Below, in pieces: positions 1 through 64,000 of a stretch of DNA of 64,000 nt (its first letter is position 1; each line of letters begins with the position of its first letter). The position numbers were made by a program, and so were the translations under genes. The stretch spans positions 496,001 to 560,000 of the forward strand of contig CM074698.1 of the NCBI GenBank assembly GCA_037367355.1, read 5' to 3'. The DNA comes from Neoscytalidium dimidiatum (lineage: Eukaryota > Ascomycota > Dothideomycetes > Botryosphaeriales > Botryosphaeriaceae). The notes under the pieces were generated by a model. It saw only the letters and a program-made list of their open reading frames with translations. It ran no database searches and had not been told where the DNA came from.

Positions 1-235
1 GCACATCACCGGCCGCGCCGCCGCTAGTTGCGCGACTTCTCCGTTGCACCGCAGTGGCTCCATCGCGCGGCTCTCGGCATGCAGCTTCAGGCACGTCTCC
101 AGCGTCGAGCGCGGCGCCTGCTCGAACTCCGCCGTCGGGCTGGCGTGGCTTGAGTCGTGGAATGCGTTGTCGACACCGCCGTATTCGCTTTTGCCTTCTT
201 TCTCTTCTTTTTCTTCTTCTTCTTCGTCGTCGTTC
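1..235 (-). CDS. 3' exon of an unidentified gene with an acidic tract, cut by the window edge
   Basis: On the minus strand an open frame runs from about 235 to the window edge. It follows a plausible splice acceptor (CTAG just before AACGACGAC) and starts with Asn-Asp-Asp and a run of Glu/Lys, continuing into a mixed-composition region with a GC-rich third position, which suggests real coding DNA. I do not recognise the family. The acidic start and the adjoining acceptor are repeated in diverged form at about 3440-3600, so this is one copy of a duplicated exon. No start or stop codon is visible within the window. Confidence 0.35.
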
Positions 236-437
236 TAGACGTGACCTATCGTAATACGCTCATCCGCTCCTCCCATTACTATTGTTGATAGGGAATTCTG
301 CAATCATCTACATTCCACAGAAGACATCACGTTCAGCGTTTCAGCATGCAGCCGAGGCTCCCTTGCAAAACATGATGCAAAACCAAAAGCTCATTGACTA
401 AAATCTCCGCAGGTGCATTAAATCATCGTCGCCATCA

Positions 438-1450
438 TCATGTCCACCTACGACGCCCAGAGTCCAGCTCCACATGCGGCGGCAAGTCACCCGGCGCCTC
501 ATGCACCGTCCCATGCGCCAACCAGGACGTATCCGAATCAGGCGCCTCGACCACCGGCGTCCCCTTCTGATCCACTCCTCCTGCAGACAGCGGTTCCCGC
601 TGCCAGCCTGCACCCGGCTGCGGATGCATGGCGTCGTCCCAGCCGTCGGGATGGTCCCCGTTGCGCGACGCTGCGCGCCGCTGCCGCACGGCTTTGAGGC
701 CTATCCAGATGCCGGTGAAGAGCACCAGCGGGATGCCGACGCCTAGACCGACGCCCAGTGCGACTTTCACGATGGAGGCGTCGGGAAAGTCAGATGTGGT
801 GGACTTGCCGAAGGCGACTGTGCTGCTGACGGTCACCGGGGTGGCTGCTGTCGTCGGCCGTGCGGATGCGACGAATGTGCTGATGGCGGCGCTGCTCGTG
901 CTGGACGGTGTGGAGGTGGTGGATTGCGATGTTGTGGACGAAGTGGTCGCCGAGGACGAGGCTGCCGCGCTTGCGGTTTCGACTTCCTTGGTGATGTTGA
1001 AATAGTGGGAGGTGAAGCCGGTGGAGCTGCCCGGGTTGATCCAGAAGAAGTAGATGTGTGATTTGGTCCGGTTTGCGCCGTACGTCTGAACCGTCCATTT
1101 GAAGGACTGGTCCCCTGAGCCGCCGCCTTCGAAGGCTTGTTGTGGGTCACTGTCAGCCTTGCGTGTGCCCTCCGTCGTGTTTGCGCAGACCTACTGTGAA
1201 TCGTCTCAATCTGGATCCCGGACTCAAGGTCGATCTGTTGTTGAAAAAGTGCAATATAGTAGGAGCTGAGTGTCGTGGTCCATTCGATGGTCTGAATCGA
1301 ACCAAGTGCAAAGGCTGGGTTGGCTACGAAGTTGTTCGAGGGCCCGGGCTCGGTCGGATAGATCCAGAGATTATCATCATCGGCGACGGCAGCAAATACT
1401 AGTAGACTGAGCAATATGAGGCCTAGAAGGAAAGCATTCCATGCGGCCAT
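438..1450 (-). CDS. Mid2-like single-pass membrane protein with Ser/Thr-rich ectodomain
   Basis: The start at 1450 gives a hydrophobic signal peptide (about residues 1-23, ending AAVADDDN). An extracellular domain follows with features common in fungal cell-surface proteins, such as WIYPTEPGPSNNF. An intron at about 1150-1190 (donor GTCTGC) joins to a second exon carrying a Ser/Thr/Ala-rich stalk, one transmembrane helix (around VALGVGLGVGIPLVLFTG) and a basic-then-acidic cytoplasmic tail ending at the stop at 438. This is the usual layout of fungal Mid2/Wsc-like surface sensors and related hypothetical proteins. The exact splice choice is uncertain because a 60-nt alternative also keeps the frame. 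It is convergent with nothing obvious and probably lies outside the biosynthetic cluster. Confidence 0.7.
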
Positions 1451-2047
1451 TTGAAATGAGCGAGGTTAAAAACGATCTTGTACAAAGGTAACTTGCAAGG
1501 ACTAGTACATGCAGGGTAGAAGCCACTTATGGATGATATACGCGTGTGCGGGCGCGGTTCTGCACCAAAGCATGGCGGCTGAAGGATGGCCTCGGGGGGC
1601 CAGTAAGATCACGACGCGATAGACAGCAAACATGACGCTAGTCCAATGACGGAGGGGCCTGCGGCTCCCGCGCGCTAGATGGAACGTATCTCGGTTCTTC
1701 GTGTTGATCCATTGGCTTTGTAAATCCTTCTCCTGCTTTCCACTGTGGCACAGTAGTTGAACGTCCAGCAGAAACACGGCACTCGGTTATTTCAAGCGCC
1801 AGCTGTGACGAAAGAGGAAAGAACTCCGATAGAGAAACGTGAAATACAGTCAAGTGGAGCTGTGAATCGGATGTGCGTGCCCCGCTTAGTCCAACAATTC
1901 CATTGGGTGACATGGATCGCACCCATGTGCGGCGCGGTTGTCATGCACGGACATGGCCTCTGTATATCCTTATCTGGTCCCTCCGGTCGCCCCGAGTCGC
2001 CTTTTAAGAATGCGCGGGGCGTTGTGTTCCTAAATGTCCACGACAAT

Positions 2048-3373
2048 ATGGCCCCATACTCATCTCACACACGCAGCGCGTTAATCGGGGTTAGCGCCCT
2101 CGCCTTGTTACTGCTCTTCTTACTATACAGTTACAACAACGATGCTTCATCGCCTCTGCACTTTTCAGAAAGCCTTTCAGGCGTAACTGACTCGGATCTT
2201 CTCAACCATGTTTTCAACCGAACACTTGGTGTAAGTGAAACTTAAAAAATATATACGACGTCGCTGCTGACATCCTCATAGTTTCAGAAGATCTTCGTCA
2301 TCAATCTTCCATCGCGCACAGACTATAGGGACTCTATGGCCCTAGCTGCTGCCTTGTCCGACTTGGACGTCGAGTTCATTGATGGCGTTACTGGCGTGGA
2401 AGAAAAGACGCTGCCTCCTGGTGCCAAGGAAGTGAATCTCAACCCAGGAAGTTTATACGCCTGGCGGGCTCACATGAATGCCGCTAGAATGTGCGCATCC
2501 CCCTCCTGAATAGCGTCCGTGCCGTGGTGGGCCTAAAATACATTTTCTGATTGCTGTAGGATCATCGAACAAGGCCTTAGTTCGGCGCTGGTTCTTGAAG
2601 GCGATGTCGACTGGGACATCAGAATCAAACAGCAGATGCGAGACTTTGCCAGAGCGTCGCGCCTTCTCATCCAACCGCTCCCCGGCACCACCGACAAATT
2701 CCTCGACCCCAGCTTCCCAGAGCCACAGGCCGGACAGTCGCCGCAGGACTTCGAAGTCGGCAAGGAGACAACTGCCGAGCCGACGACCTCCCCCTACGGC
2801 GACATCGACCGATGGGACATGCTGTGGCTGGGACACTGCGGCACGCGTTTTCCAAGACTCAGCGACGGGAACGCGCCGCTGGGACGTGCTGTAATCCATA
2901 ACGATGAGACGGTCCCTGAAAAACAGCATATAAAGATGCAGTTCGGTGACGACGAGCTGGTTCAGCAGTACCCGGCGCACACGCGGGTCGTCTCGCGCGC
3001 GCGGGTCAACACGTGCACGCTGGGATACGCCCTCTCTCAGCGCGGGGCGCGGCGCCTGCTCTACGAGATTGGTATCCGCAAGATCACTGGTACGAATGAC
3101 ATGATGTTCCGCTCCATGTGCGATGGCGTGGATGGCCGCCCGATTAGTACTTGTTTGACCGTCCAGCCGCAGCTGTTCCAGCATCACCGTCCGGTCGGCG
3201 CGAAGAGTGCTTTTAGCGATATTTCAGACCATGGAACCGATTACAATACGCAGGCTTTTACGAGAAATATCAGGTGGAGCATGAGGCTCAATTTTCCGAA
3301 GCTGGTTTACGGAAAGACGGATTATGTCGACTTGTTTAAAGATGGGGAGAAGATGCCGGATCTAGGATTTTGA
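2048..3373 (+). CDS. GT25-family glycosyltransferase, type II membrane protein
   Basis: Three exons: 2048-2230, about 2282-2490 and 2560-3373. The first intron has a GTAAGT donor. The second (2491-2559) has a GTGCGC donor. The protein begins with a short cytoplasmic tail and an N-terminal anchor (SALIGVSALALLLLFLLYSY), then KIFVINLPSRTDYRDSM, the classic start of LPS-type family 25 glycosyltransferases. LVLEGDVDWD follows, and the acidic cluster there is probably the sugar-nucleotide/metal site. Length is about 400 residues, as usual for fungal members. The start was chosen as the ATG immediately before the anchor; the frame is open further upstream but without a better ATG. Likely role: transfer of galactose or another sugar in the Golgi. 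No link to terpenoid synthesis is evident. Confidence 0.8.
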
Positions 3374-3412
3374 TAGCAGTGTACGCTTTAAAGATGAGTC
3401 CATGAGAAGTCG

Positions 3413-4006
3413 CTATAAGGTTCCAGAAAGACTAATAATTCTAAACGCGTCGTTGGCACCGCCGTCTTCATCTTTGTCTTCATCTTTGTCTTCATCTTTG
3501 TCTTCTTCTTTGTCTTCTTCTTCTTCTCCCTCCTCCTCCCTGTCGTCGTTCTGGGCATGACCTGTCGTGGCAGTCTCGCTCGCTCTGACGAATGCGCGCG
3601 CTAGCGTACACCCGTCGAGCTTACAGTCGGAGGGGATAATGCGTTCAAAGACCGATGTACGCTCGAGCATCTTTGCCGGCGTTGAAGGGAATATTGCATC
3701 TGCGTTGGGCGTTTGCTAGTCAGCCGTATTTCCGCCTATTGTTGCCTTTTTGTCTTCTCTGTCTAGCATTCTGTGGGATTAGGGGAAAGGGGGTGGGGAT
3801 GACGAACAGCGGATCAGGAGCCCGGCTGTGAGGCTCACGCCGACTGACGTCGCCGCAAGCACCAGGAACTCGGCACAAAGGGGGGCGAAGAACAATGCCA
3901 CCGTGCCGATCCAGTTGAAGGTGGTATCGCCCCGGGCGTGCGGATCCAGGCGTGCCGGAGTGTCAGCCTCTACGAAATCTATCCACGGTCCTGTTATGCG
4001 GGGCAT
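3413..4006 (-). CDS. Possible small membrane protein with acidic tail (low support)
   Basis: An ATG-initiated frame at 4006 encodes about 65 residues with one hydrophobic segment (VALFFAPLCAEFLVLAATSV). Further frames at about 3700-3615 and 3552-3413 could be joined to it by introns. The last begins after a CCAG acceptor with Asn-Asp-Asp and runs through a Glu/Asp/Lys repeat to a stop at 3413. That last part is a diverged copy of the exon at 1-235, which is the main reason to take it seriously. The upstream exon joins are guesses. It may equally be a gene remnant left by a local duplication. Confidence 0.3.
3455..3545. repeat. Low-complexity TCTTCATCTTTG-type tandem repeat
   Basis: The stretch repeats a roughly 12-nt unit (CTTCATCTTTGT) three to four times and then degenerates into TCTTC runs. 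On the minus strand it encodes the Asp/Glu/Lys tract of the preceding entry. Confidence 0.8.
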
Positions 4007-4009
4007 CGT

Positions 4010-5390
4010 GCGAAGGAGCCAATAAGAGGGGATGGCACGGGAAAAAGAAACAGTGAAGCAGTGCCAATGTGGCAGGACTTCAGTGTACGGACGAGGAGAA
4101 GATGAGGTGATCCAATATATTTACAATCTGTTCAGATGTATGCGTGTCAGTGCATGTAGGGATTATTGGCATGCCATAGAGTGTAAATCATGATAGCCCA
4201 CACACAGGCTGAGAAACATGCCGAGGTGTTGCTATTCTTGAAGCCTTCAGCCACTCCGGTAAGTTCGTATGTGGTGGAGCTCGTTGTGCAGCCAAAATCT
4301 GCGCATATTCCTTAGCGCATGGTGAAAAGCGATGGAATGGCCGAGAGGAAGGGCCAGGCGGACAAGTGGTGTTGTTGAAATGCCCGATGGGATATAGCCG
4401 AGCGGAGGACCGTACGAAATTGACTGTCAAATGACGAACCAATCGATAACCGCCATTATCAGCGGTGATGCTTTCTCAGAAAAAATAAGATGCCGAAAAT
4501 GATGCCGAACAGTAACTGATGTCTTCCTGAGCAGCTTTGCTTGGAGTAATCCGGGCCAAGCAAGCTCAACTTTTGATTTCTGTGAGCGCCACATATCCAG
4601 TTGAAATCTGAATCAATTCGCCTGGTCTCGTGTATTGCTGTAGCTATCTAGCCACTGGTTCTACATTCGATTCTACCCTCTTGGCATTCCTATTTCGTCG
4701 TTTGTTATTGCTTTTCACATTCGAAATTCCATTAGGATTGCGAGGTGCGCTACATCCTGTTTGCCACAATCGGGCCATGTGAATGGAGCGATTTCTTGTT
4801 ACAACCCCCTATTAAGGATGACACTTAGAGTGTCATATGGACCACGGAATGTTGAGTCCGATGAATGGTATCTTGCTAATGTTTGTTGTCGGAGTCCGAG
4901 CCGGTAGGATTCTCTGATGAAGAGTTCTCTCTGTTGAAAACCATGATAGATTGACCCTCTTAGGGGCATGACGACTAGTAGGAGACTATGTACATAGGGG
5001 TGGAACTAGGCCTATTTAGGCCTCTCTTGATTAGGTAAATACTACATGCGTCCCTTCGATCTTCAACACTCTCTACCGTCTCTCACTCTCATTTTACTAA
5101 GGGTTTACCGTCCGCCATGGCAATGTCGAACTTGGATGCTCGCCAAATGTGTATAACTGCGCGGCTAATTAGCGGGCAGCCCACAAGATCTCTAGCATAC
5201 CCATACGGCCTTGCTCGATTCCTCCCCATTCGTCTTCAAATCATTAGCATCTGGAGAAACTCCAAAGACAAGAACGATGATAAGTTCTTTTGAACAGTCT
5301 GATTTATTGCAATATGAATTGTAGTTCTTGTCTCACCATTGTGATCTCTTGACGTTTTGTAAGCTGAATTAATTCCAGGATATAGCAAAC
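4010..5390. other. Gene-poor left border of the cluster
   Basis: No supported gene. The stretch holds one TCGGAGTCCGA palindrome (4889-4899). At about 4930-5110 it has a sequence with the look of a decayed LTR: it starts TGTTGAAAACC and contains the palindrome GGCCTATTTAGGCC and a pyrimidine-rich 3' part. No reverse transcriptase or integrase frame was seen beside it. Confidence 0.4.
4889..4899. promoter_or_regulatory. Cluster palindrome TCGGAGTCCGA
   Basis: An exact match to TCGG-N3-CCGA, which is contained in the AflR-type consensus TCG-N5-CGA. It lies about 0.5 kb upstream of the P450 relic that starts near 5395, so the promoter of that relic apparently kept its operator. Confidence 0.6.
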
Positions 5391-5394
5391 ATGC

Positions 5395-6556
5395 ATGTTA
5401 AGACGCGACACACGCTCCAATAAGCGTTCTCAGCTCTTTAGTGATGGCCCACGAGGTGTCGCTAGGTCTCTTCATCAAATTTTCCTGCATATTTTCGCAT
5501 ATTTGACCGCATTCCCGGTTATATGCACATTCAAGGATCCTAAATCTGGTCTTTTGATATTGAACCCAAACGCACCTTTCAAGTTCACCTATGCAACAGC
5601 AAAGAGTGAATTCAGCATTCGTGCCCGTGAGATGATCCAGGAATGACTCACCAGTCACCCAGAAGAGCCAGCTCGCGTCAGAGCCGACATTGGCATGATA
5701 ATGATCCTGCCTCCGAAAATGGCGAACAAGATCCGGAACGAGTCACGCCTGATTTCCTTCAAAATGGTACACACCGTAACTAACGGTCCAAATTTGTTTG
5801 CTGATGGATTTCTCACAAAGTCCACCAGGTCTTTCATGCCGAGCTTCCCAGCTTCGAGGGGTTTAGAGAGAGCTCGAGAGACTCGTAACTTATTCAGCAG
5901 GTCTTCATGAAGGATCTCATTAAGCAACTCGGCAATGGTTGGCTCTGTTGGATGTGAAAAACTACATCTGCAAGTATAAGGCAGGAGTGCCAGCTTTGAC
6001 GACGCAACCGTGTAGTTTAAGTAAACTTCTGGCAGGCGCCACTATGATCCTGCTAATGCGCAGCTTTTTACGTTAGTGGCGCCTATAAACTCTACTACAG
6101 ACTTGATTTATCAAATTATGACGGATCTTCCGCATTATGTAGAGAGCGTCGAAGCCTTGCGTGAAGAATCTATCACAGTGCTTAACGAGGGTGACTAGGA
6201 GAAGGCGTCGTGGTATAATATGGAAACCCCTGGACAGCGTCCTCAAGGATAGTCAGCGCCTAAAGCCCATTGAGATAGGTAAGACTAATCATAGTCACAT
6301 ATTAAACCTCCATCGTAATCTACCACGGTTGGAGACTTACCACTTCGTAGTTTCTATGCACCGCCTTACCGTTGAAGACGTCAAACCTTCCCACTGCCAA
6401 CGAGGCCAAAATCGCTCTTATTCAAATTTTGCTCAAGTATGACTGGAGGCTCTTGCCCGGTTCGGCCACGAAGCGCGCCCATCTGGGATATTTCTGTCCG
6501 TGGATCCGCTCACTAAGATGGAGATTCGCAGGCGTCAGGAGGAGGTGAAAATCTAG
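5395..6556 (+). pseudogene. Relic of a CYP503-like cytochrome P450, heme loop deleted
   Basis: Segments of this region translate to pieces collinear with the P450 at 17105-18900: an N-terminal part (about 5560-5760, LNPNAPFKFTYATAKSEF, then ILPPKMANKIRNES), an I-helix part (about 6045-6170, APINSTTDLI), the ExxR region (about 6230-6280, DSVLKDSQRLKPIEI) and a C-terminal part (about 6392-6555, EAKIALIQILLKYDWRL to RRRQEEVKI). In-frame stops occur (TGA at 5644), much of the region between 5800 and 6040 is lost, and a frameshift lies near 6495. Near 6390 the sequence jumps from the region just after the ExxR helix straight to the residues following the cysteine loop, so the heme-ligand cysteine is gone. 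It cannot encode a working P450. Confidence 0.85.
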
Positions 6557-7165
6557 GCGTGTATTATCAAATACAATGGTTCAGGATGGATGAGAGCAAT
6601 GCTTACATCAAAATAACTTGGCAGCACGTAGTAGCAATTGAATATTGTTACTGTCTTCTTAAATAAAAAGGACATGTTTGTCAAACAGGAATAACATCCA
6701 TTTTTGAATTGAACTAAACGAAATGACGGTTTAATACAGCAGACAGGATAGACACCGTGTAAGTGGGATTGGAAAACTGTTAGATCGCAGTTGATTCCCA
6801 TTTTTGGGTTGACTTGCCCCCCTCTCGGGCCGAACGACTGCGTTCTGTGCCCTCTTGTGTTGAGGGATCGATAAGCCAGAAACTGACCGTCTACGCCGCA
6901 CCTTATGATGAATATCGGATACGAAAATGACCGGTCGGTGAATATTCAGGCTAGGTCCTCTGTAGTCCTGTCCTGTCTGTTCGAACCTCCAGCGATCCCT
7001 TACCGTGACCTTTTCTTAAAGATGAAAATGGCCGGTACCAAACTTTTCCTGCATGCATCTGCGACGAAGCGGATCATTGGTCCTTGTCAGATTTATCTTT
7101 TAAATAGGCGGAAGCTCTGAAACTGTGCATATCCTTCGCATTCATCCACATTTCAGGTGTCCAAA

Positions 7166-8377
7166 ATGGGGGGGCCACGCATCTACAGCGCTACTGCCAC
7201 AGCTCCAGTCAACATAGCCACGATAAAGTTGGTAACAGAAGGAAATCACTTTCAAACCCTATTGACTCGTTTTTGCAGATATTGGGGCAAACGCGATGAG
7301 GACCTTAACCTTCCGACAAACTCCTCCCTCTCCGTCACCCTTTCACAAGATGATCTGCGTACGTCCACCACTGTGTCATGTTCAGCATCCTACGCGAGCG
7401 ATTCCATAAATCTCAACGGCCAAGTGGGAGACGCCTCCGCGCCACGTCTTCAGAAATGCCTCACCGCTCTTCGCAACCTCCGCCGCAGGCTGGAAGCGAC
7501 GGACCAGACGCTTCCCCCGCTGTCTCATTACGGCATCCACATTGTCAGCGAAAACAACTTCCCCACAGCCAGCGGTTTGGCTAGCAGCGCGTCGGGCTAC
7601 GCTTGCCTAGTTCGCGCCGCGGCCGACCTTTACAGCCTCACCGTCTCGGCCGCCGAACTGTCCCGCATTGCGCGGCTGGGATCCGGCTCCGCCTGCCGCA
7701 GCCTCATGGGCGGCTATGTGGCCTGGGATCTGGGCAGGGAGCGGGACGGCTCTGACAGCCGGGCGAGACAGGTGGCAGCAGCGGCGCACTGGCCCGACAT
7801 GCGGGCGCTTATCCTCGTCGTGCGCGACCGAGAGAAGGACGTGAGCAGCTCAAGTGGCATGCAGCTGACGGTGCGAACAAGCGAGATGGCTGCGTACCGA
7901 GCTGAGCGGCTTGTGCCGACGCGTATGCTTCAGATGGAGGCAGCTGTGCTGGCGAGAGACTTCGGGGCCTTTGGGAAGCTAACTATGAAGGAAAGCAACT
8001 CATTCCACGCTCTGTGCTTGGATACTCAGCCGCCGATCATGTACATGGATGATTCCTCCCGTGCGGCGATCAGGATCGTTGAACAGCTCAACGCTCGCGC
8101 TGAGAAGACGGTGGCTGCGTACTCCTTCGATGCTGGACCCAATCCTGTTATTTTCTATCTGGAGCAACATAAAGCGCACGTCGCTGGCAGCTTCAGATTC
8201 CTGCTCCCCGGAAAAGACGGGTGGGAGAGTGATCGAAGCAAGAATATTGAGGCCAATGAAATATTTATCCCGGCCTGGCTGAATGCAGATGTCACCGTGT
8301 TGAACGATCGCGTCTCAAGAGTCATTTTGAGCGCGGTCGGTGATGGTCCGAGGAGCATTAACAGCACAGTTCATTAG
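7166..8377 (+). CDS. Diphosphomevalonate decarboxylase (mevalonate pathway, cluster copy)
   Basis: Converts mevalonate 5-diphosphate to isopentenyl diphosphate with ATP. The start at 7166 (AAAATGGGG) is the first ATG before TATAPVNIATIK. A 51-nt intron (7228-7278) without an in-frame stop interrupts the family anchor; removing it gives the expected IATIKYWGKRD. The nucleotide-binding segment ASGLASSASGYACLV, the GSGSACRSL loop and the C-terminal DAGPN motif with the catalytic-region Asp are all present, so the enzyme looks active. Length after splicing is about 386 residues, normal for ERG19/MVD1. It is convergent with mevalonate kinase, only about 290 bp away. Being in a terpene cluster it is probably a pathway-specific paralogue, but the primary copy cannot be seen from here. 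Confidence 0.93.
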   Translation: MGGPRIYSATATAPVNIATIKLVTEGNHFQTLLTRFCRYWGKRDEDLNLPTNSSLSVTLSQDDLRTSTTVSCSASYASDSINLNGQVGDASAPRLQKCLTALRNLRRRLEATDQTLPPLSHYGIHIVSENNFPTASGLASSASGYACLVRAAADLYSLTVSAAELSRIARLGSGSACRSLMGGYVAWDLGRERDGSDSRARQVAAAAHWPDMRALILVVRDREKDVSSSSGMQLTVRTSEMAAYRAERLVPTRMLQMEAAVLARDFGAFGKLTMKESNSFHALCLDTQPPIMYMDDSSRAAIRIVEQLNARAEKTVAAYSFDAGPNPVIFYLEQHKAHVAGSFRFLLPGKDGWESDRSKNIEANEIFIPAWLNADVTVLNDRVSRVILSAVGDGPRSINSTVH

Positions 8378-8668
8378 ATTTGCAGATAGAGCACTCAAGA
8401 AGGAGAAATACAGTCAAATGTCACTCCTCTGCTTTTTCGTCATTTTTGATGGACCAGTCAATCAACGATTCCAATAGAACTCTGCAATTGGATCAAAGAG
8501 AGCAAGTGCCGCTGGAAGCCTATTGATGTTTGTATAATGCTGTGCTCTCTGTGCTTTCCGAAAACTTCCTTCAATCAACGCACCGATTGCTACTTCCTAG
8601 CACGTTACATTCGGACTCCGTTTCACCCAAGCTACTCATCAAACGCCTGCACTAGAGGCGTTAACCAT

Positions 8669-10159
8669 CTACTGTCTCCAAAAGTTCCAGCCCTCCCAGC
8701 TGTCGGAAGAGGCCTCTCCGGAAGACGGCGCCGTATTCATGCCAACCAACCCCTCTACGGCCTCGGTTCCTTGCGCGTTCAAAAACTTCTCCTGATCAAT
8801 CTCTTTACCGCTCTGCAAGACAGCAGGCCAAAGCACGCCAACACCATCGCCAGCAAGCGTCGCTTCGTACTTCTTAAAGCCCTCGTCCGCCAGCGCCCTT
8901 TCCAGATTCATCAGCACTTGTGACATCTTCCTTGCGCTCGAAGGGGTCGAGTCGGCCGATTCATTCCGCATGATATCCCAGCCGCCAATTTCAGGCTTAA
9001 GGAGAGTGATGGTACAGCCCCCGCCGCCAGCACCAGTGAGCTTAGTCCAGCCGATGCCGGCATGGTCAGTGAGGGCGCGGACCCGCTCCAGTCTTGGAGT
9101 AGATACGCCAAGCGCAACAAGAAGGCCGTGATTGGCAGCTATGAGGTTGCCCAAGTGTTGTAAAGCTGCCGGATCCCAGCAGTCTATGTCTCTGGTAACG
9201 AGGCAGTCGTACGCGGATTTCGAGATCTCGTGAATAGCGTCGAGAATGTACTCCGTGATGGCTGGGTAGACATCCTTGAGATGTTGCACTTTAGCAACCT
9301 CATCAGCCGTGTTTCGGGGGGCTTCCGTGTTAACGATTAGTAGAGGGAGCTCCGGAAAGTCGCGTAAGGGCGTGACAACCGGGAGCCCCCCTTTCGTGTT
9401 TTGAAAAAAGACAGCTTTGCCGCCACTGGAAACCATGTTGTCTACGCCTGAAGGGTTGCCGTGATAGCACATCTCTGCGACAAAGGCCCATCTATTGATG
9501 TATCCGATGTGAAGCGCCGATTCTGCAGAAGACTGGGTTTTATAAGGGGTACTAAATGCTCTACTTTGAAGCAGCAACGCAGTAGCTAGGCATACTGCTA
9601 CACTTGCACTGCTTCCCAAACCTGCTCCAATTGGTATCGTTGAGCGAAGAGTGTATATGCAGGAAGTTGGCTCTCGGGAGCTTAGTGAGAGGAAAAGGTA
9701 GAGAAATGCGAGGACAGAGGCCTGATGAGCTTTGCGGATGTGTTTCTCGTAGCCTGGGCTGATGGCTTGTACGTACGGTTGAAGAATTCTCGTGAGCTCG
9801 GGGTCGAGAGCCGTAACATAATCATAATGGTGCTTTTTTTTTCTAGGGGCTGAGAAAGCCGCCCAGGGTAGTTCGTTGATATCCCAACTATGGTCTAGCC
9901 CAATGTCGGGGAAGCGGAGAGAGATGGTAGGCTTCGAATTTACAGGAAAGGTGACAAGTAGGTACGAGCGAAGTGATATTGCAGCAGCAATTGCAGCCTA
10001 CAGTTACGTTAATGATAAATACCGAGTCGCGAATGAGACTTTTCTGACCTTGTTATGGACCACAGCATGTTCCCCATAGAGGATGACCTTACCAGGTGCG
10101 GAGACCACGAAGGAGGGTACATAATGTTGACGGTGGCAAATCGCGACGTGGCGATTCAT
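8669..10159 (-). CDS. Mevalonate kinase (mevalonate pathway, cluster copy)
   Basis: Phosphorylates mevalonate with ATP. Exon 1 (10159-10049) carries VVSAPGKVILYGEHAVVHNK, the GHMP-kinase N-terminal motif. A 51-nt intron (9998-10048) leads to exon 2 with AAIAAAISLRSY, the glycine-rich ATP loop IPIGAGLGSSASVAV, the substrate-region GNPSGVDN and the C-terminal GAGGGGCTITL motif. The spliced protein is about 479 residues, within the range of fungal ERG12. The frame is open through both exons with no damage. Together with the adjacent decarboxylase it supplies two of the three ATP-dependent steps; phosphomevalonate kinase is not in this window. The start was chosen as the ATG 22 residues before the GHMP motif. 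Confidence 0.93.
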
Positions 10160-10544
10160 ATATGCCGGGTTTCTATTTGTGGATGAACGGGAAGAGTAAG
10201 TCATATTGCAGGCGACGAGAACAGAAGTTGTAGCTGTCACATGTATGAGGCAAGACGAATATATGCGCGATGGCTTCCAGATATAAATCTTCAAAGGCTT
10301 GGATTGGTGTGTTTGAAGTATCTGACCAAGTTGAAAGAATGATCGGATGATTAAAAGCAAACGTATTAGGTTAATACTGGAGTTTCACGATTGCTTCGAA
10401 GATTTTAGCATTCCGATCAGTGTTCTATTTTACTCCATACATCATTATCTGCTACGGAAATGAATTATAATACAAAAGTTTTGAAGGTAAGTTATATTAA
10501 GAAATAAGTAGGAAACCTTTTCCAAACCTGCTCTCGACGCTCGC

Positions 10545-11248
10545 CTACAGGAATTGACGGGCAATAAATGTCAAGGCAACACATGTCAGTAGTGTTAAAT
10601 AAATGCCAATACGAGTATAAGCTACCCCTGACGGTGTAGTGCCCGAGTGTAAAGGTTCGTCATTAGGTTCGTCAGTAGATCGAACAGTATCTCCAGACTA
10701 TAGACCAGCAAAGAGAGAATTAGCCCCCTCGAACTGCTTTCATTGTCCCGCTGAGAGCTAAGACTACGGCACTAGTGGCTGCCAGCGGAGGAGAGCCGTT
10801 CTAGTGCACTCAAATCGGAGAACAGAGTTTCACATTTCGTAAGACAGCACGAGGGATAATCACAAAAGAAAAGCGCTGTGAAATACAGGGGCTACCACAT
10901 ACCTGTCTCATGAGGGTTCCGACAAGCAGGCCATTCAGGACCTTGTAAGCCTCAGTGCTGTGTCCAATATCCTTAAAGGCATCCGAGGCATCTTGACCAG
11001 CGAAGTCTAACAATGTCTGTTCTCCACCACTAGATTAAATTTCATGGTTAACATTCGCAAACCGACGTGTTGCATGCTGGATGGGAGCGTGCTCATACGA
11101 GGCATATGAACTGTTGAATATTCACTTACGGGTGCTCTCGGACGAAATTACTACAGTTATACACCTTATCGTGCATAATGATATAAATATCTCCCTTAGC
11201 AATGTGCTTCGAAACGTCAGAGAGGGTTAATTCTGGAGTTGCGGACAT
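10545..11248 (-). CDS. Cytochrome b5, tail-anchored
   Basis: Three exons: 11248-11130, 11029-10903 and 10697-10545. They encode about 132 residues. Exon 1 begins MSATPELTLSDVSKHIAKGD and ends in the heme-binding REHPGGE motif, which is split by the first intron (GTAAGT donor). Exon 2 carries the rest of the heme fold (LLDFAGQDASDAFKDIGHS), with the second heme histidine in the GHS motif. Exon 3 is a polar linker and a hydrophobic C-terminal helix (GIYLTLLTCVALTFIARQFL), the usual ER tail anchor. The length fits microsomal cytochrome b5. It probably donates the second electron to one or more of the cluster P450s. Splicing of the last intron is slightly uncertain because it is 205 nt, long for this locus. 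Confidence 0.9.
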
Positions 11249-12095
11249 GTTTGTAAATCTGAGAAAGCAGTGCAATATTAGAGGTGTCGAAAACTAAAAG
11301 TACGTAAAACATTTACCCTCTCTCTCAAAACAAGACTTATATAATTCAGTAGACAGAAAGCTTCCTTTTACTAAGTACAAGTTTTCGGACAATTATCCGA
11401 CAATAGCGAATACACCCAGCGATGGCCTGATTCAATAGATTATGCCGAACTATCTACTAATAAACATTCATCCCGAGTCTTCATGGCAAAGAAAATCTGG
11501 ATTTAGAACGCTTGAAACCGCTGACAAAGCGGCGGCGCGGGAGCTTCAGGAAACTGAAATCGCCGAGCTCGGACTCCGACGATGGGGCCGTTGACGGGGC
11601 TAGGATACGGGCAATTTGCACCAATCGGTATGATACTATGACCATAGACGCAGTTTTATGGAGTCTGTTCTGTGTATTGGCCGCCTCGCTAATATGGTTG
11701 GAAGTCGGGAGGGTCGTCATGGTTGGTGGAGACGGCGGATTTACACGGCTCGCTCAAGGGCCTCAAGTTTGAGAAATTCGATTTGCTAAGTAAATACGCA
11801 CGAACGTGCGAAAGCACCACATGGTGAAGTAGAGTGCAACGATATACTTTTACAATTTTCAACTACAGTTTGTGCTGGGAAATCCTTAACAAGCATCTCC
11901 AGCGAGTCTGAATTCTGTCGCTTTTGCTCTGAGCAAGACTTTGCAGTGGCTGTACCGTATAGCATCTCCGCTTCGAGACTCTCCAAAGTGAGGCTGATCA
12001 GTTTTGGCAAACAGACAATCGAAATCGTGAAAGGTTCGAGCCGCAGCATAGTTTGTGGTGCTGCCAACAGAACTTCAGCTCAACAGGCCGCTGTA
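11249..12095. other. Divergent promoter region, cytochrome b5 / MFS transporter
   Basis: 847 bp between two divergent start codons. No convincing gene: the overlapping short frames at 11481-11772 run on both strands without recognisable domains. It contains a TCGGACTCCGA palindrome at 11569-11579. Confidence 0.5.
11569..11579. promoter_or_regulatory. Cluster palindrome TCGGACTCCGA
   Basis: Exact TCGG-N3-CCGA match in the divergent promoter between the cytochrome b5 gene and the DHA1-type MFS transporter, about 320 and 520 bp from their start codons. Probably a binding site for the AflR-like regulator of the cluster. Confidence 0.7.
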
Positions 12096-13697
12096 ATGGA
12101 CGACGACGCAATCCAGGATTCGAATACTGTCTGGTGGGATAGCGACACCGATCCCGCAAATCCGATGAATTGGAGCCAGCCAAAAAAATGGATAAACATC
12201 TGTCTAGTGTCTTTTGTCTGTTTCGTCACACCCCTCGCCTCGTTCATGTTAAGTCCCGGAGTGCCCGATGTCATGAGAGAGTTTGAAACCTCTAGCAACT
12301 TCGTGTCTTCTTTCATTATTTCAATTTACATCCTTGGCTTTGCTGTCGGGCCCTTGGTCCTCGCACCGCTCTCGGAAATCTATGGACGCTCGCCGGTTTA
12401 TCATGTGGGAAATGTCAGCTTTTTGGTCTTTACCATACTTTGCGCCGTATCGAATAGCATGGAAATGCTGATGGTAAGTCGGTTCTTCTCGGGGGTCTTT
12501 GGAGGTCCAGCTGTATCGATTGGCGGAGGAACGGTGGGCGATCTGATGCCCCCAGAGAGTAGAGGCCGTGCGATGGCTATTCGTACAATTGGTCCAATTA
12601 TCGGACCGATAATTGGGCCGATCAGTGGAGGGTTCTTAGTTGAAGCTATAGGGTGGAGATGGGTATTTTGGCTTATGGCCATCCTGGTATGTTTTCGTCA
12701 CTACCACTTCTCTTCATCTTTCCCTTTTCGACATTCAATCTCTTCTTCAACTATTATTACATTCGAGTTATACCACTGACAGGAAGTGGCCTTCTCAGGC
12801 TGGCGTTATGACCGTGGCATGCCTATGCTTTCTCCCGGAAACGTACGCACCCGTGATTCTCGCGCGCAAGGCTGCTCGTCTCCGTAAAGCTACAGGCAAC
12901 CAAGCTCTCCGCTCCAAGCTTGACGATGGGACCTCCCCGGGTGAGAGTTTCCGTTGTTCGATCATCCGGCCTATCCAATTACTCGTCTTCTCATTGACCG
13001 CCGCGTTGTTAGCCGTTTACATTGGTGTTATATACGGAACGTATTTTCTACTCGCCACAACATTCACATTTGTTTTTCAAGAACAATACGGCTTCAGTAG
13101 CGGAATCATTGGCCTTTCATACCTTGGATTCGGTGTGGGTCAAATCCTTGCGGTTATACTCTCTGGGCCTTTGTCCGACTACGCGGTTGCAAAGGCGAAG
13201 ACGCGGAACGGATCGTTGAAGCCAGAAGATCGGCTGCCTTTGTGGCTAATTATGCCGCCGGCGACCTGCATTCCGATTGGACTTTTTATCTTCGGCTGGA
13301 CCGTGCAGTACAAGACGCATTGGATTGTTCCTCTAGTTGGCAATGCAATTTTCGGATACGGGTTGGTTTTCTGCGTGGTAAGATACCCTCGATAATCCAA
13401 GGAAGACCTCCAAGCTATGGAATTAATGGACTTTCACAGACAACTATTCAGACCTACCTTGTCGATTCATTCACCCTATATGCTGCCTCTGCCATAGCTG
13501 CCAATACGGTTCTGCGAAGCCTCTTCGGAGCATTGCTACCCCTTGTGGGTCTGGACATGTATGACAGCCTTGGGTATGGATGGGGCAACTCACTGCTGGG
13601 GTTCGTCGCACTAGCACTGATTCCAATTCCGGCGGTATTCAGTATCTTTGGTGAACACATCCGAAATAGAGGAATATCGCGGTACCGTACATTTTAA
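12096..13697 (+). CDS. MFS transporter, DHA1 drug:H+ antiporter type
   Basis: Three exons: 12096-12686, 12799-13377 and 13440-13697. They encode about 475 residues. The N-terminal [14 protein letters not shown] is the standard lead-in of fungal DHA1 multidrug transporters. Repeated hydrophobic helices follow, with the motif A region [12 protein letters not shown] between helices 2 and 3 and a glycine-rich helix 5 (motif C region) expanded to [14 protein letters not shown]. The acidic N-terminus and central cytoplasmic loop are normal for the family. Likely role: export of the sesquiterpenoid product at the plasma membrane. It lies divergent from cytochrome b5 across a promoter with a cluster palindrome. 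Both introns have GTATGT/GTAAGA donors and the frame is intact. Confidence 0.9.
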
Positions 13698-14546
13698 ATC
13701 AAAGGGCCACATTCGTGGAGAGAAATCGAAACATATAGTCGTTTGCGTAGGCTTTTTTTTTTTTTTTTCCAAACTTGAGTAAAGGACTGGCCAGGTCCGT
13801 ATGGACGATCGATGAAATTGGACATTGGAAGGGAGCACAGAAAAATCGGAGGTGCCAACCGCTTTCGAGGCCTTTATCAATGCCAGCAATTCAAGTAAAA
13901 GATGAGCGCTGATAGAGAGCGAAGTTTCCTGGGCTGGGAGCATACTACAAGTTGACTGCGCAGCGATGGCCTCTTTTTAGTCACTGAGGTTCGGTGATGC
14001 TATCTGTGATACCGCGGGAAAATACATCTACGCTTCCGATAACTCAGCAAATTTTTGAGCGTCCCTGTAAATGATGATGTGTAAGTAAGTGTGATTGTTG
14101 ATATAGTAATTGATGGTGCTAACGGTGCCCCTTTCCTCCTTCCAGCACAGCTGAAACCATGTAGTTCATTACTTGATAGTCTGAAAACCAAGACTTGATA
14201 AGAACTACACCTGTGAACTTTAGATCGCTAGACCGTAGAATAGATCATTTTTTCATATTACGATCACCAACTGCGATGAAGCGTGCACGCGACAGTGGAT
14301 ACTAGTGCATTTCAAAGCTCGGCAGCCGAGGCAGCTTTAGAAACCACCGACTTGAGCTTTCGTTTCTCGGACCTTTGACTCTAGCGCTGTGGGCTCATAC
14401 TGCAGCGCTGTAGCTAATATTAAAAGTCCGTTCATAGGAAAGTTAAAAACGTGTAGTTTGCAAAATCTCCCGGCCTAGTATCGACAACAGATTCTTCTGA
14501 TTTAACCTTATTCAGTTACTTCGCTGGACAAGTCTCTTCCTGACAG
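13698..14546. other. Intergenic promoter region of the sugar-porter-like gene
   Basis: 849 bp without a supported gene. A T-run sits near 13751-13768 and a TCGGCAGCCGA palindrome at 14319-14329. Confidence 0.5.
14319..14329. promoter_or_regulatory. Cluster palindrome TCGGCAGCCGA
   Basis: Exact TCGG-N3-CCGA match about 220 bp upstream of the maltose-type MFS start codon. It argues that this sugar-porter-like gene belongs to the cluster regulon. Confidence 0.65.
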
Positions 14547-16219
14547 ATGGCTTCCACTTCCACATGGATTGAGACCGTTGATCTCAACCCGCCATTGGCG
14601 TCCTCGGACGCACTCGACGCATCAACGGCGGAGCATGAAATGACGTTTTTGCAGGCTATTCGCGTTCATCGCAAAGCGGCGATCTGGTCGGCCGTAGTGT
14701 CTTTGGCCACCATTATGGACGGCTACGATCTGCAGATCATCACCGCGCTCTACGGCTACCCCAGTTTCCAGAAGAAATATGGTGTGCAGCTCGACGACGG
14801 CACATATTCCATACCGGCATCGTGGCAACTAGGGCTCAACCTGGCTTCCAATCTCGGTCTAGTTGTTGGCGGCTTCTTGAACGGCTGGCTGGTCGAACAC
14901 GTTGGGCCAAGACGGATGATGATCTTGTCATACATCTCTCTGACTGGATTTATATTCGTTTCATTCTTCGCGCCTAGCATCGAGGTACTGCTAGTTGGTT
15001 GTTTGCTTTGCGGGCTGCCCTGGGGTGTGTTTGCCACAATCGCACCGTTGTACGCCGCTGAGGTATGCCCGCTTGCTCTGCGGAGCTATCTCACAACCTA
15101 TGTCAGCTTAGCCTGGATCGCCGGGCGCATAGTTGGTACGGGAGTCCTCCAAGGCATGATCCACAATCCTACTCAATGGTCGTACCGCGTCCCCTTCGCA
15201 CTGCAATGGATTTGGCCTGTGCCGTTAGCTTTAGCAGTTTGGTTCGCACCTGAATCCCCCTGGTGGCAGGTGCGCAGAGGCCGTCTCGCCTCCGCCGAAG
15301 CGACGATGAGGCGGCTGACCAGCCGACAGTCCCAAGCAGAAGTAGACGAAGCAGCCAGAAAAGCTGTCGCCATGATGGCCCACACAGTGCAAACCGAAAA
15401 GGACCTCAATATTGGCAGCAACTACATTGATTGCTTCCGCGGCACAAATCTCCGAAGGACCGAGGTTGCATCAGTTTCTTGGGGTGGCCAAGTTCTTGCC
15501 GGGTTCGCGATACAGAACTACATGACCTACTTCTTCACACTCGCCGGGCTGACGTCCGGCAACGCGTTGAAGTTGAGCCTGGGTGTATTTGGTGCTGCTT
15601 TTGTGTGTACCTTGTTCTCTTGGTTCTTGCAGTCACGGTTTGGACGGAGACAGATTTACATCATCGGGCTCTGTGTCCTGGCACCCGTTATGCTCCTGGT
15701 TGCTCTGCGTATGTTTTCCTCAAGTATTACAGCGAGCACGTTCCTAGACGCGCTGACATTTTCCGGATAGTGGACTTCGGCTCCGCTAGCTCTGCGCGCT
15801 ACTGGGGTCAATGCTCGATGATAGTTATCTGGTACGGCGTTTTCGGCCTCTCCGTTGGTCCCATCCCATTTGCCATCGCGACGGAAGTCCCAGCGAGCCG
15901 GCTTCGTGCCAAGACCATCACCCTCAGCCGGAATACGTATTATTTATTTTCTACAATCAATATTGTTGTGACGCCCTATCTGCTCAATCCGACAGCGGCT
16001 AATCTGAAGGGCAAAGCGGCTTTCCCTGCGGCCGGCTTCTCGCTGGTGCTGCTAATTTGGGCTTGGTTTCGACTGCCAGAAACAAAGGGGAGGACCTTCG
16101 AAGAGCTGGATATTATGTTCGAAAAGAAAATTCCAGCAAGGATGTTCGGGAGCCTGGTTTTCGACGTTCGCGATCCGGAGAGAGGTCACAGCATTGCAAT
16201 CGAGAACTCGAAGGGCTGA
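14547..16219 (+). CDS. MFS sugar porter (maltose/alpha-glucoside:H+ symporter type)
   Basis: Two exons (14547-15708 and 15771-16219; donor GTATGT), about 536 residues. Family landmarks are MDGYDLQIITALYGYPSF in helix 1, the helix 4-6 loop with VGPRR, PESPWWQVRRGR at the end of the first half, and PETKGRTFEELDIMFEKKI after helix 12. These are diagnostic of the fungal maltose permease branch of the sugar porters. The family normally imports disaccharides or hexoses with protons. Inside a terpenoid cluster it could import carbon for precursor supply or have been recruited for another polar substrate; sequence alone does not decide. No damage is seen. Confidence 0.9.
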
Positions 16220-17104
16220 AATATCCCGAGAACAGTACAAGAGCAGGAATGTGTAGGAAAAAATGTTCAGAGTAGACACTGCCACTTCTTACTCTAAACA
16301 TGGAGACAAATCTCGTAAAACCTTGTGTTACGCTACGAACCCAGGTGAAGGATCGCAACCGGGCGAAAGACACGAAGCCGCGAAGCGAAGGGATATCAGC
16401 AACAAAAAAAATCGAAATCACTTGGGAACTAGATTTTCATGCACACCAAATATACTCGTCTTTCCTGTATTAAAGTGGGTTTGGCAAAGCCATATCTGCC
16501 ACATCTGCAACCGCACTTACCTACTGGGTGCTACCCGCTGTTGCTTCGCCGACGGCCACTACATCGCGGCGCAAATGCGGCGCAGCAAAATTATTCCGAT
16601 GATGAAGAAGATTAAGAAACATCAAGGATACTCCAGCAAATTTGACATTACCGCATAGAAGGTGTTCAGCTGAGAGCGCCTCCTGAGCGAGGAGGCCGCT
16701 CGCAATATCTCGTTCGGCGATTCTGTTGACCTCAGCGATATCTCTATTAGTAGTAGTAATAGTAGCATGTGTAGCTCTTCCATAACGCTAATACTAGCAA
16801 GGGATTCGTAGAAGAGCAACTGATACCGCGGCTGTTTGTTGTAACCGGTATCGTGTTGTAGCAAACCTCGTAAGTAACTTTCATTCGTCGTGTCTGTCTC
16901 TTCAGCCGAGAGAGAGCGGAGGAGCTAAACTACCCAGCGGTGCTAGTGCCGCGCTAAGCGCACCTGCCATAACACTGTTGATGCCGCTGAGGCTCGCAGT
17001 ACGGCAAATGAAGGAGTACTTGTTATTATAGAGATTCTCGTAAACTGCAATTCAATTCTGCTACATTATTTCCATAATGCATGTACTGTACATTGATACC
17101 ACTG
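16220..17104. other. Intergenic between convergent sugar porter and P450 genes
   Basis: 885 bp with no supported gene. A short TAG/TAA triplet repeat lies near 16745-16770. Confidence 0.5.
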
Positions 17105-18900
17105 TTACGAAAAATGAATCTCTTCCTGGCGTCTCCGAATTTCAAGATTGGTGTTTGGATCTGTCATTAAGAAAGTACCGTATGGTCGTGTTTTTGGGAC
17201 CGAGTCTGGCGCTAATCTCCAATCGTACTTTAGGAGTAAGTGAACAAGGGCAATTTTCACTTCATTCGCAGCAAAGAATCGACCCGGGCACGCCTGTTGG
17301 CCATGTCCCCAGCCAAGGTGAGTTGGACCTGTGCTGACAAGCTGGGACGCGTTCTCTTTCCCCGGCAACTGACGCATGTTGTAGAAGCGATAGCCATCCC
17401 ACTTCTCTGGTGCATCATATACGCTGGCATCCCACATAAGATGTGAAGATACCGATATCATCTCGCCCTTTCGGATGATAGTGCCGTCGGACAGGCGAAC
17501 GTCCTGAAGGGCGAGTCTGCGCATTGAAGCTACGGGTCGTAAGTTAGCCATTACATTACAAGATCCCACGGGATTCCTACCGATATTTATAGGCTTCAAG
17601 CGCTGCGTTTCCTTGATAACACTGTCCAGCAGCTTCAGGTTGTAAAACGACGTTTTATCCATGCCTCCTGCACACACACTGACGATCTCGTCACGCAGCG
17701 GCTGAATAATTTCGGGACGCTGGGCAAGGTCTGACATGACCTGGCATATCAAGTCGGTGGTAGTATTGATGGCTGAGAGGGATAAGAAGAGCTGAGTCAA
17801 AGCCGGGTCGTAGGGAGCTCCGTTGGAGTTTCGTTCGAACCAGTCTATCGCATCGCTAAGCTCAACGCCCTTATCGCTAGCATGGAGAGTGAGACGTTCT
17901 TTACGACGCTGCTCTATCACTGGAGTGATAATTCTGCGAGCATCTCGAACAAGTCCGCTCAGTTTGCGACAACTGGGTATGAACCAATGCACGAAATACC
18001 GTGCTTTGACCGGCCACACGCGAAGTTGCTCGGCGGCCGCGATCACACACGTGGTATATTGACCAGTGACTTTCAGCCATTCCTCATTCCGACACATCTG
18101 CTTGCCCAAGAACACTCGAGAAGACATTCTTGATACAAGGGGTAGAACGGAACTTTTCAAGTGAATTTGGTGCCATTCTATTTTCTGGTCTTAGCTGGAA
18201 GGACCATCTTCCATCAAAAACATAACTCACCTTCGTTGTCGGTGAAGATATCCGATAATGCTAGCCCAGCCTCTTCAGACAGAGCACCTGTTACCTTATC
18301 TATAATACAAATCACTGTTAAAAACTTCGTTGTGAACGTACGTCTAGGGATGTGACAAGCGTTACTTACTAAGGGACTTAGTAAGTTCCTTTACAATAAC
18401 CTGCACAACAAGCTCCCTATCCTGAACGCCTGGTCTGAAGCCATCAAAGCCGGGGATATGAGAATGAAAAACCTTAAAAGAACGTCAATAGACTGTCTCG
18501 TAGTAGATGTGAGCATTCTTACGTTTTCCAGTGTTCTGGAAAAACTGAGACGTGGATCATTCCGGATCTCGTCTGCCACTGATGGAGGTAAGATAGTCAT
18601 CATGCCGATATCAGAGACAGCCCGAACTGGCCTTTCGGGATGCTTCTTAAACCAATCCCAGATCATATCTCCCCCACGAGCGATAAAGGCTTTCCGGGAC
18701 CGAGAATACGTAAATTCGAACGGCTTTTTCGGATTGAGAAGTGAGATGTTAGACATAGAAAATGGGAAAAGGTATAATGAGAGCAGGACAGCAAAGAGAA
18801 TTAGAGAGAGAACAGAATTAGGATTCTGTAGGCTGCTAGCGCCAACTAGCCATGTGTCGGTGACAAAACCTTCCGCCATGATGAGGTATTGAGTAGGCAT
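17105..18900 (-). CDS. Cytochrome P450, CYP503 (ent-kaurene oxidase-like) type, copy 1
   Basis: A multi-exon gene with introns near 18473-18522, 18305-18365, about 18180-18230 and 17530-17585. The N-terminus has one membrane helix (SVLSLILFAVLLSLYLFPF). The I-helix reads LSAINTTTDLI, the K-helix ETQRLKP supplies ExxR, and the heme loop GWGHGQQACPGRFFAANE carries the cysteine ligand. FGHG-x-x-ACPGRFFA-x-(N/S)E is typical of gibberellin ent-kaurene oxidase-like fungal P450s. Two in-frame ATGs, at 18900 and 18879, could start the protein. It is divergent from the SDR gene, sharing a 261-bp promoter with a cluster palindrome. A close paralogue lies at 37728-39526 and a dead relative at 5395-6556. 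Confidence 0.92.
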
Positions 18901-19026
18901 TTGATGTAGGGCCTTGCAAAAAGTTATCCCAGACAGTTTAGTAGGAACTTGAAGCTGGAAGATGGAACTTAATTATGCTAGATGTTTGCAGCTGGAGTCC
19001 TACAAAATACCGAGTAGGCATCTACC

Positions 19027-19037
19027 TCGGACTCCGA
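19027..19037. promoter_or_regulatory. Cluster palindrome TCGGACTCCGA
   Basis: Exact TCGG-N3-CCGA match in the 261-bp divergent promoter of the P450 (start 18900) and SDR (start 19162), with about the same distance to each start codon. The best placed site for coordinate control of two genes. Confidence 0.75.
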
Positions 19038-19161
19038 AAATTTGGTAGGTATGCATCGGCATAAAGTTGGAAGATTTCGGCTAGTTATATGATGCTTAAG
19101 GATAACGCCGATACTGCTACCTCATAATCACAGCTTTGATTCCTATTCTATTGCTCTAAAC

Positions 19162-20044
19162 ATGTCCTTCTCTGATAAAGTCTGTCTTGTTACCGGCGGC
19201 GGCCGCGGCTTAGGGAGAGCCATCGCCGAGGCCTACTTGAAAGCCGGCGCTCTTGTTTATATCTGTGATATTAACTCCAACTGCCTCGAGAATACGCTTG
19301 CAGAGTTTTCAGATCGCTATTTTGGTCGAATATCAGGCATCGTCGCTGATGTTACAGATGAGTCTGCTGTTCAGGACGCAGTTTCCAGGACGGTAAGCTC
19401 TTTTGGGCATCTGGATATCCTTATCAACAATGCAGGAATTGTAGACAAGTACAAATCAATGCCTCCTCGTCTGCATATCTGCTGACTTGTGTTGAAGATG
19501 GGATCCTGTCGGCACACTCGAGCGGGTCGTCTGGGACCGCGTAATCGCTACCAACCTTACCGGTCCCTACCTTTTCAGCAAACTGGCAGTGCTACAGATG
19601 TTGAAACAAGCGGCTGGCGGCGTCATTATCAATATTGCCTCTCCTGCGGCTGTGAAGGGTAGCGTGGGTGGTATGTATACTCGTGTTCGTGAACGAATAA
19701 GACTATGCTGATAAACTATCTGTAAACCAGGAGCTGCCTACGTGTCAAGCAAAGCGGGCCTCGTCGGCTTGACGAAAAACACGGCGGCCTTCTATAACAA
19801 GAAGAATATTCGGTGCGTTGCGCTGATCCCCGGGTCCATGACGACACCCATTGTGGAGGAGACGGCGAAGGTTCCAAATCTAAACAAAGAGGGAATTGCG
19901 CGAATGAGAGAGGCAACCACAACGGAGCGCCAAGTGTGTGATATCGATGATGTGGTTCAAATGATCTTGTTCTATTCAACGAATAGTGCACGCGTCGCTA
20001 ATGGTGCCATTGTAACGGCAGATGGCGGTTGGTTAGCTTTTTAG
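19162..20044 (+). CDS. Short-chain dehydrogenase/reductase (classical SDR)
   Basis: Three exons: 19162-19448, 19498-19670 and 19731-20044. They encode 257 residues. The cofactor loop TGGGRGLG, the NNAG motif, the catalytic serine in NIASPAA and the YVSSK Tyr-Lys pair are all present, and DGGWLAF is the normal C-terminus. The first intron (GTACAA donor) joins to DKWDPVGTLERVVWDRV, as expected of the family. Likely role: NAD(P)-dependent oxidation of a terpene alcohol or reduction of a ketone in the pathway. It shares a promoter with a P450. Confidence 0.93.
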
Positions 20045-20437
20045 ATATAATGTTAGGCTACTTGATTGTGCATCCATACTTATAATTCGGGAGTTTCTCT
20101 GTTGTAACGTGTTTAGATAAGTTTGTTGGTTTTTAACCTATTCTAAGACGTTTGAAACGAAATGTTACAACTGTGAGGATCGAGCGGTAGACATCTAGTA
20201 GCCAGAGGCACAAAAGCTTAGACTGATAAACAGATGATTAAATGAGAGGGCTCTATACTGGAGTCGACCAGTCGAGGTTGTATCCTCAGGCATAGCCCTT
20301 CGCACCTTCGCCTGCGGGACATCGTCTCTGCCTAGTCCGTTGCTTATCTCTCCGCCTACTGTTCTAAGTATGACAATTTATAAGTTAATGATTTTCATTT
20401 TAATAGCTATCTTACAAGTGTACCTTTCGCCTGCGCC

Positions 20438-22207
20438 TTAATTACGTACTACAGGCTTCAAAGTACACATCAATGGAGGCTTTACCCAGTTCACGTAAAC
20501 AAGCTGATCATCCCAATTCATTGACTCAGGACAGAGCTCCAGGTCGTAATTCCAGAGAATATTCGCCATGATGCGCCGGATTACCATATGCGCCAAGCTG
20601 TACATAGATAAAATCAGCCTCCATCCAAAGACGATAGAAAGTAGGAATATGACAACGGTCCGGAGTCCCTTACTTTTTCCCTATGCAATTTCTTGGTCCG
20701 TAGAGAAATGGCTGCACTGAGTCTAACACATCATTTGCATACTTCTCCTCTGGCTTTTCTAGCCACCGTTCAGGCGCAAAGTTGTCTGGATCGTTGAAGT
20801 GCGCTTTCATGCGATGCGCCGAGAAGGGGCTCACAAAGACGGTCGTTCCCGCAGCTATTAGCCTCCCTGAAATGATCGTGCCTCCAGGTGGCACAACTCG
20901 TGGCATGCCCGATGGCGCTGGCGGATAAAGGCGTAAAGCTTCTTGAATACAGGCACGTAGGAAAGGGAGCTGCGCGAGACGTGAGGCATCCATCTCTGAT
21001 GGATCAGTGAAAGCTCCACGGATTTCTTTACTCAGCGCAGCCATCTTGTCTGGATTGCTGAGCAGAAAGTATGTCAAACCGGAGAGGAGAGTCGACGGGG
21101 ATTCGCTTCCAGCCCCCATCACCACGCCACCGATAGCGTACATCTCGTTTAGATTAATACCTTTCTCATCCCCATCATGGCGTAAGACAACGCTCCATAT
21201 GTCTTGTCCTTCGGCTCGATTCTCAAGACGAGTATCGACAAGGTGTCGAGTAAATTCTCCATGCAAGTTCAGTTCTCTGGAAAGCTTCGGAGGGACCAAG
21301 ATACGCCGTATGATTGTCCCCAACAGTGGATAGCTGGCTTTGATCGCCGGCAAAAGCGCGAATGATTTGATCGCGCCGTGGAGAGCGAGTGCCCACGGGT
21401 GGTAATCCGGATTCTCTAACATATTGAGAGACGCCCCAAACGCTATGTCAGCTATGATGTCAAAGAGACAAAAGTTGTACATCATCGACATATCAACACC
21501 CTCGGATGTACACTTGTCTAGTTTCTTGATAAGAATGTCAATGTGTTTCTGCATGGAAGGTTGATGCTCGTACAACGCCCTTTCGGAGAATGCGTGAGCT
21601 AATAGCCGGCGTTGACGAGCATGGTCTTCATCGTGTGCCCTTTAAATGACGCAGTCAATTAATGTAAACCACGCTTTTGGCAAGGGAAGTTATAAGAGCA
21701 TCCGATATCCATATTCTTCCTCTGAGGCTCTTGAAACTTACCTAGTAATGCCGTTCGACCCAACAAGGTCAGGGCCATATAGATTCATATCTGCTTCAAC
21801 TATTAGCCTTTCTACCTCATCCCGGAGCCAAGTAGTTACCTTTAGGCAACGGAGGTTTCCCTCCCATCCTATGGCCGTATATATCCTTCCAAGCATCTAC
21901 GGATATGAAAGACAGCTGTCTTGGTGCAATACGAACGACTTCTCCATACTGCTCATGGAGTTTTTTTATCCATCTGATTTGATGACCACGAGAGCGGTTC
22001 AAGATGAACGGAAAGTGGCTGGCAGCAGCGAGTCTGGGTCCCGGTATGTTTCGCAAGGGATGAAAGTAAAGATTATATACTACTGAAATCGTAGCATATA
22101 GAATCTACGAAGAGTTCAGTAAGCTATAGGATTTGAAGATAAAGTACTATACATACAACTGCAAGGGCGGCTGCTTCGAGACCGACTAGAGATGTTGTGA
22201 ATGTCAT
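20438..22207 (-). CDS. Cytochrome P450, CYP65 (isotrichodermin C-15 hydroxylase-like) type, copy 1
   Basis: Exon 1 starts at 22207 with a short hydrophobic segment. Exon 2 gives YFHPLRNIPGPRLAAASHFP and RIAPRQLSFISVDAWKDIYG, and a large exon spans 21575-20690. The I-helix reads GGVVMGAGSESPSTLL; the acid-alcohol pair is Glu-Ser rather than Glu-Thr. Further on are the ExxR helix IQEALRLYPP, APERW and the heme loop FLYGPRNCIGK. The final exon (about 20616-20438) encodes LAHMVIRRIMANILWNYDLEL to the stop at 20438. The heme loop is followed directly by an intron (donor GTAAGG). Likely an ER-bound oxygenase acting on the terpene scaffold. No frameshifts seen. Confidence 0.9.
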
Positions 22208-24383
22208 TGTGTTGGTTTTTGATGGATTGAGACTTGGTGGGCGGTGTTGACTCAAAGAGATAGGTCATTCTCGTATAACTTGCAATTGTGTAGGGCACCT
22301 TAATATTTAGACCAGATAAATGCTAGAGATAATGCAAGGGCGCCATTGATAGGTTCCAGTTAGCTTCGGTTCAGGGTCGGATAATTTGCTCGCTCATTAA
22401 TTATCTTAATTACTTGCGGGATTTAGGAAGCGCGCCACGCTTCTCGTTAGGCATTAAAAGTATACAAGGATGATACTCAGAACCCAACTCTTCCGAGGAT
22501 AACATCACACACGTCAGTATGCCTCTTGATTATTTCAGCACAACGACATATCTATGTGTTCTAGATGTCCAGAACTTTTATAGTGTAGTTCTTCACTCTG
22601 AGAACTTTTGTTGCGCTTGAATGTATGATTTCCAACTTGGACCCACCCGCGGATCAGGCGACGAAACAGATGTGACAAGCCTGCAAGAAATCCCGACACT
22701 CCTCGGCGGTTGAAAATGCACCGCAAGGCTTGTTATATCGTTACCAAGCCTTCCTCTCCCCAATCGGAAGTAATTATTTATTACCCTTTCGTCTCTAGAA
22801 AGCCGACGTTCGTTCGCGAACGGCGCAGGCGGAGCGAATCGGGAAGACAATCTTGTAGATACCCCTACTTGGGCAACCTTTAGCGAATGGTAAAATAAAC
22901 GGAATGACTGGAATATCAGCTTAATTAGGATATTTATAGCTCTTATATAAAGCACAGTTGAAGTTGAGAAACGATGGGAACTGCTTTAGTGATAAAGGAT
23001 GCGAAGGCAGCTCAAGGGAAGCACATTCTAATCTACGATTGCATTTCTTTACAATGGTCATTGGAGGTAAGAGGAGGGGGAAAATTTGGAATTTTATTGA
23101 TGCAATTTCGTCAAGTATCCTGAGAGCTACTAGATTAAGAGTTTTGTCGTCTGTTACCCTGCTGATAATTCAAGAGGTTAGGAGGTGACTGTGTTGCAAA
23201 CACAAATGAATGGGTTAGATACAATGTAGATATCGAAGAAAGGGAGTTTACTATAGAGGACGGTCGTGTGTTAGGCTTTACGATATGATACAATAAAATG
23301 ATTTACACTTACTTAGCTACTTTAGATACTCGTAACCATTGTGTATTTGTTCGCGAGAGCTTCCAGCCTCAAGTTTCTCGAGGAGCAAAAGCTACCGATT
23401 GTATGTTTAGAAAAATTAAAAGAAACTTAGACGAAAAAAAAAAGAGATAGAGACAAGGTATCACTACGACTCATACTTCGTACGAAAGTGGTATCCGCGA
23501 GGAGCTGTGAAGCCACATATCGTCGCCATGTAGCCAAGTAAATTTTGAAACATGAGTTCAGCAGAAAAATTATGCGAGGAACAGAACCTAGAGAGTTAAT
23601 CTCTGCGTTTACGAGGACGGTCTCAATGATATCGGCTACCGATACGGGGGACTGTCGTATCTCCGAGCGGGCGAAATATGGCCTCGGAAATTATTAGAGT
23701 GCACTCGAGTCTAATAGCTGCCAGATTTGTGCGACGCATCGCTAAATCTGTTACACTGTGGCCCACTCATCGGTTCTTTATTTTATGCATTTATCCGCTC
23801 GAAAAGAGCCCGATTGCCCTGATGCCGCTGTGTTGGCCATGATCGACCATCTGCGGGTTTGAAACTCTTCGCATCGATGTTGTCGGCAAATTCAGTGCCC
23901 ACTTCCCCAAAGGCATCAAAGTGCTTATTCATTGGAAGAAGCTGCCAGTAGCAGTACTTAACGGATGCGAAACCTACCTTTTTGTGACTTTTGTAAAGTG
24001 CTTTACCCAGGAACAAAGTAATGAATCAACAACGGAGATGTGTGTGCGGTGCCTATAAGTTATCACTCGTATCACATTTAGTACCAAAACAATTTTTGCA
24101 GCCATCACCAGAAGCACCCTAGGCACAGTAGTACACGTGACAGCGCGGAATTTTGAACATAGCCACTTCGTACGGTCATCGCTACGAGGATCGTACACCC
24201 TCTTGCACTTCAGCTCACTTCTTACTCCAGCCCGAGCCCGCTGTAGCTGAACCTTCCATACAAGCGGACACTTTACGTATTAAGCATACTACTACATCAA
24301 TATTATCCACTAGACTCTCTAGTATATATTACTTTAGAAGAAGTTAAGCTAGTGTTAGATGCTTAGGAACGCATCGGTGGTGC
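22208..24383. other. 2.2 kb gap with an unidentified gene remnant
   Basis: No intact gene. A minus-strand frame at 23783-24016 encodes a protein-like stretch (FDAFGEVGTEFADNIDAKSF) and the frame at 23974-24198 may precede it. I do not recognise the family and see no start or full domain, so it looks like a remnant. One cluster palindrome lies at 23632-23642. Confidence 0.35.
23632..23642. promoter_or_regulatory. Cluster palindrome TCGGCTACCGA
   Basis: Exact TCGG-N3-CCGA match in the 22.2-24.4 kb gap. It is about 1.4 kb upstream of the P450 starting at 22207 and downstream of the aldehyde dehydrogenase, so its target gene is unclear; it may mark a lost gene. Confidence 0.45.
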
Positions 24384-26271
24384 TTATTTAATATGTATCG
24401 TCTTTGCCTCCACATACGCCAACAAGCCATCAAGTCCCATCTCCTTTCCTTGACCGCTCGCCTTCCAACCGCCAAATGGCGCCTGGACGCCCGGGACAAA
24501 CATAGTGTTCACTCCGACCGTCCCAGCTTCTACCATCCCGGCTACGCGGAGTGCTCGAGATATCGATGATGTGTATACGGTCGCTGCAGCGCAGATTAGA
24601 TTATAGCCGAGCGCAGAAAAGGAAGAATTAGGTAGTCACCGGAAAGCCCATAGAAGCTATTGTTTGCCTCGCAGACAGCTTCCTGCTCGGTCTCAAACAT
24701 CCGCACAACTCCTACCGGCCCGAAAATCTCTTCGCGGTAGATATCAGCATCTGGCTTGGGATCCACGAATAGCGTCGGCTCCACATAATAGCCTTTCTCT
24801 CCGACACGTCTTCCTCCGACAAGGAGAGTAGCATCGTGCGCTCGCTTAGCCTTTTCAATAAAGGACATGACACGATCGAACTGTTCTTGGCCAGCGAGTG
24901 GGCCCAATTCCTCGAGTGGCGAGGAAAGGAGAGACGGGTCGCGCATCTTGGCCGCAATGGATGCGAAGGCAGCCTGCAGAGCGGTTAGGAAGCGCGAAGC
25001 CACGGCTCGTTGGACGAGGATGCGCGACGAGGCAAAACAGGCCTGGCCGGAGTTGACCAGGAGACCCATGGTGCAGCTGCCGCATTAAGTCAGTCTCATT
25101 ACCCGACTGTAACCCATGGATACGGGCAACGCATACTGCTTTACTGCATTCTCCAAGTCCGCATCCTCGAAAACGATAGCAGGGCTTTTACCCCCAAGTT
25201 CGAGGGTCACCCTTTTCAAATTGCTCCGCGCCGCTGCCTCGCAGATTTTCTTGCCAGTGGATACGGACCCTGTAAAACTGATTTTTGCAATTTTCGGATG
25301 CTCGGCCAGCAGAGCGCCTGTGCTGCCAGGACCGGACAGGATCTGGACAACCCCCGGAGGAAAGCCAGCAGCTTTTATCAACGTACCCATGGCCGCGAGA
25401 CCCAAAGGCGCTTTCTCTGACGACTTGAAAACAACCTGTAGGAGGAATGAGCTTTGTGTGAGACAGACGCCCGGCGTGTGCACATACTGTATTTCCGGCT
25501 GCTAGGGCGGGGGCGGCCTTCCAGGCGAAAGTACTATTCAAAGTGAGTAAGGTGTAAGCGCTGAAAGGCTTCGCCTGCTGTGTGAATGTGCGGTGTACCT
25601 GTGACTCGAATTCCAGGGTGCAATGCCCGCGCAAACGCCCAGCGGCTCATACGTCACAAATTTCCAGGGGCCGCCTGCCTCTGCTCTGAAGGTGTCGCCG
25701 GCAATCTTGTCCGCCCATCCGGCGTAGTCTGTCATGGTCTTAGCATCAGTTGAACCTTGCATCCCAATCTACTCGTCAGACTAGCTGTACTCACACCTCC
25801 AAGCCTCCACGGTCGCACCCTTGATTAGTTCCTTGAGACCCGCTGGCTGACCCATCGTCATTGTCTCAAGAGCCACAAGCTCCTCCATATTCTCCTCAAT
25901 CAAGTCTGCTAGCTTTAACATGCATTTTGCACGCTCTGCACTACTGAATGTACTCCACGGCCCGTTCTTGAATGCTTCCCAAGCACCGTCCACGGCGGCA
26001 TCGACGATGGTGCGGCCCGCGATAGGGACAGATGCGATGAACTCCTCGGTGGCAGGGTTATAGAGAGGAAACGTATTGTCGTCGTTTTGGGGTACATACT
26101 GTGGTATGTGCGTTAGCAGATTACGGGTATGCCGGCGCCCATCAAGCTGTCTCGCCCAACTCGCCTTCTTGATAGATTGAAAGGAGTGCCAAAAAGGCCG
26201 TGCAAGCACTTGCTTACCTCGTTATCAATGAAGAAGTCAGTCTTCATCAGTGGAGGTTTGATGGTTGCCAT
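24384..26271 (-). CDS. Aldehyde dehydrogenase (NAD(P)+-dependent)
   Basis: Five or more exons. The start at 26271 gives [18 protein letters not shown], followed after an intron by [16 protein letters not shown]. Later exons carry [25 protein letters not shown], the cofactor and catalytic-glutamate segment [14 protein letters not shown], and the nucleophile segment [14 protein letters not shown] with the catalytic cysteine. [12 protein letters not shown] and the final [13 protein letters not shown] complete the fold. The stop is at 24384. The family oxidises aldehydes to carboxylic acids. In this cluster it would suit oxidation of a P450- or SDR-made terpene aldehyde to an acid such as the carboxyl group of heptelidic-type products (inference). 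Divergent from the P450 at 26522 across 250 bp. Confidence 0.92.
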
Positions 26272-26521
26272 GTTGCAATAATGATTGCCAATAATAATCC
26301 CGGCCGTGCTCTCCATGAGGGGAACGCAGCCGTCTTGAACTAGTTCGGTTGTGACTGGCTAGGGAATGGTCCCCGCATTCGCTCTAATTTTTCTCTCCGA
26401 GCCAGCCTCATATCTCGGACGATTTCTGTGCTACCGCTCATCTGATAATCTGCTAAATGCCGCAAATATATAGCGCGATATTGTATCGGCACTCAGACTG
26501 CAGCTACCCTCTCTCGCCTTA

Positions 26522-28455
26522 ATGGAAAACCACGCGCACCTGTTCACCCCATCAGCGGTCGGCGCGCTCTTCTTAGCCGCGGCTGCAGGCTACGTCATCT
26601 ACCAATGTTTTTTTGTGCCGTTAGCCAAATTTCCAGGTCCTTTCTGGGCAAAATTATCTAAGTTCTGGCGAGCATACAGCACAACACGTGAACAATTCCA
26701 TCGAGACCTAGTGGAGCTACACCGGCGGTACGGGGCGGTTGTGCGGATTGGTCCCAATGAGCTGTAAGCCTGCCCAGACCTGAAATCAAATCTCTCTAAG
26801 CTAATCATGGCGAACAGGAGCATAGGCGACCAGACTGCTTTCAAAGAGATCTACAGTGAGTCATTTACTGCGGGATCCTCCTCCACGTCCCTTTTCTTCT
26901 GTCTTGATATGATTCGACTGGCTAAAATCAGGCCAGAAGCAGGAAACAAGTTCTGTAAGGCTGAGTCGTATAGTGTAATTCAAGGCCACCGGCCATTTGA
27001 CTTGACCGGGGAGAGGAGTGAGAAGGTACATTCGGAACAGCGGAAGCTTGTTGCGCGTGCCTACTCGATGGACTCTATGGTCTACCTTGAGCCGAAGATT
27101 GATGTAGTGATTGCAGCTCTTACAAAAAAGCTAGACTTGCTGTGTGGTCAGACAGTAGACCTTGGGGACTGGTTGCAGTTCTTTGCGTTCGGTGCTGCTG
27201 TCCGCTATCCAATTCCACTTTCCGCAGCTAACGATCCTCTTCTACCACAGACGTCATCGGATCCGTCAGCTTCTCGCTGTCCTTTGGGTATATAGAGGCC
27301 GGAGACGACCACGGTGTATTTCAACGCATCCAGAACACCATGGCTTCCGCAGCTTGGCTCATGCACGCTGGGTGGTTCTTCCGTCTACACCAGCGGCTGC
27401 AGCCCTTTATCGGCAACTGGATTGCCTGCAATGATCGCAACGGATATTTCCACGAGTTTGCGCGCAAGGAAGTCTTCGCACGCATGGATCGGGGCGGCGA
27501 CAATAAGGACATCCTTGGCCAGCTTTTTACCGTGCAAAAGGAGAAGCCACAGCTCAACAACACCAACATCTCCTTTATGATGACTTCCAATGTCTTTGCT
27601 GGGTCTGACACAACTTCGATTGCGCTTCGTAGCATCGTTTACCTACTCTTGAAGCATCCTGCCGCACATGATCGCCTGATGCGTGAGCTGCGAGAAAGAG
27701 AGGGCGAAGGACACCTAAGTGAGCCTGTTACCTTTCAGCAGGCTGAATCTTGGCCCTATCTTCAAGCCGTCATACATGAGGCGTTGCGCCTCTTCTCGCC
27801 TGCCGGCTTCATCTTGGATCGGGAAGTCCCGCCAGGAGGCATGACGATTCATGGCCATTACGTGCCGGAAAAGGCAAGTATTGCCAGCTTTCCACACGCG
27901 ACGTACAACCAGCTGAAGTTCGCAGGTCGTCGTTGGGACAAGTGCTTGGGTCATTCACCGGCTCCCAGAGATATGGGGACCAGACGTGGATGAATTCAAG
28001 CCCGAGAGGTGGTTGAATAGTGATACGGAAGCGGACTTGAGTGCGTCCTGTCTACTCACTAGTGAGCCGCTCGCTGACCGTGTTGAATGAAGAACGATAT
28101 TTCTTCGCTTTCGGGGGAGGATCAAGGACATGCATAGGCAAAAGTATGTATTTGCGAACGTAATTCATACTGCATGCTAACGTACTTGACCCAGACCTCA
28201 GTTGGCTTGAAATTGGAAAGGCGGGTTTCCCAATTTCTAGTGTCAACGTTATGCAGTATTTCTAACAGCGTTGCAGTTGATTCCAACTCTACTTATGCGC
28301 TACGAGATGGAACTCGCGGAAGATGTGGTACTTCAAGAGGAATATGGGTAAGCATAAGCCTCAATTCAGTTCAATCAAGTTGCTTACTTTTAGGTCATAG
28401 GTCTCTAGTATTTCTCAAAGGTCTAAGAATTAAGCTCCGCCGCCGAAGAAAGTAG
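26522..28455 (+). CDS. Cytochrome P450, pisatin-demethylase-like, with a GC-AG intron
   Basis: The start at 26522 gives a membrane helix (AVGALFLAAAAGYVIYQ), then FPGPFWAKLSKFWRAY. A large exon (about 27252-27873) includes the I-helix VFAGSDTTSIAL, the ExxR helix IHEALRLFSP and EVPPGGMTIHGHYVP. The next intron, 27874-27925, must use a GC donor (AAG|GCAAGT) to restore VVVGTSAWVIHRLPEIWG and FKPERWL. Further introns at 28041-28092, 28144-28194, 28225-28268 and 28348-28400 give the heme loop FFAFGGGSRTCIGKN and a basic C-terminus ending at 28455. All motifs survive, so the gene looks functional. Likely an ER monooxygenase acting on the terpene scaffold. Confidence 0.9.
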
Positions 28456-28514
28456 ACATGCAATATCTGTCACAGTATTATTCTTTACTTTATGTCCTAG
28501 TAGAATGGCCGACA

Positions 28515-28517
28515 CAG

Positions 28518-28555
<38 letters not shown>
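28515..28555. repeat. (AT)n microsatellite
   Basis: An AT dinucleotide run of about 30 nt lies downstream of the preceding P450. Confidence 0.9.
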
Positions 28556-28558
<3 letters not shown>

Positions 28559-28639
28559 TCTATGCCAGCTTGACACGTTTTCCAGCATACATTAGCCAGG
28601 TGTAAATTAACATTCATCTCCACTTAGTGAGCGAACACA

Positions 28640-29250
28640 ACTGTCGAATGCTTATAATCATAATGAGAGGATAGAAATTATAAATGAAGAAATGTTAATA
28701 TAGTAACAATTATATATCTTAATTAAATTAGCTCTTTACTTAATGGTAATACTTATATGTACGAAATTACGTTTGCTAAGTCATTCTACAATTTCAGATA
28801 TTGTATCCGCTGCACTGGAGAATAAAGAAGAGTACCCCTGATACACTTCTCTAGCATGCGAAAAAATACCACTACTACTCATGCTCCACTACTGAATCTT
28901 AATATAATCTTTACTTAGTTAATATATGAGCTCAAGTCGCACTAAGCGAGCCCTATCTATACCCGGTGAGATAAATACGGCTCATGAAATAATAGATCTT
29001 GACGCTTGCAGAACTTTGCAAAGAACGGTGCTCCAGTTATCTTGATACTTTTTGAGGTTACGAACGTCACGCAATCCCTTTACAACAGTTCAACCACCTT
29101 TCTTAACTATCACGAGGCCCAAAAGTGGGACGGTATTTCTTTTATATCATAGAAATTCTAAGTTTATAGTAGTACTGAAACGGACTGTAGCAATCTAAGT
29201 AGTAATTTATGGACTGGGCTGCGGTTCCCAGTGATAGAATGAGCCACGGT
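28640..29250. other. AT-rich gap downstream of the terpene synthase
   Basis: About 0.6 kb of AT-rich DNA between two convergent gene ends; I see no gene in it. Confidence 0.5.
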
Positions 29251-30697
29251 TTAAACCTTGATCAACATGCCGCCATCAGCATCGCGGGGGACATCTCCCA
29301 AACCATATCTTGTTGTAGTAAGGCTTTTCTAATATTAGCAATCTATATGCGCCTTTTCTCGATACGCATGTTACATACCTCCATACGAAATTAGCCATTT
29401 GATTGTAACGGCAACCTTTGATGTAACTGGCGACGTCAGGTACTTTTTCTGGCTCAGAAGCTTTGACTTCGCTCAGCAGCTCATCAGCGATCTGATCAAA
29501 ACGTTCGATATTGATCTTGAGCTCGTGGATGGTATCTTCGATGGCCTGCTGCAACGTCATGCCTCGGGTATGGACAAGGACGGGAACAATGCTGTCAATG
29601 TCTCCATGGCGCTAAGTAGAAAGTTAGTGTTTTTCTTTCGACGGCTTCATTAGAGTCACATACGATCTCCTTGCGCAAGGACAGCATGTCGTTGGACCTT
29701 TTCAGCTGTTAGATAGGTGACTGTGAAACATTTTTCATAGGATGTTTGACTCACAAGGACATATTCATGTTAACTTCGTGCCACAGGGCCCGCATCTTTG
29801 GGTGTGTCATGATCCAACGAGGAATATTAACATCATCGGCGTATCTGCTATATGTCAGTAGATGAAACATACTTGAAGATGAAGCAGGAAGGAAAAATTA
29901 CTCGTTCAAAGCCAACATGGAAGTGACAGCACTGGTGCCCATCCTCGTCTCCCAGTACTCAGATGCGATAGGCATTGCTCCAGTTAGCTTCCTGGCTTGC
30001 TCACGCTGCTGACAGTCCATGTAGTAGTCAATCTCCTCGACAAAACACATGATCTGGTCTGGAAAAATCTTGGCCATCAGCGAACTCGAATGCACTTGGG
30101 TTGGGCAGGTACACTTACCCTTGTTATAAACCTGTCGCAACTCAGCACCAATCACATCCAAACTACGGATAAGCTTGTTCGTTGGTTTGTTGACATCAAA
30201 GTTGAATTTGTGTGTCTCTTCGTCAGGAACGCCCAGACAGTACCTGGCATAGTGGAAAGACTCCCGTCTGAATGCGTTGGCGTGGTCGAGATTGATGAAT
30301 AGCTCCGACGTAGATTGGTCAATCTCGTCGTCCCAAGTGAAAAGCCATAGAAACCAAAAGGCTACTGTCTGCAGTCTTTCTGCGCTTGCACGAGGCCACC
30401 ACAAAGAAGAAAGAAGAGCGTAGTCACCCTTCTTCAGAGCAGCGGCTCGTTCGGGAGGATAGAGGCTGTGCGTTTCATTAGCTCGGGGAGGCGAAACCTG
30501 AAGGCCTCAGAATGTTACACATACTCATCAATCCTTGCTGACAACGCTTCCTTTAGCTGAGGATAGTTCGGATTCACGGCTTCAGGCCAATCCTTATAGA
30601 GCGGTCGGAGGTTGGGAATGTAGTATGGATTGCGGCTAAGCTCGGCCCTCAGGGCCGGCCTCGGGTTGACAACTTGTTGTACCGCAACAGAAGCCAT
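29251..30697 (-). CDS. Class I sesquiterpene synthase, core enzyme of the cluster
   Basis: Makes the sesquiterpene scaffold from farnesyl diphosphate. Exon 1 starts at 30697 (MASVAVQQVVNPRPALRAEL). An intron near 30515 joins to YPPERAAALKKGDYALL. The aspartate-rich metal motif reads WDDEID at about residues 104-109. The NSE motif reads NDMLSLRKE (about 29700-29670) and is complete. The C-terminal exon gives SLTTTRYGLGDV, with the conserved Arg-Tyr pair, ending at 29251. Other introns lie at about 30078-30137, 29845-29900, 29710-29755 and 29615-29660. The protein is about 340-350 residues, normal for fungal sesquiterpene cyclases. The product cannot be read from sequence; neighbours suggest an oxidised sesquiterpene lactone. 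It shares a 472-bp divergent promoter with the P450 at 31170. Confidence 0.93.
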
Positions 30698-31169
30698 TTG
30701 GAAGATAGTATTTTGTGGACTGGTAAACTGAAACTTTAGCAGCGCTTGCTTGACGCAAATTTTGGCGAGGCATGGACTTGAGATGATTCTTATATCTCAA
30801 ATTGATGTGAATGACCGCAGCCGACGTTAACAAACTCGGAAGTCTGTGTTCGGTCGTGTCATACGGTCAGAAACAATAGCAAATCTACCGAGGCGCCCTA
30901 GAAAATTTCGAGATGGTCGATTCACACAACGCCGTGAATGACCGGCAGCGTCGCAGATGACGCTTGTACGGCAGGATCTCGGGCTTTCATAATGATCCGA
31001 GGAAGACGGCCTCCGAAATAAGTCTGCTGTGCCGATAGGAAAACCCTCCGGACTACATGACGGTTTAGCAGCACGGTAGATGCAGAGGTATAGCTCAGAC
31101 TGTATAAAGTGGTCCAACCAAAAACATCAGTCGCCAAGAGTTCTGTACCTTCCTCGGTTTAGGCGTACT

Positions 31170-33098
31170 ATGGCTGCGATTTCCAACTCAATCTCTGCTG
31201 CGACTGTTGTGTGGGGGCTGGTGGGGCTGATGTTCAGCTATGTGGTTTCGCTGGTTGTTTACCGCCTTTTCTTCCACCCGCTGGCTAAGTTCCCCGGGCC
31301 CAAACTCGCGGCTGCGACGAGGTGGTATGAATTCTACTTCGAAATAATTAAAAGCCCCGGTGGTCAGTTCTACCGCGAGCTGAATAGAATGCACGACAAG
31401 TACGGTGAGCTGCACTTTTCTTTTTCCTTGGCTTGCAGAGCGTAGTGAGTCGCTAACTCGACACGTCAGGACCCATAGTACGCATCAACCCAAGTGAGTT
31501 ACACGTCCGCGACGCATCGTGGTTCGATATTCTATACGCATCCAATCCAACGCACCGGGACAAATACCCTCCGGCAGCGCAGTTGGCCGGTCTACCCCTA
31601 GGGAGTGAGTAAAGAGCAATCACAAGTAGCTAAACCTCAATGGCTGATACATGAAGTACTGCAGCCCATGGAACAGTGCAGCACGACCTCCATAGAAAGC
31701 GAAGAACAGCTAACGCGCCCATGTTCTCGAAACGGGCTGTCGCAAGCGCTCAAGCTTTGATACGCGAGCATGTCAAAGAACTCGCTGAGGTGTTTGCAGC
31801 AAAGGTTGGAAGTGATGAGCCTGTCGAACTGCAAACGACGTTTCTAGCATATACCACAGACACCATTTACCATTACATGTTCGATAAGGATACCGGGTAT
31901 CAGCGTAAACCCGAGGCCGCGAAGAGCTGGCGCCGCTCAATGCAAGCAGTCTCGCAAGCGACACCGTTCATGAAGCAGTTCCCGTCACTCCTCTCAAATG
32001 TAATGCTGCTTCCGAGCTGGTTTCTGGAATGGCTTTTGGTGCGGGCACAGCCAGATGTAGCTGGGCTACTAGGAACCCACAAGGTATGTGCGCTGGTATC
32101 ACTGTTTGTTATAGCTGAGAGTAAAAATGAATAGCTCATGACGGAAATCGTCTCGAGCTATGTTGCTTCGAAACGTGCCAGCCCAGAGACCGAAAAGAAA
32201 GTGCACGACGAGGAGCGCGGATTCTCGAAACCAAAGACGATATTCCAAGCCATAGAGAGTAGCACCCTCCCAGCTCACGAAAAAACTCCGTCCCGCCTGG
32301 CACAGGAAGGTCTGACCGTATTGTTTGCCGGAGGAGAGACGGGCTCTCGAGTGCTGGCAAATACCGTTTACCATCTGTTAGCAAATCCGGATATACTGGA
32401 CAAGGTGAAAGGGGAGATCTTTGAGGCGGCGAAGGACTCCGAACAGCTGCCAGACGTGAAGGTTCTAGAGAGGTTGCCGTGGCTGGTACCAATGCTCGAG
32501 CCTTGTCTTTTTTGGAAAATGCTGACTCAGTGCTCGGATAGGCGGCCTCTGTTCGAGAATCAATCAGGCTTAGGGCACCAACGACCTCGAGACTTCCTCT
32601 AGTCTCTGACAAGGAGCTTGTATATGGCGATCGGATTATTCCACCCGGCGTAGGCCATCAATAGCAGTCCATCCTGCAAGTACCGAGCTAATTCTGCATT
32701 CAGAACCCCGTAAGCATGAGCATTCCAGATGTTGTGCACAACAAGAAAATCTTCCCCGAACCCATGAAATTTATGCCTGAAAGATGGTTCAATGCGACAG
32801 ATCTACAGAATCGCTATTTTGTGCCCTTCGGAAAGGGAACAAGGATGTGTGTGGGAATGGAGTAAGTAACTTTGGGTTGTCCTTTGCAAGGGGGTGCTAA
32901 TTTTTGGGAAGTTTTGCGTACGGTGAGATATACATTAGTTTAGCAGCGATCATCTGTCGGTTTGATCTCGAGCTCTTCGAAACGGTTCGCGCAAGGGATG
33001 TAGATTACAACCGGGACTGTTTCCTCGGGGAAAATGACCCATCTAGTCCGGGAATTCGCGTCAAGGTTGTCAGAGACTCCAAAGCATTTATCATTTAG
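31170..33098 (+). CDS. Cytochrome P450, CYP58 (trichodiene oxygenase-like) type
   Basis: The start at 31170 ([20 protein letters not shown]) is followed by [40 protein letters not shown] is characteristic of trichodiene-oxygenase-like P450s. The I-helix reads [15 protein letters not shown], with Glu-Thr as the acid-alcohol pair. After an intron at about 32488-32546 come [16 protein letters not shown] (ExxR) and, past a second intron at about 32648-32702, MPERWF and the heme loop [14 protein letters not shown]. The last exon ends at 33098. Reading straight through the two late introns looks like a broken gene, but standard GT-AG splicing restores the family sequence. Divergent from the sesquiterpene synthase, so it is a good candidate for the first oxidation. 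Confidence 0.9.
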
Positions 33099-34167
33099 GT
33101 ACTTGTCCAGTAATAACCTTCGTAATCTTGAACTGAGCAAAGGATGCTTAGCGTTAAAAGCTTCATCTCTAGTAGCAGAGCGTTCTAAACTACGCATAGG
33201 ACTAAATCACGCAGCAAAATTAAATGCAGCGCGGCAATAGAATTCCCTCAAACGTACCTGCTGAGTCGCATGGTACTATGAGTCGCATGGTACTATGCCT
33301 ACTTACCTGTAATCAAAAATTGGTTCGAGTCATGATGCTGGCGTTCCTCGCTTTGACCTGTAACCGAGTTCGTTAGTCTAGCGTCGGAACTTCAGGGATG
33401 CCCACTGGTTCGTGGAGAATAGCTCGAGATGGGTGGGGATTTGGTGCCTCTCCTAAACGCATATCTTCCGGAGTTCCCGCAAAGACTATCCCGCCTTGAT
33501 ATCATAGATTAGCATGCATTAAAACCTCTGGGAATTAGCCTCCACAGGTGTGCGTCGACCCCCGTCGTGTTGACGGCTTCACGAGCCGGCTCGGGGGTGA
33601 CTGGTCGGTTTTCCAATCAGTCACCTAACAAATCAAAGCTCTATTTGTCTCGAGCCCCGTACGGGATGAGTTCGGCCAAGATAATCATCCTTGACGCGCC
33701 GTTTCGATCACGCACCTTGGAAGCAAACTTCAACTTGGTACGGCTGTAGCGTAACGGATAAGCACTTTTGCCCAAGACAACATTAGGCTTGCTCGCGGGG
33801 AAGATATTGCAATCGGCGAGAAGAAGTAATCCTAGCATAGCGAACTACCAAAGGCGGACTTGTCTTAACCGTCATGGTCACCATATGGGCAGCAGACTTG
33901 ATTCAGTACTCCCAAATAACAAGCAGGGTTGACCGTTGTCAGTGGCGCCAGCACTGCAGAGTGAATGACTGAGTGGCGCATCCAGCCCGTTGGGCGCTCT
34001 CGAGTCAGTTCGGATGACTGAAACTGTCCGATAAAGCACCCCATTCAGCTGCACAGCTGCAGAACATCCTAACTCAGAAGAGCTGCAAGCTTTAGATCGA
34101 CCCCTACTTCATGCCTGATATATAAGCAGTACTCGCGAAGTCGCTTTTCGATATCATTTTCGAAACC
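33099..34167. other. Intergenic upstream of the regulator
   Basis: 1.07 kb without a supported gene. A tandem pair of an 18-nt unit (GAGTCGCATGGTACTAT plus one) occurs at about 33264-33298. No tRNA or ORF with a recognisable domain. Confidence 0.5.
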
Positions 34168-35328
34168 ATGGACGCAGACCAGAGACTAAAATCACCTAAA
34201 CATCGGTCGACGTGCGATAACTGCAAGAAATCCAAGGTGCGATGCAGTCAGGAGCGGCCATTTTGTTCCCGCTGTTTGAGACAGGGTGCCGAGTGCACCT
34301 ATAGCTTGTCGCGTCGTGCAGGACGCCCGCGTTTGAATCGACCCTTTCCCAAGCACACGCCGCCAGGGACGACACAGCTATCTCTCGAAAGCCCACTACA
34401 GCAGGGTTCCTCAGACTCCTCAGGCCCCAACGACACCAATGCCAACGCCAACACCAGTACGAACACACACTCAAACACAAGTACAGACATCAGCATAGAC
34501 GGCAGCGCAAATAATGGCTCAAATACCAGTGCGGCAACCAGCACAGTCACCAGCACGGTTGCCGGCACCGGAAACGAGACTTCAGCCGTGGGCGTCGAGC
34601 TCTCTACACTATCGACGGCCAGCCTGGAGCTCCAGTGGGCCGTGTCCACCTCGACGTTTGGCTTTCCGCCACCCGACGCCACCCCCGGATTGTTCGATTT
34701 GGATTTCGACACAATCTTCGCGTCAGAGTCGTTCGACACGCAACCCGATAGCGGGCTGGACTCCATCGGTACAGATCCTCGTTCAGGAGAAGAGAAGTTG
34801 TGCAGCTGTGCGGCTGAGCTGCTTAACTGCCTGTTCGACACCCATGCTGGGCTCGGGCCAGCGGAAGACGGCGCGTCGCGCGTCCTCAGCGCAATCACTG
34901 TGTCTAGACGCGTGCTGGACATCTGCCAGAGGGTACTTTGCTGCACCCACTGTAAACCGCGTCGATCGACCACCCTCATGTTATGCCATGCCGCGGACCA
35001 AGTCAGCATCGCGCTGGATGTAGGCTCAGTCTGGGGTGACTCGGGCAAAACACGCTATTACCCACAGGGTGACGGATTGGCCCGCGAAGATGTCCTTCTA
35101 CGTTACGGCAATTACACTATCGAAGGCGCCAAACGACGCCTAGTTCTCAGAAGCATGCTTATCCGCAGGTTGACAAACCTGCAGGAAGTCATGGACATGG
35201 CCAGCCGTACTATCGACTCGCTAGACCCCAGTACCCTCACTCCTTACGAGAAAACCCTGGTCGGCTTGGTCACGGAGGTCTCTGCAATGATTAGCTCCAA
35301 GGTACACCTCGTTAGCCTATCGCTTTAA
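34168..35328 (+). CDS. AflR-like Zn2Cys6 transcription factor, probable cluster regulator
   Basis: A single exon of 386 residues starting at 34168. The zinc cluster occupies about residues 16-45 (CDNCKKSKVRC, then FCSRCLRQGAEC), followed by SLSRRAGRPR. Together with the C-terminal region (CSCAAELLNCLF, VLCCTHCK, then MLIRRLTNLQEVMD) this is the layout of AflR-type pathway regulators. Between the two lies an unusual Asn/Thr/Ser-rich stretch (about residues 91-150) whose DNA is a degenerate AAC-ACC-AGC repeat. AflR-type proteins bind TCG-N5-CGA as dimers; TCGG-N3-CCGA palindromes of that form recur across the cluster. The C-terminus may continue past an intron beginning at the GTACAC near 35300. 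It lies 632 bp upstream of the GAPDH gene. Confidence 0.9.
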   Translation: MDADQRLKSPKHRSTCDNCKKSKVRCSQERPFCSRCLRQGAECTYSLSRRAGRPRLNRPFPKHTPPGTTQLSLESPLQQGSSDSSGPNDTNANANTSTNTHSNTSTDISIDGSANNGSNTSAATSTVTSTVAGTGNETSAVGVELSTLSTASLELQWAVSTSTFGFPPPDATPGLFDLDFDTIFASESFDTQPDSGLDSIGTDPRSGEEKLCSCAAELLNCLFDTHAGLGPAEDGASRVLSAITVSRRVLDICQRVLCCTHCKPRRSTTLMLCHAADQVSIALDVGSVWGDSGKTRYYPQGDGLAREDVLLRYGNYTIEGAKRRLVLRSMLIRRLTNLQEVMDMASRTIDSLDPSTLTPYEKTLVGLVTEVSAMISSKVHLVSLSL

Positions 35329-37084
<1,756 letters not shown>

Positions 37085-37727
37085 AACGGTCAGCCGGATA
37101 GATTAGGATTTCTATCATGAGATTCAGAATCTATGACACCTATGACAGACCGCATTCGTAAAAAAGTGAGCAAACTAGACATGACTGATAGTCAGGTCTC
37201 TTGGTGTCGTGTCTCTAAGGCGTGGAAGCGAGATGTCTTAGAATCCGTATCAAAGATCTGGGGCAGCAAATTTGACATGTTATCACCAGGGCTTTCGGAT
37301 TTGCTCGATTGTGTACAGTGGCGGGGTTTGATCGCGCCATCACACCTTCAGGATCTGTGTCATGCAGATACCGTAACTATCATACCACTTAGTCTGCGGG
37401 GCCGCTCAACGCGTGTACCCAACCTCGGCCTAAACCTGCATCCTTGCATCAAAACCGGGCGAGTCAGCCCGCTTGAGCTAATTCATGCAGTTGCAGCGAT
37501 AAGAATCATGTCGATCTGCAGTCGCAGAGCTAATTACTACGTAGGAAAGCACTGTCTTTGCAATACGAGATTGCTCGACTCATGCAATTTCGCCATCCGG
37601 ACCGGCCCAGTGCCAAGGCCATATTTAAGCTTCGCCACGATAATTGTGTTCGTCTTAGCTAAACCTAAATCGTACTTATCCAGAGCACACCTCGTCGGAC
37701 TCCGACATCATCCCCAACGCAGCTCTA
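37085..37727. other. Intergenic between convergent GAPDH and P450
   Basis: 643 bp between two gene ends. The frame at 37133-37855 on the plus strand overlaps the P450 antisense and has no recognisable domain. One TCGGACTCCGA palindrome lies at 37695-37705. Confidence 0.5.
37695..37705. promoter_or_regulatory. Cluster palindrome TCGGACTCCGA at a gene end
   Basis: Exact TCGG-N3-CCGA match only about 23 bp beyond the stop of the P450 at 37728. It is not in an obvious promoter, so it may be a displaced or non-functional site. Confidence 0.4.
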
Positions 37728-39526
37728 TCAGAATGGAACCCCCTCATCCCGACGTCGGATCATCAGCTTGGCCGCGGGATCTGCATAGTACGACGCGCCA
37801 GCGTACCGATGCTGGATCACGGCTCCCGTGGACAGTTTTAGGTCGTATTTCATGAGTATGTGGCAAAGTGCGACTTTTAGCTCGCTGCTGGCGAAGAAGC
37901 GCCCTGGGCACGCATGTTTCCCATGCCCGAAGCCGAGGTGCCGCTCGCTTGTGGATACGAACAGCGCCTCCTTGTCCTTCCCAGGGACCTCGCGCATCCG
38001 CAGGAATCTGTATCCGTCCCACTCGTCGGGCTTCTCGTACACGGTCGGATCCCACATCCGGTGCGAAGACACAGCCAGCTTCGTGCCTTTGGGCAGGTAT
38101 GTGCCGTCTGTCAGCTTCACATCCTGCGTGGCGATCCGTCTCATCGAGACTGGGAACCGTTGTCAGTATCAGTGCGGACGTGGGGAGGCTGCAGTCCTAC
38201 ATACCTACGGCGATCGGTTTCAGGCGAAGAGATTCCTTGATGACGCTATCCAGTAGCTTCATGTTGTTCAGGGATGTCTTTTTCCAGCCACCGTCCCGAA
38301 GCACGTCGGTGATTTCTTCCCGCAGAGCGTCGATAATCTCTGGGTGGCGGACAATATCCAGCATCGTCACGGTTAAGAGGTCCGATGTCGTGTGGATTGC
38401 GACGGTCGATATGAACAGCTGCACGATCTCGGGATCGTATGAACAGCCTCGAGCCTTCGCTGCTTGTTCGAACCACTCGATGGCATCGTTGTACTCTATG
38501 GGCTCCTTACCTTGAGCCTCAAGTGCTGCCTTCTCAGCGCGTCGTCGTTCAAGCACTGGACGAATGATTTGTCCGGCCCGCTTCACCTCGGCACGTAATT
38601 TCTGGGCCTCGGGGAGAAACCAATGCACAATCTGCCGTAGGTAGCTTGGAACCCGACGAAGGCGTTCCGCCGCGAGCATGATGTCGACCGTGTAGTTGAC
38701 TGTGATCTCGAGCCAGTCCTCATCTCGACAGAGGTCCTTACCCAGGAAGATCCTGGATGACAGCCGCGCGACAAGGTCGAGGTTTATTTCCTTCAGATTA
38801 ACCTCGTGCCACTCTATCACATGTCAGCGTCTTTATCAAATTAGGTCGTCTGAAGGCGGTCGTCACCCTTGTTATCCGTATATATCTTCTTCAGTGCAAA
38901 GTTTGACTCGTCTGAGAGCGGTTCCGTCATCCTTACTGCAGCGTGAAAGGCCATTAGCACCTTGGCCAAAGTCAGCATATCCAAGAGTCAGAGACGCACC
39001 AAGGTTCTGTGTCAGCCACTTCTGGATGACAAGGATGCCGATGTCATTATCGAACATGCCCTCACGAGTGGGCTCGAAGCCGGGAAGCTCGCTGAAGAAT
39101 AACTGATGAACCAGTCAGTATTTCATTTGATGCGATTTCTGTCCAATAGGGCCCTACATGTGCCATAAAAGCGACGAAGCTAAGGTTGGGGTCGTTTCTG
39201 ATCTCGTTCGAATATTCAGGCGGAAGAATGGTGGTTAATCCAACATCCGCTCCTATCATGTTGAAAGGCCTTTTGGGAAACCGCTCAATCCCCTGTTGAA
39301 TTATCTGCCTCGCTTTGACTAGCCACTCCTTTTTGACTCGACTTTCAGTCAGCTCAAACGGCCTTTTAGGGTTGATCAAAGGGAGCGCCGTGGCTTTCGG
39401 CATCTTGAACCAGTAGTAGGCAAGGACAACGAAACCCATCAGGGTACATAAGATGAAGTTGGCCCTAGAGGGACCCTCCTGGAAGAGACCCGCATCCAAT
39501 ACGGTGACGTTGTACGAATCGTCCAT
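37728..39526 (-). CDS. Cytochrome P450, CYP503 (ent-kaurene oxidase-like) type, copy 2
   Basis: The start at 39526 (MDDSYNVTVLDAGLFQEG) precedes one membrane helix (FILCTLMGFVVLAYYWF). Conserved blocks are INPKRPFELTESRVKKEW, TTILPPEYSNEIRNDP, the I-helix VAIHTTSDLL, the ExxR helix IKESLRLKPI and the heme loop GFGHGKHACPGRFFASSE. Introns lie near 39105-39155, about 38945-39000, 38820-38870 and 38150-38205. It parallels the P450 at 17105-18900 block by block, so the two are paralogues that may carry out successive oxidations, as ent-kaurene oxidases do on one methyl group (inference). It is divergent from the P450 at 40118, with a cluster palindrome between them. Confidence 0.92.
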
Positions 39527-39971
39527 GTCTGCTGAGAGGAATATGTCAAATGGTAGATGAGTGTCGCGTGAAACGGTAGTTTGTATACCCTTATATACTA
39601 AACGTAAGAGGACTGCTGAGAGACGCTGTTTTACCGGTCAAATTTCAATAGAAGTCAAACACGTGGACGAGATCGCGAGCTTTCACGAGGTTCTTTCTTT
39701 TTTACTTATTTTTAGCGTCTAAATTGCTCCGTGGCCGGGCGTGAGTAACCTCATTTAGCCGTCAATAAGATATAACATCTATTCTTACAATCCGTCATTG
39801 ATGGTCACATAATATGCTTGCACACTCACAACTCCTTAATACATACTCTACAGGTACAAATGGTCACCGCTACGGTTTGGAAGGTCTTTTCCAATCAAGC
39901 GAGTCATGGCCTCAGATGCCCTACTCTAAGCACCGGTAAGAAGTTGTGCGCAACGAAAGAGATCAGTCCTT

Positions 39972-39982
39972 TCGGAGTCCGA
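39972..39982. promoter_or_regulatory. Cluster palindrome TCGGAGTCCGA
   Basis: Exact TCGG-N3-CCGA match in the 591-bp divergent promoter between the P450 starting at 39526 and that starting at 40118, about 140 bp from the latter. Confidence 0.75.
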
Positions 39983-40117
39983 GTCGTCAATTTTAACCTG
40001 CGTGAGCCTCGCTTGCTTCTTGCCGATTTGATGCAAATGCGCCGAATCTAAAAGACACGCACGCGGCTACAGGAATGCAAAATTTCCACACCAGTCTGTA
40101 GAGCTACTCCTCTCAAC

Positions 40118-41931
40118 ATGGGTTCTCCTACTTTGTTCGCACCTCGAAACTTTCATGTCGTGCAGCCGACTCAGATATTCATCGCTTTGCTCGCCATAGT
40201 ATTGTTAGTAAGTTTTGATCCTAGATAGTACACTTGCCTTGAAACCTGCTAATTCTTGCTTGCAGTACATTCTTTACCACGCCAGCATTTGGGTCTACAA
40301 TATCTACTTCCATCCCCTTGCCGGATATCCCGGCCCATTGCTATCTCGTGCATCATCGTTGTGGTACGCTCGCTCGCTTTCTCGTGGTAGGATTGCTCAA
40401 GATACGTTGACCTTGCACGATCGTTATGGCCCGATCGTCCGGATCGCACCGGATGAGCTTTCGTACATCAATCCCGAGAACTGGAAGGAGATATACACAT
40501 TCAAACCCGGAAGAGGGGAGTTGATCAAAGACCCGAGATACCACGATACCGTCAAACCAACACCAACCGTTCTGACCGGAAATTGGGATGAACATAGCCA
40601 GTACCGCAAAATGCTATCCCCCACATTTTCTGAAAGAACGCTCAAGGATCAGGAAAATATTCTACACAAATACATTGACCTGTTCATATCAAGACTTCAT
40701 GAAGTATCAGAAGAAGGCCAGAAACCTGTTGATATGACGGCTTGGTGGAACGTTTGTTACCCCTGAATCTGTCAAGAGGACCGTGTGAGCTGACACCCCG
40801 CTGTATCGTAGTTCCTTACATTTGATATCATCGGCTTCCTCGGTATGAATTACAAAAGGCCCCGTTTGCTCAAATATTGAAGTGCTTACGCTCTTGCTAG
40901 CTTACGGCGAGTCTTTCAACTGTCTTACCAGCCCAAAGCTCCATGATTGGATCGAGGCTACTTTGAACATCGCGATTCTCATGTCACTTGGTCAGGCGGG
41001 TCGCCAGCTGCCTGCCCCGTTCGACAAGATGTACAAGAAGTGGGCCATCCCAGAGTCAGTGCGCAGAAACGCGAAGCTACATGCGGATCTGACCAAGGCA
41101 AGGCCCCCGTTTGCCACACTGTGCTGTGAGAATAACAGTCGTCAAACAGGAAAAGCTTCAGAACCGCCTGCAGAGCGAGCCCAGTCACATGGATGTGGTG
41201 AATCGCATGATCGCTGCCTACAAGAATGGAGAGGTGCCGTATGATGTACTGAAGGAGCATGCATCCATCCTTACGATTGGCGGAAGTGAGACCACAGCAA
41301 CCCTTCTGGCAGGTAAGTTATGCAAGCCAGTAGTTAGCAGAGGCGGACTTCAGCTGACGTAGTACCGAAAGGAGCCACTTACTACCTGGCCACGAATCCC
41401 GTCGTGTTTCGCAAGCTTTCCCACGAAGTGCGTGCAGCCTTTGCAAAAGACGAGGACATCACCGTGGCAGGCGCCAATGGGTGCCAATACCTCGTAGCTT
41501 GCATCGAGGAATCGCTGCGCATATATCCGCCGTCGCCAGCAAACCACACTCGTATCACCCCGCCCGAGGGAATCGTCTTGGACGGGCAATTCGTCCCCGG
41601 AGGCATGGCGGTTGGCATGCCTATGTACGCCTCTTTCCGCAGTGGGAGAAACTTCCACAATCCCGACCGCTTTGTTCCCGAGCGCTGGCTGGGCGACAAA
41701 GAATACGCTGGCGATAAGAAGCACGCTTTGCAGCCCTTCTCGGTCGGCCCGCGTAACTGCCTTGGACGCGCTCTCGCATATCAAGAGATCAAACTGGCTT
41801 TGGCGAAGCTCGTGTGGCATTTCGATATAGAGCTGCGTCCTGAGAGTAAGAATTGGACAGACCAGCAGAATTTCACGTTCTGGGTAAAGCCTCAGCTATG
41901 GGTGAACCTCACTCCTGCGCGCAGGTCATGA
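40118..41931 (+). CDS. Cytochrome P450, CYP65 (isotrichodermin C-15 hydroxylase-like) type, copy 2, with a GC-AG intron
   Basis: Exon 1 (MGSPTLFAPRNFHVVQPTQI) is followed by YFHPLAGYPGPLLSRASSLW and RIAPDELSYINPENWKEIY. Introns lie at about 40208-40265, 40752-40811, 40841-40901, 41098-41149 and 41313-41370. The fourth must use a GC donor (AAG|GCAAGG) to restore LTKEKLQNRL. The I-helix reads LTIGGSETTATLLAG, the K-helix IEESLRIYPPSPAN, and the heme loop PFSVGPRNCLGRALAY. The protein ends at 41931 and all catalytic motifs are intact. It resembles the P450 at 20438-22207 (shared FHPL, RIAP and ELS-I blocks), a second paralogous pair in the cluster. Confidence 0.9.
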
Positions 41932-42694
41932 GGGAACAGCTCCAAAGGATGGCACCGTTAGAAACTCTTTAAGACAGTATTATATATTATGGAACTTGAA
42001 ATTGATAGCCCATGGATTCAGTGTTTTGCATGAATAGATGTCACTCTTTTTTTCAGCCTCTTTATCAAGCTGGAAAGACGTGAACAGATGTGAAACACAG
42101 TGTCTACGTGTCGTAGATACCCATCTTCATACAGTACAAGCTACTCTTGACGGATCTTTTAATTCCTTAAGCCTGATTGTATGAACGCAATTTGAGAAGC
42201 GCTTGAAAAGACGCTGAGACCGTGAGATTGTGCACTTCTGTCAAGCTTTCCGCGACTATCACTCTTCTCTCCCACCTCAGCTTAACCACGAAATCACGAG
42301 AACTTTCCATTTCTATGTCAAGTCCTAACTGAGCATAGAATTGGAGAACACATCGACATATCAAAGGGTATGTCACCTCTGAGGCATTATCCTTGCTGCA
42401 ACAGACAACGGCAATAGCGGTCGTAAAATTGAGCGGACATGGAAACTCTCCGAGCACAGGAATCAGCCGGTCAATTACGATCGCACGAATGTTGCTTGAC
42501 GGACTATCTTCATTCAATTAAGAAAATCATGTAGACTTGACTTTATTAGTAGTATCACCTAAGCTGAGAGGATAAGAAGGGTGCTTCTGGCGCTCCTTAC
42601 TCCTCATGCCACAAATCGTACTCATTGCACACCGCCTTCTGGAAATTAATGATCAATTTTTGTCAAATCTCTCAAGGTTTCAATATTCAGAGCA
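41932..42694. other. Intergenic, one doubtful minus-strand frame
   Basis: No supported gene. A minus-strand frame at 42167-42517 stays open for 116 codons but has no ATG at its start and no domain I recognise. Confidence 0.4.
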
Positions 42695-43270
42695 ATGCCT
42701 ATCCATGTACTCAACACTATGGCTCCTACAGAGGGCAAAGAAGAGCGCGTGAGGGAACAGAATACCCTGAGTGAAATCCGCACTGACTCCTTTCCAGGCA
42801 AAGGAATTACTCATGAACCTGATTGGTGAAATGGAAAAACACGAACCCGACACATTGCAGGTACAAGTGCTCTGGGATGCCGGTGCATGTGTTTACTACG
42901 TGTTGGAGACGTAAGAAGCTCTCTGACTTAGTGAAGGTCGAGAGGCTGACCCCCTTGCCCCAGATTTGCCAGTGAAGACGCACGGATGCACCATCACAAT
43001 CAGAGTTATACTGCGGATCTTCGACACCTGGCACAACGGGAAGAGCTTTTCGCGTCCACGATGGAGGTTCGGCTGCTCGATGGGCTGGCGTGGTTTATGA
43101 GGGAGAAGTCTGACCGCACGCCAATTGAAAACAAGAAAGGAACTGACTATTATTCAGCCACTGGGACTTTAGATCATCCACCCGTTTTGTCGCGTTGGAT
43201 GGGAACCTCGCGTAAACTAAGGAGGTGTGTTTGGAGACGCTCGACAGGTAGTTCTCAACATGAGAAATGA
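42695..43270 (+). CDS. Antibiotic-biosynthesis-monooxygenase (ABM) domain protein
   Basis: Three exons: 42695-42748, 42798-42910 and 42964 to about 43270, with donors GTGAGG and GTAAGA. The spliced product reads MPIHVLNTMAPTEGKEER, then AKELLMNLIGEMEKHEPDTL, LWDAGACVYYVLETFASED, and YTADLRHLAQREELFAS. This is the small dimeric alpha/beta-barrel ABM fold (about 100 residues) found in quinol monooxygenases and cofactor-free oxygenases of polyketide and terpenoid pathways. The C-terminal 45 residues after FASTMEVRLLDGLAWFMREK are not typical and may be read-through of an unrecognised intron or an extension. A role in late oxidation or ring modification of the terpenoid is possible but unproven. 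Confidence 0.75.
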
Positions 43271-43600
43271 CAGACATCCGGTGCCACTAGTACGGACGAC
43301 AACTTAAAAGCAAAGTTTGCAATTGAGATCAATTAATACAAAGACAAGGCTGCTGCAAATGGATGGACCTACAAGCAAATAGGTTGACTAGGGTACGGAG
43401 CATATGTCATGCTCTGTGGTTCCTGAACACAGTCGACGAAATGGGTGAACTATAAGGTCAATTCAGCCAAGAATATCCACAGTATCCACACCAAGCTTTG
43501 CATTAATTTCAGATTGATTAGCAATTGTACGGGTTGACAGCGGTATTAATGATAGCACAGCACATATACTGAGTTAAAAGAAAAAAAGAATGCTTAAACC

Positions 43601-44198
<598 letters not shown>

Positions 44199-45124
44199 GG
44201 GTTTGCTGCTGTCGGGCCCGTCTCTGTGAATATTGGCATGGAACTGGTGGAGAGTAATTTAGGTGAACGGCACCCTTGTCTGCGTTCCCCATGCGTGGAG
44301 GGGAGAAAGACCGCTACGATGTACAGCGAATGAGAAGCTATACGCTCTGACAGCGGCCAGGTGTGAAGATACATGGGTCCACGCTAACTATTGGCTCAAT
44401 CTGATCGTTAGTCGGCGAATTTCTTAGACAGCTCTCTTGCTGGAAATTCGCCGTGTAGGATTCAATCAAGCTATAACACTCTCGGTCAATTTCCGTGATG
44501 AACCATGAGAGCGAACAATATACAATTTACGTGCTCAAGGCTTGAAGTATATGAAGGAACGTAAAGCCGACCTAAGTCATCTTACGTCTTTGTTCCTGCG
44601 CTGTTAGCAATGCTATGAAGATATGTTAGAAGGTGCAATTACTCTAATTACATTTAAATGACCGAGGTATACGTGATACAAGGCCTCATTCCGATTCGGT
44701 GATTTAAATGAGCCCTTCGACGGACCGGCCGTGCATCCCGTTGTGCCCCGATACTTTTCAGTCGAAGAGTGAAGCCAATCTCACGGACATATAGAAATAT
44801 CCTAAGAGTTACGACCTTAACGAACGCGCAAGTCCCATATGTATGATAGTTCTGCTGAGCGTAAAAAAGCGTGTATGATGGATGCCAGCGTATTTGAAGA
44901 CTAAGCATCTCTGATTTCCCATTTTTGTCGGCATTGAAATGATAGTTGCAGAAATCTCAAGCATGGATAGTCATGGGCTGGAATAACGATTTGTTATCAG
45001 AAGTGATATACAACTAATTTCAAAGTACTTTTGCCCATGAAACGTTTCATAAATTTCGGCGACCACGGGAAACAACACACTATGGCCAAAACAACTAGAG
45101 CCTTTTCTTTCGCGGAGGCAGTTG
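44199..45124. other. Intergenic, IPP isomerase relic to thiolase
   Basis: 926 bp without a gene I can support; AT-rich and no cluster palindrome. Confidence 0.5.
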
Positions 45125-46483
<1,359 letters not shown>

Positions 46484-48665
46484 TGCAGTATTTTGGTACA
46501 AGTCGTGGGGATAAGAGCCTCTTTTTCCTTTCTCTTCTTTCTTGGAAAAAGAACGGGACTTTAGAAATATAATGCGTAAGGAAGGGACTAACTGAAAGAA
46601 TTTAAGTATGTCGAGGCTGGCTGATTTCGGATCTTAAGATTTCGGAACTCAATCAAACGTCTACCGGTTCGAAGCTCTTCACACCGATCTTGTCTAAATG
46701 TAATGCCCACCTCGCTGATAGCGGCAAGAAAACCCCAAGCACGTAGGCAGAAGTCGTCAGCATCAATACTGGACGCTTTGCGAAATGCGAAGCAATTCAT
46801 TCAGTAATGTAGAATGCGCCCAGCACCAACAAGCTATTACTCGCGCAGGATGTCGCATCTGGGTCGGTTGAGAAACTGATACTAAAGGCGCCAATTACCT
46901 ACTAGTGTGAAACTCGCGGTCGCTATCCTCCGTTGCCAATGCCGCATCATCACCAACTCGCAGAGGATCGCGGGAATCTCGTTACCTCTCTCTGGCAGGG
47001 TGGTTGGATCCTCTGCATGGCGAGCAGCCTTGTGAATTGTCCGAGGGCATCATGCTGACACGCAGCTGTAGGGTTTCCCCCGACTGGCTGATGAAAACAT
47101 CCGAGAGGAGCACGGGAAGAAAATCAACGCGCTCTGGTCTCACCGCTGCCGAACTGTCGTAATTAAACGATCTCAGGTTCGGTGGTCTGAAATGTGCAAT
47201 CGGCTGATTTAAAAGCACGGAGTCAAATTGGTTGACTGTTTCCCAATAGAAAGATCCGAGACGCGTTTCAATGCAAAGAAGGAAAGGGGTTTTTTTCGGC
47301 CGAAGGGGTATGTTGCCTCAGGTGGCTAGGCTGCTCGTCTATTGTACCTTCGCATGGGGCTAGCATAAGGATCTCGCATGAAGCTGAAACTCGCACAAGT
47401 CGGCGCGGGCCAGCACCGTGAATGCGTGTGTGCAGCAAGAGGAGGAAGGAGCGGGGCTGGTTGATCGGTGAGAGGCAGTCTCAGCCTTTGCCGGGCATCA
47501 CGAGGCGGAAGCAGCGGGAGGGAGGGAGTTGATGCTGATCGCGGAAAAGGTGCAATACTGCTGGTGACCTTCCGCTTAGGCTCACCATCGTGGCTGTAGT
47601 TGCGTGCGGAGCGAGATCCGATTCAACGTGCATTGACAATGACGGTGCCGCGAACAGGAGATGTGACTCAAGATCCGAGTCAGAGGCTTTTTTCTCAGTG
47701 CCGATTGGGGCACGAAAAGCTGCATAGTTACCCCGGAACTCTAACACAAAGTGGGTCGAGAAGCGGATAAAGAGCATGCAGCCAACCCTGCAGTGCATTC
47801 TGTGGACTGACAAACCCTTGTCTCATTTTCTTTTCCTTTCTCCTCCCTTCCGAAGATTCAGAGGCAGGGGGTAGCGGAGCAAGCTCGAGGCGTGTCGGAC
47901 ATGTGCAGGGGATGGGCAGGGTGTCGAACGACACGTTTGAAGGCTCGTCGACTGATGACATAAGCCTTCGGTCAAGTAGGTTAATCTGCCGTGCCGTCCC
48001 GTTATCGTTCAAGGCTATAATGAGACGTTAACGGTAAATAATGTATTTCTCGGATACCTCAACGTATACAGTTCGCCTGGTACTATAACTTATCATCACC
48101 GTCAACGGTGCCGAGTCTTCGTCCATTCGTCAGCTTCTAGCCTTGAGCGGCGTCCCTTATCATCAGAGAGTCATGACGTGACATGGCGTGACGTTCACCA
48201 ACCCTAAGACCGAGGGTGGACCGGAGATCTGGATGAGACGTATGTATATGCTATATCAAATATGTCTACTGTGTCTATCTTCAAGCCAAGAACTAGCGAA
48301 AATTCGCGCTGGTGGAACAAGGGCGCTCTCGAGGACACGCAATCTCGCCGCCCGGCGCACCGTCCCGCACCGCGCCCCGCACCGCGCCCCGCACACCCTG
48401 CAGCCAGGAGGGAGGGGGTTTTCGTGGCCATGGTCGCAATCGCCATCGTTTTCGTCATCGTAGTCGTGATGGACACGCTGATAGAACCGGGTAACGACGA
48501 AACCCCACGACGGGCACGCGGCTCCGTTCGAGGTGAGGGGAGACGCCGGCATCGATGCTGAATGTCGTCTCTTTGGGGGGCGTTCAGCGTGGATGCAGCG
48601 CACCCTGAGCCGCTTGCAGCTGTGTATCTCAACGTCGAAGTCCGGTTTCTTCGCAGTGGTGCGGG
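46484..48665. other. 2.2 kb intergenic region
   Basis: No gene I can support. The open frames at 47481-47813 and 48188-48632 are on both strands, overlap each other and have biased composition (a CCGCACCGCGCC repeat near 48360-48400). Confidence 0.45.
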
Positions 48666-49382
48666 TTAAACAGTGGGCGCCGTCGACAGCTGCGCTTTCA
48701 GGGCTTGCAGCTGGTGTAGGTTCGAGCGGATCGCATCCAGGCTTGGAGTTCTGTCGGCGTGGTCGAGTCCCGTAACGACCGATTCAAGAGAGCGCTGCAT
48801 GCGGGACAAATTGTCGAGGTGAACAGAGGTGAGCTCGAGCAGCAGCGGGCCCGTGTCCCTCCAGTCCAGTGTGTCGCTCCCGATCGACATGGCAACCGCG
48901 TGTTGATCCCGCGCGCTCCAGCTGTCCCTCAGGAGCTGGATGGTCCGCGTGCTGACCGCCGTGGCGCAGAGCAGCAGGAACCGTTGCGCCCGGCAGATCG
49001 TACACGCCAGCATCGCCATGCACTGCGTCTCGCAGAGTTCTGCCAAGCCTAACAGCGTGTCCATCCCCGCATTCTGCTCCTGGGCTTGCTCGACACGCAG
49101 CAGCACGCGCAGTGTGTCCAGAACGCAAGTGCAGCTGCTCGCCATCCGGTCTGTCCAGCACTGGTGGGTTCCTATCCGTGTCTGTCAGTCCCTGACCAGT
49201 ACATCGGCCTCATTCTTGGCCACGGCCCCGTTGCGGAAACCGCACGTACCTGTCCGCTGAATAATTTGTGCTTGCATTTCTCGCCTCGACCGCAGTGGCG
49301 CTACTGGCCAGCTTAAAAAGCACTCATCCTCGCGGAAAATTGACGCTGTAGAAAGCCGTGCACTCACACCCGGTGGTGCCAT
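48666..49382 (-). CDS. AflR-type regulatory-domain protein lacking the zinc cluster
   Basis: Two exons: 49382 to about 49254, then about 49155-48666, using the acceptor TGGACAG to keep frame. They encode about 205 residues. The second exon reads ASSCTCVLDTLRVLLRVEQA, then CMAMLACTICRAQRFLLL, matching the C-terminal C-x-C...L-x-C-x-x-C pattern of AflR-type Zn2Cys6 regulators. The same pattern occurs in the regulator at 34168 (CSCAAELLNC, VLCCTHC). The first exon has no cysteine cluster and none is found upstream before the HMG-CoA synthase start. It could be a truncated regulator, a dominant-negative or co-regulator, or a gene whose DNA-binding exon was lost. It is divergent from HMG-CoA synthase across only 191 bp. 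Confidence 0.65.
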
Positions 49383-49573
49383 GTCTGCCCCATAATAAGA
49401 AGCCCCTGGCCTGTTGTTGACCTACCTCGCCGACCTTGATCACGAATCGTCATTTCTGTACTCCGACCCGCCCCCGGGAAAGATGGACGCTGCCAAAATT
49501 GACCGACTTCATTCCGAGCCCTCTCCTTAAAAGGCGCCGGCCGGTGCTTGCAGAGTCCGGGCGAACGGCCAGC

Positions 49574-51118
49574 ATGGTGGGACCGGCTCAACATGTGGGC
49601 ATCAAAGCCCTGGAAATCTACTTCCCCAATCAAGTCAGTTCTCGCACCCTTCCTCTGACCCGTATTCTGACTCGCAGCTCCAGTGCGTCAACCAGAGCGA
49701 GTTCGAGCTATTCCAGGGTGTGGCACCCGGGAAATTCACGGTTGGGCTGGGGCAGACCAGCATGTCATTCTGTGATGATCGTGAAGGTGAAGTGGCGGCG
49801 CAGCCGTGCATTGCCACGAGAGGACTGACACCGTATTCCCAGACATCTACTCATTCGCCCTGACAGCCGTGTCGTCCCTTCTACGTAAGCACGGCGTTGA
49901 CCCGAAGTCAATCGGACGAGTTGAAGTGGGCACCGAGTCGCCGCTTGACAAGTCGAAGTCGTGCAAATCCGTGCTGATGCAGCTGTTCGAGCCCTTTGGC
50001 AACTTCAGCATCATGGGCTGTGACACTTTCAACGCCTGTTACGGCGGCACCAACGCCCTGTTCAATGCTGTGAATTGGATCGAGTCGTCGAGCTGGGACG
50101 GCCGGGATGCCATCGTGGTGGCGGGAGACATCGCGATGTACAACCAACCCGCTGCCCGCCCCACCGGCGGTGCTGGATGTGTGGCCATGCTCGTCGGCTC
50201 AGATGCGCCCCTGGCTCTCGACCCGGGCCTGAGCGGCTCGTTTTTCAAACATACGTACGACTTCTACAAGGCTGACTTCAAGTCGGAGTATCCGATAGTT
50301 GACGGACAGTACTCGATTCAATGTTATACTCAGGCTCTCGATGCTTGTTATCGACACTACAACGATCGCAGGACTTCATCGACTCAGCCGCCTTCTTCAT
50401 CTTCGCTCGCGCGAGACGCACAAGGCACCCGGCTCGACTTCTTCGACTATCTGGCCTTCCACGCGCCAACTTGCAAGCTGGTCGAGAAGTCGTACGCCCG
50501 ACTCTTGTACAATGACTACGTCGCTGACCCCAACAACCCACTCTTCGCCTTGATTCCGCCCGAGCTCAGTGGTCTGGGCAACTGGGACAGCCTCAATAAT
50601 AAGGCTGTCGAGAAGGCATTTGTCGCGTTAGCAAGGGACAGATTTGTCGAACGCGTAAAGCCTGCCGTTACGGTGCCCACTATGTGTGGTAACATGTACA
50701 CAGCGAGTGTTTACGGGGGTCTGATCGGGCTCTTATGCAGCGTTGGGAGCGAAAAGTTGCAAGGCAAGCGTATCGGTGTGTTCAGCTACGGCAGCGGCCT
50801 TGCCAGCTCGTTGTTTAGCTTGACCGTGCGCGCCGACATCTCGGATATGCTACGCAAGATCAACCTGCAGGCGAGGCTGGATCAGAGGCACACTTTGTCC
50901 CCGGAAGCTTACGACAAGGTGAGGACGTTTTGATACAGCACGCAGCACAGCAGGTTCCAAGCAGTGCTAACTTTTCTTGACAGGCTTGCCAGATTCGGGA
51001 ATCGGCGTACCAAAAGAATAACTACACGCCTGTGGCGGATACCACGAGGCTTCTCCCCGGAACTTACTATCTTACTCACGTCGACGATTTGTTTCGGCGC
51101 ACGTATCAAGTCAAATAG
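49574..51118 (+). CDS. Hydroxymethylglutaryl-CoA synthase (mevalonate pathway, cluster copy)
   Basis: Condenses acetyl-CoA with acetoacetyl-CoA to HMG-CoA. Four exons (49574-49633, 49678-49786, 49843-50918, 50984-51118) give 459 residues, the normal length. Family blocks are VGIKALEIYFPNQ, GLGQTSMSFCDDREDIYSFA, the catalytic-glutamate segment VEVGTESPLDKSKS, the acylated cysteine in FNACYGGTNALFNAVNWIES and the histidine in FHAPTCKL. The C-terminal exon reads RLLPGTYYLTHVDDLFRRTY. No lesion is seen. Its short promoter is shared with the zinc-cluster-less regulator. With the thiolase at 45.1 kb it forms the first half of the precursor supply; HMG-CoA reductase is not in this window. Confidence 0.94.
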
Positions 51119-54109
51119 ACATCAAGATGCTCTCAACGCATAGCCCATTGCTAGAATATATGATGAGATTCTTTCACTTGAATGCCTATCCGATCCTTAA
51201 CGCATCATTCTGTCCGACCCTGGATGAATCATGCAATCTTCCGTTTAGAGATGTGGTTGCTGGATTATTTATACATAATTGCGCAAGGCGACACTGAAAC
51301 GTGCTTGAGTGAGACGCGAATGCTCGGCTAATCATCTAATTCATTTGCGAGCATCTTCGATTGCGTTGCGGAGGTGTTAGCATCGACGCAAGCATGCCAT
51401 TAGCCTTATCTTCATCCAAATCAAACATTATGCAGCGCGCTCTATGTCGCACTCGATACCGAAGAAGCATTTCTTCCTTTACGAACCTTGCTACTGACGT
51501 GGGTGCAATGCAGTGTGTGCTGACCTGCTTCCATGGTATAGTAATCCAGCATCGGCTCCGACCGTTCGCGCACGTTGCGCGGGCGAAATGAGGTCGGGAT
51601 TACGTCGATGAGCCTGGCAAGATTATACCTCCAGCCTTAGCTTATCTTAGCTCGTTAGAGCCCCGGTCCGGGATGATGTATTTCAGGTACACGTTACGAA
51701 CCTGGAGCCTGAGGCCTTTGCGACTCAAAACTCAAGTTCTCGCAAACTTAGATGGTCCACATACAAGGACCTTAATTCCGCAGAAAGCGGGGAGCTCTTC
51801 TCTTCCTGAAAACTCACTTCTATCAGCTCCTCTCGAATCTTTACAGCCCTAACTAATCTCAAAGACTTTACGTTAATTAGAACAAGGATCTACAATAGAT
51901 GACCCTTTCAGCCTATTCGACTATCTCCGTCGTCGCTGTTGTATCCTCCGCTGCGGGCCCGGCGTGCACAGATTCCGCACACGTTAGACACTTGACTTTT
52001 CCCAAAGACGAAAGCATCAAATTTCATTTCTTAGTGACGGTACCGTTTAAAGTTGAAAACAAATCATCCTGAGCTATTGATCAAGTATAGCGGCTTTCCA
52101 ACAACACGATGTTTGCTGATTGCCTGGGGAAAACATTCTGAACATCGTGTCCAAAAGCAAGGATGAACGCATTAGTAACGGAAACGGAGTGCTGAGAATC
52201 AAGCGCCTGGAGGTCCTTATCTCAATTGTCCAACGCTCAGCAAACGGAAGGTTTGCTGCCCTTAGAATAGAGTGGGATATTAGCATGGGTGACGACCTCA
52301 ACGAAGAGGTTGAGAGAGATGCTGCTTATGTCGAACTCTCAGCTTTTCGGGGTAGACACTTAATATATCATTCTGAGTGTTCCTTACTACTAATTCCTCT
52401 ACAGAAGCTTTGGCTACGAATTATGACCAGATACTATATCACCGCAGGGTCCCCTTAACTCGTGGGACACTTCATTAATAAGATAATGTCTATTTGATTG
52501 CGCGGCACTAAATACAAAATGCATTAGTTCAAGCCTGAAGAGCCACAAGGCCGGCCCGCAAAGTTCCTTGACATTAGCAGGGACGATTAGGGCAGTCAAG
52601 TTCGGATGATCGAGGACCCTCTGGAGACATACTCAGACTTCCCAGGAGCCCTCGTTACGTAAGCCGCATAGAGTTACAGTTAAGGTAATCAAGTACTTAC
52701 TTAGAGCATCCCCGAAAACGTTGTCAGCCATTCAAGCGGCATCCCTTGGCTTGAGCTACCTTCAGGGTTCAAATTGCCAAGACATTTCTTAGGCAGTATG
52801 GACGTGATACCTTGAACCGGCAGCACGTACACCATTCAAGAAGATAATAGCGATTTGTCTCAAGAGTCGGCATGGATAAATGACAAAGGTATTTACATGA
52901 TGGGGCAGCCTTAACCACCACCTTAACTTCGACAAGCTCTCAGCTCAATGGTTCCTGGATAAAACGGCAGGAGATCTGCCGCCAATCCAGGTTTCGTAAT
53001 GTCCCGCTTCGGGCCAAGGGAGTGAGGTAACGTACTCCATGCAGCAGATGCAGCTCGAGTATGAAAATATGGGTCTGACCACCAGATGCTCCATCCCCGT
53101 CCTGAAACGTCCACATGATCACATTAAAGACAACATAAGATCGTCTGAGATCCTTGAAGCAAGCGCTGCTGGGCTCCCCAAGAAAGCTATATCCCACCGG
53201 GAAACTTTGTCCTTTTGCCGAGGCGTTTTGCTTAGTGGAAATTGATACAATGATTTGAATTTGCCGAGCGTGCCTCCCGGGAAGGGCTCCGTCTCGGACG
53301 AGAAGTGTATGTCGCCTCAGTAGATACATAGTACAACATCTTAAAGCAGCGTATCAGGGTTTGGTATTTCTGGGTCACGCATTATTCATTGAAACAGCTC
53401 ACCAACCCGGAAGACAGTCTGCACGCAGATTGAGCCTGTGAATGTCAGGAGTGATCTTCGCATTTTGATGAAAGACCTCGAGGTTCTTGAGTCCCTATCG
53501 TGTTTCGGAGCTGCTCTGTATGGGTCAGTTTATCTGAATCGTGGGGCAGTTGACGAGTATCAGTAGCAAAATGTTGCATCTATGCTAGTAGTTACGGGAT
53601 TATCTGGTAAGCAATTGTATAAGAATGCCGCACTTCTGTTCCCTCCGACCAAATTTATGAGGACCGAGGGATAGATTCAATCCTGCTGAGGCGGAGCTAC
53701 AGAAAGTTTACCTTGTCTAAAAGGCGCCAGCCTGTCCAGATTCTCTTCGTCCACAGACTGAGGCTGTATCATGATGAGGTGCTTCCTCCCCCGCTCTCGT
53801 AGATGGACTTACCATCTTCCAAAGATAAAACATCAAGAGGTATAAAAGGATAACGAGCTGCTTTATTCTCTTTCCCAGCCAGCGATCAACGCCAAGCCGA
53901 CTTGATGTTTACATCTTTAAGCCGTAACATCCTAACCTTCGTTAAAAATGAAATCCAAGATTAAGAATGAAAATTAGAGATCATTCCATAAACGGCACAG
54001 AGGCCGCACCCTCCCTCAACACTTTCTCCTCTCCGGATACCTCTTCGCCGATGGGAACGCTCTGCCCTCGGCATTGCGTCACCTCAGGGCAAACCCGCAC
54101 GACGACCGA
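51119..54109. other. 3 kb gene-free right border
   Basis: No open frame with a recognisable domain. Short frames on both strands at 52120-52458 and 52940-53329 look random. The cluster palindrome is absent, so the cluster probably ends at HMG-CoA synthase. Confidence 0.5.
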
Positions 54110-55747
54110 TTAGAAGCCAAACAGGGCTCTCCTCAAGCGCGCCGCAGCGCCTTCAGCCTCCGCTCCCTTCCCGGCCGGGGGGCTGCCAGCCTCAGCCTCT
54201 GCAGCAGGGGGAGCTTCCGCACCGGCCTGTTGCTCGGCGGCAGCTATACGTGAACATGAAAATTAGCGACCGTTCTCAACATTCCGAGATCCAGGAGGAA
54301 TGATGGAGGGGGCGTCGTACCTTGTCCCTCAGCGGCCTTCGCCTGCTCCGCAGCGGCGGCGTCCTGCCGCGCCTGCGCCTCCTGCTGGGCCTTCGCGTCC
54401 GCGGCAGCTGCGTCGTCATCAGCATACACATGCACACACACACACTCTCTCTCTCTCTCTCTCTGTCTGTCTGTCTCTCTATCACACCACCGTCGAAGGT
54501 ACACACGACTCACCTTGCTCCTCAGCCGCCTTCTGCTGCTCGGCAGCCGCCTGGTCCTGTGCCGCCTGATCCTGCGCCGCCTTGTCCGCCTCGGCGCCAC
54601 CCTGACCCTTACCACCGCCCTGCCCACCACCACCGCCCGCCAACACGATCACGACGTCGCTACCACCACCACCACCGCCACCTCCCTGCGCCACCTGCGC
54701 CTGCAGCTCCTCGATCTGCTTCTGCTGCTCCGCGACCTTAGCCTCGGCGGCCGCCTGCGCCTGCTTCGCGGCGTCGAGCTCCTGCGCGGCCTGCTGTTCC
54801 TTGTCCGCGGCTGCCTGGGCCTCGGCAGCGGCTGTGACCGCGTCAGCGCGGTCCGTTTACGTGACGATGGGGAAATTCGGGGGGAGGGGAGGGGAAGGAG
54901 GAATCGTGTGGATGAAGGGAGGTCCTTTCTCTACCTTGCTCGTGGGCGGCGGCCATGGCGTCGGCCTGCGCCTTGGCGTCGTCGGCGGCCTTCTGGTCCG
55001 CGGCCTGCTGCTCCTGCGCAGCTTGCATCTCGGCGGCGGCCTTGTCGGCTGCGGCTTGGTCGGCTGGGGCTGGGAACTGTTAGTTGCATGGTCGCCTTCG
55101 GGGATGGTGGGTTTGATTGAGTGAGACGCTTACCGGTAGCGTTGCCAGCAGCGGCTGCGGGTGTCTCTGCGGCGGCGGGGGTCTCCGCGGCAGCTGAAGG
55201 AGGGAGAATGTCAGTATAGTTTGGAAGGGGGGATTTTTTTGGGAGGGGAAAATGCCTTACCGGCTGGAGTGGCCGCGGCGGGCGTTGCTGCTTCGGCCGC
55301 GGGCGTGGCGGCAGCTGCAGCTGGCGGGGTCTCAGCGGCGGCCTGGCGATGTGTGAGCACTCGTGGATGATGGAGGAAGAGGCAAGGAGACATACCCCTT
55401 CTGCAGGTGGAGCAGCTTCGGCCGGAGCGGCCTCGGCAGGCGCGGCCTCCTCAGCGGCGGCGGCATCCTCAGCAGGTGCCTGGATATGCTGTTAGTGGTG
55501 ATTTAAGATGGATGTGTCGAGGTTCCCGTACCGCTTCAGCCGGTGCGGCTTCCTCTGCTGCTGCAGCCTCAGCAGGTGGGCTAGCAGCGGCCTGCTCTTG
55601 GTTACCCTTTCCCTCAGGAGGACCAGCAGCTGCTGGAGCCTCGGCGGCGGCGACAGCGCCAGCTGCCGCACCGGGGGGCTGGGGGATGGCCGCGCCGGAC
55701 ACGAGGGCGGCGGCGAGCAAAAGATTAGTAGCGATTGAGAAACGCAT
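54110..55747 (-). CDS. Secreted Ala/Glu/Gln-rich low-complexity protein
   Basis: The start at 55747 gives a signal peptide (MRFSIATNLLLAAALVSGAA) followed by IPQPPGAAAG. The rest, spread over about eight short exons, is almost entirely Ala, Glu, Gln, Pro and Asp: TPPAAAAATPAAEA, then coiled-coil-like DKAAAEMQAAQEQQAADQKA, a Gly-rich insert near 54650 and a tail ending RLRRALFGF at 54110. Each exon boundary is consistent with GT-AG splicing, but the repeats make precise joins uncertain. One intron contains a CA/CT microsatellite. It resembles fungal cell-wall or extracellular-matrix low-complexity proteins; no function can be assigned. Confidence 0.65.
54430..54482. repeat. (CA)n(CT)n microsatellite in an intron
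   Basis: A CACA run followed by about 15 CT units and a CTGT tail, within an intron of the Ala-rich secreted protein gene. Confidence 0.9.
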
Positions 55748-58700
55748 GTTGACGAGATAATGAGCGGAGCCGGCGCAGGGAAGTGAGAAGGAGAGAAAGA
55801 AGGAAAGAGTGAGGGAAAAGCTTTTGGCGTCGCAGACGATCCGTCAGATTTCTGGCCCCTCTGAGGCTGGCGGAAGAAGCTTCTTTATATGCATGTTTTC
55901 GTGTCGGGCGGCTGTAGCACCAGGATTCCGGGTTGGCGAAGTGTTGGAAGTGGTGATATGATACGGCGCTTCGATCGGAGGCCTACCGAGTTGTTGCATC
56001 CTCTCGGCGCGCAGGAGTCATGGAGGCGATGGGCAGCCGTGAATGGGGATCTCTCCGGGTGTAAGAGAAGGGCGTGGCGCATGAAAAGACCAAGACTTCG
56101 CATCAGCTCATGGCGACATCAGCACGACATGGAGCAGGGCGTCGAGGTGAGGGGTGGACGAATGAGAGTTGCGGATGGCTCGTACATTTGGGGTTTTCGG
56201 GTGCCTGATTGGAGAGCTAGGCATCCTCAGCCAAGCTCGGGATGGTCTTGGCGGGCGAGATCTTAAACATCTTGGCCTCCGCGGCCGTCGCCCCGTTGGC
56301 GGCCGATCGGCGGCTGCACGGGAGGCGGGTGGTGGTTTTCGTGGTTTAGGCAGCCGGGTAGCGGCACGCGAGACGCGGGTGGTTTGGCTGATTACTTGAT
56401 GCGCAACAGGCACGTCGCTCGTTCCCGCAATCGGTTAGGATCTTCTCCGCAAGACAAATACGCCTCAATCCGTGCTGCTGGACTTCACTGCTCCGAATTG
56501 TCTCGATCCGACCGTCCCATCGCATGCACTGCCTCATCGCTTCTTCCTTTTGTTCGCCCTCGTCTGTCGATAATTCCAAGTATGTACGTGTGTGTGCGTG
56601 TGTGTGTATGTATGTGTGTTCCTACCATGCAACGTTGACAGTTCTCGGCTCTCCGATGCAGTCGGTACACAACCCGGGGAATACCAAGCCACACCCGGTT
56701 TCCGCTGGGGTTGTAGAATAAGCTTAATCGTCTAAGCGGGCTTGGAAACGCCACAGCAGGTGCTCCGCCACTTGCCTTGGACTGCACCACCGCTCTTGGT
56801 ATTATGTACGCTTTTCCTGCCCACTGGACGAGCTGAGACTGCTCCGTCACACCTTTCTGGGTACCTGTATCAGCCCTTCTCAATTAATAGAAAGAGCCCA
56901 GACCCGAACCGGCCAATCGCTGCTACTTCTGACAGCAGCGCTAGCCTCCACGCGTATAACGGCCGCTCCACTACAACGAAACCCGATCTTCTTCTTCTCG
57001 CTCGACCCCTTCCAAATTACAGGGCACCGTCTCTAAGCACTCTGCCACGTTCTGTGTCGACACCACGCGCAAAACGATACCCTACCTTCCAACACCCACA
57101 ATCTTAACATGCCGAGGCGCGGATGATCGCCACGCGTTCGGTTTTTTCATGTGTTGAAACCAGAGGGAACTGCAGCCTTCGTACCACAGACACCGTCGAA
57201 CAGCGTGATCCCTCGAAAACGGACGCGGCGAAGGGAGGCTTGAGGGTTCGAGGAACAGAAACCCGGCGGAGACGAGGCTTTCCGGCTTGGCCGCTGAAGA
57301 GGTGACTGAGGCACAAGGCTGAACAGCCACATCCTTGCCCCGCCGCCGCTCCACCCCCTCCCACTGATTCCTACATCGTCGCAAGTGCGCCAAAGTCCTC
57401 TCTCCATACTAAATCCACATACGTTCTCGAAGCAAAAGAGAAAAAAAAAAAAAACAAATCAACATCATGTCATGAATTTGCTAAGCCCTCTTGAACCGGA
57501 GTGTTGAATTAATGACAACGTCCTCGCCATATCCACCTCCATTCCCACATCTGCATCAGAAGAAAAAAAAAAAAAAAAAAAAGACCCCGCGAAAAGCCCT
57601 ACCTCCTCCTCCCGTGCCGACTTTTCCAGAATCCCGCTCTACACAGCCAACCCCCGCGCCGCGTAGGCCCTCCTCCCTGTCATTTAAACAGCCCTTAAGG
57701 CAAAAGCCACATGGCAAGCGTGTCTTTCTCAGAGAGAGAAAAAAAAAAAAAGGAAAAACTGCCTGACACGCACGCAAAACCCCCCCTGCACGAGGCCGCG
57801 GAGAGGCGGCCAACACGCGCGCCTCGATGGCTCCCGCATCTTCCCGCGACCGGTAGCTCGGTTGGCGGTGGTGGCGGAGGGCTAGGGTAGGGATGCGTTC
57901 CAGGCTTCGGGTTGGTTACGTGCGGCTCGGTCGGGTTCAGCGTTGGAAGGGGAGGGGCTCGAGGGATGACAGATAAAAGGGCAGCCGGGGTAAGGTTCTC
58001 GAGAGAGAGAGAGAGTCTCGATGATTGAAGTTGGGAGGCACGGGCGGTATTTTGCATGAGTGGAGGGGAGGGTTGAGCGCCATTTTCCTCCTTCGGAGTT
58101 TGCTCCCGAGAGTCACTGATCCTGGAGGATGGCGTTACTGCGGCTTCTGTGGGTCCGCCGCCAGCGTCCCGGCCTTGCGGTAGGTGATTCACGGCTGGGT
58201 GCGGACGACAACGCTTGCTGCTGTACCTGCCTGTTAGGGCGGGACCTTTTTCCACTGCTACGACGGGGTGGTTGCCGTCGTGTAGAGGTGGCGGCTTTGG
58301 ATGTCTTTTGGCGGCCGTACGTCGGTCTTGGATCGTTTTTTGATATTGCAGGACGATGTTTCTGTGACCGAAAATGGGGATGCCGTCACTCTGCTGCGCC
58401 TCGTTGGCCCGCGGGCTCTAGAGAGGCCTCGGGGGAGGTTCTACTGGGACGGCACCTTTGCGCGTCATTGGTGAATGTAGAGAGTAATCTACATGACGCT
58501 CTTCATGAGAGGCGAGGGGATAGAATCGTTGGATGCCGCGGTCGTAGTAACCTTGAATGAATCAAGGAATCCCTCTTAGTGCTAGGTGTAAGTTATCAAT
58601 CTACTATATGTCTTGCTGCATTCAAGGCTCTTTGCGTCTTTCAGAGGTCTGCGAGCTTCCGGGACACTTTGTGGGCATCGCCCCGGTTGGAAGCACTGAT

Positions 58701-61045
58701 GCGAATGCGAAGGCATATTTTGCTCGTAAGGCTAGCAACTTGAGGAATCAGCTGAAAGGGATTTACATCGTCCTTTTATCTCCCTCCGAACCCCAAAGCG
58801 CCGACAGCGAACAGCGCCATACCGAAATTAACAAACGCGCGTATATACAGCTTGTACCACCATGTCCTGTGTTTCAGGACTCTCAGCACCGCCAAGTAGT
58901 TAGCCCAATTGGGAAATCCAGAAGTGGTTTAGCGTAGCCTGTTCCTCATGAAACGTAGCTCATCGTGTCGGCCCTTAGAAGGAGCAATCCATTGAGTTCA
59001 AACATCCTGAAGGCGGCAGTGCGGTTGAGGCTTGACCAGTAAGGATATATACGTGAAGCTACACTTAGGAGGCAGAGCAGAATTTCCGGGACTATTGTAG
59101 CGATCATGCAGCCTGAAGACGAAAGCGCGATATACATCAGACACAATATTCGGAGAGCCAGCAACCTGCTGACCAATAACAGAAAATAGAAGCAAAGTGG
59201 GTATCTATGCATGCAGCTTGAGGCCTCAATCCGCCGCCGTCAGGCAGACTATATGAGAGGCGTGCCACGACTTGCTGCCCTTCGCCGTCTGTAAAGTGCT
59301 TGCATGTAACCTTATTCGCCTATCAGCCAAAGCGGGGCGAGGCCAAGCCGAAGGTCAAACCTGGCTCGTGTTTTCCACGTTGCCATATTTCTGATTCTTA
59401 ATGTTGCATGAGTTATTCAGAGCCAGCGATATAGCAGAGGGGCGGATAAAGGCACTTCTGCAGCGTGAACCATTGGATAAAGGGTATGTGTTACACTTAA
59501 ACCTTGAGGAACAGCAAGTGCCTATTATGGCGGAGCAATCTTTTACTGAGAGTTGATAGCTTCTTAAAGTCAATTCACGCGGCCGAAAGACTCTATGTTC
59601 TCAATTCAGATCAGAACTACAGCCGCATTGCTAATGTTCTCAATGCCTCCACCCCCTTCGGCATCACCTGAGGAAAGCAACTCATCACCACTCGAGAATT
59701 ACAACGCGGTAGTTCAAAGCGCCTCCCTCTACTCAATGCAAATTCTAGATAGATAAATGCGCCGCCGGTACAAAATCGCAGCAAACAGCCAACCGATTAA
59801 TCAATAAACACTCTTTAACTCCTACAGAAAAACTCCTGTTGTCAGAGGTTTTCCTACACCATACGGAAGTAGCGACGGCAAATTAATGAACAAGGAAACG
59901 TCAGTTCTGGTCCTGCTTCCGTCTTCATAATAGAAAGCCGTAATACTCCGGATTTCAGTACTATATCTGTCTAAACTACTCAATAAATGGAGGAAAAGAA
60001 ACCAGAGAGCCAGCCGGGATAGTAGGACATGTCGTATTTATGCCATCCCATCCGATGGACATCGCACTTGTTAGCAAGTGCGCAGGACAGTGGACTATGA
60101 TTTCTCGTAATTCAGTTCCTGAGCCATTGCTGCTGCTTGCATTTTTTTTTTCCCCCTACCCTGTACTGGCTCGGTCCCCTGCCAAATCTCTCTCCTTTTG
60201 CTTCTTCCTAATTTTGGTTGCAGGGGGAGCTGTCAGGACTGTATTACGCGTGTTGATTGGAGCAGAGTCAGGGTAGGTGGTCTTATACAGAAAGGTGATT
60301 CAATATCTGGGAGAGGCACGAGATTGAGTGAGCTGGCGATTCAGCTGTGATTGTACGCGCGGGAATACCATTCAGGTCAGGTGAGTGGTTAGAGGATGGT
60401 ATGCAAAGTGAGGTAGAGAGGGTAAGAATCAATGGGAAAAGAAGGATGTGCCGTTATTGACAAGGTATCTGTGCACGAATACGAGAGCTTAGCCGTCAGG
60501 ACTCCACGGTGAACATCGTAGTAGCCACGAGAAGGTGCAAGTGTAGCAGACGCCTTGGCTTCTGTGAAGAAGTTAGCATGATTGTGGGAAATTAAGATTT
60601 ATGACATACGAAAAGGGGCTGCATGTATAGAAAGTAGTGATTCAAACGTACAGAGCTTCAACAAAGTATGGGCCCCTGGCATAATGAGCACGAGCAACAG
60701 AACGAGGCAAGTATGTGACCGCGGGTGTGGAAACGATCCAGCACGCATATTTTCGAAGGCCCGCATGTTTCATATCAGTCGAAAACAAAATCTCTTTCAG
60801 CAGAGCAATTATGAAGCCATTCAAGCAATAATACCAGCAGCAAAGCTGCTGAGCGAGTTTGTGAAGAAGACTCAAATCGCAAGAAGTCTACGATTCGTCT
60901 GTAGTTTATACACGTATACCTATAAAATGCCGATTCTGCACGCCAATGCACAGCCAGCATTGTACACGTTGCTGATAAAATCCATTCGCAGCTCCCTGGA
61001 ATCCCCTCCCAACACACTGCCCGCTTGAGCCAAATAGAAAACACC
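55748..61045. other. 5.3 kb region without a supported gene
   Basis: Frames such as 57695-58255 (minus) and 58129-58560 (plus) overlap, are compositionally biased and lack domains. The region holds a TG-rich stretch at about 56585-56622, A-runs at 57431-57454, 57561-57581 and 57738-57751, and GA repeats near 58003-58016. Untranslated parts of neighbouring transcripts may lie here. Confidence 0.45.
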
Positions 61046-61792
61046 TTAGTACCTGTACGGCGATCCCTTCTTTCCCTTGCTCGGATTCAATGGATCAGGA
61101 TAAACCTTCTTCTGATACACTTGCTTGACCTCCTTCCCCTCGGCCATCAATTTATCAAACTTGTCCACCATCTCCTCCAACTCATCCTGTCCCTTCCTGC
61201 CACGGAACTGCAAAACCTTCTTCAAATTGGCGCGGGTAATGGGCGTCTCTGGCAAACCCTCGGCACGCTGACGGGCGACGACCTTCGCCATCATAGCGAA
61301 GCGCACATCTTTTGGTGAGTCGACCAGTTCGAGGATGGCGGAGGCAGCCTGGTCTTCCTTGAGCGGCTCGATGCGCAATACGCGGGTATAGCCGCCTGGC
61401 CGGTCGGCGTAGCGCTCGCGGAGGGGACCGAATAGTTTGGGGATGAGCTCGACGGAACGCTGTTAAGATCGCGAAGATAAGCATGCCGCACCGAAAACCA
61501 ATATCATGCCATGCGGTCATGTATTCTTCCACCAAACTTGGGTCTGAGAATAAAACGAAGCACGGTAAAGACGTACATAGAAAATCGCACCCGCTCTTCT
61601 CCTGCTGGCCTCCGTGTTCTTTTTGCCCATGGTGATGAGCTTATCCGCTAATCTCTGCGCCTCCTTCGCCTTGTGCCATGTTGTCGTGATGCTCTCGTGC
61701 TCGAACAGCGACGTCACGAGGTTGCGCAGCAATGCTTGCCGGTGCGAGCTCTTGCGGGAGAGATGCCGGTAGGTGGCCGTGCCTCCTGCCAT
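61046..61792 (-). CDS. Mitochondrial large-subunit ribosomal protein bL17m
   Basis: Two exons: 61792-61577 and 61459-61046 (donor GTACGT). They encode 209 residues. The N-terminus reads RHLSRKSSHRQALLRNLVTSLFEHESITTT, the hallmark of bacterial-type L17 with the RKSSHR and LFEHE motifs, followed after the intron by LFGPLRERYADRPGGYTRVLRIEP. A fungus-specific C-terminal extension ends KGKKGSPYRY. It is a structural protein of the mitochondrial 54S subunit and a housekeeping gene, which supports placing the cluster boundary to its left. It is divergent from the Psf2 gene, with about 370 bp between start codons. Confidence 0.93.
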
Positions 61793-62162
61793 TGCAGCGG
61801 TGTTCTAGTAATCTGGTAGGTGACCGGACCAAAGTTGCGGACGTGCCGCGGAGGTGCTGGATAGAGGCCTGTCTGTCGCAAACGCGGTAACGGGTATCCG
61901 GTCGTAGCAATTGATCGGGCTCCGGTTCACTCGCGCTTGGAAGCAAGGCACTGGAGCGTAATTGGGCGGGCGAGGCGAAAGCGCGCGATGTTCGGGAGTG
62001 CCTGCGGCGATGCTCTCACCGGCGGAGTCGTCGAGGTCGGAGAAATTCAACCAAGCGCCGTCCGTGCGCCACAGCTGCCCGCGCGCCCACGCGCTCTCCA
62101 CACGACGCGCTCGAGCACAAGCATACTCCCGCAAAACACTTCACCACCATCGCCGCCCAACA

Positions 62163-63090
62163 ATGGCGCTCCCCTTACCACCGGGCCTAACGCCCTCGGA
62201 AGTCGCCTTCCTCTGCGAAATGGAGCTCGTAACCGTGATACCACGCCAACGACTCGAAAGCCTCGACCTGCTAGGAGTGAGTAGCTAACCAACCCCGCCG
62301 CGCGCACAGCGTCCAATGCTTCGTACGTCTCATCCGCAACCCGCACGCAACCCTCAATCGCTCCTCAGCAACCTCCCCCACCTCACTGACAGCCTCCTCC
62401 TCCAACCAGGGCCCCACGCCGCCCCTAACGCCGCCCCACCGCGCCGCCCTCCCGCTCTGGCTCGCCCTCGTCCTCAAACGCCAACGCCGCGCCAACATCG
62501 TGCCCCCGCCCTGGCTCTCCGCCTCCTCGCTCACCACCATCCTCGAGTTCGAAACCGAACACGCCGCCGACGCCTTCTCCCCACCTCCACCGCTGCCCCC
62601 ACCAACGACCTCCTCCTCCTCCACCTCCCCACCCCCCCTCCCGACCTCCCCGCCCTTCCTCCCCAGCGCCACCGCCTCCGCGCCCCCGACCGCCCTCCCC
62701 TACCACTGGCTCGAGCTGGGCACGATCCTGCTGGACGCGGCGCCCGACGACTTCGGCGGCGACGCGGGCGCGGCCGACGGCGTGCGCCGGCTGCTGCGCG
62801 ACGTGCGCGAGGCGCGCCTGGCCAAGCTGCGCGCGGGCGTCGACGTGCTGGACGCCGCCGGCGGCGTCCGGATGAACGGCGTCGGCGGCATGGAGGTCGC
62901 CGAGGGGCGCGGCTTCATCGGCGGCGTCGTCGACGGCCTGCGGCGGCTGGGCGCGAGCAGGGAGGCCGCGCGGCGGGAGAGGGAGGGGGAGGACGACGAG
63001 GTGGGCGGGGGAGGGGCAAGGGGGAGGGGGAGGGGGGACGGGCTGGGTGGGGGGTATGGTGATGATGATGATGATGGGATGGATTTTTGA
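62163..63090 (+). CDS. PSF2: GINS complex subunit Psf2 (DNA replication)
   Basis: Two exons: 62163-62276 and 62410-63090 (GTGAGT donor). They encode 264 residues. The N-terminus reads [20 protein letters not shown]; the second exon gives [20 protein letters not shown] and [14 protein letters not shown], the Psf2 signature. A proline/serine-rich insert and a glycine/aspartate-rich C-terminal extension ([18 protein letters not shown]) are additions common in filamentous ascomycetes. It is part of the Sld5-Psf1-Psf2-Psf3 complex that activates the CMG helicase at origins. The exon is strikingly GC-rich, unlike the cluster. This is a conserved housekeeping locus. Confidence 0.93.
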
Positions 63091-63274
63091 AGAGAGTGGA
63101 GAAAGGTGTTTGCGATTTGTGTGTATATGGGGTGCCGGAGAGAGCGTATTATGAGGGCTTGGTTTGACAGGATGAAAGAAATGAGCGGGATGCCGTACTC
63201 ATCATCGGTGCTGCCGAAGAGCTGCTATACCCCGGGGGGCGGGAATTGAGAGACAGCTTGTCGATGGGGACTGC

Positions 63275-63306
<32 letters not shown>

Positions 63307-64000
63307 TTGTTCCCGCTATCGCTGCAAGAGTTTGACATTCAAAGATACTCAGCCACCTAGGTTTCGAGACAGCCGACGATCCAAGTACTGGCCGAGCACA
63401 GAGCTCCCTCAAGCTCTGTCAACTCTGGATCGATAGCTTTTAGGACGGCAAACTCAAAAAAGATATACTAAACGAGGCATGAAATTAGTAGACAAAACGA
63501 TCTTCGATTTCTCGAATCATTTTCTTTGCAAGAGCTAATTCTCCAAGTTTTATGCCTCAAGTCAGCAAGACTTACGCAAACACTTAGAATCATTTGCGGT
63601 ATTGACACCAATGCGATGACAGAAAGCTGGATTCTTCATGGGCCAGCTGACGTCGAAGACATAGTCCTGCAAGATAAGTTTCTCGTATTTGAGATCGGGA
63701 TGTCAGATTTCGATAATCCAACACCCTAGGGTGTGAGACACCAATGCAATATGATCACGATAGCACAATCAATCCAAAGGACCGGTAAAAGACAGGGAGC
63801 GCCAAATGCGACCATCAGGACGGGGGTCTCTTCATTCCATCACGCTGAAGCTATAGCTCGAAACCCAGCTCAGAAAATCCAGCCTCGCCGCCCAAAAGAT
63901 TTTCAGTCCATTGACGCCCCCAGCACAACCACGAACCATGAAAATCCTTCATGGTCCTCCATTGGTATAATAGATTTTTTTTCCTTCCCCACACCTAAAG
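63091..64000. other. Right end, no supported gene
   Basis: 910 bp. A TC microsatellite lies at 63280-63306. The short frame at 63526-63729 has no recognised domain. Confidence 0.5.
63280..63306. repeat. (TC)n microsatellite
   Basis: About 13 TC units downstream of Psf2. Confidence 0.9.

Follow-up and report, generated by a model that had tools for sequence, protein, structure and literature searches.

Introduction

Fungal terpene clusters and ergosterol biosynthesis draw on one shared farnesyl diphosphate pool. A terpene cluster with several supply enzymes of its own would show that selection on a cluster extends beyond scaffold-making to precursor flux, and would also show which supply steps limit that flux.

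The closest described systems, as given in the portions of the sources drawn on here, fall short of this in different ways. The heptelidic (koningic) acid cluster of Aspergillus oryzae, hepA-H/R/S, comprises a terpene synthase, a GAPDH, an MFS transporter and four P450s (PMC9394295), and the ent-pimaradiene cluster of Aspergillus nidulans contains the HMG-CoA reductase AN1593 and the GGPP synthase AN1592 (PMC3323652). In Streptomyces, mevalonate gene sets flank hybrid isoprenoid clusters (PMC4650096), and a review describes co-expressed mevalonate-pathway clusters of Neofusicoccum parvum in woody stems, with a peak two weeks after inoculation (PMC9415585). HMG-CoA reductase is described as a main point at which fungal terpenoid synthesis is controlled (PMC10175467), and duplicates of drug targets mark fungal clusters, with hymeglusin among the listed cases (PMC10691236). 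Precursor genes inside a terpene cluster are thus already known. It is their number that is unusual in the locus described here: in the open-licence literature searched, as far as the portions covered extend, we found no comparable number of mevalonate genes in any fungal cluster (PMC8403587 and PMC8012773 make no mention of mevalonate, and the mevalonate review PMC13412983 makes none of "gene cluster").

We analysed 64,000 nucleotides of Neoscytalidium dimidiatum, a member of the Botryosphaeriales (assembly GCA_037367355.1, contig CM074698.1, positions 496,001 to 560,000), hereafter the window.

Results

Mevalonate-pathway genes in the window

Four intact mevalonate-pathway genes lie in the window, MVD and MK on the left side of the cluster and ACAT and HMGS on the right (Table 1), and the spliced readings of all four are uninterrupted. 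MVD aligns over residues 5-384 of 386 with the solved MVD structure 1fi4 (1.5e-118), MK over residues 32-390 of 494 with solved mevalonate kinases (2r3v; 1kvk was also matched) and HMGS over residues 6-455 of 457 with the solved HMG-CoA synthase 2p8u, with its catalytic Glu, Cys and His motifs all present. ACAT aligns over its full length with a copy elsewhere in the genome. The four gene products are presumably active enzymes.

Table 1. Features of the cluster, in window coordinates unless a C4 position is given
Feature	Position	Strand	Details
HMG-CoA reductase scrap	C4:495451-495898		Outside window, ~100-550 bases left of base 1; degraded C-terminal part, three frames
Palindrome TCGGASTCCGA	4889..4899		
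MVD (diphosphomevalonate decarboxylase), second copy	7166..8377	+	386 aa; intron 7228-7278; Pfam MDD_C 2.1e-59
MK (mevalonate kinase), second copy	8669..10204	-	494 aa; intron 9998-10048; GHMP N and C domains
Cytochrome b5	10900..11248 (3' end approximate)	-	Cyt-b5 7.5e-25, spliced reading; start codon placed
Palindrome	11569..11579		Between divergent cytochrome b5 and MFS1
MFS transporter MFS1	12096..13697	+	MFS_1 2e-34, TRI12 1.1e-7
MFS2, sugar-type transporter	14547..16219	+	Sugar_tr 3.6e-57
P450a	17105..18879	-	p450 4.9e-25 on 3' piece; start placed
Palindrome	19027..19037		Between divergent P450a and SDR
SDR (short-chain dehydrogenase)	19162..20044	+	adh_short / adh_short_C2 on two pieces
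P450b	20441..21641 (gene 5' boundary approximate)	-	p450 2e-47
ALDH (aldehyde dehydrogenase), appears broken	24387..26221	-	Aldedh on two pieces; several frames (by reading), middle matches poorly
P450c, possibly broken ahead of haem-binding part	26474..28150	+	p450 2.2e-25 on one piece; rest by reading
Sesquiterpene synthase	29254..30697 (3' end by reading)	-	Six introns; DDEID and NDMLSLRKE motifs; Terpene_syn_C_2 4e-5
P450d	31170..33100 (approximate ends)	+	p450 on two pieces
Zn2Cys6 transcription factor	34168..35328	+	Zn_clus 1.6e-9
GAPDH, second copy, candidate self-resistance	35960..37084	+	337 aa; Gp_dh_N and Gp_dh_C; closest structure 8de5
Palindrome	37695..37705		Near P450e 3' end, after GAPDH
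P450e	37728..39526 (3' end approximate)	-	p450 1.4e-15 on one piece; start placed
Palindrome	39972..39982		Between divergent P450e and P450f
P450f	40212..41931 (5' boundary approximate)	+	p450 8.7e-5 and 1.6e-40 on two pieces
IPP isomerase (IDI) relic	43640..44194	-	tblastn 38%, 3e-29; stops in alignment, frame lost
ACAT (cytosolic acetyl-CoA acetyltransferase), second copy	45125..46483	-	~402 aa; three introns; Thiolase_N and Thiolase_C
HMGS (HMG-CoA synthase), second copy	49574..51118	+	457 aa; three introns; HMG_CoA_synt N and C

A first-pass annotation of this DNA had named the same four enzymes as intact, together with a broken IPP isomerase, and our gene models agree with it on both points: the isomerase is a relic, 69.7% identical at the DNA level to the other IDI copy (C8:836718) across 337 bases. 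It had also reported HMG-CoA reductase, phosphomevalonate kinase (PMK) and FPP synthase as absent, which holds within the window, though a reductase scrap adjoins it on the left. PMK and prenyl synthase open frames used as tblastn queries gave no match at E<=0.01 in the 114 kb of C4:466001-580000. The set is therefore not a complete one of the Streptomyces type, as PMK was not found nearby and both HMGR and IDI are broken, and with the module incomplete here, it must be the housekeeping genes that supply HMG-CoA reductase, PMK, IDI and FPP synthase. RIP-like dinucleotide ratios showed nothing special.

A probable cluster of the heptelidic acid kind

The terpene synthase, motifs intact, is 70.3% identical over 354 aa to a Penicillium protein (P0241) and 70.6% to A. 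flavus P0242, a putative HepA counterpart, which places it in the HepA family; proteins of A. flavus, A. parasiticus and Trichoderma virens are among its relatives, and the next best place in its own genome reaches only 36%. The cluster has two MFS genes, candidate counterparts of the exporter gene hepF, six P450 genes (one or more possibly broken) versus hepC, D, E and H, and one Zn2Cys6 gene, found in the part of the reading frames that was scanned, versus the two regulators hepR and hepS. The heptelidic acid type further includes hepB, an antibiotic biosynthesis monooxygenase. As in the heptelidic acid type there is a second GAPDH, 71-72% identical to the other copy found (C4:3974744), which points to the kind of cluster. 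This gene was not mentioned in the first-pass annotation. From these similarities, the cluster probably makes a heptelidic-acid-like sesquiterpene, against which the second GAPDH may be protective. The apparent damage to ALDH and perhaps to one P450 means that this strain may have no functioning pathway. An epoxide hydrolase gene lies left of the cluster.

Housekeeping counterparts, divergence and constraint

Searching the 43.76-Mb genome revealed another copy of each of the four intact enzymes, as well as of IDI and HMGR. The cluster proteins are 59.9% (MVD, over 382 aa, to C4:766430), 63.1% (MK, over 488 aa, to C5:2210941-2212293), 82.2% (ACAT, over 398 aa, to C10:2304460) and 61.5% (HMGS, over 452 aa, to C2:2173929) identical to these counterparts. 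For HMGS and MVD, the two tested, the copies elsewhere are the ones that resemble those of other Botryosphaeriaceae: 88.7-89.8% for HMGS versus 61-62% for the window copy, and 86-87% for MVD versus 60-61%. Pairwise dN/dS between cluster and housekeeping copies, measured at a nearly saturated dS of 1.4-2.3, is 0.24 for MVD, 0.20 for HMGS, 0.12 for MK and 0.05 for ACAT. Both copies have intron places in common in MVD, MK and ACAT (one ACAT intron within one residue) and at two of three places in HMGS, so we reject an origin as retrocopies. A recent local duplication with flanks is likewise rejected: when the window was compared by blastn with nine housekeeping loci, all seven matches stayed inside the genes.

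All four genes are thus duplicate precursor enzymes beside a terpene synthase, with a housekeeping copy elsewhere. The first-pass annotation had inferred them to be duplicates rather than displaced housekeeping genes, proposed a whole-genome search as a check, and suggested recruitment in at least two events. The search and the dN/dS values, well below 1, sustain the former view, and the scatter of the copies elsewhere over C2, C4, C5, C8 and C10 is consistent with the latter. That the cluster copies are themselves the housekeeping genes, located here by chance, is refuted by the genome search; for HMGS and MVD it is the other copy that looks like the order's housekeeping genes, no point in favour was found, and we assign this idea essentially no weight.

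Promoter motifs

The palindrome TCGGASTCCGA has 20 sites genome-wide, five of them in the window, and marks promoters of oxidases, a transporter and, with one mismatch, GAPDH. It is inexact at the terpene synthase and missing before MFS2 (3 mismatches) and the Zn2Cys6 gene (4 mismatches). The 800 bp before MVD, MK, ACAT and HMGS contain no similar site, the best having 3-4 mismatches, like most random pieces; the HMGS promoter has only CGGN3CCG, with a different spacer. A gene may therefore lack the palindrome and still belong to the cluster, as the cases of MFS2 and the Zn2Cys6 gene illustrate. The sole promoter word standing out was CGGN3CCG, present in 9 of 14 promoters versus 0.95 expected, with a z of 8.55 (largest null 6.29 in 40 shuffles) that is too high because the 14 promoters are not independent: divergent pairs share DNA, and P450a/SDR and the terpene synthase/P450d each share a site. 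The search for TCGGASTCCGA sites is free of that problem. The promoter set leaves out P450b, P450c, P450f, ALDH and the IDI relic, whose starts were not placed.

The first-pass annotation had inferred that the mevalonate genes are dedicated duplicates. The duplicates are there, as described above; co-regulation and dedicated use of these copies are hypothetical, all four promoters lacking the palindrome.

Relatives in other fungi

Relatives of the cluster copies include N. parvum proteins: P0121 for MVD (85%) and P0001 for HMGS (84%). For the N. parvum MVD (1 contig) and the terpene synthase P0248 of that fungus (2 contigs), the longest contig listed has 178,694 bases in both cases. From this equality we take a linkage between MVD and the same synthase to be probable in N. 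parvum, an association that a second genus would then share. The same contig-based linking gave nothing for further copies among the matches listed.

In the HMGS tree (29 of 120 matches listed, chosen for spread, with P0006 cut to its first 430 residues), the copies of the window, N. parvum and Corynespora cluster with three further ones from Botryosphaeriaceae (100/100), apart from the other 25 rows. In the MVD tree (32 of 120, likewise chosen), the MVD pair groups at 100/100, and B. dothidea and L. theobromae have further diverged copies. Corynespora has the cluster-type HMGS (P0002), with no cluster-type MVD and no named terpene synthase among the matches listed, and a scrap of cluster-type HMGS lies beside a prenyl-synthase locus on C3. 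Acquisition from afar is not required by either tree: holding HMGS with the Botryosphaeriales housekeeping genes costs 25 log-likelihood units and is not rejected (p-AU 0.058), and for MVD the constrained trees slightly outperform the unconstrained one (p-AU 0.586 and 0.574). The groups for these tests were defined once the trees had been inspected. A rapidly evolving duplicate that arose inside the order is thus a possible origin.

Discussion

We put at about 60% the chance that a cluster of the heptelidic acid kind has gathered diverged, still-constrained second mevalonate copies, most likely boosting precursor supply. ACAT and HMGS would serve pathway entry and MK and MVD later steps, HMG-CoA reductase and IPP isomerase having formerly been included. 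The copies would raise isopentenyl diphosphate, hence farnesyl diphosphate, for the cluster terpene synthase, and the second GAPDH would protect the producer against its own GAPDH-inhibiting product. Against precursor supply speaks the state of HMG-CoA reductase, a main control point (PMC10175467), which is left only as a scrap. So do the palindrome-free mevalonate promoters, the damaged look of ALDH and perhaps of one P450, and Corynespora, whose cluster-type HMGS comes with neither such an MVD nor a named terpene synthase among the matches listed.

The four genes could instead lie beside the sesquiterpene cluster with no function in common with it, as old isoprenoid paralogs that serve general or different needs, such as a sterol reserve or another terpenoid cluster. 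The mevalonate promoters without the palindrome would fit this, as would the Corynespora HMGS with no matching named synthase among the matches listed, the HMGS scrap on C3 and the further MVD copies in B. dothidea and L. theobromae. Yet chance would hardly bring together six duplicates from a single pathway, four intact and two broken, in ~52 kb around one synthase, the probable linkage in N. parvum involves the same synthase, and MFS2 and the Zn2Cys6 gene lack the palindrome too, so we regard this explanation as doubtful. The wrecked reductase, the frame-broken IDI and, by reading, the seemingly broken ALDH and possibly P450c would also suit a once nearly complete and useful module that this lineage is losing along with the cluster, with the four intact genes the last to disappear; with the four enzymes, the terpene synthase and GAPDH all reading intact, and the synthase 92% identical to N. 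parvum P0248 over the 226 aa (partial) compared, such decay is unlikely. Very improbable, finally, is a cluster making a mevalonate-pathway inhibitor, with HMGS or another copy as the self-resistance gene: target duplicates do mark fungal clusters, hymeglusin being among the cases (PMC10691236), but a target gene is expected singly, whereas four enzymes of one pathway are copied here and the second GAPDH is already a suitable target copy.

Extending the precursor-supply reading, we tentatively propose, at rather less than even odds, that Botryosphaeriaceae carry a second mevalonate pathway for secondary metabolism in the form of a cluster-borne module, once covering six of the seven enzymes that lead from acetyl-CoA to DMAPP (ACAT, HMGS, HMGR, MK, MVD and IDI, two of them wrecked here), kept across genera under constraint, with parts, HMGS at least, moved between terpenoid clusters and into Corynespora. 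Such a module would escape genome mining aimed only at one resistance or precursor gene, and its enzymes, 18-40% different from housekeeping sequences, are natural variants for testing in yeast.

Among the known systems, as far as the portions of the papers used here describe them, the A. nidulans cluster likewise has duplicated precursor enzymes, which its authors suggest feed the pathway; it has one mevalonate step plus a prenyl synthase, induced together with the cluster, whereas here there are four steps without a working reductase or prenyl synthase (PMC3323652). In Streptomyces, too, several mevalonate genes adjoin an isoprenoid cluster, but as a complete six-gene set in organisms whose primary metabolism uses the non-mevalonate route, whereas here the copies are partial and the host already has the pathway (PMC4650096). 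The co-expressed N. parvum clusters, which may or may not correspond to this locus, come from the same order of fungi; epoxide hydrolases are named in that review too, and one lies left of this cluster (PMC9415585). New here is the resemblance to the A. oryzae heptelidic acid cluster, seen in the sequences of a sesquiterpene synthase ~70% identical to an A. flavus cyclase, a second GAPDH, MFS genes, several P450s and a Zn2Cys6 factor; unlike that cluster, whose list names no mevalonate gene, this one also has a cytochrome b5, an SDR, an ALDH, more P450s, and four intact and two broken mevalonate-pathway genes (PMC9394295).

Second copies of mevalonate-pathway genes around a terpene synthase

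The first-pass annotation had described four intact early-isoprenoid enzymes flanking a terpene synthase and P450s, together with a broken IPP isomerase (IDI), and both descriptions hold up. Splice-aware alignment gives uninterrupted proteins for diphosphomevalonate decarboxylase (MVD), mevalonate kinase (MK), acetyl-CoA acetyltransferase (ACAT) and HMG-CoA synthase (HMGS), and the IDI reading is interrupted by stops. The window MVD, MK and HMGS align with structures solved for enzymes bearing these names, and HMGS (VGTES, NACYGG, FHAPTCKL) and MVD (KYWGK, GSGSACRS, FDAGPN) carry motifs that we take to be catalytic. Six-frame reading and Pfam also place six P450 genes (P450a–f), an SDR, an ALDH and a cytochrome b5 between the MVD–MK and ACAT–HMGS ends, and two MFS transporters, a Zn2Cys6 factor and a second GAPDH in the window.

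Features of the cluster, with other copies in the genome (C, contig; positions are those of the window unless a contig is named)
Feature	Position	Strand	Basis or setting	Other copy	Identical positions
MVD	7166–8377	+	six-frame reading, Pfam	C4:766430	229/382
MK	8669–10204	-	six-frame reading, Pfam	C5:2211727	308/488
Sesquiterpene synthase	29254–30697	-	six-frame reading, Pfam; mevalonate genes around it		
IDI	43640–44194		broken, with stops	C8:836718	
ACAT	45125–46483	-	six-frame reading, Pfam	C10:2304460	327/398
HMGS	49574–51118	+	six-frame reading, Pfam	C2:2173929	278/452
HMG-CoA reductase pieces	C4:495451–495898		tblastn, three frames	C8:1342437	
TCGGASTCCGA, exact	4889				
TCGGASTCCGA, exact	11569		between cytochrome b5 and MFS1		
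TCGGASTCCGA, exact	19027		between P450a and SDR		
TCGGASTCCGA, exact	37695				
TCGGASTCCGA, exact	39972		between P450e and P450f		
TCGGASTCCGA, one mismatch	-3136		before epoxide hydrolase left of window		
TCGGASTCCGA, one mismatch	8611		between MVD and MK 3′ ends		
TCGGASTCCGA, one mismatch	35808		before GAPDH		

The annotation had allowed that these might be the housekeeping genes, placed here by chance. The window is C4:496001–560000 of a genome of 43.76 Mb in 40 contigs, and a search of all of it rejects this reading: it located a second MVD, MK, ACAT and HMGS elsewhere. The GHMP family occurs in seven places, including the two MVDs and two MKs, and the other copies of both aligned to those in the window; the remaining three read, by reading only, as galactokinase, homoserine kinase and phosphomevalonate kinase (PMK). 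Window and other copies have intron places in common in MVD, MK (a shared intron), ACAT (all introns, one of them to within one residue) and HMGS (two of three introns), and DNA similarity between the loci is confined to the genes. Third codon positions have changed most, and dN/dS between window and housekeeping copies (NG86) is 0.24 for MVD, 0.20 for HMGS, 0.12 for MK and 0.05 for ACAT, ratios that are rough because dS is 1.4–2.3 and that, being pairwise, include the housekeeping branch too. Third-position GC is lower in the window copies (0.52–0.69, against 0.74–0.94).

Just left of the window, a weak HMG-CoA reductase family signal lies under the family cut-off (C4:495454–495686), and a tblastn search with the housekeeping enzyme turns up three fragments of the C-terminal part (E of 5e-6 for two and 0.01 for the third), one of which scores 26.9 bits with Pfam HMG-CoA_red against a cut-off of 27. 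Given these pieces, it seems that six of the seven steps leading from acetyl-CoA to DMAPP once had an enzyme copy in this neighbourhood, and four of the copies are intact. No PMK or FPP synthase remnant was found by tblastn at E ≤ 0.01 in 114 kb around the window.

By reading, the ALDH (24387–26221) looks broken and one P450 (26474–28150) perhaps so, a point that matters for the question of a functional pathway in this strain. Scraps at 5700–6550 resemble P450a by eye only. Elsewhere in the genome, a degraded HMGS scrap (G000:C3:2285848–2286359) scores better with the cluster-type than with the housekeeping HMGS. Next to it lie parts of a prenyl synthase and two open frames, read as a PKS of 2002 aa and a flavin monooxygenase; the locus may be another terpenoid cluster, formerly equipped with an HMGS copy. 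A second FPP-synthase-like gene (G000:C11:2605596–2606519; polyprenyl_synt 3.4e-70) lies about 34 kb from its contig end, near frames read as a P450, SDR, PKS and flavin monooxygenase.

A palindrome in the cluster promoters

A search for shared promoter dyads, with no motif chosen beforehand, found CGGN3CCG in nine promoters out of 14, where 0.95 would be expected, a figure that is overstated because the promoters partly overlap. Its commonest form, the palindrome TCGGASTCCGA, occurs only 20 times genome-wide, compared with 38 occurrences of the reversed control word, and five of the 20 lie within about 35 kb in the window. For CGGAGTCCG, the window holds six against 0.41 expected, and none of 100 shuffles reached at least six. 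The synthase/P450d promoter has the form with two mismatches. TCGGASTCCGA is likely a site to which the cluster's own zinc-cluster protein binds as regulator. The promoters of MFS2, the Zn2Cys6 gene, MVD, MK, ACAT and HMGS lack it: their best matches have 3–4 mismatches, as do those of 1285 of 1500 random pieces. That the mevalonate promoters are free of the palindrome is the strongest argument against their being controlled together with the rest of the cluster.

On its left side the cluster may extend beyond the 7166..51118 first assigned to it. An epoxide hydrolase gene with a near-palindrome ahead lies at window -2966 to -1732 (7034–8268 of the stretch L034).

Relatives of the cluster genes

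Compared with the proteins listed, the housekeeping HMGS reaches 89.8% identity with that of Diplodia intermedia and 88.7% with that of Neofusicoccum parvum; for the housekeeping MVD the value is 87.4% with N. parvum. These identities place the host in the Botryosphaeriales and probably in the Botryosphaeriaceae. For the window HMGS, 5 of 120 matches listed reach at least 70% (two N. parvum proteins, Corynespora cassiicola at 81%, D. corticola and L. theobromae); for the window MVD, one of 120 exceeds 61% (N. parvum, 85%). The synthase has a total of 27 relatives. The N. parvum protein, known from a partial record, is 92% identical; the rest, at 54–71%, include proteins of Aspergillus, Penicillium, Aureobasidium, Xylaria, Nemania, Rosellinia and Trichoderma. 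In N. parvum, the records of MVD and of the synthase share a longest contig of 178,694 bases, which makes linkage there probable without proving it. None of the 120 MVD matches listed, out of 6679 that passed the threshold, is named as coming from Aspergillus, Xylaria or Trichoderma; an MVD close to the cluster type is thus unlikely in those carriers of the synthase, and the mevalonate genes look like an addition in the lineage of N. dimidiatum.

In the HMGS gene tree (31 rows) the window copy joins those of N. parvum and Corynespora (100/99), and with three further Botryosphaeriaceae copies these make up a group (100/100) that stands clear of the remaining 25 rows. In the MVD tree the window copy pairs with N. 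parvum (34 rows; 100/100), then joins diverged B. dothidea and L. theobromae copies (100/99). Forcing the cluster-type HMGS group with the order's housekeeping HMGS is not quite rejected (p-AU 0.058), and a nested MVD origin fits as well as the free tree. Forcing the Botryosphaeriaceae cluster-type HMGS copies together without Corynespora was rejected (p-AU 0.0003), which leaves the Corynespora gene inside a mainly Botryosphaeriaceae group and suggests transfer of HMGS between orders.

The diverged B. dothidea and L. theobromae MVDs (P0177 and P0184) are 74% identical to each other and 60–65% to the housekeeping MVDs compared, so, judging by these sequences, the family has further MVD copies. 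One N. parvum HMGS record (P0006, 760 aa) also contains an alpha/beta hydrolase, which reflects either a fusion or faulty annotation.

Proposed role and comparison with known clusters

The best reading, to which we give a probability of roughly 0.6, is that the mevalonate copies would raise the supply of isopentenyl diphosphate for the window's terpene synthase and that the second GAPDH would shield the producer. A different use of HMG-CoA would not account for MK and MVD, since both act only after mevalonate. What weakens the supply reading is that a working reductase, PMK, IDI and FPP synthase are absent, that the mevalonate promoters have no palindrome, and that the ALDH and perhaps a P450 look broken.

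Searches of open-licence papers turned up no published account of four mevalonate enzymes in one fungal cluster. Known in fungi are clusters that combine a single mevalonate gene with a prenyl synthase (PMC3323652), and complete mevalonate sets flank bacterial isoprenoid clusters (PMC4650096). For N. parvum in woody stems, a review (PMC9415585) describes co-expressed clusters of the mevalonate pathway, epoxide hydrolases included, which may be the same locus. Just one further GAPDH copy was found in the genome, and the window GAPDH shares 71–72% identity with it. A reference title within PMC7303927 mentions a GAPDH dedicated to sesquiterpene synthesis in Trichoderma virens. The Aspergillus oryzae heptelidic acid cluster (PMC9394295) comprises the synthase hepA, P450s hepC, D, E and H, the MFS hepF, hepB, regulators hepR and hepS, and the GAPDH hepG, for which self-resistance is suggested. 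Judged by gene type, those also seen in the window are a synthase of this family, a GAPDH, MFS and P450 genes, and one regulatory gene.
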